A program made the translations under genes and the position numbers. Under the pieces are notes generated by a model, which was not told where the DNA came from, did no database searches, and saw only the letters and a list, made by a program, of their open reading frames with translations. From positions 1 to 54,327 of the forward strand of contig CADBZO010000008.1 in NCBI GenBank assembly GCA_902799185.1: DNA of 54,327 nucleotides, read 5' to 3'. Positions 1-54,327 of this stretch are shown here, piece by piece. The stretch comes from an uncultured Bacteroidales bacterium. GTDB taxonomy: Bacteria > Bacteroidota > Bacteroidia > Bacteroidales > Paludibacteraceae. Position 1 is the stretch's first letter, and each line of letters opens with the position of its first letter.

Positions 1-60
1 GTCCGCGAACGCGGATTAGAGGAAGTCAATGCCAACAGGAACATTGAGGGGCGAGGGTGA
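1..60 (+). CDS. 3' end of an unidentified gene (partial)
   Basis: Reading frame 1 is open from the window edge to a TGA at 58-60 and gives 19 residues ending NRNIEGRG. The other two forward frames close earlier or give unlikely residues. Nothing here identifies a family. The stop codon lies inside the first 7-nt unit of the repeat that follows, the same arrangement seen at several other gene ends in this window. Confidence 0.3.
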   Translation, partial: VRERGLEEVNANRNIEGRG

Positions 61-152
61 CGGGTGACGGGGTGACACCCTTTTCCTAAAACTATACACA
101 CACGTGTGTGAGATATATAAACAAGGGTGTCACCCTGTCACCCCGTCACCCT
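54..152. repeat. Large inverted repeat built of GGGTGAC-type 7-mers
   Basis: The left arm (54-82) holds three near-identical GGGTGAC units followed by ACACCC. The right arm (123-152) is its reverse complement with few mismatches, built of GTCACCC units. Between the arms lies a perfect 14-bp palindrome, CACACACGTGTGTG (97-110). The transcript could fold into a long hairpin with a second hairpin at its tip. No U-run follows directly, so it is not a classical terminator. Function unknown. Confidence 0.75.
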
Positions 153-159
153 AAAAACA

Positions 160-400
160 TCGTTCATTAGGTCGGATATTATCCGACATCCACCCTATTA
201 CTGCCTAATTACGGCTCAAAACCGCGATATGACCGCGATATGACCGCGATATGACCGCGACCACACCGATGGGTGACGGATAAACGTATGACTTATGAAA
301 AAGAAACCGAAAATGCGGCAGTAAGGCTCTTGATGACCGCTATCTATTCGCTCAAAACAGATACAAAAAAGACAAAAGTCGAAAGAAAAAAGACAAAAGT
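160..400. other. Intergenic stretch: hairpin, 11-mer repeat, weak small ORF
   Basis: A near-perfect palindrome, GTCGGATA/TATCCGAC, lies at 171-187. A 54-codon ORF (288-452) starts MTYEKETENAAVRLLM but runs straight through the glnA promoter, so I do not call it a gene. From 370 on, the sequence repeats with a 21-nt period (GACAAAAGTC at 371-380 and again at 392-401), which is three 7-nt units and leads into the promoter. Confidence 0.5.
221..263. repeat. Tandem 11-mer repeat ACCGCGATATG
   Basis: Three exact 11-nt copies start at 221, 232 and 243, followed by a partial fourth copy (ACCGCGA). The period is 11, so it differs from the 7-nt arrays elsewhere. It lies about 140 bp upstream of the glnA promoter. 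No function is evident. Confidence 0.85.
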
Positions 401-432
401 CTTGCATATGTCAAAAAAAAGTAGTACTTTTG
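401..432 (+). promoter_or_regulatory. Bacteroidetes-type promoter of glnA
   Basis: The -33 element is CTTGCATATG (401-410), followed by an A-tract and the -7 element TACTTTTG (425-432). The distance from the start of one element to the other is 24 nt, as in nearly all promoters of this window. Expected transcription start is about 438, leaving a leader of roughly 45 nt before glnA. Confidence 0.85.
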
Positions 433-484
433 CGGTCGATTTTGAAATTTAATCGGATTAAAAACGAAAAATAACGTCAAAAGT

Positions 485-2671
485 ATGAGTAATATTCGTT
501 TTGAAGCGTTAAAAATGGCATTTGAGCATAAAACTGCCGCAGTAGATGTGCCGGAAGGCAAAGTGAAGGATTATTTCGCGCAAGACGTGTTTACGCGCGA
601 AAAAATGAAGGAATATATCGCGCAAGAAGTCTTGGACCAACTCTTCGACGATGTGGATAACGGTCGTACGATCCATCGGGACATCGCCGGTGTCGTAGCT
701 ATCGGTATCCGCAAGTGGGCGATGGACCACGGTGCTACCCATTTCACGCACTGGTTCCAGCCCCTCACCGGCGGTACCGCTGAGAAGCATGACGCGTTCT
801 TTACCCTCAAAAACGGTACGCTGATCGAAGAGTTCAGCGGTGACAGCCTCTATCAACAGGAGCCGGACGCTTCCTCGTTCCCTTCCGGCGGCATACGAAA
901 CACCTTCGAAGCCCGTGGCTACTCCGCATGGGATCCTTCATCGCCTGTCTTCCTCATCGGCGATACCCTCTGTATCCCGACCGTCTTTGTGGCCTATACA
1001 GGCGAGGCACTGGATTACAAGACCCCGCTCATCCGCTCTACGGCGGCGCTCTGCCATGCAGCACGCGAGGTCTGCGGTTATTTTGACAAGCAGGTCAAGC
1101 ATGTGCATACCAACCTCGGCTGGGAACAGGAGTATTTCCTCGTAGATGAGTCGCTTTATAATGCCCGGCCGGACCTCATGCTCACCGGTCGCACCCTCAT
1201 GGGCCATAACAGCGCGAAGAGCCAGCAGCTCGAGGACCATTATTTCGGAGCCATCCCTGCGCGTGTGTTAGCGTTCATGCGGGAGTTGGAATACGAGGCA
1301 CTCAAGGCAGGAATCCCCGTACGCACCCGCCATAACGAGGTGGCACCGAACCAGTTTGAGATGGCGCCTATCTTCGAAGAAGTGAATCTATCGAATGATC
1401 ATAACCTGCTCGTAATGAGTATCATGGAGCGGGTGGCGGAGAAGCATCATTTCCGTGTACTGCTGCATGAGAAACCCTACGCGGGTGTCAACGGCAGCGG
1501 CAAGCATTGCAACTGGTCCATGCAGACCAATACCGGCGTCAACCTCCTGGCTCCCGGCAAGAACCCGTACCAGAATCTTCAGTTCATCACATTCCTGGTC
1601 AATGTACTCATGGCGGTGCACCGCCATAACGGTTTGCTCAAAGCGTCGATTGTCAGCGCTACGAACGAGCATCGTTTGGGAGCCAACGAAGCCCCCCCGG
1701 CAATCATCTCCGTCTTCCTGGGCAAGCAGATAACCGCGGTGCTGGACAAACTGGAGCATGCAAAAGCGGAGGAGGCTATCATCATCAACGCCAAGAAAGA
1801 GATGAAACTCGGCGTAGCCAATATCCCCGAGATCCTTCTCGATAACACGGACCGAAACCGTACCTCGCCTTTTGCTTTCACCGGTAATCGCTTCGAGTTC
1901 CGAGCCGTCGGTTCTTCGGCAAACTGCGGTGCAGCGATGTTAGCCCTCAATGCGGCAGTAGCCGAGCAATTATCGTTGTTCAAAGAGGAAGTGGACGCTC
2001 GTATCGAAAACGGCGAAGCCAAAGAGCGTGTCCTCTTTGATGTCATCAAGAAATATATTGTGGCTTGCAAGGCGATCCGTTTTGACGGAAACGGCTACTC
2101 CGATGAGTGGAAAGACGAAGCCGCTAAGCGCGGCTTGGATTGCGAGCAGAGCGTACCTTATGTCATCGATCGCTACTTGAGTAACCGTAGTATAAATATG
2201 TTCGAGCGTACGGGCGTACTCACGCGTGCAGAGTTACATAGCCGTTGTGAAGTCAAATGGGAGACCTACGTCAAGAAACTGCAGATCGAGAGCCGTGTGA
2301 TGGGGGATTTGGTGGAGAACCACGTGCTGCCTGCCGCCAAGCGGTACCAGACGATGCTGCTGCAGAACGTGTTAGCGGTGAAACAGGTCTTCCCTGCGGA
2401 CGAGACGGCATCGCTCAATGCCATGGACTACAGCATCATCAAACAGATAGAAGACCACTCCGGCGCTATCCTTGAGGGTGTGGAAGCGATGACGGAAGCG
2501 CGCCACAAAGCCAACCGCCAGCCCGACGAGCGCTCCAAAGCCATCGCCTATCATGACACGGTGCTGCCCCTGATGGCTTCGATCCGCGAGCACGCCGATG
2601 CCCTCGAACTCATCGTTGACGACGAACTTTGGACCCTCCCCAAATACCGGGAACTAATGTTCATCCACTAA
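485..2671 (+). CDS. glnA: Glutamine synthetase type III
   Basis: Cytosolic GSIII (also called GlnN), which condenses glutamate and ammonia to glutamine using ATP. Its 728 residues match the long type III family of Bacteroidetes; types I and II are about 350-470 residues. Visible active-site blocks are NEVAPNQFEMAP (about residue 284), GVNGSGKHCNWSM (about 333) and NEHRLGANEAPPA (about 397). The start at 485 fits: it lies about 45 nt after the promoter and the protein begins MSNIRFEALK as expected. There is no Shine-Dalgarno sequence, which is usual for this phylum. It appears to be transcribed alone, since pyrG follows after 62 nt with no obvious promoter or terminator between them and could be co-transcribed. 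Confidence 0.95.
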   Translation: MSNIRFEALKMAFEHKTAAVDVPEGKVKDYFAQDVFTREKMKEYIAQEVLDQLFDDVDNGRTIHRDIAGVVAIGIRKWAMDHGATHFTHWFQPLTGGTAEKHDAFFTLKNGTLIEEFSGDSLYQQEPDASSFPSGGIRNTFEARGYSAWDPSSPVFLIGDTLCIPTVFVAYTGEALDYKTPLIRSTAALCHAAREVCGYFDKQVKHVHTNLGWEQEYFLVDESLYNARPDLMLTGRTLMGHNSAKSQQLEDHYFGAIPARVLAFMRELEYEALKAGIPVRTRHNEVAPNQFEMAPIFEEVNLSNDHNLLVMSIMERVAEKHHFRVLLHEKPYAGVNGSGKHCNWSMQTNTGVNLLAPGKNPYQNLQFITFLVNVLMAVHRHNGLLKASIVSATNEHRLGANEAPPAIISVFLGKQITAVLDKLEHAKAEEAIIINAKKEMKLGVANIPEILLDNTDRNRTSPFAFTGNRFEFRAVGSSANCGAAMLALNAAVAEQLSLFKEEVDARIENGEAKERVLFDVIKKYIVACKAIRFDGNGYSDEWKDEAAKRGLDCEQSVPYVIDRYLSNRSINMFERTGVLTRAELHSRCEVKWETYVKKLQIESRVMGDLVENHVLPAAKRYQTMLLQNVLAVKQVFPADETASLNAMDYSIIKQIEDHSGAILEGVEAMTEARHKANRQPDERSKAIAYHDTVLPLMASIREHADALELIVDDELWTLPKYRELMFIH

Positions 2672-2733
2672 CCGGTTATATGCAGATAGCAGATCGAAGA
2701 AGCCATGCGGCGAATTAAAAATGTATTCATGTA

Positions 2734-4347
2734 ATGGAAACGAAGTATATCTTTATTACCGGAGGTGTAGCTTCGTCGTTGGGTAAGGGTATCATCTCGG
2801 CATCCTTGGGTAAGTTACTCCAGGCGCGCGGGTATCGGATAACGATTCAGAAGTTCGATCCCTATATAAACATCGACCCAGGCACATTGAATCCGTACGA
2901 GCACGGCGAGTGTTACGTGACGGCGGACGGTATGGAGACCGACCTTGACCTCGGGCACTACGAGCGATTTACGGGTATAGAGACCACGCGCGACAATAGT
3001 GTTACGACCGGTCGTATCTACTTGAGTGTGATAGAGAAAGAACGCCGCGGAGATTATTTAGGTAAAACGATACAGGTCGTTCCACACATCACGGACGAGA
3101 TAAAACGGCGTATTCTGTGCAACGCAACCAAACAACCGTTAGACTTCGTTATTACGGAGATAGGCGGTACAATAGGCGATATAGAAAGTCAGCCATTCTT
3201 AGAGGCTATCCGTCAATTACGATGGGAACTCGGCTCCCGGCGGGCGCTCAATGTGCATCTTACCTACGTGCCTTATCTGGCTGCCGCAGACGAACTGAAG
3301 ACCAAGCCGACGCAGACCAGTGTCAAACAACTGCAAGGACTTGGAATCCAACCGGAGGTGCTTGTACTTCGTACGGAACATCATCTGAGCGATGAATTGC
3401 GTAATAAAGTGGCGCATTTCTGCAACGTTGCACCGGAGGCGGTGATTCAAAGTCAAGACCTGCCGAGTATCTACGAAGTGCCCATCAATATGTATGAGCA
3501 TCAACTGGACAGGGTTATCTTGAGTAAGATGGGCATCAAAAGACCTACAAAACCTGATCTGAAATCGTGGTTGGACTTTTTGGACTGCCGTAAACGTGCA
3601 GACGAAGTGCTACATATAGGTCTGGTCGGCAAATACGACCTGCAAGATGCATACAAGAGTATCCGTGAGAGCCTCACACATGCGGGTACATACAGAGGAT
3701 ATAAGGTACAGATTCGTTTCATCAATAGTGAGTTTATCACCCGTGAGAACGTAGCCGAACAACTATCCGGTATGGCCGGTATCGTTATTTGTCCGGGATT
3801 CGGGCAACGAGGTATAGACGGCAAGATTCTGGCCGCAGAATATACCCGTACGCACGATATTCCCACATTCGGAATCTGTCTCGGCTTCCAGATGATGGTG
3901 ATTGAGTTCGCGCGTAATGTGTTAGGCTACCAAGATGCCAATAGTAGCGAGATGGACAAAACGACACCGCATAATGTCATTGATATGATGGCGGAGCAGA
4001 AGAACATCACGCAGAAAGGCGGAACGATGCGACTCGGCGCTTACGAGTGTGCTTTATCCGGAGGCAGTCGTACGGCGCAGGCCTATCACGGGCAAACACT
4101 CATTAAGGAAAGACACCGTCATCGTTATGAGTTTAATAACTCCTATAAGGACGAGTACGAAAAACGGGGAATGAAATGCGCAGGCATCAACCCATCATCC
4201 GATTTGGTAGAGATCATGGAGATTCCGGCCTTACGATGGTATATCGGCACGCAGTTTCACCCCGAATACAGTTCAACGGTCTTACATCCGCATCCGTTGT
4301 TCCTGGATTTTATTGGGGCATGTATTAAAGCATCAAAGGACAAATGA
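2734..4347 (+). CDS. pyrG: CTP synthase
   Basis: Converts UTP to CTP with ATP and glutamine. The 537 residues are full length. The N-terminal synthase domain carries the P-loop region GGVASSLGKG (from residue 9) and FDPYINIDPGT. The C-terminal class I glutaminase domain has the nucleophile in GICLGFQ (about residue 382) and the His-Glu pair in FHPEY (about 509). The stop overlaps the dapF start (ATGA at 4344-4347), so translation of the two is probably coupled. No anomalies seen. Confidence 0.97.
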   Translation: METKYIFITGGVASSLGKGIISASLGKLLQARGYRITIQKFDPYINIDPGTLNPYEHGECYVTADGMETDLDLGHYERFTGIETTRDNSVTTGRIYLSVIEKERRGDYLGKTIQVVPHITDEIKRRILCNATKQPLDFVITEIGGTIGDIESQPFLEAIRQLRWELGSRRALNVHLTYVPYLAAADELKTKPTQTSVKQLQGLGIQPEVLVLRTEHHLSDELRNKVAHFCNVAPEAVIQSQDLPSIYEVPINMYEHQLDRVILSKMGIKRPTKPDLKSWLDFLDCRKRADEVLHIGLVGKYDLQDAYKSIRESLTHAGTYRGYKVQIRFINSEFITRENVAEQLSGMAGIVICPGFGQRGIDGKILAAEYTRTHDIPTFGICLGFQMMVIEFARNVLGYQDANSSEMDKTTPHNVIDMMAEQKNITQKGGTMRLGAYECALSGGSRTAQAYHGQTLIKERHRHRYEFNNSYKDEYEKRGMKCAGINPSSDLVEIMEIPALRWYIGTQFHPEYSSTVLHPHPLFLDFIGACIKASKDK

Positions 4348-5120
4348 AAATCCTTCCCTTCATCAAAATGCACGGTCTGGGAAACGACTACGTCTATATC
4401 GACTGTTTCCAAAAGACCACGGCAGACATCCTTGCCAAGACCGATCTCGCTGACTTGGCGCAGCGGGTCTCCGATCGCCATTTCGGCATAGGATCAGACG
4501 GCATGGTCCTTATCCTTCCTTCCAAAGATGCAGACGCACAAATGCGTATCTTCAATGCCGATGGAAGCGAAGCGGAGATGTGCGGTAACGCCATTCGATG
4601 CGTCGCCAAATATCTCTACGAAAACGGCCTGAGTATAAACATCCATATGGAGATCCGTACGCTTGCCGGAATGCGCACCTTGTCCCTGCACGTCTCTGAT
4701 GGCATCGTAGAGCAGGTGACCGTGAACATGGGAATACCGGTTATAACTCCTGAGACATTCTTGTCGGATTCCATCCCGATCGGCTATACTTCCGTCAACA
4801 TGGGAAATCCGCACGCCGTCTTCTTCCGCGACAACCTTCCGCAACTGCCCGCCAACACCAACGTCGAGTTTGTCAAGGTGCGTAACATGAAAGAATTAGA
4901 CGTACGGGTCATTGAACGCGGTTCCGGCGAGACGCTTGCCTGCGGAACAGGTGCTTGCGCCTCGGCGGTTGCTGCTATCTTCCATGACTTGACAGAACGG
5001 AATGTAACCGTCCATCTACCCGGTGGTGACCTGCAAATTCAATGGAAAGAGAACACTTCGCCTGTCTTTATGACCGGCTCTGCAACCGAAGTTTTTAGGG
5101 GGGAATTATATGCAAATTAA
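4344..5120 (+). CDS. dapF: Diaminopimelate epimerase
   Basis: Interconverts LL- and meso-diaminopimelate for lysine and peptidoglycan synthesis, without a cofactor, using two cysteines. Both are present: EMCGNAIRC (about residue 80) and ETLACGTGAC (about residue 200). The 258 residues are a normal length. It overlaps pyrG by 4 nt and dapL by 11 nt, so the three form one operon. It is intact although the partner enzyme DapL next to it is damaged. Confidence 0.96.
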   Translation: MKILPFIKMHGLGNDYVYIDCFQKTTADILAKTDLADLAQRVSDRHFGIGSDGMVLILPSKDADAQMRIFNADGSEAEMCGNAIRCVAKYLYENGLSINIHMEIRTLAGMRTLSLHVSDGIVEQVTVNMGIPVITPETFLSDSIPIGYTSVNMGNPHAVFFRDNLPQLPANTNVEFVKVRNMKELDVRVIERGSGETLACGTGACASAVAAIFHDLTERNVTVHLPGGDLQIQWKENTSPVFMTGSATEVFRGELYAN

Positions 5121-6168
5121 TACGAATTTACAGCATTTGGACGGTAACTATCTCTTTACGGAGATTGCAAATCGCACACAGGAGTATCAGCAAAACCATC
5201 CTGACGCACGTGTCTTACATCTGGGCATAGGCGACGTGACACTTCCTCTGCCGCAAGTCATCATAGAAGCCATGCATCGTGCCGTGGACGAATTGGCTCA
5301 TGCTGAGACCTTCTGTGGCTACGGACCGGAAGTGGGCTATCACTGGCTGCGTCAGGCGATTATTGACAATGACTATACCCCTTGTGGTATCCGTCTGACG
5401 CCTGACGAGGTCTTCATCAGCGATGGGGCAGGTAGTGACCTGGGCAACCTCAGCGATCTGTTCGATACAGCCAATACGGTCGCAATTTTGGAACCCTCTT
5501 ACCCTGCTTACGTAGATACCAGCCGAATGGCAGGAAGGCAGATCATTTGGTTGCCTTGCAAGGCAGAGAATAACTTCCATCCCGCCTTACCGGCACAAAA
5601 AGCAGATATCATCTACCTCTGTTTTCCGAATAATCCCACCGGTACTGTCCTTACCCGTGACGAGTTGACGCAATGGGTGGAATATGCCCGTACCAACCAT
5701 AGTATCATCCTTTATGATGCCGCGTACGAGGCCTTCATCGAAGATCCCGACATCCCGCATAGCATCTATGAGATAGACGGAGCGAAAGAGGTAGCGATCG
5801 AGATACGTAGTTTCAGCAAAACAGCCGGTTTTACTGCCGTGCGTTGCGGTTATACGGTGGTACCCGAAGAAACAGGGTTGCAAGCAATGTGGTCACGCAG
5901 ACAATGTACCAAGTTCAATGGTGCCTCGTATATCTCCCAACGTGCCGCCTTGGCTACCTATACTCCGGAAGGAAAAGCCGGGATACGCGCAAATCTGAAC
6001 TATTACAAACAGACAGCGCAGATCCTTATGGATGGTTTGCGGACTTTGGAATACACGGTCTATGGCGGCCAAAACGCACCCTATATATGGTGTCGCGTTC
6101 CGACTCCGGACAAGGATTTGTCCGTTTCTCTGCCTTCTCCGACCGAAAAGATGTCATCGAAGCAATAA
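5110..6168 (+). CDS. dapL: LL-diaminopimelate aminotransferase, C-terminus disrupted (probable pseudogene)
   Basis: PLP-dependent aminotransferase that makes LL-diaminopimelate from tetrahydrodipicolinate and glutamate. The core is good: SFSKTAGFTAVRCGY holds the PLP lysine (about residue 237) and FPNNPTGT is typical of fold-type I enzymes. The ORF is 352 residues, where the family is about 400. After NAPYIWCRVP (near 6090) it leaves the family pattern and stops at 6168. The expected end, beginning SGQGFVRFSAFSDRK, is found in another frame and runs to a stop at 6189-6191. About 25-30 residues between the two parts are absent. A deletion with frame change explains this. It may be a real mutation or an assembly error. 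Ddh, encoded downstream, could bypass the loss. Confidence 0.85.
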   Translation: MQINTNLQHLDGNYLFTEIANRTQEYQQNHPDARVLHLGIGDVTLPLPQVIIEAMHRAVDELAHAETFCGYGPEVGYHWLRQAIIDNDYTPCGIRLTPDEVFISDGAGSDLGNLSDLFDTANTVAILEPSYPAYVDTSRMAGRQIIWLPCKAENNFHPALPAQKADIIYLCFPNNPTGTVLTRDELTQWVEYARTNHSIILYDAAYEAFIEDPDIPHSIYEIDGAKEVAIEIRSFSKTAGFTAVRCGYTVVPEETGLQAMWSRRQCTKFNGASYISQRAALATYTPEGKAGIRANLNYYKQTAQILMDGLRTLEYTVYGGQNAPYIWCRVPTPDKDLSVSLPSPTEKMSSKQ

Positions 6169-6182
6169 AAAGAATGAAAACA

Positions 6183-6214
6183 CTTGCATAATTCAAAAAT
6201 TAGTAGTAATTTTG
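6183..6214 (+). promoter_or_regulatory. Bacteroidetes-type promoter of glmS
   Basis: CTTGCATA (6183-6190), an A-rich spacer and TAATTTTG (6207-6214), spaced 24 nt start to start. It overlaps the last codons of the frame-shifted dapL tail. The transcript start would fall just before the 7-nt repeat that forms the leader. Confidence 0.8.
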
Positions 6215-6220
6215 CAACTC

Positions 6221-6241
6221 AAATCGTAAATCGTAAATCGT
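6221..6241. repeat. 7-nt array AAATCGT x3 in the glmS leader
   Basis: Three exact copies of AAATCGT at 6221, 6228 and 6235 fill the short untranslated leader between the glmS promoter and its ATG at 6250. It belongs to the window-wide 7-nt array family. Confidence 0.85.
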
Positions 6242-6249
6242 CAATAAAG

Positions 6250-8109
6250 ATGTGTGGAATAGTTGGTTACATAGGAAAGCGCAAGGCGTATCCTATATTA
6301 ATAAAAGGTCTTCATCGCCTCGAGTACCGCGGCTACGATAGTGCCGGAGTGGCACTCATCAATGATGAGGGTCAACTCAATGTCTATAAAGCAAAAGGCA
6401 AAGTAGCGGAACTCGAAGCTTTCTGTGCAGAGAAAGATACGAACGGTTGTATCGGAATCGCGCACACGCGTTGGGCGACCCACGGGGAGCCGAACACGGT
6501 GAACGCCCATCCGCATTACTCGGAGTCCGAGCGTCTGGCGATCATCCATAACGGCATCATCGAGAACTACGCCGTTCTTAAAGCCGGCTTGCAGCAGGAG
6601 GGTTACACCTTCCGCTCCGACACGGACACCGAGGTGCTGGTGCAGCTCATCGAATATACGCAGGTGAACCGCCACGTGGACCTCAAGACGGCGGTGCAGT
6701 TAGCGCTGCAGCAGGTCATCGGCGCGTACGCCATCGCCATCCTCGATAAGGATCACCCGGACACCCTCATCGCCGCCCGCAAGGGCTCGCCGCTGGTGGT
6801 AGGTATCGGCGAGGATGAGTATTTCCTGGCTTCCGATGCAACCCCTATTGTCGAATATACGGATAAGGTGATTTATATTGAGGACGAAGAAGTAGTAGTG
6901 CTGACTGCTAATTCTCAATCCTCCATTCTCAATTATCAATTATCAACTATCAACGGAGTTGATAAGACCCCGGAGATCAAGCGGCTGGAGCTGTCGTTGA
7001 GCCAGTTGGAGAAAGGCGGCTATCCGCATTTCATGCTCAAGGAGATCTTCGAGCAGCCCCGTACGCTGACGGACTCCATGCGAGGCCGTGTGAACGTACG
7101 GCAGGATAATATCGCCCTCTCGGGCTTCATTGACAATAAAGAGCGGTTTTTGAACGCCAAGCGTATCATCATCACCGCCTGCGGCACTTCGTGGCACGCA
7201 GGATTGATTGCCATGTACGCCATCGAGGAGTTCGCCCAGATACCCGTCGAGGTGGAGTACTCGTCGGAGTTCCGTTACCGCAAGCCGGTCATCAACCAAG
7301 ACGACGTCGTCATCGCTATCTCGCAATCCGGCGAGACGGCGGACACCTTAGCGGCTATCCAGCTCGCCAAATCCAAAGGCGCGTTCATCTTCTCTATCTG
7401 CAATGTCGTGGGTGCTTCTATCCCGAGGGTGAGCGACAGCGGCTGTTATACCCATGTAGGACCGGAGATAGGCGTGGCTTCCACCAAAGCCTTCACCGCC
7501 CAAGTGACCGCACTCACCATGCTGGCGCTCTGTATCGGCCGCGAGAAAGGGACGATGAGTGAAGACAAATACCTCGCCGTCGTACGCGAGTTGGGACGTA
7601 TCCCCGACAAGATTTCGCGCGTCCTGGAACAAGATGCCCGCATCGCCGATTTTGCTAAGACGTTTACCTACGCCCAGAATTTCATTTATCTCGGCAGAGG
7701 ATATAACTACCCTGTAGCCATGGAAGGAGCACTCAAACTCAAGGAGATCTCCTATATCCATGCCGAGGGCTATCCGGCGGCGGAGATGAAACACGGACCT
7801 ATTGCCCTTATCTCGCAGGAGATGCCTGTGGTCGTGGTGGCTCCGCACTGCGGCACGTACGAGAAAGTCGTGTCGAACATCCAGGAGATCAAAGCCCGCA
7901 AGGGTAGAGTGATAGCCGTCGTCACGGAGGGGGACGAACTGGTGTCCAAGATAGCCGATTACATCATCGAGGTGCCCGAGACCGAAGAATGCCTCACGCC
8001 GCTGCTGACGGTTATCCCGCTCCAACTGTTGGCGTATCACATCGCCGTGGTCAAGGGCTGCGACGTGGACCAGCCGCGGAACCTCGCCAAATCAGTGACG
8101 GTGGAGTAA
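6250..8109 (+). CDS. glmS: Glutamine-fructose-6-phosphate aminotransferase
   Basis: Makes glucosamine-6-phosphate from fructose-6-phosphate and glutamine, the first step to UDP-GlcNAc. I place the start at 6250 because the mature enzyme needs Cys1 (MCGIVGYIGK); an upstream in-frame ATG at 6184 lies inside the promoter. This gives 619 residues. The N-terminal class II glutaminase domain (about 1-230) includes HTRWATHGEPN. Two SIS sugar-isomerase domains follow (CGTSWHAG near 315; the end LAKSVTVE is canonical). Residues about 222-235, in the linker between glutaminase and isomerase parts, are encoded by a 42-nt 7-mer array and look like an in-frame insertion. Confidence 0.97.
   Translation: MCGIVGYIGKRKAYPILIKGLHRLEYRGYDSAGVALINDEGQLNVYKAKGKVAELEAFCAEKDTNGCIGIAHTRWATHGEPNTVNAHPHYSESERLAIIHNGIIENYAVLKAGLQQEGYTFRSDTDTEVLVQLIEYTQVNRHVDLKTAVQLALQQVIGAYAIAILDKDHPDTLIAARKGSPLVVGIGEDEYFLASDATPIVEYTDKVIYIEDEEVVVLTANSQSSILNYQLSTINGVDKTPEIKRLELSLSQLEKGGYPHFMLKEIFEQPRTLTDSMRGRVNVRQDNIALSGFIDNKERFLNAKRIIITACGTSWHAGLIAMYAIEEFAQIPVEVEYSSEFRYRKPVINQDDVVIAISQSGETADTLAAIQLAKSKGAFIFSICNVVGASIPRVSDSGCYTHVGPEIGVASTKAFTAQVTALTMLALCIGREKGTMSEDKYLAVVRELGRIPDKISRVLEQDARIADFAKTFTYAQNFIYLGRGYNYPVAMEGALKLKEISYIHAEGYPAAEMKHGPIALISQEMPVVVVAPHCGTYEKVVSNIQEIKARKGRVIAVVTEGDELVSKIADYIIEVPETEECLTPLLTVIPLQLLAYHIAVVKGCDVDQPRNLAKSVTVE
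6913..6954. repeat. 7-nt array inside glmS (6 units, in frame)
   Basis: Six consecutive 7-mers: TCTCAAT, CCTCCAT, TCTCAAT, TATCAAT, TATCAAC, TATCAAC. The total of 42 nt is exactly 14 codons, so the frame is kept. It encodes a Ser/Asn/Gln/Leu-rich stretch (NSQSSILNYQLSTIN) unlike the rest of GlmS. It looks like intergenic repeat DNA that has entered the gene. Confidence 0.85.
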
Positions 8110-8158
8110 ATTAAAAATTACGAATTACGAATTACGAATTAAAAATTACAAATTATGA
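8110..8158. repeat. 7-nt array ATTACGA between glmS and ddh
   Basis: Seven units in perfect register: ATTAAAA, ATTACGA x3, ATTAAAA, ATTACAA, ATTATGA. The array starts in the glmS stop codon (last A of TAA, 8110) and its last unit contains the ATG of ddh (8155-8157). The whole intergenic space is therefore repeat. Confidence 0.9.
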
Positions 8159-9018
8159 TAAAAGTAGCTATATTAGGGTACGGTAATATAGGCCGTGCCG
8201 CAGAAGAAGCCGTCAAAGCCGCTCCGGACATGGAGTTAGCCGGCATTTATCACCATGACGACTGCCTTTCGTGTATCGCAGGAAACATTGATGTCATGCT
8301 CGTTTGTACGCCGACCCGTGAGGTGCAGAAGTTCGCGACGGTGCTTGCCGCGAGAGGGATCTGCACGGTGGACAGTTTTGATATCCACGGTCAGATTTTA
8401 TCGCTCCGCACGGCGATGGACGCCGTCTGCACCGCCAACAAGACCGTGAGTATCCTCTCTGCCGGCTGGGACCCGGGAACCGACTCCATGATCCGCGCGC
8501 TGCTCATGGCGATGGCGCCGAAAGGACTGACGTACACCAATTTCGGTCCCGGACGGTCGATGGGACACACGGTAGCCGCCAAAGCCATTGCGGGCGTGAA
8601 GAACGCGTTGAGCATGACGATACCCTTGGGTACGGGTATCCACAGGCGGATGGTGTATATCGAATTGGAGGAAGGAGCGGATTTCAAGACCGTCGAAGCC
8701 AATCTGCTGGCGGACGATTATTTCGCACACGACGAGACGCATGTGATCCCGGTGGACTCTGTGGACGCCCTCAATAACGTGGCGCACGGCGTGAACCTCG
8801 TCCGCTCGGGCGTCTCCGGAGCGACCCATAACCAGCGGTTCGAGTTCAACATGGAGATCAACAATCCCGCCCTGACGGGGCAGGTAATGGTCAGCTGTGC
8901 CCGTGCGGCTTTCCGCATGAAGGAGCGCGGCGAGTATGGCGCGAAGACGATGATAGAGCTCCGTCCGATTGATCTCCTCCCGGGTTCTACAGAGCAAAAC
9001 ATAAAAGCCTTAGTGTAA
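8155..9018 (+). CDS. ddh: meso-Diaminopimelate dehydrogenase
   Basis: NADPH-dependent enzyme that makes meso-diaminopimelate directly from tetrahydrodipicolinate and ammonia, bypassing both DapL and DapF. The 287 residues begin with a Rossmann motif, VAILGYGNIGRAA. Family blocks are SAGWDPGTDSM (about residue 101) and FGPGRSMGHTVAAKAIAGV (about 125). The C-terminal half fits Ddh rather than aspartate-semialdehyde or dihydrodipicolinate reductases. The start codon is supplied by the preceding 7-nt array. It probably shares a transcript with glmS. Together with the damaged dapL it suggests that Ddh now carries diaminopimelate synthesis. Confidence 0.93.
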   Translation: MIKVAILGYGNIGRAAEEAVKAAPDMELAGIYHHDDCLSCIAGNIDVMLVCTPTREVQKFATVLAARGICTVDSFDIHGQILSLRTAMDAVCTANKTVSILSAGWDPGTDSMIRALLMAMAPKGLTYTNFGPGRSMGHTVAAKAIAGVKNALSMTIPLGTGIHRRMVYIELEEGADFKTVEANLLADDYFAHDETHVIPVDSVDALNNVAHGVNLVRSGVSGATHNQRFEFNMEINNPALTGQVMVSCARAAFRMKERGEYGAKTMIELRPIDLLPGSTEQNIKALV

Positions 9019-9022
9019 TCCT

Positions 9023-9043
9023 TTGTACATTGTACATTGTACT
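9023..9043. repeat. 7-nt array TTGTACA x3 between ddh and fbp
   Basis: TTGTACA, TTGTACA, TTGTACT in register, filling the 30-bp gap between the convergent ddh and fbp genes. The same TTGTACA-type unit recurs inside mutY, about 32 kb away. Confidence 0.85.
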
Positions 9044-9048
9044 TTATT

Positions 9049-11142
9049 TTACCTTTCCCGGAAATAGCCGGTGCGGTAGGCGTGAAGGAGCTGTTCGAGC
9101 GATTGTATCTGTTCGAGCAGCTCTTTTCCTTTGTCGGTGTCTTGGATACGGATGCGGTGCCCGCTGAAATCCTGCAAGAGCGTACGGCTGTGGATGTCGC
9201 TGCCGGAGAGGATCGCCTGCTCGCGGGACTCGAACGACTCGTGCTCCACGAGCTGGATGCCATGGCTGTTATAGATGAGCGTGTAGCCGGCGATACCGGT
9301 TTTTTCCTGGTAGGGCTTGCTGAAACCGCCGTCGATGACGAACCGCTTGCCGTTAGCCCGGATAGGGGTCTCGCCTTGGATAGTACGGACGGGCACATGA
9401 CCGTTGATGATACGCCCGTTAGCGGGGTCCAGACCGAACTCCTTCAGGATATTCCGGCACACCTCTTCATCGTCCGCCAGCGTGAAATAAGCGCCCTTCT
9501 GCTCGTGGTGAGGATCTGCTTTCGACTTTCTGCTTTCGACTTTCGACGCTATAAAATACCGCTCAAAGGTAGTCATCTTATCTTTGTTGTAGAGCGGGGA
9601 GAACTCGCCTTCCCAGAGGTAAAGCAGGTAGTCCAGCGCTTCCTCTTTCTCCTTTCCCTCGCCGTAATAGGCGCGCCGGATAATCTCGTCGGTGCGGTCC
9701 ATGAGCGCTTTTCCGCGGACCCGTTTGCCGCAGACGTCCGCCTCGGCGAAGGTGCCGTCGGCGTTGAGGGGGATAGCGGCGTGGTAGAGCAGGAAACCGT
9801 TCCGCACCAGGTACAGCGAGCCGTGCTCGTAGAGCATCTTGAGGTGGCGTTGCATCTTCTCGCTCTTGCGGAACGACCGCCACAGCTGGCTCATCAGATC
9901 CTCCTCGTAGGTACTCAGCGCGTAGGGGTTCTCCGGGTCGATGGTAGGCAGGTTGGTGTCCTGCAATTGGAACACCTCTCCCTTTCCCTCCCCGCAAGGG
10001 AGGGTAATAGTGCCGTTTTGATAGTCGATTTTGTCGAGCAGAGCGCGGTGGTCCATGTGCCACTCGGGGTGACGGAGCACCGTCTGCCCCTCCAGCTTGA
10101 ACTGGATGATGGAGATAGCTTTGTGCATCTTCGCCATCAGTTGGGCGGAACGGGTCAGGCGCGGGTTGTTCTCGAAATCCTTGGTCTGCCAGATGGTACA
10201 GGGGTCGTCGCCGTAGATGGTCATGGCGAAATTGGCGAGGGGCAGGAGGTTGATGCCGTAGCCCTCCTCCAGCGTCTCGATATTGGCGTAGCGGATAGAG
10301 ACACGCAAGACGGTAGCCAGCAGGGCAAGATTTCCTGCCATGGCACCCATCCATTCGATATCATGGTTGCCCCACTGGATGTCGTAGTCGCGGACGGTGG
10401 AGAGAACGTCCAGGATCTTCGCGGCCCCGGAGCCCCTGTCGAAGATGTCCCCTACGATGTGCAGTTTGTCAATCGTGAGGGAGTGGATGAGGTAACTGAC
10501 GGCGATGATGAGCCGGTCTGCACAACCTGTCTCGATGATGGCGTCGATGACAGCGTTGTAATAGGTCTGGCGGTCTTTCTGCTCCAGATGCGACTCATGC
10601 AGCAGCTCGCCGATGATATACGCGTAGTCTTTGGGGAGCAGCCGCTGAACTTTCGAGCGGCTGTATTTGACCGTCACCGCCCGCGCCACTTCCACCGTCT
10701 GGTGCAGCCGTCTGCGGTACCAGTCCTCCAAAGTAGGCAGATTGGAAACCTGCGCATTGAGTGTGAACAGGTCTATGTATCCGCCGTTCTCCCTCTCTTG
10801 ATTCCCTCCCCTCGTGGGGAGGGCAGGGGGCGGGGTCTTTTCATAGAACCTCTTGATCAGTTCGAGACGTTCGTCCGGGTAGTAGATGAGTGCGCAAAGG
10901 GCTCTTTTCTCTTCCTCCGATATACGCTCTCCATAGACCTCATCGACTTTCTTGCGGACTACGCCGGAGGCGTTTTTGATCATGTGTATAAAAGCCATCG
11001 AAGCGCCGTGCAGGTCGCTTACGAAATGCTCGGTGCCTTTCGGCAGGGAGAGGATGGCACGCAGGTTGATCAGCTCCGTGACCACCGACTGGGCGTTGGG
11101 AAACTTGTCACTCAATAATTGTAGGTACCGTTCGTCTTGCAT
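9049..11142 (-). CDS. fbp: Fructose-1,6-bisphosphatase class III
   Basis: Gluconeogenic phosphatase of the metallophosphoesterase fold found in Firmicutes and Bacteroidetes. Metal-binding blocks are visible: VSDLHGA (about residue 40), GDIFDRGSG and GNHDIEWMGA (about 250). I place the start at 11142 (MQDERYLQLLSDKFP), because the promoter at 11163-11194 overlaps the longer ORF start at 11193. This gives 697 residues, somewhat longer than usual. The extra length is accounted for in part by three repeat-derived segments: two GC-rich palindromes (residues about 103-118 and 379-389) and a 7-nt array (about 532-542, KVESRKSKA). The gene has its own promoter and converges on ddh. Confidence 0.94.
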   Translation of the reverse strand: MQDERYLQLLSDKFPNAQSVVTELINLRAILSLPKGTEHFVSDLHGASMAFIHMIKNASGVVRKKVDEVYGERISEEEKRALCALIYYPDERLELIKRFYEKTPPPALPTRGGNQERENGGYIDLFTLNAQVSNLPTLEDWYRRRLHQTVEVARAVTVKYSRSKVQRLLPKDYAYIIGELLHESHLEQKDRQTYYNAVIDAIIETGCADRLIIAVSYLIHSLTIDKLHIVGDIFDRGSGAAKILDVLSTVRDYDIQWGNHDIEWMGAMAGNLALLATVLRVSIRYANIETLEEGYGINLLPLANFAMTIYGDDPCTIWQTKDFENNPRLTRSAQLMAKMHKAISIIQFKLEGQTVLRHPEWHMDHRALLDKIDYQNGTITLPCGEGKGEVFQLQDTNLPTIDPENPYALSTYEEDLMSQLWRSFRKSEKMQRHLKMLYEHGSLYLVRNGFLLYHAAIPLNADGTFAEADVCGKRVRGKALMDRTDEIIRRAYYGEGKEKEEALDYLLYLWEGEFSPLYNKDKMTTFERYFIASKVESRKSKADPHHEQKGAYFTLADDEEVCRNILKEFGLDPANGRIINGHVPVRTIQGETPIRANGKRFVIDGGFSKPYQEKTGIAGYTLIYNSHGIQLVEHESFESREQAILSGSDIHSRTLLQDFSGHRIRIQDTDKGKELLEQIQSLEQLLHAYRTGYFRER
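9515..9549. repeat. 7-nt array inside fbp (5 units)
   Basis: TCTGCTT, TCGACTT, TCTGCTT, TCGACTT, TCGACGC in perfect register. Read on the minus strand it encodes a run of V-E-S-R-K-S-K-A between two conserved parts of Fbp. The same TCGACTT unit occurs inside the thioesterase gene (45623-45650) and, in reverse, inside the glycosyltransferase at 38860. Confidence 0.85.
9986..10004. repeat. GC-rich palindrome inside fbp (copy 1)
   Basis: CCCTCCC, a 5-nt loop and GGGAGGG. It encodes a Leu-Pro-Cys-Gly-Glu-Gly-Lys-Gly stretch at a surface-like position. It belongs to the GC-rich palindrome family also seen at 10804, 22013, 45162 and 50399. Confidence 0.7.
10804..10823. repeat. GC-rich palindrome inside fbp (copy 2)
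   Basis: CCCTCCCC, loop TCGT, GGGGAGGG, followed by CAGGGGGCGGGG. On the minus strand it encodes a Thr-Pro-Pro-Pro-Ala-Leu-Pro-Thr-Arg-Gly-Gly run that breaks an otherwise conserved N-terminal region. Confidence 0.75.
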
Positions 11143-11162
11143 GGCAGATAGGAAATTTTGTG

Positions 11163-11194
11163 CAAAGGTACAACAAAAATACGGCATATGCAAA
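11163..11194 (-). promoter_or_regulatory. Bacteroidetes-type promoter of fbp
   Basis: On the minus strand: TTTGCATATG (-33, starting 11194), then TACCTTTG (-7, 11170-11163), spaced 24 nt. The transcript would start about 15-20 nt before the chosen ATG at 11142. Confidence 0.85.
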
Positions 11195-11230
11195 TATTTT
11201 CGGCTATATTCATAAAAATTTTATTTAATG

Positions 11231-11262
11231 CTTGCGCATGTGAAAAAAAAATTGTATCTTTG
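11231..11262 (+). promoter_or_regulatory. Bacteroidetes-type promoter of the 11327 gene
   Basis: CTTGCGCATG (11231-11240), an A-tract, and TATCTTTG (11255-11262); 24-nt spacing. It rules out the longer ORF start at 11228 and supports the ATG at 11327. Confidence 0.85.
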
Positions 11263-11326
11263 CACGCTGTTTTGGTTTTTTGTAAAAAACCGGGCACCAA
11301 AAACGAATCATAATAAAAACAGATAT

Positions 11327-11770
11327 ATGAGTACTTCTGCTAAAATTCTAACATGGACGTCGGTAATAGCCGTAGTGGCGCTGGCGGTGTGGATTTTCAT
11401 CAAGTTCTTCTTCGTTTATGCCGAGGGCGTGAACGAAGGGGATATCAATTATTTCCAGAAAGAAGGGTTCGTCTTCAAGACCTACGAGGGCAAGATGATC
11501 CAGTCGGGCCTGAAGAACTCGAAGGTACAGGGCTCCATCCAGTCGAACGAGTTCCATTTCTCGGTCGAGGACGAGGGTGTGGCCAAGGTGCTGAACGAAG
11601 GAGCCAACACCGGCGTGAAGCTGCATTGGAAACGCTATTTAGGTACCTTGCCGTGGCGCGGCAAGAGCCAGTTTATCGTGGATAGCGTCTATGTGGCGAA
11701 ACGGCCGGAGGCGGCAGCCCCCGCGGCGGACCCTGCGAAGGGACTGGAACAATTAGGTAACGACAGATAA
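11327..11770 (+). CDS. Conserved single-pass membrane protein (often mislabelled 6-phosphogluconate dehydrogenase)
   Basis: 147 residues from the ATG at 11327, with one transmembrane segment (about 8-30, ILTWTSVIAVVALAVWIFI) and a periplasmic domain with the blocks EGFVFKTYEGKM, FHFSVED and LPWRGKSQFIVDSV. This pattern fits a short Bacteroidetes family that databases often carry under the name 6-phosphogluconate dehydrogenase; nothing in it resembles that enzyme. The tail is Ala/Pro-rich. It is followed after 14 nt by the acyl-CoA ligase gene and shares its promoter. Function unknown. Confidence 0.85.
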   Translation: MSTSAKILTWTSVIAVVALAVWIFIKFFFVYAEGVNEGDINYFQKEGFVFKTYEGKMIQSGLKNSKVQGSIQSNEFHFSVEDEGVAKVLNEGANTGVKLHWKRYLGTLPWRGKSQFIVDSVYVAKRPEAAAPAADPAKGLEQLGNDR

Positions 11771-11784
11771 AACGGCATCGTATT

Positions 11785-13461
11785 ATGATGAACGAAGAGA
11801 AATACAATTTTGTGAAGTTCTACGAGCGTTCGTTCCGGCAGAACTGGGGCGAGCCCGCAGTGACGGACTACGGCACGGATGTGACGCTGACCTACGGCCA
11901 GTTAGCCATCAACATCGAGAAACTGCACATCCTCTTTGAGGCGTGCGGAATCAAGAAAAACGACAAGATTGCCGTGATGGGCAAGAACAACAGCAACTGG
12001 GTGGCTGTCTATCTGGCTACGATCACCTACGGCGCCATCATCGTACCTATCCTGCAGGATTTCCGCGCCAACGACGCGATCCATATTATCAACCACTCGG
12101 AGAGCAAGCTGGTGTTCATCAGCGACATCAACTGGGAGGGTATCGACCTGGACCAGATACCCAAGGTGAAAGCGGCTATCAGCCTCAACGACTGGCACCC
12201 TATTTCCCTGGCGCTGGACCCGAAGAAAATCAACTACGAGGCTGTTGCGCAGAGATTCAAAGAGAAACATCCGGACGGCTACCGGGCGGAGGACGTGCAT
12301 TACGACGAACGCCCGAACAGCGAGGTGGGGTCCATCAACTATACCTCCGGTACCACGGGTTTCAGCAAGGGTGTGATCACCCCGCTGAACGCGCTGGCGG
12401 GTAACGTGCGTTACGGGCTGGAGAGCGGTATAGCGTTCAAGGGCTCGCGGTTCGTGACTTTCCTGCCTCTGGCGCACGCCTACGGCTGTGCGTTCGATTT
12501 CCTGAGCTGTCTCGCCGCCGGCGGACACACCTGGCTCGTGGGACGGACGCCGAGCCCGAAGATACTGCTCAAGGCGTTCGCGGAAGTCAAGCCGACGGTT
12601 ATCCTGTCCGTGCCGCTGATATTGGAGAAGATATACAAGAAGATGATCGTGCCGCAGATCCAGAAACCGCCCGTAAGCTGGGTGCTCAAAGTGCCGTTCC
12701 TGGACGAAGTGGTGTGCTCGAAGATACGCGAGCAGCTTGTACAGGCCTTCGGCGGCGAGTTCAGCCAGATGATTATCGGCGGCGCACCGCTCAACCCGGA
12801 GGTGGAAGCGTTCCTGTACCGTATTAAGTTCCCTGTTTCGGTAGGTTATGGAATGACGGAGTGCGCTCCGCTGATCTGTTACACGCCTATCAACGAAGGA
12901 CCGCGTAAGTTCTCCTGCGGCCGTCCCCTGCCGGGGATCATGGAGATCAAGATCCTGGACCCGAACAGCGAGGGTATCGGCGAGGTGGTCGTTCGCGGCG
13001 AGAATACCATGGCGGGTTATTACAAGAACCCGCAGGTCACCAAGGAGAGTTTCACCAAAGACGGATGGCTCCGTACGGGCGACCTCGGACAGCTGGACAA
13101 GGACGGATTCCTCTATATCAAAGGCCGCTGCAAGACGATGCTGCTCGGTCCTTCGGGACAAAACATCTACCCGGAGGAGATCGAGGCGAAGATCAATAAT
13201 ATGCCTTACGTGTTAGAGTCGCTGGTGCTGCAGCAGGAGGACAACCGCCTGGTGGCGCTCGTCTGCCCGGACTACAACGAGGTGGACGCGAGCGGTCTCA
13301 GCCGCGAGCAGCTGGAGGAGGCCATGGAGGACGCCCGCAAGCAGGTCAACAGCGAGCTGGCAGCCTACGAACAGATATCCCTCGTCAAGCTCTATCCGCA
13401 TGAGTTCGAGAAGACACCGAAGAAATCCATCAAACGGTTCCTCTACACGAATATGGTATAG
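11785..13461 (+). CDS. AMP-forming acyl-CoA ligase (long-chain fatty acid type)
   Basis: ANL superfamily enzyme that activates a fatty acid through an acyl-adenylate. Motifs: YTSGTTGFSKG (P-loop, about residue 186), GYGMTECAPL (about 353), TGDLGQLDKDGFLYIKGR (about 430-447) and the C-terminal catalytic lysine region TPKKSIKRF. The 558 residues cover both N- and C-terminal domains. Substrate chain length cannot be read from the sequence. ATG codons at 11785 and 11788 are both possible starts. It lies upstream of coaX (pantothenate kinase, the first step to CoA), which fits a CoA/lipid theme. Confidence 0.9.
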   Translation: MMNEEKYNFVKFYERSFRQNWGEPAVTDYGTDVTLTYGQLAINIEKLHILFEACGIKKNDKIAVMGKNNSNWVAVYLATITYGAIIVPILQDFRANDAIHIINHSESKLVFISDINWEGIDLDQIPKVKAAISLNDWHPISLALDPKKINYEAVAQRFKEKHPDGYRAEDVHYDERPNSEVGSINYTSGTTGFSKGVITPLNALAGNVRYGLESGIAFKGSRFVTFLPLAHAYGCAFDFLSCLAAGGHTWLVGRTPSPKILLKAFAEVKPTVILSVPLILEKIYKKMIVPQIQKPPVSWVLKVPFLDEVVCSKIREQLVQAFGGEFSQMIIGGAPLNPEVEAFLYRIKFPVSVGYGMTECAPLICYTPINEGPRKFSCGRPLPGIMEIKILDPNSEGIGEVVVRGENTMAGYYKNPQVTKESFTKDGWLRTGDLGQLDKDGFLYIKGRCKTMLLGPSGQNIYPEEIEAKINNMPYVLESLVLQQEDNRLVALVCPDYNEVDASGLSREQLEEAMEDARKQVNSELAAYEQISLVKLYPHEFEKTPKKSIKRFLYTNMV

Positions 13462-13465
13462 CCAA

Positions 13466-13494
13466 TCGTAAAGGGTAAATGTCTAAATCGTACA
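13466..13494. repeat. Degenerate 7-nt array before coaX
   Basis: TCGTAAA, GGGTAAA, TGTCTAAA (8 nt), TCGTACA. It fills the gap between the acyl-CoA ligase stop and the coaX start and is more degraded than the others. Confidence 0.55.
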
Positions 13495-13498
13495 TGTT

Positions 13499-14263
13499 TT
13501 GAACCTTTGTATTGACCAAGGGAACAGCCGCACGAAGGTGGCGCTGATGACGGACGAAGGGAAGATGATCAACCATTTCATCTACAAGACTTTCTCCTCT
13601 GCCGAAGTGGAGCGGCTGTTCGACCTTTATCCCATCACCGACTCGATCATTAGCTCGGTGGTGAACATAGAAGCCGCCGTGGTCAATACCCTCAGCCGCC
13701 GCTCGCAGCATTTCGTACTCTTTGACCACAATACCCCGGTTCCCGTCAAAAACGGCTACGACACGCCTTCTACCTTGGGTCAGGACCGTCTCGCCGCCGC
13801 GGTAGGCGCAAAAAGTATCTGCCCGGACGAGAACCTGCTGATCATTGACGCCGGCTCCGCCATCACTTACGACTACGTGAGTGCCGAAGGGGAATACCTG
13901 GGCGGAAACATTGCACCGGGGCTGAAGATGCGGTTCACCATCCTGGCGCGCATGACCAAGAAACTGCCGCTGGTGGAGACCGACGAGAACGAGCTGATTC
14001 CGCTCTTCGGCAGGAACACCCGTGACGCGATAGCCGCCGGAGTGATACGCGGCGTGGCGTACGAAGTGAAAGGGTACATAAGGACCTTGGCCGAGAAAGT
14101 GGCACATTTCCGGACCTTCCTCACAGGCGGCAATGCACCTTATATATTAAATAACGTCCGTACCTCGCCTACCGAGACGCGCGAACTAAGGTACGAGAAG
14201 AACCTCGTCCTCATCGGACTGAACGAGATATTGAGATACAATAAATTGAAAACTGAAAAATGA
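13499..14263 (+). CDS. coaX: Type III pantothenate kinase
   Basis: First step of CoA synthesis, phosphorylating pantothenate; ASKHA fold. Visible blocks are IDQGNSRTKVAL (residues 5-16) and IDAGSAITYDYV (about 116). The 254 residues are a normal length. The start appears to be TTG at 13499 (protein MNLCIDQGNS); an ATG five bases upstream is out of frame and meets a stop at once. The end overlaps the next gene by 4 nt (ATGA at 14260). Confidence 0.93.
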   Translation: MNLCIDQGNSRTKVALMTDEGKMINHFIYKTFSSAEVERLFDLYPITDSIISSVVNIEAAVVNTLSRRSQHFVLFDHNTPVPVKNGYDTPSTLGQDRLAAAVGAKSICPDENLLIIDAGSAITYDYVSAEGEYLGGNIAPGLKMRFTILARMTKKLPLVETDENELIPLFGRNTRDAIAAGVIRGVAYEVKGYIRTLAEKVAHFRTFLTGGNAPYILNNVRTSPTETRELRYEKNLVLIGLNEILRYNKLKTEK

Positions 14264-15510
14264 ACATTGAAAGGGCTTTATATAAAGTAGTGTTGTGGAT
14301 GGTGCTCCTGTCACCTTTCCTCTTTCACCTTTCACCACTATCCGCGCAGAATCTGACCAGTTCGCCTTATTCGCGTTACGCGTACGGCGACCTGAACGAG
14401 AACGTGCCAGCAGGATTCCGTGCCATGGGCGGAGTGGGGTTCGGTATGCGTAACAACCGCGCCATCAACCCCTCGCAGCCGGCTTCCTATACCTCTTGCG
14501 ACACGCTGACGTTTATGATGGACGTAGCGGCAAGCGCCAGCTGGAGCAGATACCAGGACGCTACGGGGCAGCGTAACAAAGCGAACGGAAACCTGGAGTA
14601 CGTCACTCTCCAGATACCCCTCTGGAAACAGTGGCTGGCACTCTCGGTAGGTCTGTTGCCCTACAGCTCGGTGGGCTATTCGATCTCGCTGGACGACGAG
14701 ACAGCCGACGGCGGGTACAACTTCAACACCGCCTACGACGGCGCGGGAAACATCAGCGAGGTGTACGGCGGTCTGAGCGCGAACATCTGCAACTGGTTCG
14801 CCTTCGGCGCTAACGTGTATTATATGTGGGGCGATCTGGCAAGAACACGTACCCTGACCTTCACCCAGTCCGGCCTCACCCCTACCGTCCAAGCGGAGAT
14901 ATTGAGTATCAGCTCCGTGCGGTTGCGCTACGGCGCACAGTTCTTCCACACTTGGGGGAAGCACACCGTGGTAGCGGGCGCGATGTACGAGAACAAAATG
15001 AAACTCCACAGCGAATATATGTTGGTAGAGACCCAGACACTCGACTCGATCCCTATCTACAAAGACGGCTGGCAGGTGCCGACAGTCTGGGGCGTAGGAG
15101 CCAGTTATAACTGGGACAAAAGACTGACGGTAGCTTTCGATTTCGAGCGCCAGCATACGTCCTCCGCGCTCTATAACGGTCTGGAGGGACATTACAGCGG
15201 CCTGCGTGACCGCAACAGATACGCCTTGGGCGTGGAGTACCGCCATAATCCCATGGGACGCAAGTACGTGGAGCGGATGATGTGGAGAGCCGGCGTGAGT
15301 ATCCAGGACGAGTACCTCGCCTCCATCGGAGCAAAGAAATACACGGCGAGCATCGGTATAGGGTTCCCCCTCTATTCCATCGGGACGACCATCAACACCA
15401 CCGTGGAATATACCCACCGCGGCAAGAAAACCGGTCTGGAGGAGAACGCCCTGCGGCTCACCATCGGCGTAGGTATTGCGGAGACCTGGTTCTTCAAACG
15501 CAAACTGTAG
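14260..15510 (+). CDS. Outer-membrane beta-barrel protein
   Basis: 416 residues with a signal peptide (hydrophobic from about residue 8, cleavage near LSAQ at 30) and then alternating aromatic/hydrophobic strands with many Tyr, Trp and Gly, ending in a terminal strand typical of porin-like barrels (VGIGVAETWFF near the end). SSPYSRYAYGD after the signal is a recurring start in a Bacteroidetes family usually found with coaX. Transported substrate unknown. It is translationally coupled to coaX. A 7-nt array (14311-14338) encodes part of the signal peptide. Confidence 0.82.
   Translation: MNIERALYKVVLWMVLLSPFLFHLSPLSAQNLTSSPYSRYAYGDLNENVPAGFRAMGGVGFGMRNNRAINPSQPASYTSCDTLTFMMDVAASASWSRYQDATGQRNKANGNLEYVTLQIPLWKQWLALSVGLLPYSSVGYSISLDDETADGGYNFNTAYDGAGNISEVYGGLSANICNWFAFGANVYYMWGDLARTRTLTFTQSGLTPTVQAEILSISSVRLRYGAQFFHTWGKHTVVAGAMYENKMKLHSEYMLVETQTLDSIPIYKDGWQVPTVWGVGASYNWDKRLTVAFDFERQHTSSALYNGLEGHYSGLRDRNRYALGVEYRHNPMGRKYVERMMWRAGVSIQDEYLASIGAKKYTASIGIGFPLYSIGTTINTTVEYTHRGKKTGLEENALRLTIGVGIAETWFFKRKL
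14311..14338. repeat. 7-nt array TCACCTT inside a signal peptide
   Basis: TCACCTT, TCCTCTT, TCACCTT, TCACCAC in register. In this frame it encodes Ser, Pro, Phe, Leu, His and Leu of the hydrophobic core of the outer-membrane protein's signal peptide. Confidence 0.8.
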
Positions 15511-15600
15511 TTTGGCACGATTATTGAGAGAGCAATCACGTGATCATGTAATCACGTCATCTCGGAAAAAGCAACAACATTAACTAAAAATAGTACGATT
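15511..15600. other. 90-bp spacer with imperfect repeats
   Basis: Contains AATCACGTGATCATGTAATC and a second AATCACGT, with a period of about 15-16 nt around a CACGTG palindrome. No -33/-7 promoter of the type used elsewhere is visible, so the TPR gene may be read from the upstream operon. Confidence 0.4.
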
Positions 15601-16995
15601 ATGAAATTCAAATCTATCCTTGTAGTCGCATTGGCCGCTGCCGTACCGGCACTGGCTTGCGCCAAGAAACCGAAAAAAGTAGTGGAGGAGCCGGTAGAAG
15701 AGGAAGTGGCTCTGAGTGCGGAAGAGTGTCAGGAACGCCTGTCGATCTTCAACGAGTCTGTCAAGAACAAGATGTACGCCGATGCGTACGAGCCCTGGAA
15801 GGAACTCTATTCGGGCTGCCCGGGTATCAACAAAGCTATCTACAGCCAGGGCGCCAAGATGATCAAAGCCCTCTATCAGACTGCTACCGATCCCGCGGAG
15901 AAAGAGCGTCTGGCGAAATTGGGCGTGGAGATGAACGACAAACGAATCAAGTATTTCGGCAACGACCCCAAATACCCGACGGATTATATTTTGGGCGAGA
16001 AGGGTCTGGCATACGTGGAGTTCTACGGCGATACGAAGCTCTCCGAGGCGCGTGAGTGCCTGCGTCAGTCCGTAGATGCCATGGGTGCCAAGAGCAAGAT
16101 GGAGGTGCTGGAGACCCTTGCAGAGGTGTCCCGCAAGCTCTACAAGCAGAACCCTGAGACGATGGCGGAGCAGTTTATCGGTGACTACGAGCTGGTATCC
16201 ACCCTGTTGGGTGCTCAGGCTGCCGACGAGAACAACAAGAACGCCGAGTACGCCGCCCAGAAACGCGACTACGTGGACGAGCTCTTCGCTACCTCCGGTG
16301 CCGCTGACTGCGCGAAACTGGACGAGATATACGCTTCCGCTGTTCAGCAGAACCTTTCGAACCTGGAGATGCTCCAAGGCATAGCCAAACTCTACAAACG
16401 TGTGCGTTGCACCGAGAGCGAGGTCTATTTCGCAGCGTGCGAGGCGGCGCATAAACTGCAGCCGACCCAGGAGACGGCAGCCGGTTGCGCTTCCATGGCT
16501 GCCAAGAAAGGCGACTACGAGGCTGCTATCAACTACTACGACCAGGCAATCACCATGGCTACCGTGGACGACGCCATGGAGGATGTAGCCGACTATCAGT
16601 ACAACGCTGCCTATTACTATTACAACAACCTCAAGAAATACCCCGAAGCCCGCAAATACGCCCTGGCGTCTATCGCTACGCTGAACGGACTGGGTATGAA
16701 CAAAGGTCAGGGACGTTGCTATATCATCATCGGTATGTGCTACGCCGCCACCCAACTGTACGGCAACGACGCCAAGGGCCGTATCCTGAACAAGACCGTG
16801 TACTGGGTAGCCGTTGACAAGTTCGTGAAGGCCAAACAGATTGACCCGTCGGTAGAGGCACAGGCTACGGAGTTCATCAACTCCTACAGCAAGTACTATC
16901 CTACCAAAGAGGAGCGTTTCGACCTGCCGAACGAGTTCACCGGTTCCACCTACCACGTAGGCGGCTGGATCAACGAAAACACCGCAATCCGTTAA
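15601..16995 (+). CDS. Periplasmic TPR-repeat protein
   Basis: 464 residues. A signal peptide (MKFKSILVVALAAAVPALA, cleavage after ALA near 19) is followed by a short Lys/Glu/Val linker and then a long series of alpha-helical repeats with a spacing like tetratricopeptide repeats (for example GDYEAAINYYDQAITMATV and YPEARKYALASIATL). It probably acts as a scaffold at the envelope. The coaX - barrel - TPR - lptC order recurs in Bacteroidales, which suggests an outer-membrane role, but no specific partner can be read here. Confidence 0.8.
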   Translation: MKFKSILVVALAAAVPALACAKKPKKVVEEPVEEEVALSAEECQERLSIFNESVKNKMYADAYEPWKELYSGCPGINKAIYSQGAKMIKALYQTATDPAEKERLAKLGVEMNDKRIKYFGNDPKYPTDYILGEKGLAYVEFYGDTKLSEARECLRQSVDAMGAKSKMEVLETLAEVSRKLYKQNPETMAEQFIGDYELVSTLLGAQAADENNKNAEYAAQKRDYVDELFATSGAADCAKLDEIYASAVQQNLSNLEMLQGIAKLYKRVRCTESEVYFAACEAAHKLQPTQETAAGCASMAAKKGDYEAAINYYDQAITMATVDDAMEDVADYQYNAAYYYYNNLKKYPEARKYALASIATLNGLGMNKGQGRCYIIIGMCYAATQLYGNDAKGRILNKTVYWVAVDKFVKAKQIDPSVEAQATEFINSYSKYYPTKEERFDLPNEFTGSTYHVGGWINENTAIR

Positions 16996-16998
16996 CCT

Positions 16999-17571
16999 TT
17001 GAGAGGTCATTGGACACATAGTATCGTAGCGGGCAGCCTGGTGTTGCTCGCTACGCTTTTGCTCTCTTGCAGTCTGCGCCCCAAGCGGGTGGGGAAGATG
17101 GATATAGGTCTGGCGCGTGAGCAACTGCCTATCCTCACGACCGACACGGTCTCCACGCTTATCTCGGACTCGGGTATCACGCGTTACCGCATCGAGGCGG
17201 CGCAGTGGCTCGTCTATGACAAGACCGACACACCCTACCAGGAGTTCCCCAAGGGGATTTATCTGGAGCAGTTCAACGAGAATCTGGAGGTGCAGGCCTC
17301 GCTGCGGTCCGAGTACGCCCACTATAACGAAAACACACAGGTGTGGACGCTCCGGGGACACGTACACGCGCTGAACCTGGAGGGAGAGCAGTTCGACACG
17401 CCGGAACTGATGTGGGACCAGAAGACCCACCGCGTCTATTCCGACTCCGCGATACACATCACCCGCGAGAAAAGTATCATCGAGGGCGTGGGATTCGACT
17501 CCAACGAGCAGATGACCAAATATACGATCCTCAACCCTACGGGAATCTTCCCCGTGGATGAGGACGAATAA
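16999..17571 (+). CDS. lptC: LPS export protein LptC-like lipoprotein
   Basis: 190 residues; the start is TTG at 16999, three nt after the TPR gene's stop. The N-terminus has a hydrophobic segment and a lipobox-like LLLSC (about residue 24). The body matches the LptC/DUF1239 pattern: SGITRYRIEAAQW, then EYAHYNENTQVWTLRGHVHA (beta-jellyroll strands) and a C-terminal GVGFDSNEQMTKYTI. LptC hands lipopolysaccharide from the inner-membrane LptBFG transporter to the periplasmic bridge. Here it would be a lipoprotein or membrane-anchored. The gene stop (TAA) is the first part of a repeat array. Confidence 0.82.
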   Translation: MRGHWTHSIVAGSLVLLATLLLSCSLRPKRVGKMDIGLAREQLPILTTDTVSTLISDSGITRYRIEAAQWLVYDKTDTPYQEFPKGIYLEQFNENLEVQASLRSEYAHYNENTQVWTLRGHVHALNLEGEQFDTPELMWDQKTHRVYSDSAIHITREKSIIEGVGFDSNEQMTKYTILNPTGIFPVDEDE

Positions 17572-17610
17572 ATGACAAAATGGTAAATGACCAAATAGTA
17601 AATAGTTTTA
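17569..17610. repeat. 7/8-nt AAAT-type array between lptC and fabG
   Basis: AAAT recurs every 7-8 nt (units TAAATGA, CAAAATG, GTAAATG, ACCAAAT, AGTAAAT). It starts in the lptC stop codon and ends at the fabG ATG. It is very similar to the in-frame array inside the M20 peptidase gene (22064-22107). Confidence 0.75.
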
Positions 17611-18350
17611 TGTTATTAGAGAATAAAGTGGCCTTGATCACGGGAGCAGCCCGCGGGATAGGCAAGCAGATAGCACTCGCTTTTGCGAAAGAAGGCTGTA
17701 ATATCGCGTTCACCGATCTGGAACTGAACGACGCTTGTATAGAGACCAGCAACGAACTCAAAGCACTGGGTGTGAAGGTGCAGGCTTACGCTTCCGACGC
17801 CTCCAATTTCGAGGCGGCACACGCCGTGGTGGACGATGTGATGAAGGATTTCGGACGCATCGACATCCTCGTCAACAACGCCGGTATCACGCGCGACACG
17901 CTTCTCATGCGGATGACCGAGCAGCAGTGGGATCTGGTGATGCAGGTCAACCTCAAATCGGCGTTTAACTTCACCCACGCGGTGACGCCTGTAATGATGA
18001 AGCAGCGCAGCGGTTCGATCATCTCCCTCAGTTCCGTAGTGGGAATCAACGGCAATGCCGGCCAGGCTAACTACGCCGCTTCGAAGGCAGGTATCATCGC
18101 CCTGACCAAGTCCGTAGCCAAAGAGTTAGGAGCCCGCGGCGTGCGCGCCAACGCTATTGCTCCGGGATTTATCATCACCGATATGACCAAGGCGCTCTCC
18201 GAAGAGACGCTCAAGCAGTTCGTCTCGATGATTCCGATGCGCCGCGGCGGGGAGCCGGAGGAGGTAGCCAAAGTGGCGCTCTTCCTCGCGTCCGACCTCT
18301 CCTCGTATGTCTCCGGCCAGGTCATCCAGGTCAACGGCGCCATGGCCTAA
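17610..18350 (+). CDS. fabG: 3-oxoacyl-ACP reductase
   Basis: NADPH-dependent short-chain dehydrogenase of fatty-acid elongation. I choose ATG 17610 (MLLENKVALITGAARGIG); an in-frame ATG at 17580 lies in the repeat array and adds ten unlikely residues. This gives 246 residues, the usual FabG length. The cofactor motif TGAARGIG, NNAG, the catalytic Ser in SLSSVVG and YAASK (Tyr/Lys) are present, and the end VNGAMA fits. A strong terminator follows. Confidence 0.92.
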   Translation: MLLENKVALITGAARGIGKQIALAFAKEGCNIAFTDLELNDACIETSNELKALGVKVQAYASDASNFEAAHAVVDDVMKDFGRIDILVNNAGITRDTLLMRMTEQQWDLVMQVNLKSAFNFTHAVTPVMMKQRSGSIISLSSVVGINGNAGQANYAASKAGIIALTKSVAKELGARGVRANAIAPGFIITDMTKALSEETLKQFVSMIPMRRGGEPEEVAKVALFLASDLSSYVSGQVIQVNGAMA

Positions 18351-18375
18351 GCCACGGTGAAGACTACCCTCTACG

Positions 18376-18406
18376 AAAATCCCCCGCAAGAACTGCGGGG
18401 GATTTT
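18376..18406. terminator. Bidirectional terminator between fabG and the GH13 gene
   Basis: A perfect 13-bp stem, AAAATCCCCCGCA and TGCGGGGGATTTT, with a 5-nt loop. It is flanked by T on one side and A on the other, so it can stop transcripts from both convergent genes. Confidence 0.9.
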
Positions 18407-18409
18407 CTT

Positions 18410-18437
18410 TCACCTTTCACCTTTCACCTTTCACCTT
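18410..18437. repeat. 7-nt array TCACCTT x4 at the end of the GH13 gene
   Basis: Four exact TCACCTT copies at 18410, 18417, 18424 and 18431. The last copy supplies the stop codon (TGA on the minus strand, 18431-18433) of the alpha-glucanase gene, giving the C-terminus ...ER. Confidence 0.9.
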
Positions 18438-19714
18438 TCAACTATCTCATATTTCCATGGTCCGAGTTGGAACGTCTCTCCGCTCTCCAGCGTTACGCGC
18501 TGCTCCTCGCCGCTCATGTTCATTACGGCGATTACGGTATTGCTGTGCCATTTGCCTTCTTTATGGCGCTTGCAGGCGAAGATCTTCTGATTGTCGCAAG
18601 CGATGCGCTCCATGGGGGCTCCGGCCTCCGGAGAGAAGAGCGCTTTGTTGCGGGCACGCAGACCGTTCAGCTGCTTGTACAGGTCGGCTTGCGCATAAGC
18701 GGGGTCGGTGTCAATCAGGTCTTTCTCGAAAAACTCCAGGCGGTGGTGGTTACCGCTCAGCTGACCCGTATAGATCATCGGCATTCCCGGTACTACGTAG
18801 CAGAAGGCCGCAAAGAGCTCCACGGCGTCGCCCATGCGCTCCTGCTCCGTGCCGTTCCAGCTGTTCTCGTCGTGGTTGGAGATGAAGTTCATGCGGATAG
18901 CCTCCGGACGGATGGTAGTGTCTGCTTTGGCGAAATACGCCCAGAGATCCTCTACGCCCTGTTTGCCCTGAGCTACGTCGTTCATGATGTGATGGAGCGT
19001 CCATCCGTAGTACATATCGAAGGCTGTTTCTGTCAGCTCTTGCGCTTTGTCCTCGTCCTCGGCGAGGGTGAACATATCCGGGTGGCTCTGACGGAGGTCG
19101 CCCATTGCCCAGTTCCAGAAGTCGGTCGGTACCTCGCCCGCTACATCGCAGCGGAAGCCGTCAATGCCGATTGTGTCCATCCACCAGTGCATCGCTTTGA
19201 GCATCTCTTCACGCATGTCCTGGTTGTCGTAGTTCAGCTTGGAGATGTCCGTCCAGTCGTACTGAACCATCAGGTTACCCAGACTGTCGCGGTAGTGCCA
19301 TCCTTCGTTCTTGGTCCACTCGCTGTCCGGCGCCGTGTGGTTGGCTACCCAGTCAAGGATGACCTTGAAACCCTGTTTGTGCGCCTCGGCAAGGAAGTGC
19401 TCGAAGTCGGCTCTCGTACCGAACTCCGGATTGATGGCGCAGTAGTCGATGATGGAGTAATAGCTGCCGAGCGTGCCCTTGCGGGTAATCACGCCTATCG
19501 GCTGGCACGGCATAACCCAGATGATGTCGATGCCGTTCTCGCGCAGCGCAGGCAGCAGAGCCTCGGCGGCTTGGAAAGTACCCTCCGGTGTGGCCTGGCG
19601 GGTGTTTAGTTCATAGATGGTGGCGTCGTAAGCCCATTTGGGGTGACGCATCTCCGGTTGCGAGCAACTGAGCATGGCTACGGCTGCCAGCATAAGAAAG
19701 AGTGTCTTTTTCAT
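18431..19714 (-). CDS. GH13 alpha-amylase family lipoprotein
   Basis: 427 residues. A lipoprotein signal (lipobox AMLSC at about 14-18) puts it at the cell envelope. The GH13 barrel shows VILDWVANHT (region I, about 120), GFRCDVAGEVP (region II, nucleophile Asp about 200), LAEDED (region III, acid/base Glu) and ISNHDENSW (region IV). It acts on alpha-1,4-glucans such as starch oligosaccharides; the exact product is not readable. It is 20 nt downstream of another GH13 gene and is read with it. Confidence 0.9.
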   Translation of the reverse strand: MKKTLFLMLAAVAMLSCSQPEMRHPKWAYDATIYELNTRQATPEGTFQAAEALLPALRENGIDIIWVMPCQPIGVITRKGTLGSYYSIIDYCAINPEFGTRADFEHFLAEAHKQGFKVILDWVANHTAPDSEWTKNEGWHYRDSLGNLMVQYDWTDISKLNYDNQDMREEMLKAMHWWMDTIGIDGFRCDVAGEVPTDFWNWAMGDLRQSHPDMFTLAEDEDKAQELTETAFDMYYGWTLHHIMNDVAQGKQGVEDLWAYFAKADTTIRPEAIRMNFISNHDENSWNGTEQERMGDAVELFAAFCYVVPGMPMIYTGQLSGNHHRLEFFEKDLIDTDPAYAQADLYKQLNGLRARNKALFSPEAGAPMERIACDNQKIFACKRHKEGKWHSNTVIAVMNMSGEEQRVTLESGETFQLGPWKYEIVER

Positions 19715-19734
19715 AAGTTGTCAATTATAAATGG

Positions 19735-21714
19735 TTAGTCTTCTATAATCTCATACGTGAGTTTGTCGCGGTTGATAATCACTGTTATCTTCTCGCCCAG
19801 ATAGACGCGCTGGTAGATGATCTCGTCCGGGCGGTCGATAAGCGGGATAAAATCGCCGTAGAGTAGCGGCATCGAGTGGCGGCGAAGGTGTATCAGTTCC
19901 GCTACTTTGCCGCGCAACAGCTGTTCCTGTTCGTTCAGCCCGTCGAAACGCATCATATGCCGGTTGTCGGGGTCGTTGCCGCCTACCTCGCCGTACTCGT
20001 CGCCCTGATAGATACACGGCACGCCGGGCAGGGTCATGTTCAGCACCTCCAGCAGCAGTGCGCGTTTGTACGCTTTCTCCGCGTCGCCGATGCCTACCTC
20101 GCGTGTCCAGCCTTCCTCTTTACCCTGGCTGTGGATGTCTATTGCACCGCCGGCTATGGAGGCGAAGCGGATCTGGTCATGGTTGCCGGAGATGTTGCCC
20201 ATAGTGTGGTGGGCGCCGTAGGTACGCAGCGAGGTCAGTTCGTTCTGCATCACCCGGTCCATTCCCGTGTAGCCGCATAGTGCCTCACGGCTGGTGAAAT
20301 AGACGTTGAAATCAAACTGCGCGTTCAGCATTCCGGTCTTGACATAGCTGCTGATGAGTTCCGGGCTGCCGTATGTCTCGCCGATCATCCAGATGGGTCT
20401 GCCCGGCCAGCGAGCGGCAATCTTCTGGCCTAACATCCGCCAGTAGCCCTCGGGGATATGCTTGCAAGCGTCGTGGCGGTAGCCGTCCAGGTCGTAGTTC
20501 GCCAGCCAGTATAGCGCGCTGTCCGTCATCGCTTCGCACACCTCCGGCCGCTCCAAATCAAGGGTCGGGATATGTTTGTCAAACCAGGTCGTCAGCCGTG
20601 CGTCGTCCCATAGCTCGAAGTTCCGCCGTCCGTCCGGCAGAATAGAGTCGGTGTGCCAGTCCGGGTGCGCCTGCAGCGTAGGCGAGTTGATATGCATATG
20701 GTTGGCTACGTAGTCCAGCACCACGTTCATCTCATGCGCGTGCGCGGTAGATAATAAGGTGCGCAACTCCTCCGGCGTTCCGAAACGGTCGTCCAGCTTG
20801 GTGGCGAAGATAGGCCAGTAACCGTGGTAACCGCTGAATTTCGTATAGCTCTTCGACGGATCGTATTTGTTGCCGTTGGGGAAAGGGTAGAGTCCCCAAG
20901 CGTCCCAGGGGTTCTGCGTGATAGGGCTGATCCACAGGGTGTTCACGCCCAGCGAATCGAAATAGCCCTCTTCGATCTTCGCCGTGATACCGGCCAAGTC
21001 GCCGCCTTGGTAATCTACGATGTCGAGCACCTCCTCGCTGTTCATCTTCCAGTCATTGGCGGCGTTGCCGTTATGGAAACGGTCGATGAGCACGGAGTAG
21101 AGCACTTGTGCCTGCTGGTCGTGGCGGTTGAGCTGCGGGGCGTCGGTCACGATCTTGCCGTCCTGCAACGGCAGCAGCAGATCGTTATAGAGGTAGTTGT
21201 CATCCTCGGCAAACACGCGCAGCCACGCTCTGCCTTGCGCGCAAGTTTGTATCTCCGGCACCAAAGAGAGATCCAGCACCCAGTCGTTCTCGCCCGTCTG
21301 TAGCCAGTAGGCGGGGTCGATCATCATGTTTTGGATATATGCCGTGAGATGCGGGTTCGTGGCGCTGTCGTAGAAACCGACGTGCAGCCGGTCGTTCTCG
21401 TATGCCGTAGAGATAAGCGCCTGACGAACCGGCTTGTGCGGCAGAACAGGTATCTCAAAATGATGCGCTTCGTCCTCGTAGCGCAGGAAACCGAGATAAC
21501 CGCCGTTGATGACTTCCCTCTCCGGCTCATAGAGCTCTTTACCCGCGCCGAAGAAAGCCGGCACATAGTCCGTTACCATAATACGCATCGTGTCGCTCGT
21601 CATACGTACGGGCATAATAGGATCTGAAAGGGCGATCTTCTGAACGTCGCTCTCGCTTTGCCGGCAACCGGTCAGACAAAGAAGAAGGGAGATAAAAAAG
21701 AATACTTTTTTCAT
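19735..21714 (-). CDS. GH13 neopullulanase/alpha-amylase-like lipoprotein
   Basis: 659 residues. The signal has a lipobox, LCLTGC (about 12-17). An N-terminal beta-rich domain of about 200 residues precedes the barrel. GH13 regions are visible: VVLDYVANHM (I), DGYRHDACKHIP (II, nucleophile Asp), WMIGETYG (III, acid/base Glu) and ISGNHDQIRF (IV). The domain order fits cyclomaltodextrinase/neopullulanase-type enzymes. It is the first gene of a two-gene glucan-degradation operon with the downstream GH13 gene; no SusC/SusD pair is present in the window. Confidence 0.9.
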   Translation of the reverse strand: MKKVFFFISLLLCLTGCRQSESDVQKIALSDPIMPVRMTSDTMRIMVTDYVPAFFGAGKELYEPEREVINGGYLGFLRYEDEAHHFEIPVLPHKPVRQALISTAYENDRLHVGFYDSATNPHLTAYIQNMMIDPAYWLQTGENDWVLDLSLVPEIQTCAQGRAWLRVFAEDDNYLYNDLLLPLQDGKIVTDAPQLNRHDQQAQVLYSVLIDRFHNGNAANDWKMNSEEVLDIVDYQGGDLAGITAKIEEGYFDSLGVNTLWISPITQNPWDAWGLYPFPNGNKYDPSKSYTKFSGYHGYWPIFATKLDDRFGTPEELRTLLSTAHAHEMNVVLDYVANHMHINSPTLQAHPDWHTDSILPDGRRNFELWDDARLTTWFDKHIPTLDLERPEVCEAMTDSALYWLANYDLDGYRHDACKHIPEGYWRMLGQKIAARWPGRPIWMIGETYGSPELISSYVKTGMLNAQFDFNVYFTSREALCGYTGMDRVMQNELTSLRTYGAHHTMGNISGNHDQIRFASIAGGAIDIHSQGKEEGWTREVGIGDAEKAYKRALLLEVLNMTLPGVPCIYQGDEYGEVGGNDPDNRHMMRFDGLNEQEQLLRGKVAELIHLRRHSMPLLYGDFIPLIDRPDEIIYQRVYLGEKITVIINRDKLTYEIIED

Positions 21715-21734
21715 GGTTTGTGTGATTTATGGCG

Positions 21735-21766
21735 CAAAGGTACAAAAAAATTTGCATATGTGCAAA
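21735..21766 (-). promoter_or_regulatory. Promoter of the GH13 operon (shares its -33 with the opposite promoter)
   Basis: Minus strand: TTTGCACATATG (-33, starting 21766) and TACCTTTG (-7, 21742-21735), 24-nt spacing. The -33 element overlaps that of the plus-strand promoter. Confidence 0.85.
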
Positions 21767-21782
21767 AAAAAGTGTAAATTTG
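21751..21782 (+). promoter_or_regulatory. Promoter of the M20 peptidase gene
   Basis: TTTGCATATG (21751-21760), an A-tract and TAAATTTG (21775-21782), 24-nt spacing. It excludes the longer ORF start at 21713 and supports the ATG at 21821. Confidence 0.85.
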
Positions 21783-21820
21783 CAGCATTATTTGTGAAAT
21801 CCCAAATCATTTGTCCCAAT

Positions 21821-23239
21821 ATGGAATCTGTTCAGTCGTACTTGCAGGCGCATAAAGCGCGGTTCATGGAGGAGTGGGCGAGTCTCATCCGCATCCCCAG
21901 TGTCAGTTGCCAACCCGAGCACAAGGCGGATATGACCCGTTGTGCAGAGCGGTGGCGCGAACTGCTGCTCGCCGCCGGGTGCCAGAAAGCGGAGGTAATA
22001 ACCCCTTCTCAACCTTCCCCTCAAGGGAAGGAGCCCGGAAACCCCTTCGTCTATGGGGAATATAAATGCGGAAATGAGCAAATAGGAAAATGTGTAAATG
22101 AGCAAATCCCTACCGTCTTGGTTTACGCCCATTACGATGTGATGCCCGTGGAGCCGCTTGAGGCGTGGCATTCCGACCCATGGGAACCCTCCATTCGCGA
22201 CGGAAGGCTTTACGCCCGCGGTGCCGATGACGACAAAGGCCAGGCGATGATCCAGGCGAAAGCCTTTGAATATATGGTTAAGACGGGGCAACTGAAATGT
22301 AACGTCAAGTTCATCTTCGAGGGCGAAGAGGAGATCGGCTCGCCGTCCCTCGAGGCGTTCCTGCAGGACCATAAAGAGCTCCTTAAAGCGGATATTATCT
22401 TGGTTTCCGACACGTCGATGATCGGCAAGGACACCCCTTCTATTACTACCGGCCTGCGTGGACTCGCCTATTGGCAGATAGAGGTGGACGGTCCCAACCG
22501 TGACCTCCATTCCGGCCATTTCGGCGGAGCCGTCAAGAACCCCGTCAATGCCCTCTGCGAGATGATTGCAAAGGTAGTTGATGAGAACGGGCGTATCACT
22601 ATCCCCGGTTTCTACGACGACGTACTGCCTATCCCGGACGAGGAACGGGAGATGATTGCGCAGATACCTTTCTCCCAAGAGAAATACAACGCTGCCATAG
22701 ACGTCGATGATGTCTTCGGCGAAACCGGTTACAGCACGCTGGAGCGTAACTCCTGCCGCCCGTCGTTCGATGTGTGCGGTATATGGGGCGGTTATACGGG
22801 CGAAGGCTCTAAGACGGTACTGCCAAGCAAGGCTTTTGCCAAAGTGTCCTGCCGTCTGGTGGCGAACCAGGACCACGAGAAGATCTCGCGCGCCTTTGTG
22901 GATTATATGCAATCCATCGCCCCGCAGGGCGTACGCGTCACGGTCACGCCTATGCACGGAGGTCAGGGATACGTCTGCCCGATAGACATACCGGCATACA
23001 AAGCCGCGGAGAAAGGTTTTGAGATGGCCTTTGGCAAACGTCCTTTGGCAGCACGCCGCGGAGGATCGATACCTATCATTGCCGCCTTTGAGCAGATCCT
23101 CGGCTGCAAAACCATCCTCATGGGCTTCGGCCTGGAGCAGAACGCCATCCACTCGCCCAACGAGTCCATGGACCTCGAGGTCTGGGAGAAAGGCATCATC
23201 GCCGTCACCGGGTTCTACCAATCCTACGCCGCGCATTAA
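21821..23239 (+). CDS. M20 family dipeptidase
   Basis: Di-zinc cytosolic peptidase of the PepV/carnosinase type, 472 residues from ATG 21821. Metal-binding blocks are YAHYDVMP (about residue 106), GADDDKGQ (about 135) and FEGEEEIGSPS (about 167), with HSPNES near the C-terminus. Two repeat-derived stretches lie side by side before the first metal ligand: a GC-rich palindrome (residues about 61-76, TPSQPSPQGKEPG) and an 8-nt AAAT array (about 82-96, Asn-Glu-Gln-Ile repeated). Both keep the frame. The substrate is unknown. Confidence 0.92.
   Translation: MESVQSYLQAHKARFMEEWASLIRIPSVSCQPEHKADMTRCAERWRELLLAAGCQKAEVITPSQPSPQGKEPGNPFVYGEYKCGNEQIGKCVNEQIPTVLVYAHYDVMPVEPLEAWHSDPWEPSIRDGRLYARGADDDKGQAMIQAKAFEYMVKTGQLKCNVKFIFEGEEEIGSPSLEAFLQDHKELLKADIILVSDTSMIGKDTPSITTGLRGLAYWQIEVDGPNRDLHSGHFGGAVKNPVNALCEMIAKVVDENGRITIPGFYDDVLPIPDEEREMIAQIPFSQEKYNAAIDVDDVFGETGYSTLERNSCRPSFDVCGIWGGYTGEGSKTVLPSKAFAKVSCRLVANQDHEKISRAFVDYMQSIAPQGVRVTVTPMHGGQGYVCPIDIPAYKAAEKGFEMAFGKRPLAARRGGSIPIIAAFEQILGCKTILMGFGLEQNAIHSPNESMDLEVWEKGIIAVTGFYQSYAAH
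22013..22031. repeat. GC-rich palindrome inside the M20 peptidase gene
   Basis: CCTTCCC, loop CTCAA, GGGAAGG, flanked by ACCCCTT and ACCCCTT. Same family as the palindromes in fbp, in the beta-CASP gene and in the 45144-45188 spacer. Confidence 0.75.
22064..22107. repeat. 8-nt AAAT array inside the M20 peptidase gene
   Basis: AAATGCGG, AAATGAGC, AAATAGGA, AAATGTGT, AAATGAGC, AAAT in register. It encodes two copies of an Asn-Glu-Gln-Ile-like motif. It is close in sequence to the spacer array before fabG (17569-17610). Confidence 0.8.
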
Positions 23240-23253
23240 AGCGCGGCTTTTTT
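23228..23253 (+). terminator. Terminator of the M20 peptidase gene
   Basis: GCCGCGC, loop ATTAAA, GCGCGGC followed by six T. The stop codon (23237-23239) lies in the loop. Confidence 0.9.
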
Positions 23254-23294
23254 ATCGTGCAATTTTGTTTTTTTTGCATTTCCGCACCCTAAAA

Positions 23295-23326
23295 TTTGCG
23301 TATATCAAAAAAAAGCAGTACCTTTG
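23295..23326 (+). promoter_or_regulatory. Promoter of the putative non-coding RNA
   Basis: TTTGCGTATATC (-33, from 23295), an A-tract, and TACCTTTG (-7, 23319-23326); 24-nt spacing. Expected start about 23332. No convincing protein gene follows for 700 bp. Confidence 0.85.
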
Positions 23327-23667
23327 CACCCGCAAAGGTGTTTCGGGTATGCCCGACATAGACCAAGTGTGGTTTATAAAAGCGCTTTTGCATGGCAGTC
23401 CCGCGCTTGGGTGTCTGCGTAGATACGCGAGGGTGGGATTGCAGACATATTATAAAGGCGTTTGCTAACGCTTGTTTTTGACCTCTTGAAACCTGAGAAA
23501 TTTCAATTTTAGTCTTCGAAAACAAGGCAGTGGTAGATGCCTGCGAGGTGTATTTATACGCCCGCGTGTACCTTGATATTAGGTACGCGCGTGTGTACAC
23601 ATATATACACGGCGTGGGTTTCTGCATTGCTTATTCGAGACTATAGGTTTTCTCAGGACCTCAAGAG

Positions 23668-23701
23668 GCGGATAAGCAAGAGAAAGAGATCCGCGTTTTT
23701 T
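23668..23701 (+). terminator. Terminator after the 190-nt RNA rod
   Basis: GCGGAT (23668-23673) pairs with ATCCGC (23689-23694) across a 15-nt loop, followed by G and six T. Confidence 0.7.
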
Positions 23702-23737
23702 GATGTCCGAAACGGAATACCTGTTTTCACTCCATTT

Positions 23738-23792
23738 CCCATCTTGACAACGATCCGGTGAGCGCCGGAGAACTGTTAAGATGGGCTTTTTT
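23738..23792 (+). terminator. Final terminator of the RNA locus
   Basis: An 11-bp stem, CCCATCTTGAC with GTTAAGATGGG (one G-U pair), encloses a smaller TCCGG/CCGGA hairpin and is followed by C and six T. Confidence 0.85.
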
Positions 23793-23884
23793 GTATAATT
23801 GTCTTTAATTGTTGACTAAAATAATTTTTGAATCATTTTGGGTAATTTTTGACCAAGAAGAAAATAATGTTTTTTTAGGTTTAT

Positions 23885-24003
23885 GGCTTTGAGTGCTTTA
23901 CCCGTAAGGGTGTGGAATTTCGGGATAGAACTATCTGGAAGCTCGCTTACAAGTAGTTTTAGCACGAAATAACACAAAGCACGTAGTGCAAAAGCACTCA
24001 AAG
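23885..24003. mobile_element. MITE-like 119-bp element with 13-bp inverted ends
   Basis: Perfect 13-bp inverted repeats CTTTGAGTGCTTT (23887-23899) and AAAGCACTCAAAG (23991-24003). The 7-mer GGTTTAT occurs directly outside both ends (23878-23884 and 24004-24010), like a target-site duplication. The interior has small hairpins (CCCGTAAGGG, GATAG-AA-CTATC, GCAC-GTA-GTGC) and no transposase. A 61-codon minus-strand ORF (23816-24001) runs through it and is not convincing. It could instead be a structured leader of the gene at 24040. Confidence 0.5.
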
Positions 24004-24039
24004 GGTTTATCTATGTTTTTGTTAAAAAAATAGAATAGC

Positions 24040-24411
24040 ATGAAACCGCAACAGAGTTTGATCAGACGACGGAAGACCTACCGTGATGAGGAAGGTGTAG
24101 TGGTTGGTTATGGCGCAGAAGAAGTCTATTTTGTAGCCAAGCCCCGCGACTACGAGACGCACCCTTTGCGTGAGGGCGAGGTGCGCAACACTTCTATCTT
24201 CCACCGTTCCATGACAATGGCATTGGAAGAACTCTCCGACCCTGTCCGCAAAGCCGAATGGAGCAAAAAGTGGCATGCTCAACTCAACGAGCCGGAGCCG
24301 GACGCACCTATTGAGCGTAAGACAGGCAAAAGACATATCTATCTGCGTTTGGACAGATATGTGCAGTCCGTCATTCAAAGGCAGCTGAGGAAAGGGGAAT
24401 ATACGGATTAG
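24040..24411 (+). CDS. Hypothetical protein, 123 residues
   Basis: Not recognised. A soluble, charged protein with no signal or membrane segment. YFVAKPRDYETHPLREGEVRN in the middle (split around residue 30-50) and the C-terminal YLRLDRYVQSVIQRQLRK look like conserved blocks, and codon use matches the flanking genes, so I take it as real. It stands alone between the MITE-like element and the ATPase. No promoter of the usual type is visible upstream. The composition suggests a small DNA- or phage-related accessory protein, but this is only a guess. Confidence 0.6.
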   Translation: MKPQQSLIRRRKTYRDEEGVVVGYGAEEVYFVAKPRDYETHPLREGEVRNTSIFHRSMTMALEELSDPVRKAEWSKKWHAQLNEPEPDAPIERKTGKRHIYLRLDRYVQSVIQRQLRKGEYTD

Positions 24412-24634
24412 CAATAATCGTTCCGTAGAGAATCTACGGATAAGAACAGGACCATCACGGGACCATGTTCTGAGAACGACTTAAGAAAGAACGAATCAGA
24501 ACAATTCCATAGTCCGCTAGAACTTATTCAGCAAAGTGTACATTGACATATTGGATTTACCGTAACAGAAAATCATCAGTTTCAGCCAAAGTTGTATAAA
24601 AATGACCACTTTTGGCTCAAACTCATATATTTTT
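24412..24634. other. Intergenic stretch with small inverted repeats
   Basis: Holds a hairpin CCGTAGA-GAA-TCTACGG (24424-24440) that could terminate the 24040 gene although no U-run follows. AGAACA and TGTTCT flank two direct copies of GGACCAT. GCCAAA and TTTGGC form a weak inverted repeat shortly before the ATPase promoter. No gene seen. Confidence 0.45.
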
Positions 24635-24666
24635 CTTGCACGTTTCAAAAAAAAGTTGTATCTTTG
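24635..24666 (+). promoter_or_regulatory. Promoter of the first DUF4143 ATPase gene
   Basis: CTTGCACG (24635-24642), an A-tract, and TATCTTTG (24659-24666), 24-nt spacing. The leader to the ATG at 24790 is about 120 nt and AT-rich. Confidence 0.8.
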
Positions 24667-24789
24667 CAGCGGATTTTAGTTTGGATTTTCGCCCAAAACA
24701 TAAAATTATTACTTTGGAATTTATCTAAATACTGCGGATTATTTGTTTGGGATTTATCTATTTGTTACACATTAAAACGCATATATTCT

Positions 24790-26166
24790 ATGTATAAGGA
24801 ACGCAAAATAGATGCCACATTATTAGAGTGGGCTAAAAGCAGCAACCACAAGCCTTTGTTATTACGTGGTGCTCGCCAGGTAGGCAAATCAACTGCTGTT
24901 CGACATTTGGGAGAGCAGTTCGAGAGCTTTGTGGAGATTAACTTTGATAAGCAGAAGTCTTTCCATCCGCTCTTTAATGGCGACTTGGATGCACATGTGA
25001 TTGCCTCACAAATAGCCAATCTGGTCGGCAAGCAAGTGCAACCCGGCAAAACATTGCTGTTCTTCGATGAGATACAGGCATGCCCCAATGCGATACTTAG
25101 CCTGCGGTTCTTTGCCGAGGATTATCCTCAGTTGCATGTGATTGCAGCCGGCTCGTTATTGGAATTTGCATTAGCCGAACTACCCACTTTTGGCGTTGGT
25201 AGAATGAAATCGCTGTTTATGTTTCCCATGAGTTTTGATGAGTTCCTGATGGCGACAGGGAAATCCGGACTGATAGCGGAACGGCAAAAGTCCTCACCCC
25301 TGCAACCGCTAAACGTGGTGTTCTATACACAACTGGTTCAGCAATTCCGCAATTATATCATGATTGGCGGCTTGCCGGAAGTGGTCTGCAAATGGGATGA
25401 GACAGGCGATTATTTGCAATGTCAGGAACTGCAGGACGAACTGATTCTTTCCTATGAGGATGATTTTGCAAAATATAAGAAGAAAGTCAATCCTCTACTT
25501 CTGCGTCAGGTATTACGCAGTGCGGCATCGCAGATTACCAATAAGTTCATCTATGCGCAAGCAGCAAGCGAAAAAGCTTCCAAAGTGCGTGAAGCGCTGG
25601 ATTTGCTAATAATGGCAGGTCTGCTGATTCCCGCTACACGTACATCGGCTAATGGTTTGCCATTAGGAGACGAGGTGGACCGCTCTTATCAAAAAATATT
25701 ATTGTTTGATAGCGGTATCTTGCTCCGGCTTTTGAATATGTCGCTTGGTTCGGTTCGGCAGATTACAGAGGAGATTCTGACTGCCTCTGAGACCGATTTG
25801 GTCAACAAAGGCAAAATCTCAGAGATGATAGCCGGCTTGGAGATTATCAAAAACATACCCTCTAACCTGCGACATGAGTTGTACTATTGGACGCGGGCAG
25901 AGAAAAACAGCCAATCGGAAGTGGATTATCTGGAGTCTTTTAATGCACGCGTACTACCAATCGAAGTAAAAGCAGAAACCCAGGGCGGAATGAAAAGTCT
26001 CTGGAATTTCATGCGCGAGAAGAATTTGAGTTATGCTTTGCGATGCTCTTTGGAGAATTTCGGGCAGTTTGATTACGAAGACAAATTGGCGGAAGGGGCT
26101 ATTCGTCATGTAGATGTAATTCCTTTGTACGCCATAGCGCAAATGCCTTTTTTCCAGAATGAGTAA
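24790..26166 (+). CDS. AAA+ ATPase with DUF4143 domain
   Basis: 458 residues from ATG 24790 (MYKERKIDATLLEW); the longer ORF start at 24592 precedes the promoter. AAA_14-type ATPase domain with Walker A GARQVGKST (about residue 31) and Walker B LLFFDEIQ (about 90), followed by the winged-helix/nuclease-like DUF4143 region (GGLPEVV near 195; VDYLESFNARVLPIEVKAET near 385, a PD-(D/E)XK-like pattern). Members are common accessory genes in Bacteroidetes with no agreed function. It has its own promoter and terminator. A related but not identical gene lies at 32329-33609. Confidence 0.88.
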   Translation: MYKERKIDATLLEWAKSSNHKPLLLRGARQVGKSTAVRHLGEQFESFVEINFDKQKSFHPLFNGDLDAHVIASQIANLVGKQVQPGKTLLFFDEIQACPNAILSLRFFAEDYPQLHVIAAGSLLEFALAELPTFGVGRMKSLFMFPMSFDEFLMATGKSGLIAERQKSSPLQPLNVVFYTQLVQQFRNYIMIGGLPEVVCKWDETGDYLQCQELQDELILSYEDDFAKYKKKVNPLLLRQVLRSAASQITNKFIYAQAASEKASKVREALDLLIMAGLLIPATRTSANGLPLGDEVDRSYQKILLFDSGILLRLLNMSLGSVRQITEEILTASETDLVNKGKISEMIAGLEIIKNIPSNLRHELYYWTRAEKNSQSEVDYLESFNARVLPIEVKAETQGGMKSLWNFMREKNLSYALRCSLENFGQFDYEDKLAEGAIRHVDVIPLYAIAQMPFFQNE

Positions 26167-26208
26167 GAATATGTAAGAATATGTAGATTAGACCCACTAA
26201 TCCATCAA

Positions 26209-26244
26209 AAAGCGGTAAATCCAATAAAGCGGATTTACCGCTTT
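26209..26244. terminator. Terminator after the ATPase gene
   Basis: A perfect 14-bp stem, AAAGCGGTAAATCC and GGATTTACCGCTTT, loop of 8 nt. Confidence 0.9.
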
Positions 26245-26498
26245 TGTTATGTACCAACACGTCAAACATACTGATTCGTGTCAAGTGTTAGAGAGAAGTT
26301 GAAAGTTTGTTAGTCATCACCCTACCCACAGCGGTACGAAAGCATGATTTTAGAACTTTGTCCATTGCGCCTGCATCAATGCAGACATAACAAAATATCA
26401 TAAATGAATACAAACACCCATCTATGACGTACACGATGCGAACGAGATGCGTTCGAGAATGAAAGGTAAATGAAAGGAAAATGAAAGGGAAAAATAGT
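26245..26498. other. Spacer before the polysaccharide cluster
   Basis: About 250 bp with no ORF of note. It contains CTGCAT-CA-ATGCAG, a weak CGAAC/GTTCG inverted repeat, and just before the epimerase a triple AATGAAAGG repeat with a period of about 10 nt (26458-26489). I find no -33/-7 pair with 24-nt spacing, and no invertible promoter or UpxY-type antiterminator gene. Confidence 0.5.
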
Positions 26499-27536
26499 AT
26501 GAAGATACTTTTAACCGGCATAGCAGGTTTTATAGGCTCACGCGTTGCTCAGATGTTAGCGCAACGCGGAGATGCAATAGTTGGAGTGGATAACATCAAC
26601 GACTATTATGATGTGCGTCTCAAATACGCGCGTTTGCGCGAATTGTTAGGAGTATCGTCCGATGAGAATGAAATGGTTTTTGGAAAGGAATATCAATCCT
26701 CAACCTTTGCTAATCTAACATTCATTCGTCTTTCTATTGACGATAAACCTTCTTTAGATACTTTGTTTGAAAAACACCATTTTGATGTAGTGGTTAACCT
26801 TGCTGCGCAAGCAGGAGTGCGATATAGTATTACGCATCCATACACATACATGCAGAGCAACTTAGTCGGATTCTTAAATATTCTGGAAGCATGCAGGAAT
26901 AATAATGTGCCCAAACTTGTATTTGCATCTTCTTCATCGGTATATGGCATGAACGAGAAAGTTCCTTATAGCGAGGAAGATAAAGTGGATTCCCCGGTTA
27001 GCTTGTATGCAGCAAGCAAGAAATCTAACGAACTGATGGCGCATTGCTATAGTAAGTTGTATGGTTTTCAAACGATAGGTTTGCGGTATTTCACCGTTTA
27101 TGGCCCATGGGGCAGACCGGATATGTCTCCGATGCTTTTTGCCAATGCCATGCGGGATGACAAGCCGATAAAGGTATTCAATAATGGCGATATGATTCGT
27201 GATTTTACGTACATTGATGACATTGCAGAAGGAACCATACGGGCAATTGATCACACACTTGACAGTAAGGCCTGTGAGCATGAAGTCCCCTATAAGATTT
27301 ATAATATAGGTTGCAGTCATCCTGTGAAATTGATGGACTTTATTTCAGAGATGGAGCAAGCTTATGGAAAGGAAGCAAAGAAAGAATTTCTTCCGATGCA
27401 AGCGGGAGATGTCTATCAGACGAATGCAGATTGTTCTGCATTGGAGCGGGATATGAACTATCATCCTCATGTGACATTGCATGAGGGAATAGGAAAATTT
27501 ATGGAATGGTATAAAAGAGAAAAAAATATCAGATGA
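26499..27536 (+). CDS. NAD-dependent sugar-nucleotide epimerase (UDP-glucuronate 4-epimerase type)
   Basis: 345 residues from ATG 26499 (MKILLTGIAGFIGS). Extended SDR with the Rossmann motif TGIAGFIGS, catalytic Tyr-Lys in SLYAASKKSNE (about residue 168-178) and the block YFTVYGPWGRPDMSP, typical of UDP-glucuronate/galacturonate epimerases. It would supply a uronic or hexose nucleotide sugar to the glycan cluster it heads. The end overlaps the next gene by 4 nt. Confidence 0.87.
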   Translation: MKILLTGIAGFIGSRVAQMLAQRGDAIVGVDNINDYYDVRLKYARLRELLGVSSDENEMVFGKEYQSSTFANLTFIRLSIDDKPSLDTLFEKHHFDVVVNLAAQAGVRYSITHPYTYMQSNLVGFLNILEACRNNNVPKLVFASSSSVYGMNEKVPYSEEDKVDSPVSLYAASKKSNELMAHCYSKLYGFQTIGLRYFTVYGPWGRPDMSPMLFANAMRDDKPIKVFNNGDMIRDFTYIDDIAEGTIRAIDHTLDSKACEHEVPYKIYNIGCSHPVKLMDFISEMEQAYGKEAKKEFLPMQAGDVYQTNADCSALERDMNYHPHVTLHEGIGKFMEWYKREKNIR

Positions 27537-28597
27537 TTATTCAGAGAGATTCGAATATTGAGTTGTATCGCATAGTTGCTATGTTACTGATTGTGGCGCA
27601 TCATTTTGCACTTCATTCAGGTCTTATTGATATGGTTAACGAGATGCCTTCCTCCCTTAATACGTTGTATGTACATATTTTGGGAATGTGGGGAAAAATT
27701 GGCATCAATTGTTTTATTTTGATTACTGGATATTACATGTCTCAATCACATATATCTGCGCGAAAGTGGTTGAAATTAGTATGTTGGATATGGTTCTATA
27801 ATGCTTTACTTAATACCATATTTATGGTAAGTGGATACATGGATTTTTCCGTGCATACACTATTAAGAGTATTTTTACCGATAGGCAGAGTTGGAAGTCA
27901 TTTTGCGAGTACGTTTGTCATATTTTATCTATTTATTCCATTTCTCAATATTTTATTAGATAATTTGACATATAGAAATCATCAATTACTACTAATATTG
28001 ATAACACTTGTATTTGTTATCTTACCCTATTTCCCAGTATATGTGATGATGCATTTTAATTATCTATCATGGTTTATTTGCATATATTTGTATGCTGCAT
28101 ATCTACGGAGATACTTATCTAACAATGCATATAGTAAGCATTTTTGGGGTATTACTTCTATATTAAGTATTGCTTTATCTATTGGAAGCGTGATTATTGG
28201 TTCAGTTACAAAGGTAGTATCTCCTTATTATTTTACTATGGATAGTAATGCGTTATTAGCATTGCCGACTGCAATATCTACCTTTATGTATATAAAGCAT
28301 ATTAAAATGAGGCATAATAAAATCATTAATATGATTGCAGCATCTTGCTTCGGAGTGTTATTAATTCATGACAATAGTAAGATTATGCATAAATGGTTAT
28401 GGCACGATATTTTACATGTAAAAGAAATGTATTTTTTGCCAATAGAAATATTCATAGTATATTCTCTATTAATCATTATGGTTATTTTTATCGTTTGCTC
28501 TCTGATAGACATAACTCGTCTATATCTTATCGAGAGACCAATCTTTAAATTTGCAGATTTGTATTTTAAAAAGTATAAGATATGGTATAATCAATAA
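27533..28597 (+). CDS. Acyltransferase family 3 membrane protein
   Basis: 354 residues, about ten hydrophobic segments, starting with SNIELYRIVAMLLIVAHHFALH, where the R/H pattern in the first helix is typical of the acyltransferase-3 family that O-acetylates cell-surface sugars. Translationally coupled to the epimerase (ATGA). AT-rich compared with the flanking chromosome. The glycan target is unknown. Confidence 0.85.
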   Translation: MIIQRDSNIELYRIVAMLLIVAHHFALHSGLIDMVNEMPSSLNTLYVHILGMWGKIGINCFILITGYYMSQSHISARKWLKLVCWIWFYNALLNTIFMVSGYMDFSVHTLLRVFLPIGRVGSHFASTFVIFYLFIPFLNILLDNLTYRNHQLLLILITLVFVILPYFPVYVMMHFNYLSWFICIYLYAAYLRRYLSNNAYSKHFWGITSILSIALSIGSVIIGSVTKVVSPYYFTMDSNALLALPTAISTFMYIKHIKMRHNKIINMIAASCFGVLLIHDNSKIMHKWLWHDILHVKEMYFLPIEIFIVYSLLIIMVIFIVCSLIDITRLYLIERPIFKFADLYFKKYKIWYNQ

Positions 28598-28679
28598 TAT
28601 CTTTTTCAATGTTTTATGGCTAAATTACATGAGATTGATATTTAGATATGTAATTATTTTGTCTGAAATATAAATAAAA

Positions 28680-29606
28680 ATGAATATGATACTTATAAGA
28701 AGAGTCAAACATCTGATTGAAAATCCTCATAGGATGATTACAAAACTGATGTTGAGGTATTGCCCCGACCGTGTATCTGACAAGCGTTATATACGGTATA
28801 TTTGGGACGAACATATGGATTATCCTCTTAATTTGAAAAATCCTAAAACTTTTAATGAAAAACTTCAATGGCTAAAGTTGCATGATCATAATCCGCTATA
28901 CACAACACTGGTCGATAAAGTTGCAGTAAAGGAATGGGTTGCAAGTAAAATAGGTATTCAATATATAATTCCAACATTGGCAGTATATCAGTCCGTAGAA
29001 GAAATTAATATAGATGAATTGCCTGATCAATTTGTCTTAAAATGTAATAATGATAGCGGAGGTGTTTATATTTGTAAGGATAAAAATACATTTGACATTG
29101 AAACAGTAAAACAGAAATTGGCAGAGGCACTAAAATCTAATTATTATTACGCATGGAGAGAATGGCCATACAAAAATATCAAACCACAAATTTTAGCAGA
29201 GGCATACATGGAAGATAGTACAACACATAACTTACCTGACTATAAATTTTTTGCATTCAACGGGAAGGTGAAAGTTATGTTTATTGCTACAGATCGCAGT
29301 AACCCAAATACGGAAACAAAATTTGATTTTTTTGATACTGAATTCAAGCATCTGAATCTAAGAAATGGTCACCCTAATGCAGATACTCCTCCGAGCAAAC
29401 CTAGTTGTTTTTCAAAAATGATTCAGTTGGCAGAAATTCTATCAAAAGACATTCCACATGTACGATGTGACTTTTACGAGATAAATGGTAAAGTGTATTT
29501 TGGAGAAATGACATTTTTCCATTGGGCAGGAATAGTTCCTTTTGACCCGTCTTCTTTTGATAGAACAATGGGAGAGTGGTTAGATTTAAAACAAGTGAAA
29601 ATATGA
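28680..29606 (+). CDS. ATP-grasp (TupA-like) glycan-cluster protein
   Basis: 308 residues. The pattern PKTFNEKLQWLKLHDHNPLYTTLVDK near the N-terminus (split by residue 60), QFVLKCNNDSGG (about 117) and YKFFAFNGKVKVMF (about 188) is that of TupA-like ATP-grasp proteins encoded in capsule and teichuronopeptide loci. These are thought to ligate an amino acid or similar group to a polymer. The next gene overlaps by 4 nt. Confidence 0.75.
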   Translation: MNMILIRRVKHLIENPHRMITKLMLRYCPDRVSDKRYIRYIWDEHMDYPLNLKNPKTFNEKLQWLKLHDHNPLYTTLVDKVAVKEWVASKIGIQYIIPTLAVYQSVEEINIDELPDQFVLKCNNDSGGVYICKDKNTFDIETVKQKLAEALKSNYYYAWREWPYKNIKPQILAEAYMEDSTTHNLPDYKFFAFNGKVKVMFIATDRSNPNTETKFDFFDTEFKHLNLRNGHPNADTPPSKPSCFSKMIQLAEILSKDIPHVRCDFYEINGKVYFGEMTFFHWAGIVPFDPSSFDRTMGEWLDLKQVKI

Positions 29607-30622
29607 AAACAAAATTAGTATATGTATTGACTTCAAATGAGTCAGATTATTATTTAGAACAAGCTTTATTGAGTGCGTTTTCAGTGAGGACACATAATCC
29701 TAACGCTGTGATATTACTGGTAACTGATAATGACACCAAAGCGACACTTGTGGGAAATCGCTCTTTAATCCAGAACTATGTCACGGAAGTTATAGGAGTG
29801 GATGTACCAAGCGAGTATTCTATGATGCAGCGGAGCAGATACATCAAAACGTCCCTTCGGAATATAATAGATGGTGATTTTCTATATATAGATACAGACA
29901 CCATTATTTGTGATGACTTGTCCGATATTGATCTATTTGATTGCTCTATAGGTGCGACAACAGACGGGAATGGCCCACTTTACGTTGCTGATTTCTATGA
30001 AGGGAAAAAGCACTTTATACGCTTGCAAAGTGAACAATGTAATGTGCCTTATGCATTTGATGACGCTCCATTTTTCAATGGAGGAATAATATATGCCAAA
30101 GATGACTCAATTAGCAGACAATTGTATTCGCTGTGGCATTCAAATTGGAAAAAAAATATTGCATTAGGAGTCAATAGAGACCAATTCCCATTATTATGTG
30201 CAAATAAGGAATTAGGTTGGGTCATTAAGGAAATTCCGCCTGAGTATAATTGTCAAGTGACAGAAGAAGGACTTCGTTATCTGTATAAAGCAAAAATAAT
30301 CCATTATTATGCGATGGTACAGACTAATTATCTATTAGGTCAGCGACCCATTCTTGAAAGAATCAAAAATGAGGGGATAGCAGATGACATCAAAGATATT
30401 GCTATCAATAGAGCAAAAGGAGCTTTTGGCTCTGATGCACGAATCGTTATTCCGCAGAAAGGTCCGATAGAAAGTACATATTATTATCAACTATATACAT
30501 CAAGTAAGATAGGATGTAAAGTAGTAAATGGATTTTCTAAGTTTGTTTTCCATCTTGTCGTATTTGGTGCAAAGATGAGGAATTATTATAAAAGGTCACT
30601 TCTTCATCACTCATTAAAATAA
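29603..30622 (+). CDS. Glycosyltransferase-like protein (GT-A fold, DxD)
   Basis: 339 residues from ATG 29603, which overlaps the previous stop (ATGA). The blocks YVLTSNESDYYLEQALLSAF, MMQRSRYIKTSL and FLYIDTDTIICDD (DxD-like metal site, about residue 95) fit a GT8-like nucleotide-sugar transferase. Later, PFFNGGIIYAKDD corresponds to the acceptor side. Substrate unknown. Confidence 0.75.
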   Translation: MKTKLVYVLTSNESDYYLEQALLSAFSVRTHNPNAVILLVTDNDTKATLVGNRSLIQNYVTEVIGVDVPSEYSMMQRSRYIKTSLRNIIDGDFLYIDTDTIICDDLSDIDLFDCSIGATTDGNGPLYVADFYEGKKHFIRLQSEQCNVPYAFDDAPFFNGGIIYAKDDSISRQLYSLWHSNWKKNIALGVNRDQFPLLCANKELGWVIKEIPPEYNCQVTEEGLRYLYKAKIIHYYAMVQTNYLLGQRPILERIKNEGIADDIKDIAINRAKGAFGSDARIVIPQKGPIESTYYYQLYTSSKIGCKVVNGFSKFVFHLVVFGAKMRNYYKRSLLHHSLK

Positions 30623-30627
30623 TATAC

Positions 30628-31620
30628 ATGAATAATCCAATTATGTCCATTCTACCCTCTATATCAATTATAATCCCCGTTTACAACGTGGAAAAATATA
30701 TCGCTGAGTGTCTGCAATCGGTAATGTGGCAGACGTATCAAGGAGCAATAGAATGTATCCTTGTGGATGACTGCGGAACAGATAAGAGTATTGCTGTGGC
30801 TGAACAACTGATTGCAGCGTACAAAGGTCCGATTGAGTTCCGTATTCTTCACCACGAGCATAATCGGGGACTCTCTGCTGCGCGCAATACTGGAACTGAT
30901 ACCGCTAATGGCGATTATATTTACTATCTCGATAGTGATGACTTTATTGATGAAAATACAATTGAAGTTCTCTATGACTCAATTCAGTCTGGTGATTATG
31001 CCATTGCGATTAGTTATTTCACGAAATATACTGAGACGGGAGATGAAATATATTGCGACGAATGGATATTTAATGAGCCAAGAGTGATTGAGCCGGAGGA
31101 ATATGCAGAAAGAATGTTAATGCAAAAATCTAATTTCGCTTCTACTGCCAAATTGTATAAGAAAGACTTTTTAGAGAAACTAAGATTTGAAGAAGACCGT
31201 CTAAATGAAGATACTCTTTTTGTAATAGATACAATCTCTATTATTGAGGAACGAAAGCTAAAATGTATCGATGTCCCTCTCTATTCTTATCATTACCGGA
31301 TGAATGATGAAAGTATTTGTCATAAGTCAACATATAAAATGGATACAGCGTATGTAGAGAATATTCAAGTTGCCATTGATAGATATAAGGATAGAACAGA
31401 CTTAGTCGAATGGTTGAAATCTGACCAACTCACTCGGTGCATAAAGGTGTTACGTGATAGAGAAGTTGATAAAATGCATTATGAAATAGTGATAAAATAC
31501 TTACGTTATTTTTCAAACAAATTCATTAATGAACAAAAACGCTCGCCTAAAACGTATTTGCATATCCTTATGATTAAGTATTTACCCCATTTAATGTGGA
31601 TAATAGAACATAAATATTAA
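30628..31620 (+). CDS. Glycosyltransferase family 2
   Basis: 330 residues. Typical GT2 N-terminus [20 protein letters not shown] (about residue 10), [10 protein letters not shown] (about 45), [22 protein letters not shown] (about 84-105, the DxD metal site; longer run not quoted further). The C-terminal part is helical and charged. Five nt separate it from the previous gene. It would add a sugar to the repeating unit or side chain. A second in-frame ATG at 30643 is possible. Confidence 0.88.
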
Positions 31621-31631
31621 CATACATAACT

Positions 31632-32270
31632 ATGAACCCAATTCGAAAAAAAATATTAAATCTATATGCTTCTTGGCGGGAATGGTATGAGAGCAAATGG
31701 TTGTTCAAGCATATATCCCGTAACCGCGATTACATCTATCAAGAACAGTTGCGCAGGCAATTTCGCAAAGCGGATGATGTGTACTTCGGTTCTGATGTGG
31801 TGACACATGACGCGCATTGTATCTCTATCGGAGAGGGCAGTCATTTGCATCATCATGTGATCGTGACAGCTTGGCAAAATCATTTTACCGGGGGGAATGA
31901 TGCGGATTTAATCATCGGCGAAGGAGCAGATATAGGTGAATACACGCATATTACCGCTATGGGACATATGCGGATAGGTAAGAATCTGCTAACAGGACGC
32001 TGGGTCACCATTACCGATAACGGGCATGGAGATACGGATTATGAGACATTACTACAAGCTCCATTAGTCCGTAGATTATTCACAAAAGGCAATGTGACCA
32101 TCGGCGATAATGTATGGATTGGCGATAAGGCAACTATCTTGCCCAATGTGACGATTGGTGACGGAGCAGTGATTGCCGCCAATAGCGTAGTGACAAAAGA
32201 TGTGCCGGCATATTCCGTAGTAGCCGGTAATCCGGCAAAAGTGATAAAGTCTGCAAATAACCCCAAATAA
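31632..32270 (+). CDS. Hexapeptide-repeat O-acetyltransferase
   Basis: 212 residues with left-handed beta-helix repeats ([17 protein letters not shown], then [20 protein letters not shown]) and the usual end [13 protein letters not shown]. This is the WcaF/maltose-acetyltransferase-like family that acetylates sugars with acetyl-CoA. GC content is higher than in the three genes before it. It is the last gene before the opposite-strand ATPase. Confidence 0.88.
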
Positions 32271-32271
32271 A

Positions 32272-32295
32272 ACAACCACCCGTGTGGATGGTTGT
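32272..32295 (-). terminator. Terminator of the minus-strand ATPase gene
   Basis: ACAACCA and TGGTTGT with a 10-nt loop. Read on the minus strand it is followed by TTTTATTT, so it serves the ATPase gene better than the plus-strand acetyltransferase. Confidence 0.65.
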
Positions 32296-32328
32296 AAAAA
32301 GCGATCTTTGACATAGTGATAGACAAAT

Positions 32329-33609
32329 CTAATCCTCGGTTGACAACATCCATTTCCAGCAGGGAATGACTTCAATATCTCCTTGCTCATCATGCAAAGT
32401 GCCGGAGGTATCATATGTGATGATTGTACGGCGGCGGCAAGGGAGTACTTTGGTTATCTTCAGCAATCCGTCTTTCTCTCGTTTGAGCGTCTGCGGATCA
32501 TTGAACGAATGACAAACCTGAATAGCCCACTCCTCGGCAGGGATATAGAAATCCACTTCTACACCACTATGGTAGAAATATACGGTGTCGTTTTCCAAAT
32601 CATGACCGAAACGCCGGAACAGCTCTAGCGCCACTTGGTTCTCCAATAACGCCGTTTCTCCGTCAAACAGGAAGAGATTGAGAAAACCGTTATCCACGAA
32701 ATAATATTTGCAAACGCTCTCTTTATCCGTCAATGAACCAGCGATGTTCCGCAATCGCAAAAGTAACCATGCATCCTCAACCGCAGAGATATAACTCTGG
32801 ATTGTAGGAACAGAGATCTTGCCGTTTATAGTGGAAACAATATTGCTCAAACGGTTGTAAGAAATAGGTTGCCTAAGACTATCCGCCACTTTTTTGACCA
32901 TTAGTCTCAAGGCAGAGAGATTACTGATTTTATTTCGTGCCGCTATATCATTAAGATAGATTTTCTGGTAAACGCTGCTCAGATACTGCCTTTTCTGTTG
33001 AGCATGTGCGGTTTCGGGCATTCCTCCCCAATGCAGATACTCGGAGTATTGGCGGAGAATTTTAGCCCGCAAGTTTGTCTGGAGCAGTGCTTTCTCGTCG
33101 TGCCGAATAGCAAGAACATTAAGCACTTCCGCAAAACTATACGGGTAAATATCCATTGGGATAAACCGCCCGCCCAAAGTAGTCATGATCTCCCGACTAA
33201 GCATCTTGGCATTACTACCGGTCAGCATAATATGTACTTTGGAATCTGCCATGCGTCGTGCAAACTTCTCCCAACCGGGGATGTTCTGCATCTCGTCCAA
33301 GAAAATCAGAGGGGTCTCCACTGCGAATAATTCTTGATGACATTCCAGTAACAAAGAGAAATCATTGGTATCAAAATTCTCCAATCGCTCATCCTCAAAA
33401 TTCATGTATAAAATCTCATCCCAACTATGTCCTTCGGCAACCAATTGACGGATTACATGATACAGCATATACGACTTACCGGCACGCCGGACACCGACAA
33501 ACACATAGTTCATCTGTGGTTTTATATCATATGCGCGTGGCTCAATCTCATACGATTGTAAAATATGTTTCTGGTCAAGCAAAATTTGCTTTAGAAGCAT
33601 CTTCTCCAT
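32329..33609 (-). CDS. AAA+ ATPase with DUF4143 domain (second copy)
   Basis: 426 residues. Walker A GVRRAGKSYML (about residue 37), Walker B PLIFLDEMQNIPGWEKF (about 98), sensor-like LTGSNAKML, then DUF4143 with WGGMPE (about 191). It is distant from the 24790 ATPase. It interrupts the polysaccharide operon on the opposite strand and has its own promoter, which suggests separate acquisition. Upstream of the promoter are three 33-bp direct repeats. Confidence 0.87.
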   Translation of the reverse strand: MEKMLLKQILLDQKHILQSYEIEPRAYDIKPQMNYVFVGVRRAGKSYMLYHVIRQLVAEGHSWDEILYMNFEDERLENFDTNDFSLLLECHQELFAVETPLIFLDEMQNIPGWEKFARRMADSKVHIMLTGSNAKMLSREIMTTLGGRFIPMDIYPYSFAEVLNVLAIRHDEKALLQTNLRAKILRQYSEYLHWGGMPETAHAQQKRQYLSSVYQKIYLNDIAARNKISNLSALRLMVKKVADSLRQPISYNRLSNIVSTINGKISVPTIQSYISAVEDAWLLLRLRNIAGSLTDKESVCKYYFVDNGFLNLFLFDGETALLENQVALELFRRFGHDLENDTVYFYHSGVEVDFYIPAEEWAIQVCHSFNDPQTLKREKDGLLKITKVLPCRRRTIITYDTSGTLHDEQGDIEVIPCWKWMLSTED

Positions 33610-33677
33610 ATATAGTATAAATTTAGATTTTTCAAAAACTAATGATATTATAAAGTATCATTTAATAAAAATCGCTG

Positions 33678-33709
33678 CAAAGGTACAACTTTTTCTTGAA
33701 ATATGCAAA
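33678..33709 (-). promoter_or_regulatory. Promoter of the second ATPase gene
   Basis: Minus strand: TTTGCATATTTC (-33, from 33709) and TACCTTTG (-7, 33685-33678), 24-nt spacing. Confidence 0.85.
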
Positions 33710-33717
33710 TATTTTAA

Positions 33718-33816
33718 CGTGAAAATGTTCCCTAAACGCAAAATTCATTTCGTGAAAATGTTCTCTGAACGCAAAATCTATTTTTACAAAATGTTCCCTA
33801 AGCGCAAAATAGTAAG
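33718..33816. repeat. Three 33-bp direct repeats upstream of the ATPase promoter
   Basis: Copies start at 33718, 33751 and 33784 with an exact 33-nt period. The conserved core is AAAATGTTCyCTrArCGCAAAAT, here read as AAAATGTTC, then CTAA or CTGA, then GCGCAAAAT or ACGCAAAAT. They abut the -33 element of the minus-strand promoter, a position suited to an operator or iteron. The rest of the spacer to 33891 shows nothing recognisable. Confidence 0.8.
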
Positions 33817-33890
33817 TATATTATAGCCAAGCCTGTCTATCACTATCGGTCAAAGAAACCATTAAATGCAACATAAGAAAAAAACAAAAT

Positions 33891-35006
33891 ATGACATCAG
33901 AACAAAAACAACCGAAAGCCAGAGTGCTGGCGTATTACCTGCCGCAGTTTCATCCGATACCGGAGAATGATGAATGGTGGGGCAAAGGATTTACGGAGTG
34001 GACGAATGTCGGAAAAGCCAAGCCGCTTTTCCCTGGACACTACCAGCCGCATGTGCCGGCAGATTTGGGCTATTATGATTTGCGTGTCCCCGAGACCCGC
34101 GAGGCACAAGCCCAAATGGCACGCGAAGCCGGAATAGAAGGTTTTGTGTATTGGCACTATTGGTTTGGTAATGGCAAACGCTTATTGGAACGTCCGTTCA
34201 ATGAAGTCCTCGCTTCCGGCAAACCCGATTTCCCCTTCGCTCTCGCATGGGCGAATGAGACGTGGGCTGGGTTTGCACACGGCGCGAATGACGAACGTCC
34301 TCCTTTGATTGAACAGACTTACCCGGGAGATGAGGATTATATAGCTCACTTTAACGCCGTACTGCCAGCTTTCAAAGACAAGCGATATATAACTTGTGAA
34401 GGGAAACCGATATTTATAGTATTTAATGCAGGGCAGTTGCCGGATGCCCATCATTTTATAAGCCTTTGGCAGAAATTGGCTAAAGAAAATGAATTAAAGG
34501 GAGTCTTTTTTATTGCTCATGAGATGGAATTACAATCAACAGAGCGTGCGGCATTCGTGCGAGAAAAACGCAAAAAAGAAGGCTTTGATGCTATCAATAT
34601 TGTAAACTTGATGATTCGTTCTACAACCCAATTACCTCTATGGAATAGAATAGTCAGAAAACTATTTTATAAGCATCCATGCTTTAGATTTGTTCCAGAT
34701 TTAAAGCCATACGATATTTCAATTTATAGAACGACATTGGATCGAGATGAAGATGTATTTCCTTCTGTTGTGCCAGGGTGGGATCATACTCCCAGAACTG
34801 GTATTAAAGGTTCTGTATTATATGGAAGTACCCCAGAGAAATTTGGAGAGTCGGTAAAATATGCGGTAGAGTCGGTCGCGGACAAGCAATATGAAAAACG
34901 TTTCATATTCATCAAATCCTGGAATGAGTGGGCTGAAGGGAACTATATGGAACCAGACTTGAAATGGGGAAAAAGCTATTTGGAAGCATTACGTAAAAAC
35001 CTATAA
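33891..35006 (+). CDS. WbsX-like glycan-cluster protein (GH99-like)
   Basis: 371 residues. The start RVLAYYLPQFHPIPENDEWW, then GFTEWTNV, and the later FPFALAWANETWAG and KSWNEWAEGNYMEPD are hallmarks of the WbsX/GTA family (a GH99-like TIM-barrel) found in O-antigen and exopolysaccharide loci. It may be a glycosyltransferase or endo-hydrolase; the family's activity is not settled. No signal peptide. Confidence 0.87.
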   Translation: MTSEQKQPKARVLAYYLPQFHPIPENDEWWGKGFTEWTNVGKAKPLFPGHYQPHVPADLGYYDLRVPETREAQAQMAREAGIEGFVYWHYWFGNGKRLLERPFNEVLASGKPDFPFALAWANETWAGFAHGANDERPPLIEQTYPGDEDYIAHFNAVLPAFKDKRYITCEGKPIFIVFNAGQLPDAHHFISLWQKLAKENELKGVFFIAHEMELQSTERAAFVREKRKKEGFDAINIVNLMIRSTTQLPLWNRIVRKLFYKHPCFRFVPDLKPYDISIYRTTLDRDEDVFPSVVPGWDHTPRTGIKGSVLYGSTPEKFGESVKYAVESVADKQYEKRFIFIKSWNEWAEGNYMEPDLKWGKSYLEALRKNL

Positions 35007-35015
35007 TAGGTAACA

Positions 35016-35951
35016 ATGATGAAAGAATCAATAAATATCCTCTGCGCCACGGATGATAACTACGTTCCGTATTGTGGCATAATGCTAACAAGCGTCTTTG
35101 AAAACAACAAAGGATACCATGTAAATGTCTATGTCTTGGTAGATACGCAATTGAGCAATTCCAGTATCAGCAAATTCTCTGAGTTAGAAACAAAATATGA
35201 TGCTACCATTCATTACATACATGTAAATCCTGTGCGATTCTCTTCTTTCCCATTGCATAAAGAACAACATTTTACGGTTGCAGCGTATTATAGACTTGCA
35301 GCAGCGGAGTTATTACCTACAGATATTGACCGAATTTTGTATCTGGATTGTGATGTCATAGTGAATAGTTCATTGGACGATCTATGGGAACTTGATATAA
35401 CAAACAATAGTACAGCAGTAATAGACGATATGTGTAGCGGGCTTCAAAGTAATTTTGAAAGGTTGAAATACGATCAATCGCTCCGTTATTTTAATTCCGG
35501 TGTACTTCTCATCAATTTGGACTATTGGCGTGAACATCAGATTACGAAACAATTTAAGTCATATGCAATACAATATAGGGATCGTATCCTTTGGCCGGAT
35601 CAAGATGTACTTAATGCAGTATTGCTTGACAGTAAACTCCATGTGGGCATTGAGTGGAACTATCAAATGGGGTTTTTAAAGCAGTCTTATTTTGATACAT
35701 TGCCTGCTTACTTACAGAGTGAGATACGAACAACTCAACCGAAGATAATCCATTATAATCAGTCAAAACCTTGGAATGTAGCATATTATAATTTGCCATA
35801 CAATGATATTTGGCATCATTATAAGAGACTTTCTCCGTGGAAAATGATGTGCGACATATATCCACCGCATAAGAAACTGAATTATTTTATCAAAAGATGG
35901 CTGCTTTGGCCGCTTGGATTTATGATCCAAACAGATACAATCCAATTATGA
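35016..35951 (+). CDS. Glycosyltransferase family 8
   Basis: 311 residues of the LgtC/general-stress GT8 type. Visible blocks: NILCATDDNYVPYCGIMLTS (start), RILYLDCDVIVNSSLDDLW (DxD, about residue 105), YFNSGVLLINLDYWRE (about 155) and IIHYNQSKPW (about 245). It transfers galactose or glucose in related systems; the donor here is unknown. It overlaps the next gene by 4 nt. Confidence 0.9.
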   Translation: MMKESINILCATDDNYVPYCGIMLTSVFENNKGYHVNVYVLVDTQLSNSSISKFSELETKYDATIHYIHVNPVRFSSFPLHKEQHFTVAAYYRLAAAELLPTDIDRILYLDCDVIVNSSLDDLWELDITNNSTAVIDDMCSGLQSNFERLKYDQSLRYFNSGVLLINLDYWREHQITKQFKSYAIQYRDRILWPDQDVLNAVLLDSKLHVGIEWNYQMGFLKQSYFDTLPAYLQSEIRTTQPKIIHYNQSKPWNVAYYNLPYNDIWHHYKRLSPWKMMCDIYPPHKKLNYFIKRWLLWPLGFMIQTDTIQL

Positions 35952-37597
35952 CATACAGTTTTGACATATTTGATACCTGTCTTGTTCGCAAATGCGGAGA
36001 GGCGAAGAATGTGTTTGACCTCTTGGCGGAGCGCGCTTTTGCAAAGCCTGTTTCTTCAGAGACTAAGAGAGTCTTTGTCTCTGCGCGTATAGAGGCTGAG
36101 GCAAAGAGTTATTCTGAATCTCAGAAATTGGCGGATATATATAGTGCTTTGTCATTTGAACATCCGGATTTGTTGCCCAAGGATAAACTAATTGAGATAG
36201 AGTTGAGTATAGAACGAGATATGTTGTGCCCAATACATAATATGACTATCTTCATAGACTCATTGAGATGTACCGGAAACAAGATTCTCTTTATATCTGA
36301 CATGTATTTAGGTGCTTCATTCCTTCAGCCGATATTACGAGAAACAGGGCTTTTGAAAGAAGGAGATGGTCTATACGTTTCCTGCGATGTCGGTGCAACA
36401 AAATCAAGCGGGAAATTATTTGAGTATATCCGTCAAAAAGAGGGTATATCTTATAGGAATTGGCACCATTACGGAGACAACAAACAGAGTGATATGCAAG
36501 TGCCCAAGAAATTAGGAATTCATTCGCATTTAGTATCACACGATTACACCCCTTATCAATTATCCATGAGGCTGCAATCCCCTCTGTTTTATCAATGGGG
36601 AGGCATGTTAGCCGGTATAAGCAGAAGTATAACTTTACAGTCAGAACGCTCTGCACATAAAGATTTTGTATTGGATATAATAGCACCTCTATTTGTCTCG
36701 TTTGTATATCGAGTCATGGCACATGCGCAAAGCAAAGGGATTCAGACGCTTTATTTCTGCGCACGTGATGCTTATCCGCTCTATCGGATTGCATGTAAAA
36801 TACAGGCTCTATTTCCTAACATAGCAGTTAATTATCTTTATGTATCAAGAACATCGCTTTACGAGGGAGATGCAACCTCCAAGATTGGCTATTTCAGACA
36901 GATAGGTCTGGCATCAAATAGAGCAAAGAATGCCATTGTAGATGTGCGCTCAAGTGGAAAAACGCTGCAAGTGTTGAATGAGCTACTAACTGCCAATGGC
37001 TTTAGTTCTGTGTATGGCTATTTCTTTGAAGTATGCTCGAAATCGACCGAGCAACTGCAAGGATTGGATTATTACGCGGACTTAGATGATTTGTATATTC
37101 AGAATCAGAGTACTGCATTACGCAAGTTACCGAGTAATTGGTATATGTATGAATTGTATTTCCCGCTAAACACTCAGAAACGCACAATTGGATATGAGTA
37201 TGACGGGAAAGAGTATAGACCTGTTTTAGATACTGAAGATAAGAAAGAGTATCGCTTGGCCAATCTACAGGAGTGTGTGGAATGGCGCAATTGGGCATTA
37301 GATCGATATACTGAGGATATTATGCACTTACGGCTATATGAGTATGCTGATGAGATATTTAGCATGTACGCGCTTCCTCAATTAGCAGAGTTCTTCCTAT
37401 TTCCGGATAAGCATTATTTAGAGGCTTTGCGAGAATTTTATGGTTTACATCCAGATAGAGGTTATATTCCTTATGTAGATAATTCACTATTGCGATTACC
37501 GCTTAATGTCCTTAAACATCGTACCATGTGGAAGCGCGGAACGATCTTCTATAGTTTGCCTAATTGGCTAAGTAAATTTTTATATAGAAATAAATAG
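35948..37597 (+). CDS. HAD-like hydrolase-domain protein of glycan clusters
   Basis: 549 residues from ATG 35948, which overlaps the GT8 stop. The N-terminal HAD-like domain has motif I FDIFDTCLV (residues 5-13), motif II near LFISDMYL (about 116) and motif IV HYGDNKQSDM (about 178). A second C-terminal domain of about 300 residues is not recognised beyond a pattern (FCARDAYPLYRIACK near 275) seen in similar large HAD proteins of surface-polysaccharide loci. It may process a phosphosugar or nucleotide-linked intermediate. Confidence 0.72.
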   Translation: MTYSFDIFDTCLVRKCGEAKNVFDLLAERAFAKPVSSETKRVFVSARIEAEAKSYSESQKLADIYSALSFEHPDLLPKDKLIEIELSIERDMLCPIHNMTIFIDSLRCTGNKILFISDMYLGASFLQPILRETGLLKEGDGLYVSCDVGATKSSGKLFEYIRQKEGISYRNWHHYGDNKQSDMQVPKKLGIHSHLVSHDYTPYQLSMRLQSPLFYQWGGMLAGISRSITLQSERSAHKDFVLDIIAPLFVSFVYRVMAHAQSKGIQTLYFCARDAYPLYRIACKIQALFPNIAVNYLYVSRTSLYEGDATSKIGYFRQIGLASNRAKNAIVDVRSSGKTLQVLNELLTANGFSSVYGYFFEVCSKSTEQLQGLDYYADLDDLYIQNQSTALRKLPSNWYMYELYFPLNTQKRTIGYEYDGKEYRPVLDTEDKKEYRLANLQECVEWRNWALDRYTEDIMHLRLYEYADEIFSMYALPQLAEFFLFPDKHYLEALREFYGLHPDRGYIPYVDNSLLRLPLNVLKHRTMWKRGTIFYSLPNWLSKFLYRNK

Positions 37598-37601
37598 GAA
37601 T

Positions 37602-38675
37602 ATGGAAACAATGAACCAACCAATATCACGCGATAAGTCTAGAGATTGGCTAAAAGGATTTGCAATCTTCCTTGTAGTTATGGGGCACGAACTTCAATGG
37701 AGCACATTCCATCTTGCCCCAAATCAATTACTTGCTAATGGGAACACCGGATTAGTGCAGCAGTGGATTAGTTCTTTCCATATGCCACTTCTGTTTTTCC
37801 TTAGTGGATTTCTCGTTGGCTGGAAGAAACAAACAGAAGAACCCACTTGGTCTGCATTGGGACGAAATATTCTTCGCAAAATGCAAACAATCCTTCTACC
37901 GGGTGTTACATGGATGGTCGTCAAACATTTCATCATGGGAGGCTGGTATATTGAGTGGTTCCTTAAAGTGTTGTTTGTGATATTTGTACTATTTGCATGT
38001 GTCCGCTTTATATCACAAAGATTGCATTGGCATTTCGTTATAGAGGCAGTTGCCCATTTTGTTCTCTTTGGCATATTGATGGTATTTGCTCGCACGATGA
38101 AAGGCACGCCCCTATATGAGCATCTTTGCCTTCGCTCTTTAGGTGGTTATTACCTGTATTTGGTTTTGGGTTGTTTCTTCGCTGCTCGAGGATGGAACAG
38201 ACAATGGATTGAGAAAGATTGGCTATATGCTACCTCGCTCTTGGTATTTGTCGTTTCATATGGACTTTATTATTGGAAATGGTTTGATACTTCTTGGGCG
38301 GTGTATATTATGCCTTATATCATTGCTTTTTCTGCTATTTTGACATTGTATGTATTAGGCGTACGGATTGTTAAAGGGTCTCCTTCCTCTGGGTTGTTTT
38401 CTATCGTCAATAATGCATTAGGTTATATGGGGAAGCATTCATTGGCTATATATGTGATACACTTCTATTTCTTGTTGGGAATACCCCAAATAGCAGATTT
38501 TTGGATATATTTGACAGAACATGCGGTAACAAGTATTCCGGCTATAGGAGTACAACTTGTTTATGGCATCTTGGCTGCCATAATTGTTTGTGGCATATGC
38601 CTCGGTTTGGAGTTTATCCTTGCACAAAGCAAAATACTCAATTTCCTTTGCTTTGGAAAGAACATGAAAAATTAA
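37602..38675 (+). CDS. Acyltransferase family 3 membrane protein
   Basis: 357 residues with about ten membrane segments. The N-terminus RDWLKGFAIFLVVMGHELQW and SSFHMPLLFFLSGFLVGW match acyltransferase-3 proteins, with the conserved His in the first helix. It probably acetylates or otherwise acylates the glycan. Different from the 27533 acyltransferase in sequence. Confidence 0.87.
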   Translation: METMNQPISRDKSRDWLKGFAIFLVVMGHELQWSTFHLAPNQLLANGNTGLVQQWISSFHMPLLFFLSGFLVGWKKQTEEPTWSALGRNILRKMQTILLPGVTWMVVKHFIMGGWYIEWFLKVLFVIFVLFACVRFISQRLHWHFVIEAVAHFVLFGILMVFARTMKGTPLYEHLCLRSLGGYYLYLVLGCFFAARGWNRQWIEKDWLYATSLLVFVVSYGLYYWKWFDTSWAVYIMPYIIAFSAILTLYVLGVRIVKGSPSSGLFSIVNNALGYMGKHSLAIYVIHFYFLLGIPQIADFWIYLTEHAVTSIPAIGVQLVYGILAAIIVCGICLGLEFILAQSKILNFLCFGKNMKN

Positions 38676-38696
38676 TGAATATTGCCAAAAACAAAT

Positions 38697-39758
38697 ATGG
38701 AAAAGATGAGTCAGCCAATCCACATTGTAATGACCCCGACACGCAATGAGGCGTGGGTGATACGGGCATTTTTGGAATCCACCACACGCTGGGCGGATTA
38801 TGTGATTATATGCGACCAGTTCTCAACGGATGGAACACGGGAAATCGTGAACGAGTTCGCAAGTCGCAAGTCGAAAGTCGAAAGTCAAAAGTCGAAAGCA
38901 CTTAGTCAAAAGTGTGCGGAAGTGATTCTCATTGATAACCCCAACACGGAATTCAACGAGGCGGAACGGCAGCAGATATTGGTCGCTAAGGCGCGTGAGG
39001 TAGCAGCCGGACACGACACGCTTCTCTGGGGACTGGATGCCGATGAGATATTGGCGGCTAATGCCTTTGAGACGGATGATTGGCAGAAGATCATGCATTC
39101 CAAACCCGGTGCTGTCTTTTGGTTCCAATGGGCGCAACTGACGCACGACAAGAAACATTTCTTTAATCCGCCGGCTTTTTATCCATGGCTCTTTCACGAT
39201 GACGGGGTAGAGCCGCACGGGAACTACGTGCGTGAGATGCACTCGATGCGTATTCCTTATCCGTTGGACGAGCATGACATGAGTTATGTCAAGGATTTCC
39301 GAGTGTTGCATCTTGGTCCGGCACCTCTGAACAGGGTAAAATCCAAGGAGCGGTTCTATATGTTTGTGGATTGGCAGGTGAACCACCGTCCGCCATATAC
39401 CATGGGGCGTAACTATATCGGCAGCAACGCTTATCCGAAGGAGCTGTTCGATTTGCCAGATGAATGGATCTATACAACAGAGAAAGACGGCTGGAGCTTA
39501 TGGGATAATGTGGAACTGGATGAGACGCATTGCTGGATGGACGATTATATCTATGAGCGGTTGGACAAATATCCGATGAAGACCTTAGTCAAGATTCCTC
39601 TTTGGGCACCGGAGTTCATGGAGTACTACCATCTTTCCGACCCTCGTCCGTGGTATGTAAGGCTGGTACATCGGTATCTGGAACTTACCCAACCGCATAA
39701 AAGCAACATCTGTGTGCGGGCGATAGATAAAGCACTTCGCAAGTACGTGCATTATTAA
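38697..39758 (+). CDS. Glycosyltransferase family 2-like protein
   Basis: 353 residues from ATG 38697; an upstream TTG (38682) and a further ATG (38706) are possible. HIVMTPTRNEAWVIRAFLE, ICDQFSTDGT and LLWGLDADEIL (metal site, about residue 105) fit a GT-A family 2 fold. The C-terminal half is rich in Trp, Tyr and Asp. Residues about 55-71 are encoded by a 7-nt array (Ser-Lys-Val-Glu-Ser repeats) and look inserted. It ends the polysaccharide cluster; GC content here has returned to the chromosomal level. Confidence 0.8.
   Translation: MEKMSQPIHIVMTPTRNEAWVIRAFLESTTRWADYVIICDQFSTDGTREIVNEFASRKSKVESQKSKALSQKCAEVILIDNPNTEFNEAERQQILVAKAREVAAGHDTLLWGLDADEILAANAFETDDWQKIMHSKPGAVFWFQWAQLTHDKKHFFNPPAFYPWLFHDDGVEPHGNYVREMHSMRIPYPLDEHDMSYVKDFRVLHLGPAPLNRVKSKERFYMFVDWQVNHRPPYTMGRNYIGSNAYPKELFDLPDEWIYTTEKDGWSLWDNVELDETHCWMDDYIYERLDKYPMKTLVKIPLWAPEFMEYYHLSDPRPWYVRLVHRYLELTQPHKSNICVRAIDKALRKYVHY
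38860..38908. repeat. 7-nt array inside the glycosyltransferase gene (7 units)
   Basis: CAAGTCG x2, AAAGTCG, AAAGTCA, AAAGTCG, AAAGCAC, TTAGTCA. It encodes alternating Ser/Lys/Val/Glu/Gln. The reverse complement of the unit (TCGACTT) builds the arrays in fbp and in the thioesterase gene. Confidence 0.85.
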
Positions 39759-40023
39759 AAGACTTATTGCGCGGGGGCGCGCAAATCGGGCAAATACGCC
39801 CACGAGCAAACGCCATTTAATGATTTCGTGCATGACTCCTAGTAAGTGCACGCACCCGACAGGACTCCGTGAGGCGTTCTGTCGGTTTATGCGGAATATA
39901 GGGTGCATGATGCTGTATGCGGTGCATGAGTGTTACTCGTTCTTAGAAATGTGATATTACTACAGAAAGTCGTTCCTGAAAATGTAATAATTTTGCGAAA
40001 AGTAAGTGAAAAAGTGTCATGAA
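39759..40023. other. Intergenic stretch with RNA-like hairpins
   Basis: About 265 bp without a supported gene. Hairpins TTGCGC/GCGCAA (39767-39784) and CCGACAG/CTGTCGG (39856-39885, followed by TTTAT) could be terminators of the cluster. GTGCATGA-like words recur several times. I cannot assign a function. Confidence 0.4.
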
Positions 40024-40055
40024 TTTGCGTATGTCATTTATTTTTAGTACCTTTG
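40024..40055 (+). promoter_or_regulatory. Promoter of the DUF2520 gene
   Basis: TTTGCGTATGTC (-33, from 40024) and TACCTTTG (-7, 40048-40055), 24-nt spacing; about 20 nt before the ATG at 40075. Confidence 0.85.
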
Positions 40056-40074
40056 TGCCCGAAAATTAATCACC

Positions 40075-40956
40075 ATGAAGATAGCTATTATCGGTGCCGG
40101 TAGTGTCGGCACAAACCTGCACCACGCTTTTGCGCTCAAAGATGTTCGTACCGAACTCATCCATGCCCGCCCTCTGACTGCGGAGCAGCCTGGCGAACCC
40201 CAAAATAACCAAACGGTAGAAGGTTTTGACGTATATATCTACGCCGTAGCGGATCAGGCGCTGAGGGAGGTGATAGCGAAGATTGATGCGCCCAAGGCCT
40301 TGCACCTGCATACCTCCGGCTCGATGCCGATAGAGGTTTTCGGAGAGGACAAACCGCATTCGGGTATCATGTATTTCTTCCAGTCCTTCAGCCGCGACGT
40401 GATGATCGATGACTGGAGCGGCATCCCTTGTTTTATCTCAGGACATAACATCGACGACATCGCCGCCATCTACTCGCTGGCGCAGACGCTCACGAGCCGT
40501 ATCTACGAGGTGAACCAGCACGACCGCGAGCGGTTGCACGTGGCGGGTGTGTTTGCCAATAACTTCTCCAACCTGATGTACCGCATCGCGGCGGAGATAC
40601 TCCGTGACACGCAGATTCCCTTTGAAGCGCTCCTGCCGCTTATTGACCGTACGGCGGAGAAAGTTCACACCCTTCCACCCAAGGAAGCTCAGACCGGCCC
40701 CGCACAACGCATGGACAGGGAAGTGATCATGAAGCATTTGGCGGTGCTGGACGGAATGAAAGACGGAGAGTTTTTCGCTTCCGATATAGAGTTTATCTAT
40801 ATGAACCTCTCGCAGATCATCCAAACCGCCCAATGGCCGGAGGACAGACGGCATTCTATCATGGAGATATTAGGTCAAGCGCTCGAAGGGTCAAGCGAGA
40901 AAGGGCATATTCGTCCAGCTCAGGCCAGGAGACGCGGAAAGTATCCGGAAGAGTAG
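40075..40956 (+). CDS. Rossmann-fold DUF2520 oxidoreductase-like protein
   Basis: 293 residues. The N-terminal Rossmann domain starts MKIAIIGAGSVGTNLHHAFA. The C-terminal helical DUF2520 domain shows HVAGVFANNFSNLMYRIA (about residue 157) and GPAQRMDREVI (about 213). Members resemble NADP-binding F420-dependent or pyrroline-5-carboxylate reductases; no substrate is known. The last 30 residues (Ser/Arg/Gly-rich) go beyond the usual family end and run 98 nt into the convergent mutY gene. Confidence 0.85.
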   Translation: MKIAIIGAGSVGTNLHHAFALKDVRTELIHARPLTAEQPGEPQNNQTVEGFDVYIYAVADQALREVIAKIDAPKALHLHTSGSMPIEVFGEDKPHSGIMYFFQSFSRDVMIDDWSGIPCFISGHNIDDIAAIYSLAQTLTSRIYEVNQHDRERLHVAGVFANNFSNLMYRIAAEILRDTQIPFEALLPLIDRTAEKVHTLPPKEAQTGPAQRMDREVIMKHLAVLDGMKDGEFFASDIEFIYMNLSQIIQTAQWPEDRRHSIMEILGQALEGSSEKGHIRPAQARRRGKYPEE

Positions 40957-41983
40957 GCAGTTCCTCTACTTTTTGTATAATGAAACGCGCGTGTATGCGC
41001 TGGTGCGAGAGCACATGCGTGAAGGAGCATACCTCCTTTGTACCTTGTACATTGTCCCTTTGTACATTACTTTGTACATCGTCCCGTTGTGCATTCTCCT
41101 GTTCTTCACAAGGAAACTCATACAGGTGGTACCAGATGTCCTTCGGGTTCTCTCTCCGCCGGATCAAAGTATATACTTTCTCCCCCTCTGTACTTTGTAC
41201 ATTGTCCCTCTGTACATAAATATGGTATTCTAGCCACCGGTCCCGCACTTTCGGCCGCGCCTTGCGGACAGGAAGCAGTTCCGCCGTGCCGTGCGCATAA
41301 CTCAGACACATAGCATTCAGCGGACACGCCGGACATTTGGTTTCGAGGAAACCGCCTGACTCCTCTTCCTTCGTACCTCGTACATCGCTCCTTCGTACAT
41401 TACTTGGCGTGCAATACAGTGCGCCGAACTCCATGATGGCGGAGTTGAACAGGCGCGGGTGCTCGCGGTCCATCAGTAGCTCTATCTCTTTGTGAAACAG
41501 TTTCTTGCCGGCGGTGGTGTCGAAGGGTTCGTCTATGTCCAGCAGCCGCGCCACTACGCGGTACACATTGCCGTCCATGGCGGGATAAGGCCGGTTATAA
41601 GCAAAAGAGGCAATCGCCCCGGCTGTGTATTCTCCTACTCCCGGCAGTGAGCGGAGATCTTCAAAACGGGTAGGGAAGGGGCTCCAACCGCGCTCTACCA
41701 CCATCTGTGCCGCCTTGTGCAGGTTGCGCGCACGGCTGTAATACCCCAGCCCTTGCCACTCCCGCAGCACTTCCGCCTCATCGGCAGCCGCCAGATTCTC
41801 CACCTTCGGCCAACGTGACACGAACCGCAGGTAATATTCCATCCCCTGCGCCACGCGGGTCTGTTGCAGGATGACCTCGCTGAGCCATATTTTGTACCCG
41901 TCCTCGGTCTCGCGCCAGGGGAGAATCCGGCGGTTACTTTCGTACCACTCGTATAACCTGTTATATATGAAAGAATTGAGCAT
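40859..41983 (-). CDS. mutY: A/G-specific adenine glycosylase
   Basis: Base-excision repair enzyme that removes A opposite 8-oxoG. It has 374 residues from ATG 41983 (MLNSFIYNRLYEWY). Catalytic features: SEVILQQTRV (Glu about residue 38), the helix-hairpin-helix LPGVGEYTAGAIASFA (about 117-132) and AMDGNVYRV (catalytic Asp about 141). The [4Fe-4S] ligands are Cys191, 217, 220 and 226. The first spacing is 25 residues where the family has 6, because a repeat array is inserted there. Two more arrays lie in the C-terminal NUDIX-like domain (41038-41098 and 41188-41216). The 3' end overlaps the DUF2520 gene by 98 nt. Confidence 0.93.
   Translation of the reverse strand: MLNSFIYNRLYEWYESNRRILPWRETEDGYKIWLSEVILQQTRVAQGMEYYLRFVSRWPKVENLAAADEAEVLREWQGLGYYSRARNLHKAAQMVVERGWSPFPTRFEDLRSLPGVGEYTAGAIASFAYNRPYPAMDGNVYRVVARLLDIDEPFDTTAGKKLFHKEIELLMDREHPRLFNSAIMEFGALYCTPSNVRRSDVRGTKEEESGGFLETKCPACPLNAMCLSYAHGTAELLPVRKARPKVRDRWLEYHIYVQRDNVQSTEGEKVYTLIRRRENPKDIWYHLYEFPCEEQENAQRDDVQSNVQRDNVQGTKEVCSFTHVLSHQRIHARFIIQKVEELPTLPDTFRVSWPELDEYALSRLTLRALDLISP
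41038..41098. repeat. TTGTACA-type array inside mutY (C-terminal domain, long)
   Basis: TTGTACC, TTGTACA, TTGTCCC, TTTGTACA, a short break, TTGTACA, TCGTCCC, then degenerate units. It encodes repeats of Asp-Asn-Val-Gln-Arg on the minus strand. Longest array in the window. Confidence 0.8.
41188..41216. repeat. TTGTACA-type array inside mutY (C-terminal domain, short)
   Basis: CTGTACT, TTGTACA, TTGTCCC, TCTGTACA. It encodes Tyr-Val-Gln-Arg-Asp-Asn-Val-Gln-Ser-Thr on the minus strand. Confidence 0.8.
41371..41400. repeat. TCGTACA-type array in the iron-sulfur loop of mutY
   Basis: TCGTACC, TCGTACA, TCGCTCC, TTCGTACA. On the minus strand it encodes Asn-Val-Arg-Arg-Ser-Asp-Val-Arg-Gly-Thr-Lys between the first and second cluster cysteines. 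Confidence 0.85.
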
Positions 41984-42024
41984 CAAAAGTACGATTTTAG
42001 GGCATAAATTTGCCAAATCGGGTA

Positions 42025-42056
42025 CAAAAGTACAAAAAAAATACGATTTTTGCAAT
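42025..42056 (-). promoter_or_regulatory. Promoter of mutY
   Basis: Minus strand: ATTGCAAA (-33, from 42056) and TACTTTTG (-7, 42032-42025), 24-nt spacing. It supports the ATG at 41983 and rules out the longer ORF start at 42055. Confidence 0.75.
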
Positions 42057-42073
42057 TTTTTTGGCTAAAAACT

Positions 42074-42103
42074 TTTGTATTTCAATAATTTGTAGTAACT
42101 TTG
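42074..42103 (+). promoter_or_regulatory. Promoter of the HU gene
   Basis: TTTGTATTTC (from 42074) and TAACTTTG (42096-42103). The spacing is 22 nt, two less than in the other promoters. Confidence 0.7.
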
Positions 42104-42144
42104 TACCGTTTTTTCGAATTTGAACTAAAAAAGAGAAATATTTT

Positions 42145-42426
42145 ATGACAAAAGCAGAACTTATTAACGAGATTGCCATCTCCACTGGTTACGACAAAAC
42201 ATCGATCGGTTTGATCGTGGAGTCGTTCATGGAGCATGTGAAGAAAAACGTAAGCAACGGGGAGAATGTTTACCTCCGTGGTTTCGGTAGTTTTATTACC
42301 AAGACGCGCAAGGCTAAAATCGCCCGTAACATCTCTGCCAGCACCTCCATCGCTGTGCCGGAGCACCAGATTGCCGCTTTCAAGCCGGCTCGCGAGTTTG
42401 CCGCTGAAGTGCGCAAAACCAAGTAA
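42145..42426 (+). CDS. HU-family DNA-binding protein
   Basis: 93 residues, full-length HU: the N-terminal helices (KAELINEIAISTGYDKTSI) and the beta-arm region GENVYLRGFGSFITKTRKAK, which is the strongest signature of the HU/IHF family. It bends DNA and organises the nucleoid. It has its own promoter and is followed at 47 nt by a tiny basic gene and then RNase E/G, an order conserved in Bacteroidetes. Confidence 0.93.
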   Translation: MTKAELINEIAISTGYDKTSIGLIVESFMEHVKKNVSNGENVYLRGFGSFITKTRKAKIARNISASTSIAVPEHQIAAFKPAREFAAEVRKTK

Positions 42427-42473
42427 AAAAAACAATAAACTATTAGTATAACATTTTAAACATCAACACTATT

Positions 42474-42563
42474 ATGCCAAACGGAAAGAAGCATAAGAGA
42501 CATAAGATGTCCACGCACAAGCGTAAAAAACGCCTGCGTAAGAATCGTCATAAGCATAAGTAA
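42474..42563 (+). CDS. Small basic protein (AURKAIP1/COX24-like), 29 residues
   Basis: Too short for most gene finders. The peptide begins MPNGKKHKRHKMSTHKRKK and is almost wholly Lys, Arg and His. It matches the tiny basic proteins labelled AURKAIP1/COX24-domain in Bacteroidetes, a domain shared with mitochondrial ribosomal protein mS38, so a ribosome-associated role is likely. The ATG follows AACACTATT without Shine-Dalgarno. It is co-transcribed with HU and followed by a strong terminator. Confidence 0.8.
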   Translation: MPNGKKHKRHKMSTHKRKKRLRKNRHKHK

Positions 42564-42580
42564 TTGACGATCGTTAGTCA

Positions 42581-42634
42581 GCTTTGTGGCGCGAGACTTG
42601 CTCAGGTGTGGGCAAGTTGCCACAAGGCTTTTTT
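42581..42634 (+). terminator. Terminator after the small basic gene
   Basis: GCTTTGTGGC pairs with GCCACAAGGC, with a second stem ACTTGC/GCAAGT inside, followed by six T. Confidence 0.9.
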
Positions 42635-42659
42635 ATTTATTTAATTATCCTTATCAAGT

Positions 42660-44612
42660 ATGAAAAGCGAATTGATTGTGGACGTACAGCCGCAGGAGAT
42701 AGCTATCGCGCTGACCGAGGACGACCGCTTGCAAGAGGTGTCGCGTGAGAAACGCAACCAGGACAATTTCGCCGTAGGGAACATCTATTACGGGCGGGTC
42801 AAGAAAGTGATGCCGGCGCTCAATGCCGTCTTCGTGGATGTAGGTTATGAGAAAGAAGCTTTTCTGCACTATTTGGATTTAGGTTCTCAGTTTCGTACGC
42901 TGCAGACGTATGTCACCAAAGCCGTTTCGGACCGCCGCCGCATCCCGCTGATGCAGAAGACGCAGCGCCAGCCCGAGGTAGGGAAAGAGGGGCAGATAGC
43001 CGATGTACTCAAGGTGGGCGATCCTATTCTGGTACAGGTCTCCAAGGAGCCGATTAACACCAAAGGCCCGCGCCTGACTGCCGAGATTTCCATAGCTGGA
43101 AGAAACATCGTACTCATCCCCTTTGCCGACGGCGTCATGGTGAGCCAAAAGATCAAACGCGAGGCGGAACGCCAGCGTCTCAAACAACTGATGCTTTCGA
43201 TCAAGCCCCAGGGCTTCGGAATCATCGTCCGTACGGTAGCGGAAGACAAGCGTGTAGCGGAACTTGACAACGAGTTGCGACTGTTGCTCGAGCGTTGGGA
43301 GCAGACTGTGAAAAGTCTCCAGCAGAAAGAGCCGGTCAGTCTCGTGAGCGAAGAGATGGGACGCACCCTCGGTATCATCCGCGATGTGCTCAGCCCCGAT
43401 TTCACGACTATCCAGATCAACGACCAGGATATCTATAATGATGTCCGTCATTATCTGGAACTCATCGCCCCCGAGAGCGCGAAGATCGTCAAGCTCTACC
43501 AGGGCACGCAACCTATCTTCGATCATTTCGACATTACCCGCCAGATGAAGACGGGGCTCGGCAGAACGGTCGGTTTTAAGCATGGTGGATATCTCATCAT
43601 CGACAAGACTGAAGCACTGTTCTCCATTGATGTCAACTCCGGCAGCAAGAAGATTTACGAGGACCAGGAGCAGAATGCGTTCCAGTTCAACATGCTGGCC
43701 GCGGATGAGTTGGTTCACCAGCTCCGTCTGCGCGATATAGGCGGCATCATCATCGTCGATTTCATCGACATGGATGACAAAGACCACCAGCAAGAGTTGT
43801 ACGACTACGTACGCAAACTCATGGAACGTGACCGCGCGAAGCATAACGTGCTCCCGCTCAGTAAGTTTGGTCTCATGCAGATCACGCGTCAGCGCGTGCG
43901 TCCGGCGGTTGAGGTGCAGGTTGAAGAGGTCTGTCCCACTTGTATGGGCAAGGGCAAGATCCAACCGTCGCTCCTTTTTACCGACCAGGTGGAAGAGGCA
44001 CTCGAGCACATGACGGAGCATCACGGACGGGGATTGAGACTGCATCTGCATCCTTTTGTCTATTCGTTCGTCAGCCGCGGATGGCTCATCTCGCTGAAGA
44101 ACCGGTGGATGCTGCGTTACGGCGTGAGGGTGATTGAGAACCAGTCACTGGGAATGCTGGAGATGCGGTTCTACGACGCGCAAGGGAAAGAGCTCAAGCA
44201 CCAACATGAGGAGCCCAAGCCCGATCCGAAGAAAGAGGTGAAGGCAGAGCAACCCAAACCGGTGGAGCAACCCAAACCGCAGCCCAAGCCGCAACCGAAA
44301 CAGGAACCGAAGCCTGCTCTACCGGCCAAACCCGAGCAGCCGAAACAGGAGCCCAAATCGGTGGAGCAGTCCAAGGCGGAGGTGAAACCCGAGCAACCGA
44401 AGCAGGAAAACAAGCCGGCTCCGAAGCCCAAGAAAAAGGCTAAGAAGGCCGCTCCGGCAGAACAACCGGCATCTGCCGAGACCCTGGCTACCCTGGTAAA
44501 TCTGGAAAATCCGGAATCTCCGGCTACTCCGGCTGCGCCCAAGAAGAAGCCTGCCCGCAGAAAGAAAAAAACAACAACCGAGAAACCTGTTGAATCCAAT
44601 GCAGAGAAGTAA
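42660..44612 (+). CDS. rng: Ribonuclease E/G
   Basis: 650 residues. N-terminal S1-like RNA-binding region (GNIYYGRVKKVMPALNAVFV, about 36-55), the RNase E/G catalytic domain with the Mg-binding aspartates in FSIDVNSGS (about 322) and IVDFIDMDD (about 365), and the zinc-link CPTCMGKG (about 426). Residues after about 520 form a low-complexity tail of Lys, Pro, Gln and Glu repeats (KPEQPKQEPK type), not present in most RNase G proteins and comparable only in position to the unstructured degradosome scaffold of RNase E. It processes rRNA and mRNA. Possible start at 42660 (MKSELIVDVQPQE). Confidence 0.92.
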   Translation: MKSELIVDVQPQEIAIALTEDDRLQEVSREKRNQDNFAVGNIYYGRVKKVMPALNAVFVDVGYEKEAFLHYLDLGSQFRTLQTYVTKAVSDRRRIPLMQKTQRQPEVGKEGQIADVLKVGDPILVQVSKEPINTKGPRLTAEISIAGRNIVLIPFADGVMVSQKIKREAERQRLKQLMLSIKPQGFGIIVRTVAEDKRVAELDNELRLLLERWEQTVKSLQQKEPVSLVSEEMGRTLGIIRDVLSPDFTTIQINDQDIYNDVRHYLELIAPESAKIVKLYQGTQPIFDHFDITRQMKTGLGRTVGFKHGGYLIIDKTEALFSIDVNSGSKKIYEDQEQNAFQFNMLAADELVHQLRLRDIGGIIIVDFIDMDDKDHQQELYDYVRKLMERDRAKHNVLPLSKFGLMQITRQRVRPAVEVQVEEVCPTCMGKGKIQPSLLFTDQVEEALEHMTEHHGRGLRLHLHPFVYSFVSRGWLISLKNRWMLRYGVRVIENQSLGMLEMRFYDAQGKELKHQHEEPKPDPKKEVKAEQPKPVEQPKPQPKPQPKQEPKPALPAKPEQPKQEPKSVEQSKAEVKPEQPKQENKPAPKPKKKAKKAAPAEQPASAETLATLVNLENPESPATPAAPKKKPARRKKKTTTEKPVESNAEK

Positions 44613-44617
44613 AAAAG

Positions 44618-44645
44618 AAGCCCGCAGAGTAAGTTCTGCGGGCTT
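44618..44645. terminator. Terminator after RNase E/G
   Basis: AAGCCCGCAGA and TCTGCGGGCTT with a 6-nt loop, preceded by A-run and followed by T-rich sequence; it can also end the minus-strand operon. Confidence 0.9.
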
Positions 44646-44651
44646 TCTCTT

Positions 44652-44665
44652 TCACCTTTCACCTT
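44652..44665. repeat. 7-nt array TCACCTT x2 at the end of the minus-strand operon
   Basis: Two TCACCTT units, the first supplying the TGA stop (44652-44654) of the 44652 gene, with degenerate units on either side. The unit is identical to that at 18410-18437. Confidence 0.75.
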
Positions 44666-45143
44666 CTTCCTCTTCAATGCTGGCGCCGGGAATGTATTTC
44701 TTGAGTGCCCGCGCCACACCTGTGGTCCAGTTGTTGATAGACTCGCTGTCCATCTGCAGACCGCTGATCATCTTCACCACCTGGTCAATCGGCATTCCAT
44801 AACGGAGCACGCCGGAGATGAGTTTGGCATAGTTCCAGAACTCTTTGTCGAATTTGTAACTCAGTCCTTCTACCGTGGTCTTGAACCCGCGGGTGTTGAC
44901 AAACTGGAAGTCATAACGGTGCGTCCCGTCTTCCTGGGTGACTTTGATGATCTTGCCTTTCGTCACGGATTTGGGCAGCGCGATACCCATCTCGTCGTCC
45001 GCCAGGCCCGTGAAGATCTCGTACGGATGTCCGTCACGCAGACCGACGAAAGCGATCCATTTGTCTTTTTGCACTTGAAAGCGAACGACATCGCATTCCA
45101 GTTCTGCCGGCCGTTTCAACGGGGTAGTATTGTCTGTTTCCAT
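44652..45143 (-). CDS. Orphan C-terminal domain of B12-dependent ribonucleotide reductase (NrdJ-like)
   Basis: 163 residues. The segments KWIAFVGLRDGHPYEIFTGL, KGKIIKVTQEDGTHRYDFQF, FWNYAKLISGVLRYGMPIDQ and ESINNWTTGVARALKKYI match the C-terminal region of class II ribonucleotide reductases of Bacteroidetes, which are normally about 840 residues. The catalytic barrel and the final zinc/cysteine tail are both absent. The gene upstream is an unrelated thioesterase, so it is not the remnant of a neighbouring full gene. It could be a regulatory or dimerisation fragment, or a relic. It is the last gene of the operon. Confidence 0.7.
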   Translation of the reverse strand: METDNTTPLKRPAELECDVVRFQVQKDKWIAFVGLRDGHPYEIFTGLADDEMGIALPKSVTKGKIIKVTQEDGTHRYDFQFVNTRGFKTTVEGLSYKFDKEFWNYAKLISGVLRYGMPIDQVVKMISGLQMDSESINNWTTGVARALKKYIPGASIEEEEGER

Positions 45144-45161
45144 AATCTTGAATCTTTTTCT

Positions 45162-45178
45162 CCTCCCTTGAGGGGAGG
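45162..45178. repeat. GC-rich palindrome between two operon genes
   Basis: CCTCCC, loop TTGAG, GGGAGG, followed by TCGGGTGGGG. It forms the 45-bp spacer between the thioesterase and the ribonucleotide-reductase-domain genes. Intergenic member of the family that is also inserted in fbp and the M20 gene. Confidence 0.75.
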
Positions 45179-45188
45179 TCGGGTGGGG

Positions 45189-45938
45189 TTATTGAATAGT
45201 TATCTTTGCAGAGCAGGAAGTCTCTCCGTGACTGTTCTTCTGCTGGTACTGTACGCCGTCCGGCGCAACGAGGTAGAGCGTCTGCAACTCCTCGCCGAGC
45301 ATCGCCTCTTTCTGGTAGTTGATGTCGAGGCGCACTTTCTTGCCGTAATAGTCGGGTAGGTAAGCGTCCGTCATTGCCTGCAGGTAGCGGCAGGAGTTGC
45401 AATGCCCGTTGTAGTCGATATCCGAATACACGACTTTGTGCGCCACGCAGCCCGTCGGCTCGGGGATAGTTGTCATGCGTACGCGGCTCATCTCAATCAC
45501 CTCGCCGTCCACGCAATCCTCGAACATCGGGTCGTCGAAGATATTGACGATCTCGCGTTTCTCCATGTCCAGCACCGCCCAGACACTCTTGCATTGCCCG
45601 ATTAATATCCATTCTTCCTCTTTCGACTTTTGACTTTCGACTTTTGACTCCTTCGCATATATCCTGAAATTACGGGTGCTCAGCATATGTGCATTGCTCT
45701 CGATCCAGGTCTCGAACCGCACTCTTTGGCAGTGTGTGGGCAGTTCGTACATCTCTACGCTCAGCCGCGTCAGAATCCATGTCAGTCCGCGCGGATGAAG
45801 CGCCGCAATGCCGAATCCCAACTCGTCTGCTACCGTCCCTGCTACCTCCAGCAGGTAATTCTCCAGGTTGAACAGCCGCAACTTCTTCTCGCCATCCACC
45901 TCCTGGTACTTAATCTCGTATTCGTAATTATATTTCAT
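45189..45938 (-). CDS. Acyl-ACP thioesterase (paralogue 1)
   Basis: 249 residues with two hot-dog folds. N-terminal VDGEKKLRLFNLENYLLEVA and GLTWILTRLSVEMYELPTHC; C-terminal KVVYSDIDYNGHCNSCRYLQ, the motif of the second hot-dog domain. It releases fatty acids from acyl carrier protein; chain length unknown. A 7-nt array encodes residues about 97-106 (Ser-Lys-Val-Glu-Ser). Its start codon lies in the repeat array 45935-45962. Confidence 0.87.
   Translation of the reverse strand: MKYNYEYEIKYQEVDGEKKLRLFNLENYLLEVAGTVADELGFGIAALHPRGLTWILTRLSVEMYELPTHCQRVRFETWIESNAHMLSTRNFRIYAKESKVESQKSKEEEWILIGQCKSVWAVLDMEKREIVNIFDDPMFEDCVDGEVIEMSRVRMTTIPEPTGCVAHKVVYSDIDYNGHCNSCRYLQAMTDAYLPDYYGKKVRLDINYQKEAMLGEELQTLYLVAPDGVQYQQKNSHGETSCSAKITIQ
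45623..45650. repeat. 7-nt array inside thioesterase gene 1 (4 units)
   Basis: TCGACTT, TTGACTT, TCGACTT, TTGACTC in register. The encoded Glu-Ser-Lys-Val-Glu-Ser-Gln-Lys-Ser-Lys run is nearly identical to that in the glycosyltransferase at 38860. Confidence 0.85.
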
Positions 45939-45962
45939 CTTTCATCTTTCACCTTTCACCTT
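45935..45962. repeat. 7-nt array at the S9 peptidase / thioesterase junction
   Basis: TCATCTT x2 and TCACCTT x2. On the minus strand it holds both the TGA stop of the S9 peptidase gene (45956-45958) and the ATG of the thioesterase gene (45936-45938), so the whole junction is repeat. Confidence 0.9.
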
Positions 45963-48118
45963 TCTTTCAACCAGCGGTCCAGCCATCCGCGGAACTCTCT
46001 TTGCCAGAGGATGCCGTTCTGGGGCTTGAGCACCCAGTGGTTCTCGTCGGGGAAGATGAGCAGTTCCGCCGGCACGCCGCGCATCTTCGCTGCGTCGAAT
46101 GCCGCCATAGCCTGGTTGGCTAAGATGCGGTAGTCTTTCTCGCCGTGGATGCAGAGTATCGGGGTGTCCCATTTGTCCACAAACTTATGGGGGCTGTTGG
46201 CGAACGTGCGCTGTGCTGTCTTGTTGTCTTTGTCCCAGTATGCGCCGCCCATATCCCAGTTGGCGAACCATTTCTCTTCGGTCTCCAGATACTGCATCTC
46301 TAAGTTGAAGATACCGTCGTGGGCGATGAACGCTTTGAACCGTCCGTCGTGGTGACCGGCAATCCAATAGACGCTGAAGCCGCCGAAGGAGGCGCCTACA
46401 CAGCCCAGATGGTCTTTGTCCACATAGGGCTCGGTGCAGAACTCGTCGATGGCAGTGAAATAATCCTTCATGCACTGGCCTCCGTAGTCGCCGGAGATTT
46501 GTTCGTTCCACGCCATGCCGAAGCCCGGCAGTCCGCGGCGGTTAGGTGCTACAATGATATAATCGCCGGCACTCATCATCATGAAGTTCCACCGGAACGA
46601 CCAGAACTGGCTTACGGGGCTTTGCGGACCTCCCTCGCAATAGAGGATCGTCGGGTATTTCTTTGACGGGTCGAAATGCGGCGGGTAGATGATCCATGTC
46701 AGCATATCTTTTCCGTCGGTCGTCTTCTGCCATCTCGGCTCCACCGTGGAGCGTTCTATCTGCTTGTAGATATTGTCGTTCTCGCTTGTGAGTTTGTCCA
46801 ACAGTTGGTTGTAGGTGTCAAACGGCTGGTCGTACCACACCTCAGTATGGGCGTAATCGCCGTTGTCCTTGTGCAGCCACTCGCCGACATCCATGCGGTA
46901 TATCTCGTTCGCCTGACGCATGGAGTGGCCTAATACAAAGGCATAATGGTCGCTCACGTCTCCCAACCCCAGGTCGAACTGCCCTTCCGTCAGACGGCTG
47001 ACATAACCGTTGAGGTTCACATGGTAGAGTTGTACGGTAGCGTGCCAGCAGGCGGTGAATAGCAGCGAACTGTCGTTATACCAGGCGTACTCATCCACAT
47101 TCGTGTCCATCGTACGGCTGAGGAAACGTTTTTCGCCGGTCTTGAGGTTCATCACCATGAGGCGGTTCTCGTCGCTCTCATAGCCGTCGCGCTCCATGGA
47201 CTGCCAGGCTATCCACTCGCCGGAAGGCGAATAAGAGGGGTTGGTGTCGTAGCCTCCGTTCGGAGCAGTGATGTTCTTATGTGTGCGGGTGCGTAAGTCA
47301 TAGAGGTAAATGTCGCTGTTGGTGGAAACGGCGTAGTCGAGACCTGTCTTCTTGCGACAGGTATAGGCTATTTCCTCATTGTTCGGATTCCATGCCAATT
47401 GCTCTACACCGCCGAACGGTTTCATCGGGCACTCAAATGCTGTGCCATCCAGGATATTTACATATCCGCCAATCTTGGCGGATTTGATGCGCTCGCCTTC
47501 GCCGTAATACTCGGTCAGCAGATCGCATACAAACGGCTGCGGAGCGGTTTCGGTCCACTCGTCCCAGTGTTTGTACATCAGGTCCTCATGCATATGACCC
47601 GTAGCCAAAGGCAGATCGGGGTATTTGTCTGCAGTGGTAGGAATGGTCTTCACCTGTTTGATGAGGATGACCTTGTCGCGCATCGGCGAGAGCAAGAAGC
47701 CCTCTACATCCTCGGCACCCACAACTTCTACCTCCTCTTTGTCACGGCGTAGATACAGCTTGCCTCCTTTGAGGTATGCCAAGCAACCGCTGTTGCCGAA
47801 CCAGGCCGGCTCGGAGCCCACGAACTCATCCTCTACCGCCATGTTCTCAAAGGGGTTGCAGATACGGATCCAAGTAGTGCTTCTATTCTCCGCTACGGAG
47901 TAGTAACTCACGGTATAGGCCAGCAGACCGGTCTCGATATCGCTCTTCACGCTACCGATACGTCCCATTGCCCAGAGTCCTTCGGGTGTCAGCCGTCCGC
48001 CTTCAATCGTGATCTGAGGCTTCGTAACCGGTGCTTTGAAAGTGTCAGTGTCCTCTTTTGCGCAACTCGCGCCAAGTATTGTCACGGCTGCCATAATAAA
48101 TATCTTCCAGTTTTTCAT
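45956..48118 (-). CDS. S9 family prolyl-oligopeptidase-like lipoprotein
   Basis: 720 residues. A lipoprotein signal (lipobox ILGASC, about 14-19) suggests attachment to the envelope. An N-terminal beta-propeller is followed by an alpha/beta-hydrolase domain with the nucleophile in GASFGGFSVYW (Ser about residue 577), the Asp in HGEKDYRI and the His in ENHWV near the C-terminus. It resembles dipeptidyl aminopeptidases/acylaminoacyl peptidases. Substrate unknown. Confidence 0.9.
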   Translation of the reverse strand: MKNWKIFIMAAVTILGASCAKEDTDTFKAPVTKPQITIEGGRLTPEGLWAMGRIGSVKSDIETGLLAYTVSYYSVAENRSTTWIRICNPFENMAVEDEFVGSEPAWFGNSGCLAYLKGGKLYLRRDKEEVEVVGAEDVEGFLLSPMRDKVILIKQVKTIPTTADKYPDLPLATGHMHEDLMYKHWDEWTETAPQPFVCDLLTEYYGEGERIKSAKIGGYVNILDGTAFECPMKPFGGVEQLAWNPNNEEIAYTCRKKTGLDYAVSTNSDIYLYDLRTRTHKNITAPNGGYDTNPSYSPSGEWIAWQSMERDGYESDENRLMVMNLKTGEKRFLSRTMDTNVDEYAWYNDSSLLFTACWHATVQLYHVNLNGYVSRLTEGQFDLGLGDVSDHYAFVLGHSMRQANEIYRMDVGEWLHKDNGDYAHTEVWYDQPFDTYNQLLDKLTSENDNIYKQIERSTVEPRWQKTTDGKDMLTWIIYPPHFDPSKKYPTILYCEGGPQSPVSQFWSFRWNFMMMSAGDYIIVAPNRRGLPGFGMAWNEQISGDYGGQCMKDYFTAIDEFCTEPYVDKDHLGCVGASFGGFSVYWIAGHHDGRFKAFIAHDGIFNLEMQYLETEEKWFANWDMGGAYWDKDNKTAQRTFANSPHKFVDKWDTPILCIHGEKDYRILANQAMAAFDAAKMRGVPAELLIFPDENHWVLKPQNGILWQREFRGWLDRWLKER

Positions 48119-48124
48119 TTAATG

Positions 48125-48145
48125 TCAAATTTCAAATCTCAATTA
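48125..48145. repeat. 7-nt array TCAAATT at the SDR / S9 peptidase junction
   Basis: TCAAATT, TCAAATC, TCAATTA. The last unit carries the TAA stop of the SDR gene (48143-48145). The gap between the two genes is only 24 bp. Confidence 0.8.
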
Positions 48146-48916
48146 CACGCACGTATATCCGCCGTCCACGGGCAGAGCCACGCCGGTCACGTACCGCGAA
48201 GCGTCTGCGGCGAGGAAACAAACGGCGCTGTCCAATTCGCCCTCGTGGCCGTACCGCTCCATCGGGATGACGGTCTTGGCATAGTTGGCGAAATAGTCGG
48301 ACTCGAGTGTCTCTTTGGTCAGCGGGGTGATGAAATAGCCCGGGCAGATAGCATTGACGGTGATGCCGTACTTGCCCCATTCGGCAGCGAGGGCACGGGT
48401 CATGTTCACTACGCCGCCTTTGGCAGCGTGGTACGGCGAAGCGGGCGCAATCTTATTGCCCACCAGACCGTACATGGAGGCGATATTGATGATGCGTCCG
48501 TACTTATTCGGGATCATGGTCTTTTTGGCTACGGCGCGCGCTACGCGGAACGAACCGAAGAGGTCGATCTGCATCTCGTTCTCAAACTGAGCATCGGTGA
48601 TATCCTCCGCGGGAGCTACGGCACCCGTACCGGCGTTGTTCACCACGATGTCAATGCGTCCGAAATGCGCAATCGCCTCGTCCACCATTTTCTCTACCGC
48701 TTCGGTGTTAGTGATGTCGCATTGAATCGGTAGCACCTCTACGCCGAATGTTTTCTCGATCTCGTTTTTCACTTCTACGAGTTTCTCGTATCGGCGGGCG
48801 ATGATGACGAGTTTGCTACCTTTGGCAGCGAGGGCTTCCGCCATCTGCACGCCTAATCCTCCGGAGCAGCCGGTCACGAGAGCAACCCGCCCGCTCAAAT
48901 CAAAAATGTCTGTCAT
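48143..48916 (-). CDS. Short-chain dehydrogenase/reductase
   Basis: 257 residues from ATG 48916 (MTDIFDLSGRVALVTG); an upstream ATG at 48934 is possible but adds little. Cofactor motif TGCSGGLG, NNAG, and the catalytic YHAAK (Tyr about residue 159) are present, and GGYTCV ends the protein. It resembles gluconate 5-dehydrogenase or 3-oxoacyl-ACP reductase types; the substrate cannot be fixed. Between two thioesterase genes it may act on lipids, but that is inference. Confidence 0.85.
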   Translation of the reverse strand: MTDIFDLSGRVALVTGCSGGLGVQMAEALAAKGSKLVIIARRYEKLVEVKNEIEKTFGVEVLPIQCDITNTEAVEKMVDEAIAHFGRIDIVVNNAGTGAVAPAEDITDAQFENEMQIDLFGSFRVARAVAKKTMIPNKYGRIINIASMYGLVGNKIAPASPYHAAKGGVVNMTRALAAEWGKYGITVNAICPGYFITPLTKETLESDYFANYAKTVIPMERYGHEGELDSAVCFLAADASRYVTGVALPVDGGYTCV

Positions 48917-48930
48917 ATTATTTATAAGTT

Positions 48931-48972
48931 TCAAATTTCAAATGTCAAATGTCAAATCTCAGATGTCAAATC
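48931..48972. repeat. 7-nt array TCAAATG at the thioesterase 2 / SDR junction
   Basis: Six units: TCAAATT, TCAAATG x2, TCAAATC, TCAGATG, TCAAATC. The last unit supplies the TGA stop (48966-48968) of the thioesterase gene. Confidence 0.9.
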
Positions 48973-49745
48973 CTGCACGCTATATCTGCCACATCGGGCT
49001 CAGCGCCGCGGGGTACCCATTCCGAGTATATCTCCGCCACCGCTTTTCCTTCCCGGTTGGCTATAGAATGGACATACACTCCCGACTCGAACGCATATAC
49101 GCTGCACGTCAGTATATCATTCAGGAACGTCTCGTGCAGCCAATGGATAGCAAAACTCCGTATGGCAAAGGCGTTCATGAACTGCTCGTTGGCGGTCTGC
49201 ATGGCAATGGACAGGTAGGTGCGGTTATTCACATGGCCGTTGAAATCCAGGTTGATGGGGTTCACGCGATGCTCTATCTGCTGTTCCAGCGTCCCTCCGG
49301 TGGGGAACCGGTGTTTCTTATGCCCATCGGTGGTGAATTGAGGAAGAGCGGTCATCATTGGAGCCAAGGGGGTGTTCGGCGCTAACCGGTGGGCTACAGT
49401 GTCCAACAGCGTCCATACGCCGTAGCCGTGAGCCACTTCTCTGCCGCCTGCTTTGGTTATCCGGAACTCGGCATACACACGCAGTGCACTGATTTCGCTG
49501 TTCCATACCGTCACCTCGATGTCGTCGCCCCAATAGGCGGTTTCCCCGGTGGTCCAGGCGTTGAACTCGGAAATAACCCACATCAGGTTCTTTTTCACGA
49601 TGTCGAATGCCGCCAGATGCAGGCACCCCATATACCGCGCCCAGCAGTCCTGATAGTACAGCAGGACAGCGCTGGGCGTCATCCTGTATCCGGTGTCCAT
49701 ATCTGCCGCCGTAATACTGTATTGATGCGAATATTGTTCTATCAT
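48966..49745 (-). CDS. Acyl-ACP thioesterase (paralogue 2)
   Basis: 259 residues from ATG 49745 (MIEQYSHQYSITAADMD); the longer ORF to 50351 crosses the promoter and the opposite gene. Two hot-dog halves: LLYYQDCWARYMGCLHL and LMWVISEFNAW, then NPINLDFNGHVNNRTYLS (about residue 185), where the N-x-H-x-N pattern is typical of plant/bacterial acyl-ACP thioesterases. First gene of the five-gene minus-strand operon. Distant paralogue of the 45189 gene. Confidence 0.88.
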   Translation of the reverse strand: MIEQYSHQYSITAADMDTGYRMTPSAVLLYYQDCWARYMGCLHLAAFDIVKKNLMWVISEFNAWTTGETAYWGDDIEVTVWNSEISALRVYAEFRITKAGGREVAHGYGVWTLLDTVAHRLAPNTPLAPMMTALPQFTTDGHKKHRFPTGGTLEQQIEHRVNPINLDFNGHVNNRTYLSIAMQTANEQFMNAFAIRSFAIHWLHETFLNDILTCSVYAFESGVYVHSIANREGKAVAEIYSEWVPRGAEPDVADIACRI

Positions 49746-49772
49746 AAACACTCTTTTTGGGAAAATTTCGTG

Positions 49773-49804
49773 CAAAGGTACGAAAAAATTTGCATATATG
49801 CAAA
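49773..49804 (-). promoter_or_regulatory. Promoter of the five-gene operon (shares its -33 with the opposite promoter)
   Basis: Minus strand: TTTGCATATATG (-33, from 49804) and TACCTTTG (-7, 49780-49773), 24-nt spacing. Confidence 0.85.
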
Positions 49805-49820
49805 AAAAGCAGTAATTTTG
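49789..49820 (+). promoter_or_regulatory. Promoter of the beta-CASP gene
   Basis: TTTGCATATATG (49789-49800), A-tract, TAATTTTG (49813-49820), 24-nt spacing. The -33 element is the perfect palindrome TTTGCATATATGCAAA (49789-49804), used by both promoters. Confidence 0.85.
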
Positions 49821-49841
49821 TAGCGTAAAATCGTTCAACTC

Positions 49842-51305
49842 ATGAAGATTCAGTTCATAGGAGCCACCCGCGAAGTGACCGGCAGCAAGCATCTTATTAC
49901 AACCGATTCGGGTCATACGATCCTTCTCGATTGCGGTATGTATCAGGGCAAAGGCATGGAGACCGATGCAGCGAACCGTGACCTCGGTTTCGACCCTGCT
50001 GCGCTCGATTGTGTCGTTCTGTCCCATGCGCATATAGACCACTCCGGGCTCATTCCGTATATCGTGAAAAAGGGCTTTAAGGGCGATATATACTGTACTC
50101 CGGCGACGCGTGACCTCTGTGCGCTGATGCTGACTGACACCGCTTTTATCCAGGAACAGGACGTGCGGACGTACAACAAGAAGATCGACAAGCAGTATCC
50201 TCACAAGGAGAAAGGCAAGAAATACAAGATAGAGCCTCTCTACGACCAGCATGACGTACAGAAGGCGATGAGGCATTTTGTGACCTACAGTTACGATCGC
50301 CGGTTCCGGCTTTTTGACGACGTGCTGCTGACTTTCACCAACTCCGGTCACATGCTCGGCGGCGCTATCTGCTCCCTCGAAATATACGAAAAATCCACCC
50401 CCTCACTCAAAGGGGAAGACGGGAAGGGGTTCCGCTGGAAAAGGCTTTGCTATACCGGCGATATAGGCCGTCAGCACTGCCATATACTCCCGCCTCCGCA
50501 GCTCTTCCCGCAATGCGACTACCTCATCTGCGAATCGACCTACGGCGACAGGTTGCACGACGAACAGATGGTGACGGAGGAGCAGTTGTTAGGCGTAGTG
50601 GAGGACACCTGCGTCTATCGCAAAGGGCAACTCCTGATCCCTTCTTTCTCGGTCGGCCGAACCCAGGAGATTGTCTATGTGCTGAACCAACTCTATAACA
50701 ACGGTTCTCTGCCGCATATACCGGTCTATGTGGATTCTCCGATGAGTACCAACGCCACTCAGATCTTCCGTATGTACCCCGACGAGCTGTCCGACGAGGT
50801 GCGCGACACCATGCAGTTTGACCCCGATCCGTTCGGCTTCAACACCCTCCGGTATATCACCGACATACGCGATTCGAAGGCGCTTAACCACAAGGATGAA
50901 CCCTGTATCATCATCTCCGCCTCGGGAATGTTGGAAGCCGGACGTATCAAACACCATGTGGCGAACCATATCTCCGACCCGCGGTGCACGATCCTCATCG
51001 TCGGTTACTGCGAGCCGTCCACCCTCGGTGCACGTATCCAGCAACCCGGACTGCAATGGATATCCATCTTCGGTCTGGACAGGAAAATCAAAGCCCAGAT
51101 CACCAAAATAGAAGGTTTCTCCGGTCACGGCGATTACCAAGAGATGATAGATTACTTCACCCGTTCTCTCCAGATAGACCAGGTTCAGCGCGTCTTTGTC
51201 GTTCATGGCGAAGAAACGGCTGCCGAGGCGTATAAAGGCCATCTGGAGGAAGCCGGTTTCCGTAACATCTCCATCCCCGAGAAAGGCGAGGTGGTAGAAC
51301 TATAA
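49842..51305 (+). CDS. Metallo-beta-lactamase fold hydrolase with beta-CASP/RNA-specificity domain
   Basis: 487 residues. Metal motif SHAHIDHSGLIP (about residue 61-72) in the N-terminal lactamase domain, the beta-CASP domain in the middle (IPVYVDSPMSTNA, about 297) and the C-terminal SASGMLEAGRIKHH and GYCEPSTLGARI, FSGHGDY. This is the CPSF-like family of probable RNA endo/exonucleases. Residues about 184-198 are encoded by a GC-rich repeat (TPSLKGEDGKGF), probably inserted. A single gene under its own promoter, with two envelope/replication genes following. Confidence 0.9.
   Translation: MKIQFIGATREVTGSKHLITTDSGHTILLDCGMYQGKGMETDAANRDLGFDPAALDCVVLSHAHIDHSGLIPYIVKKGFKGDIYCTPATRDLCALMLTDTAFIQEQDVRTYNKKIDKQYPHKEKGKKYKIEPLYDQHDVQKAMRHFVTYSYDRRFRLFDDVLLTFTNSGHMLGGAICSLEIYEKSTPSLKGEDGKGFRWKRLCYTGDIGRQHCHILPPPQLFPQCDYLICESTYGDRLHDEQMVTEEQLLGVVEDTCVYRKGQLLIPSFSVGRTQEIVYVLNQLYNNGSLPHIPVYVDSPMSTNATQIFRMYPDELSDEVRDTMQFDPDPFGFNTLRYITDIRDSKALNHKDEPCIIISASGMLEAGRIKHHVANHISDPRCTILIVGYCEPSTLGARIQQPGLQWISIFGLDRKIKAQITKIEGFSGHGDYQEMIDYFTRSLQIDQVQRVFVVHGEETAAEAYKGHLEEAGFRNISIPEKGEVVEL
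50399..50415. repeat. GC-rich repeat inside the beta-CASP gene
   Basis: CCCCT and AGGGG with a 7-nt loop, flanked by ACCC and GGGAAGGGGTT. The stem is weaker than in the other members of the family, which may mean an older insertion. Confidence 0.55.
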
Positions 51306-51325
51306 CTAATAAACAAAAGCATATT

Positions 51326-52321
51326 ATGAACAAGAAGTATTGGATTATACTGGCGCTGTGGATACCGATGGCAACCTTTGCGCAAGTGCGAAACAGCGTG
51401 TACGAAGCGTATATCAACACTTGGCGTGAGACTGCGGTACAACAGCAACAGGACTACGGTATCCCTGCCTCTATCACCATGGCGCAGGCGTTGCTGGAGT
51501 CTGCTGCCGGCAAGAGCGAACTGGCGGTGAACGCGAACAACCATTTCGGTATCAAGTGTACGAGCGAGTGGTTCGGCGGCGTGTATTATTATGACGATGA
51601 CAGCAAGGGCGAGTGCTTCCGGCAATACAGCGATGCGGCGGAGTCGTTCAAAGACCACTCCCTCTTCCTCAAACGTCCGCGGTACATTACCTGTTTTGAA
51701 ATTGCCATAGAGGATTACGAAGGCTGGGCGCACCGCCTTAAAGCTTGCGGTTATGCCACCGACCCGCTCTATGCCTCCAAACTGATCAAAATTATCGAGG
51801 ACTACAAACTCTATGAACTGGATAAGAGCGAAGAGCAAAAGAAACCTCTGAAAGCTACGGTGGTGACCCAGGCGCCGGTGATTGCCGTGATCAGCCAAGA
51901 TCCCGAACCGGAGTATGTGGAGCCTCTTTCCGCCAAGGCGGAGAAAGAGAACTTCATGTTGATGCACCCAATCAAGCGATGCAACGGAATGAATTATGTC
52001 ACCGCCCGTGAAGGCGACACGTATGCCAATGTGGCGTTCCGCCTGAACGTGCGCGAGCGAGACCTGAGAGAGCATAACGATGCCCTGGGGCGCGAGATGA
52101 AAGCAGGAGACCGTATTTTTCTGGGAGCCAAGCGAACCTATGGCGCCAATGTGTACGTATGGTCTCACCCCGGGCAGACACTATGGGAGTTGAGCCAGGA
52201 GGAAGGTGTCCGACTCTCGTCCATTCAGAAATATAACGGCCTGGAGCCTTCCGTCCGTACTTTCAAGACCCGACAGAAGATCTACCTCAAGAAAGTCAAA
52301 GAGGAGCATGTCCGCTACTAA
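51326..52321 (+). CDS. Glucosaminidase-domain protein with LysM motifs
   Basis: 331 residues. A signal peptide (residues 1-20, ending TFAQ) sends it to the periplasm. The FlgJ-like N-acetylglucosaminidase domain spans about 40-165 (PASITMAQALLESAAGKSEL with the catalytic Glu, NNHFGIKC). Two LysM-type modules follow: EGDTYANVAFRLNV (about 230) and HPGQTLWELSQEEG (about 280). It cleaves peptidoglycan glycan chains. It overlaps the following DUF721 gene by 14 nt. Confidence 0.9.
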   Translation: MNKKYWIILALWIPMATFAQVRNSVYEAYINTWRETAVQQQQDYGIPASITMAQALLESAAGKSELAVNANNHFGIKCTSEWFGGVYYYDDDSKGECFRQYSDAAESFKDHSLFLKRPRYITCFEIAIEDYEGWAHRLKACGYATDPLYASKLIKIIEDYKLYELDKSEEQKKPLKATVVTQAPVIAVISQDPEPEYVEPLSAKAEKENFMLMHPIKRCNGMNYVTAREGDTYANVAFRLNVRERDLREHNDALGREMKAGDRIFLGAKRTYGANVYVWSHPGQTLWELSQEEGVRLSSIQKYNGLEPSVRTFKTRQKIYLKKVKEEHVRY

Positions 52322-52601
52322 CACCATGTCTATAGGCGAGGCACTGATCTCGTATATCCGCGAGAGCGGGTTGGAGCAGTCTGTGCTGGATGTGCAGATA
52401 GAGGAGGTGTGGCCGAAAGTGATGGGGGAGACCGTGAAGCGTCTCACCCGCTCCGTGGAGGTGAAGAACGGCGTGCTTATCGTGCATGTCAACTCCGCCG
52501 CCCTCAAGACACAGCTTTTTGAGAACCGGTTCGAACTGGTCCGTAAACTGAACGAAGCCGTCGGAGCTCCGGCATTAAAGGATTGTAGAATATTGGGGTG
52601 A
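52308..52601 (+). CDS. DUF721 (DciA-like) protein
   Basis: 97 residues from ATG 52308; a further ATG at 52326 (MSIGEALI) is possible. The blocks WPKVMGETVKRLTRSVEVKN and LIVHVNSAALKTQLFENRF are the DUF721 signature. Related proteins (DciA) load the replicative helicase DnaB in many bacteria; the Bacteroidetes versions are short like this one. It lies between a cell-wall hydrolase and mutS2, 10 nt before the latter. Confidence 0.85.
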   Translation: MSATNTMSIGEALISYIRESGLEQSVLDVQIEEVWPKVMGETVKRLTRSVEVKNGVLIVHVNSAALKTQLFENRFELVRKLNEAVGAPALKDCRILG

Positions 52602-52611
52602 TTGATGATTT

Positions 52612-54327
52612 ATGATTTATCCTGATAATATAGAACAGAAGATAGATTTTGCGGTGATCCGCGAGGAGTTACGCCGCCGCTGTACCTCGCCGTTGGGCGT
52701 AGAGCGCGTGGAGGCAATGCAGATGGAGACGGAGTACGAGACGGTAAACCGTCTTCTTTTGCTGACCGACCAGATGCGTGAGGTGCAGTCGGACCCGATG
52801 CTGACTTTCCCCCGCGGGGAGATCCATGACCTGCGTGAGGCCGTTGCCCGTATCCGCGTAGAAGGGTTGTTTCTGGACGAGGCGGAGTTGGACGAACTGC
52901 GCAAGACCCTTGCTTTTGCCGTGGAGTTAGAGACTTTCTTCGCCGCATTGGACGAGAAGCGTTATGCGATGCTGAAGGCTCTGACGGTGACGGGAAATGG
53001 ATTACGGGAGATCGTCAAAGCCATAGACGGCATCTTGGACCGTTACGGGCGTCTGGCAGACCATGCCTCGCCCGAGTTGGCGCGGATAAGAAGGGAGATG
53101 GTGAACCTGCAAGGCAGCGTGGGACGTACTTTGGCCTCTATCCTCCGTCAGGCGAAGGCGGACGGTCTGGTCGATTCCGACGCTACGCCTACGCTCCGTG
53201 AGGGGCGTCTGGTGATCCCCGTTCCGCCCGGCTACAAACGCAAGATAGGCGGTATCGTGCACGACGAGTCGGCTACCGGCAAGACCGTGTATATAGAGCC
53301 CCAGCAGGTAGTGGATGCCAATAACCATATACGTGAACTGGAAGGCGCCGAACGTCGCGAACGCGTCCGTATCTTACAGACGGTCACCGCCTTCATCCGT
53401 CCCCACACCGATGCCATCTTTGCCAGTCAGAAGATGCTCGGCGAGGTGGATTTTCTCTCTGCCAAAGTGTCGCTGGCGAACAGTCTGCATGCTATCCGAC
53501 CGGAGTTATTGGACAAGCCGCTACTGGACTGGAGCGACGCGCGGCATCCGGTACTATGGCTGCATTACATGCCGCAAGGCAAGACGGTCGTGCCCCTTTC
53601 GGTGCGGTTGCAGGCGGAAGAGAACCGCGTGCTGGTCATCTCCGGTCCCAACGCCGGCGGTAAGTCGGTCTGTCTCAAGACGGTAGCTTTGCTGCAATAC
53701 ATGCTCCAATGCGGTCTGTTAGTGCCTGTCTCGGAGCAGAGCAGGGCCGGTATCTTCAGCCGGCTGATGATTGATATAGGCGATGAGCAGTCCATCCAGG
53801 ACGAGCTGTCCACCTATTCCTCCCATCTGCGTAACATGCGTACGTTCCTGCGGGAGGCGGACGAGCGCAGCCTCATCCTCATCGACGAGATGGGTACCGG
53901 CACGGAACCGCTTATCGGCGGCGCCATCGCTGAGGCTATTCTGCGGGAGCTGGTGAACAGAAAGGTATTCGGTATCATCACCACCCATTATACCAACCTC
54001 AAGCATTTCGCCGAACAGACGCCCGGTGTGGTCAACGGCGCGATGCTGTACGACCGCGGTGCGATGCGTCCGCTCTTCAAACTCTCCATCGGCCAGGCAG
54101 GCAGTTCATTTGCTATCGAGATAGCCCGCCAGACAGGGCTTAGCGAAGAGATCATCCGTTATGCAACGGAGCTGGTGGGAGAGGAGCATATCGATTATGA
54201 CAAACAGTTGCAGGACATAGCCCGCGACAAACGCTACTGGGAGAACAAACGGCAGTCTATCCGACAGAAAGAGAAGACTTTGGAAGAACGTATCGCCCAG
54301 TACGAGGAGCAGATGAGCGGTATCAAA
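52612..54327 (+). CDS. mutS2: MutS2 family ATPase (partial, continues past window)
   Basis: 572 residues are visible from ATG 52612 (MIYPDNIEQKIDFAVIR) with no stop before the window edge. N-terminal MutS2 domain, then the ATPase with Walker A SGPNAGGKSVCLK (about residue 344) and Walker B LILIDEMGTGTEP (about 422), and ITTHYTNLKHFAE (about 456). The start of the long helical stalk follows (QLQDIARDKRYWENKRQS). The C-terminal KOW/Smr nuclease part lies outside the window. Roles known for MutS2 are anti-recombination and ribosome rescue; which applies here is not readable. Confidence 0.95.
   Translation, partial: MIYPDNIEQKIDFAVIREELRRRCTSPLGVERVEAMQMETEYETVNRLLLLTDQMREVQSDPMLTFPRGEIHDLREAVARIRVEGLFLDEAELDELRKTLAFAVELETFFAALDEKRYAMLKALTVTGNGLREIVKAIDGILDRYGRLADHASPELARIRREMVNLQGSVGRTLASILRQAKADGLVDSDATPTLREGRLVIPVPPGYKRKIGGIVHDESATGKTVYIEPQQVVDANNHIRELEGAERRERVRILQTVTAFIRPHTDAIFASQKMLGEVDFLSAKVSLANSLHAIRPELLDKPLLDWSDARHPVLWLHYMPQGKTVVPLSVRLQAEENRVLVISGPNAGGKSVCLKTVALLQYMLQCGLLVPVSEQSRAGIFSRLMIDIGDEQSIQDELSTYSSHLRNMRTFLREADERSLILIDEMGTGTEPLIGGAIAEAILRELVNRKVFGIITTHYTNLKHFAEQTPGVVNGAMLYDRGAMRPLFKLSIGQAGSSFAIEIARQTGLSEEIIRYATELVGEEHIDYDKQLQDIARDKRYWENKRQSIRQKEKTLEERIAQYEEQMSGIK

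Follow-up and report, generated by a model that had tools for sequence, protein, structure and literature searches.

The analysed stretch, hereafter the window, comprises 54,327 nt of contig CADBZO010000008.1 from the rumen Paludibacteraceae MAG GCA_902799185.1 (genome G000, a draft that is 86.7% complete). Genes were called with a simple ORF caller, which over-extends starts; known RNA families and tRNAs were not found in the window. Arrays were first listed with Tandem Repeats Finder at a minimum score of 30, and a stricter score, passed by 10 window arrays, was applied in later counts. The window was compared with a sister MAG, assembled independently and about 90–95% identical in DNA, over 44 kb of sister loci that cover the window arrays other than those at 55–152, 367, 22064, 38857 and 42022.

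At the left end of the window, Tandem Repeats Finder reported a period-7 array (55–76), a period-8 array (128–152), a period-11 repeat (221–260) absent from an earlier sequence-only reading of this DNA, and a second period-7 array (367–399). In the glmS 5' UTR, an AAATCGT array (6221–6245, + strand) lies between a promoter-like TTGCATAATT..TAATTTTGCA and a Met-Cys start at 6250; the sister has about one unit there and is 13 nt shorter as aligned. Within the glmS coding sequence, a TCAATTA/TCAATTC array (6910–6954, +) in the linker of the GATase and SIS domains has an AAAGTCG array as its positional counterpart in the sister. The whole gap between the glmS stop and the start of the next, diaminopimelate dehydrogenase-like gene is occupied by an AATTACG array (8108–8155, +), which the sister shares with one substitution. 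Between convergent gene ends lies a TTGTACA array (9023–9042, +) that is 14 nt, or two units, shorter in the sister, and an AAAGTCG-type array (9515–9547, −) within the fructose-1,6-bisphosphatase gene (9049–11193) is conserved. The junction of ORFs 13499–14263 and 14260–15510 carries a previously unlisted AAATTGA array (14243–14272, +), not recognisable at the matched sister site, and close to the 5' end of the second ORF a CTTTCAC-type array (14307–14336, +) has no counterpart array in the sister. A further period-8 array (15534–15561) had also gone unlisted. A mixed array of 7- and 8-nt units (AAATGAC/AAATAGT, period 15 = 7+8; 17569–17603, +) spans the called start of a short-chain dehydrogenase ORF (17580–18350) and is identical in the sister. 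At the 3' end of gene 18431–19714, 4.9 copies of CTTTCAC (18407–18440, −) adjoin a hairpin that by eye is terminator-like; the sister has the period-8 array TCTAGAAA at this site.

Further along, Tandem Repeats Finder reported a period-8 array (22064–22107), and a TCGAAAG array (38857–38898, +) lies within a glycosyltransferase-like gene (38682–39758). The mutY gene (40859–42055) contains a TTGTACA/TTGTCCC array (41038–41099, −; Tandem Repeats Finder row 41038–41065) that is absent from the sister, and a TCGTACA array (41371–41400, −) that belongs to a stretch of 51 nt (17 residues) gained in frame compared with the sister; at most 12 MutY relatives were among the matches listed. A period-8 array (42022–42037) upstream of the likely mutY start is probably the third mutY place of the sequence-only reading. 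A CTTTCAC array (44649–44665, +), also beside a hairpin that looks terminator-like by eye, is not in the sister. In the acyl-ACP thioesterase gene (45189–45938), an AAAGTCG array (45620–45649, −) is conserved with one substitution, while the CTTTCAC array bridging the S9 peptidase stop and the thioesterase start (45933–45964, −) corresponds, between the same flanks, to a period-8 array in the sister. A TCAAATT/TCAAATC array (48121–48142, −) that separates the dehydrogenase gene (stop at 48143) from the S9 peptidase gene (start at 48118) is identical in the sister, and the junction at the 5' end of gene 48143–48934 carries a TCAAATG array (48929–48968, −; Tandem Repeats Finder row 48931–48971) that is 28 nt, or four units, shorter there. 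Finally, a period-7 TGATTTA array that had not been listed before (52599–52620, +), at the end of a DciA-like gene (52206–52601), is identical in both genomes. Most of the places named earlier as 7-nt arrays gave period-7 rows; those at 128–152, 22064–22107 and 42022–42037 have period 8, 17569–17603 is mixed, and 13466–13494 was not reported by Tandem Repeats Finder at the minimum score of 30.

The arrays thus recur in an independent assembly and behave at matched sites in three ways: they are conserved, they are resized by 14, 21, 28 or 42 nt (by 8 nt at one period-8 site), or they are missing or have given way to a different unit, in some cases one of period 8. The proposal that lengths change by a fixed step is supported in that same-site differences are mostly whole units, as in heptanucleotide long simple-sequence repeats, with the 13 nt at 6221, as aligned, as an exception. 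The period, which had been called a strict 7 with occasional 8, is dominantly 7, but the step is not strictly so, since period 8, a minority form, may occupy in the sister a site that has period 7 in G000. A matched-site tally over 11 S9-locus pairs and four G000/G073 segments, in which both directions were counted so that instances are not independent, comprised 62 alignable instances besides 23 unalignable ones. Unit and length were the same in 13, the unit was the same at another length in 1, units were one step apart in 6 and at least two steps apart in 9, the period differed in 6, and 27 had no array at the threshold, a class that includes some shortened arrays. At the array-less partner sites, a unit copy within one mismatch was missing in 17 of the 27 (two of these being shorter than one unit), so that often no local seed can be seen; such a copy was present in 10 (5.1 expected) and an exact one in 4 (0.4 expected). 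The glmS gap is empty in three species (TAA-T-ATG or TAA-AT-ATG) and filled in others, mostly with different units.

To count periods, we used the window plus 10 G000 stretches chosen without regard to repeats (254 kb). Period 7 gave 49 arrays (1.93 per 10 kb), while periods 4, 5, 6, 8, 9, 10 and 11 gave 0, 0, 3, 4, 6, 1 and 10; the 39 arrays of period 14 are a harmonic of 7. A larger own sample (window plus 20 added stretches, 453 kb), biased because 10 of the 20 were chosen for holding a (CTTTCAC)3 match, yielded 107 arrays against none in one shuffle. Exact runs in the window gave the same picture: there were 13 of period 7, where first-order Markov shuffles gave 0.2, none of periods 4, 5, 6, 8 or 9, one each of 10 and 11, and 3 of period 14. 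The predicted enrichment over shuffled sequence is thus present, and the arrays are a real feature of the G000 genome, where by estimate they number in the hundreds. Across 60 genomes sampled from the genus (1.11 Mb in all), period 7 gave 125 arrays and periods 4, 5, 6, 8, 9, 10 and 11 gave 1, 1, 7, 29, 15, 6 and 49; by contrast, 290 kb from 12 genomes that belong to the order but to different families held 2 period-7 arrays. Tandem 7-nt units hence exceed chance and 7 nt is the commonest long unit (G032 excepted among relatives), both of which characterise heptanucleotide long simple-sequence repeats.

The arrays lie around stop codons, in 5' UTRs, at convergent gene ends, and in frame within enzymes such as GlmS, MutY and an acyl-ACP thioesterase; those of GlmS and MutY are inside continuous enzymes matched by Pfam. 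A stop codon was found within 60 nt of 52/107 own arrays (biased sample) and 93/181 genus arrays, compared with random fractions of 0.067 and 0.062. Some apparently in-ORF arrays, e.g. 6221, reflect only over-extended ORF starts. Arrays within ORFs also keep the 7-nt unit, every three units giving a 7-residue repeat. Orientation was uniform for AAAGTCG (sense 7/7) and AATGTAC (sense 4/4) in ORFs and nearly so for AAAGGTG at stops (sense 10/11); it was mixed for the remaining units, e.g. AATTCTC (2 sense, 3 antisense). Beside stops the sense strand is A-rich and C-poor in own arrays (A 0.42, C 0.07, compared with A 0.31, C 0.22 in array-free gaps) and in genus arrays (A 0.38, C 0.11). That period 7 might serve to bring stops into all frames was considered and rejected: by eye, units of the glmS–dapdh gap occur both with and without sense stops, and any period not divisible by three would bring stops into all frames just as well.

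The combination of a fixed period with a varying unit, proposed from the window, extends genome-wide, with 37 unit classes among the 107 own arrays. Units inside one array differ by one or two bases. The recurrence of units at distant sites also held: two G000 arrays have the same unit with a probability of 0.045, against 0–0.019 with six other genomes (8–24 arrays each) and 0.003 by chance. Among 30 chosen genomes, overlapping (ATTACGA)3 matches numbered 34 in G000, 11 in the sister and 16 in G046, and none were found in 24, including the array-rich G015 and G062; (CTTTCAC)3 had 28 matches in G000 and two overlapping ones at a single site in the sister, and 18 of the 30 genomes lacked it. Units are thus largely species-specific. 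Spread of an element had been discounted; because within-genome recurrence is far above chance and units are largely species-specific, it does seem that some units spread from site to site.

An excess of heptamers in bacteria is already known. Heptanucleotide repeats dominate the long simple-sequence repeats of many bacteria and have been explained by polymerase slippage (Mrazek 2007, as cited in PMC4679880 and PMC4692102), for which Mrazek, Guo and Shah (2007, as cited in PMC4679880) proposed a 7-nt polymerase contact; in Table 2 of Mrazek and Huang 2014, the Bacteroidetes median is 0.75 for pattern 7n3 and zero or negative for other simple-sequence patterns (PMC4060949). The G000 arrays share the favoured unit length of these repeats but, unlike them as described in PMC4679880 and PMC4692102, reach about two per 10 kb, draw on dozens of units, show unit replacement between sister species and periods 7 and 8 at one site, and enter core enzymes in frame. 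TAACTGA direct repeats of marine Beggiatoaceae, cyanobacteria and some Bacteroidetes likewise have a 7-nt unit, repeated two to six times and mostly placed shortly before a start codon, and two close Cyanothece strains differ mostly by 7-nt increments; there, one unit dominates and related heptamers are not repeated (PMC4679880), in contrast to the many unit classes of G000. The GGGNATC/GGGGAYT heptamers of Xanthomonas and Nostoc (186 repeats in one Xanthomonas genome and 183 in another, many of them between genes) form one G-rich family with G-quadruplex potential (PMC4692102), whereas G000 units are mostly A/T-rich. The STRR of Calothrix PCC7601 are tandem heptanucleotides too, with only three sequences reported (cited in PMC4692102). 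Borg tandem repeats, like the G000 arrays, arise independently, evolve fast, occur between and within genes, are A-enriched and create new protein segments; their units are perfect and their in-ORF lengths divisible by three (PMC9879509), while G000 retains 7 nt in ORFs. New here are the fast unit turnover at fixed sites, the species-specific unit dictionaries and the in-frame enzyme insertions, which show a route for new loops into conserved proteins. The 2007 survey posed the question of why bacteria prefer a 7-nt step, to which the literature examined offered no settled answer.

On balance, we favour reading the arrays as heptanucleotide, less often octanucleotide, long simple-sequence repeats that arise by slipped copying with an intrinsic 7–8 nt step in an unusually active genus of rumen and gut Paludibacteraceae. 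Most simply, whole units would be gained or lost by slipped-strand copying in replication or repair, with the copying machinery, presumably the polymerase, setting the preferred step. New arrays may arise throughout the genome and be nearly neutral where they survive; selection would remove most of them, leaving those at gene junctions, in 5' UTRs and around stop codons, where an array can supply a new stop, and tolerating stop-free, in-frame arrays in enzyme loops. Some units would later turn up at further sites in that genome, most likely via copying between arrays (template switching), and each species would therefore have its own dictionary. Plain local slippage leaves unexplained one unit at many unrelated sites that is absent from array-rich relatives, and no enzyme was tied to the 7–8 nt step when mutS1 and DinB were examined in 61 genomes. 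In a rival reading, preformed arrays from a species-specific dictionary would be inserted in trans at breaks or stalled forks, slippage only tuning length later. Pasting of short tandem DNA at such places has a parallel in interstitial telomere-type repeats. We regard such insertion as possible though rather unlikely. The (ATTACGA)3 and (CTTTCAC)3 distributions, the higher unit sharing within than between genomes, the 51-nt mutY gain with no seed seen in the sister and the many seedless empty sites argue for it; the one- or two-base variation inside arrays is unlike copies of one fixed template, no target duplications stood out in an unsystematic look by eye, and no inserting machinery was found. 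RVT_1, the only reverse-transcriptase family searched, is absent from the 86.7% complete G000 and present in 14/61 genus genomes, giving no support to the RNA-guided process that had been suggested or to telomerase-like repeat addition, and Ku end joining was found in 0/61. Independent gain may also suffice: another array stood at the partner site in 15/42 non-conserved instances, and the biased own sample has a similar occupancy, at 0.29 arrays per called gene. The fuller proposal, that fixed-step copying writes preformed 7–8 nt arrays of such a dictionary into gene junctions and enzyme loops, the unit being exchanged in trans while the site persists, appears doubtful; it would imply a cellular repeat-writing activity that uses neither an RVT_1 reverse transcriptase nor Ku.

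Selected regulatory elements whose unit matters, such as translation-initiation leaders or protein-binding sites, would account for the strong tendency of arrays to lie close to stops, starts and 5' UTRs and for the A-rich, C-poor sense strand, and Beggiatoaceae TAACTGA arrays are proposed translational regulators (PMC4679880). We consider this improbable here, given that orthologous sites in relatives have different units, another period or no array, that arrays also lie within enzymes and at convergent gene ends, and that 21/60 relatives (samples of 6–20 kb) have none. An origin in low-complexity AT-rich spacer, ORF miscalling or misassembly is suggested by the draft state of the MAG, the AT-rich units and over-extended starts as at 6221; with no arrays in shuffled sequence, several identical ones in the sister MAG and others inside continuous enzymes, it is very improbable.

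This genus makes the length of the step, its rate and the source of new units measurable: it offers more than 60 species with array densities of 0 to 7.5 per 10 kb (samples up to 20 kb), sister pairs in mid-change, and in-frame arrays in core enzymes, including the repair enzyme MutY. Loss of mismatch repair was rejected as a cause, mutS1 being matched in 60/61 genomes (56 over the cut-off; the single miss is a 54% complete genome), as was DinB, present in 48/61 with no relation to array density by eye. A single array-rich clade was not supported either: on a tree of 48 rows the high-density group requires 8 changes (shuffled mean 9.4), and so scattered a density does not point to one genetic cause. 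Rickettsia palindromic elements are in-frame mobile elements with a conserved palindromic element of about 100–150 nt; alignments of the arrays show, by eye, 7–8 nt units and no longer common element. A lineage using only period 8 was sought in G032, G044, G046, G048 and G006; period 8 was the minority in four of the five, and G032, the exception to 7-nt dominance, is poor in arrays of every period, with 2, 3, 3 and 4 of period 7, 6, 8 and 12 in 100 kb.

The window covers bases 1-54327 of a contig 150 kb long, part of a draft genome of 2.43 Mb (55 contigs, completeness 86.7%). The named genomes most closely related to it are MAGs from rumen and gut that carry the label Paludibacteraceae or Bacteroidales, with RUG12032 the closest among the matches listed. 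The sequence-only reading had seen a shared 7-nt period at many places, and enrichment of this period over shuffled sequence was confirmed: 13 exact runs were found in the window vs 0.2 in shuffles. In 453 kb of this genome, 96 exact runs had period 7, none period 5, three each periods 6 and 8, nine period 11 and 40 period 14, a harmonic of 7. A mismatch-tolerant score detected 107 period-7 arrays in the same sample and 0 in one shuffle. Because 10 of the 20 stretches added to the window had been selected by a (CTTTCAC)3 match, a fairer estimate comes from the less biased 254 kb, with 49 arrays (1.93 per 10 kb), which extrapolates to about 470 in the whole genome. TRF recovered arrays at most of the places originally named, some of them with period 8 or mixed; one place gave no TRF report. 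At 55-152, GGGTGAC units stand opposite their reverse complement GTCACCC, and the two arrays could pair as a hairpin. A 33-nt tandem repeat (2.8 copies) lies between divergent genes at 33718-33810.

Arrays covered a stop codon or lay at most 60 nt downstream of one in 52 of 107 own cases and 93 of 181 in samples of the genus, compared with 6-7% of random positions; 30/107 and 48/181, respectively, lay deep inside called ORFs. In the glmS leader, what is presumably a Bacteroidetes-type promoter is followed by an array and then by a Met-Cys start. Internal arrays were found in the interdomain linker of GlmS and in an acyl-ACP thioesterase, a fructose-bisphosphatase, a glycosyltransferase-like protein (array 38857) and MutY, whose gene call was upheld by HhH-GPD and NUDIX_4 domains. 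Their sense reading contains no stop. AAAGTCG is translated as KVESRKS, and peptides of this kind are present in GlmS and MutY of relatives.

Orthologous sites were compared across the genus. Between the glmS stop and the start of the following diaminopimelate dehydrogenase-like gene, three species have TAA-T-ATG or TAA-AT-ATG alone, and 10 of 30 loci, including our own, carry a 7- or 8-nt array behind the stop, mostly with different units and with period 8 in three of the ten (by eye). The GlmS linker holds a period-7 array (score at least 10) at 7/30 loci, with differing units, and is short instead in about half of the species (by eye). Several MutY loops are similarly varied (VRRSDVRGTKEEESGG here, VESQKSKVES and GERLKVKGER in two other species). 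Period-8 units also recur inside one genome (AAATCTTC and CATAACGA at several G046 sites), and TCTTCAAA occupies the glmS gap of G058, another genome of the genus.

Comparison with the sister genome RUG12032 showed (nearly) unchanged arrays at 8108, 9515, 13466, 15534, 17569, 45620, 48121 and 52599, and resized ones at 48929 (28 nt), 9023 (14 nt) and 6221 (13 nt as aligned). The unit itself differed at 6910 (TCAATTA vs AAAGTCG), 18407 (CTTTCAC vs period-8 TCTAGAAA) and 45933 (CTTTCAC vs a period-8 TAATTACG-like array), and no array was recognisable in the sister at the sites aligned to 14243, 14307, 41038, 41371 and 44649. In the sampled region L015, one site differed by 42 nt and a one-step unit change, an in-ORF site by 21 nt, and two sites in their unit (AAAGTCG vs ACAATGT, in an ORF, and GGTGAAA vs AAAGTCG); one leader had equal length with unit variants and two arrays were absent. 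More species pairs at the S9 peptidase locus gave a matching picture. When two sampled loci, L202 and L213, were aligned there, two sites had an array in one species and, by eye and below threshold, an array-like stretch of unrelated units in the sister; lengths were exactly equal (24 and 30 nt), either by chance or by a length constraint.

Units were shared inside our genome at 0.045, which is 14-fold what letter permutation predicts (0.003), and with six other genomes at only 0-0.019. Internal sharing in G015, G062, G044 and G046 was 0.020-0.075, above their own permuted means of 0.002-0.008, with the values for G044 and G046 only equalling the permuted maximum; G006 fell inside the permuted range and G048 had no shared units. 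Among 30 chosen genomes, (ATTACGA)3 occurred in 6 and (CTTTCAC)3 in 12; array-rich G062 had neither, and array-rich G015 had (CTTTCAC)3 but not (ATTACGA)3. Our inference is that units propagate within a lineage and disappear from others.

Length differences in whole units, together with the sharpness of the period, favour slipped copying, which would add or remove units with a built-in step of 7-8 nt. The dictionary of units particular to each species favours some array-to-array copying, by which part of the units would pass from one array to another. In 15 of 42 instances the partner site holds another array (equal or one-step units excluded). This fraction is near the density of 0.29 arrays per called gene in the own sample, itself biased, so that independent gain at a limited number of tolerated sites may suffice and the fraction does not call for replacement in trans. 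Seed copies were enriched at empty partner sites (exact ones at 4, with 0.4 expected), yet the seed was missing at 17 of 27, so that arrays may have local as well as non-local origins. No enzyme among mutS1, RVT_1, Ku and DinB could be tied to the 7-nt step: mutS1 is present, RVT_1 and Ku are both absent from this 86.7% complete genome, and a link of DinB to the arrays is not obvious.

Both the excess of heptamer repeats in bacteria and its proposed explanation by slippage have been published (Mrazek 2007, as described in PMC4679880 and PMC4692102). TAACTGA arrays are similarly placed but consist of one unit, and Borg repeats are similar in birth and protein effect but differ in unit lengths. 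Titles and opening abstracts on bacterial, Bacteroidetes or Paludibacteraceae heptamer repeats, a coverage mostly outside the subscription literature, yielded no description of unit turnover at fixed sites.

Period 11 ranks second, with 10 arrays in the less biased 254 kb, and is a matter apart from period 7. Our own sample contained 17 such arrays and the genus samples 63, of which 35 lay outside both stop vicinity and deep ORF. Their units vary (ACCGCGATATG, CGACGGTCAAA, CTAGACCATAC); they occur at 221-260 of the window, in the sampled loci L015 (9800-9851), L016 (183-214), L019 (1079-1123) and L021 (18142-18173), and at many loci of the genus. Overlapping the L015 array is a dispersed element roughly 95 bp long (9802-9895), of which the sister genome contains about eight further full or partial copies with 78-88% identity.
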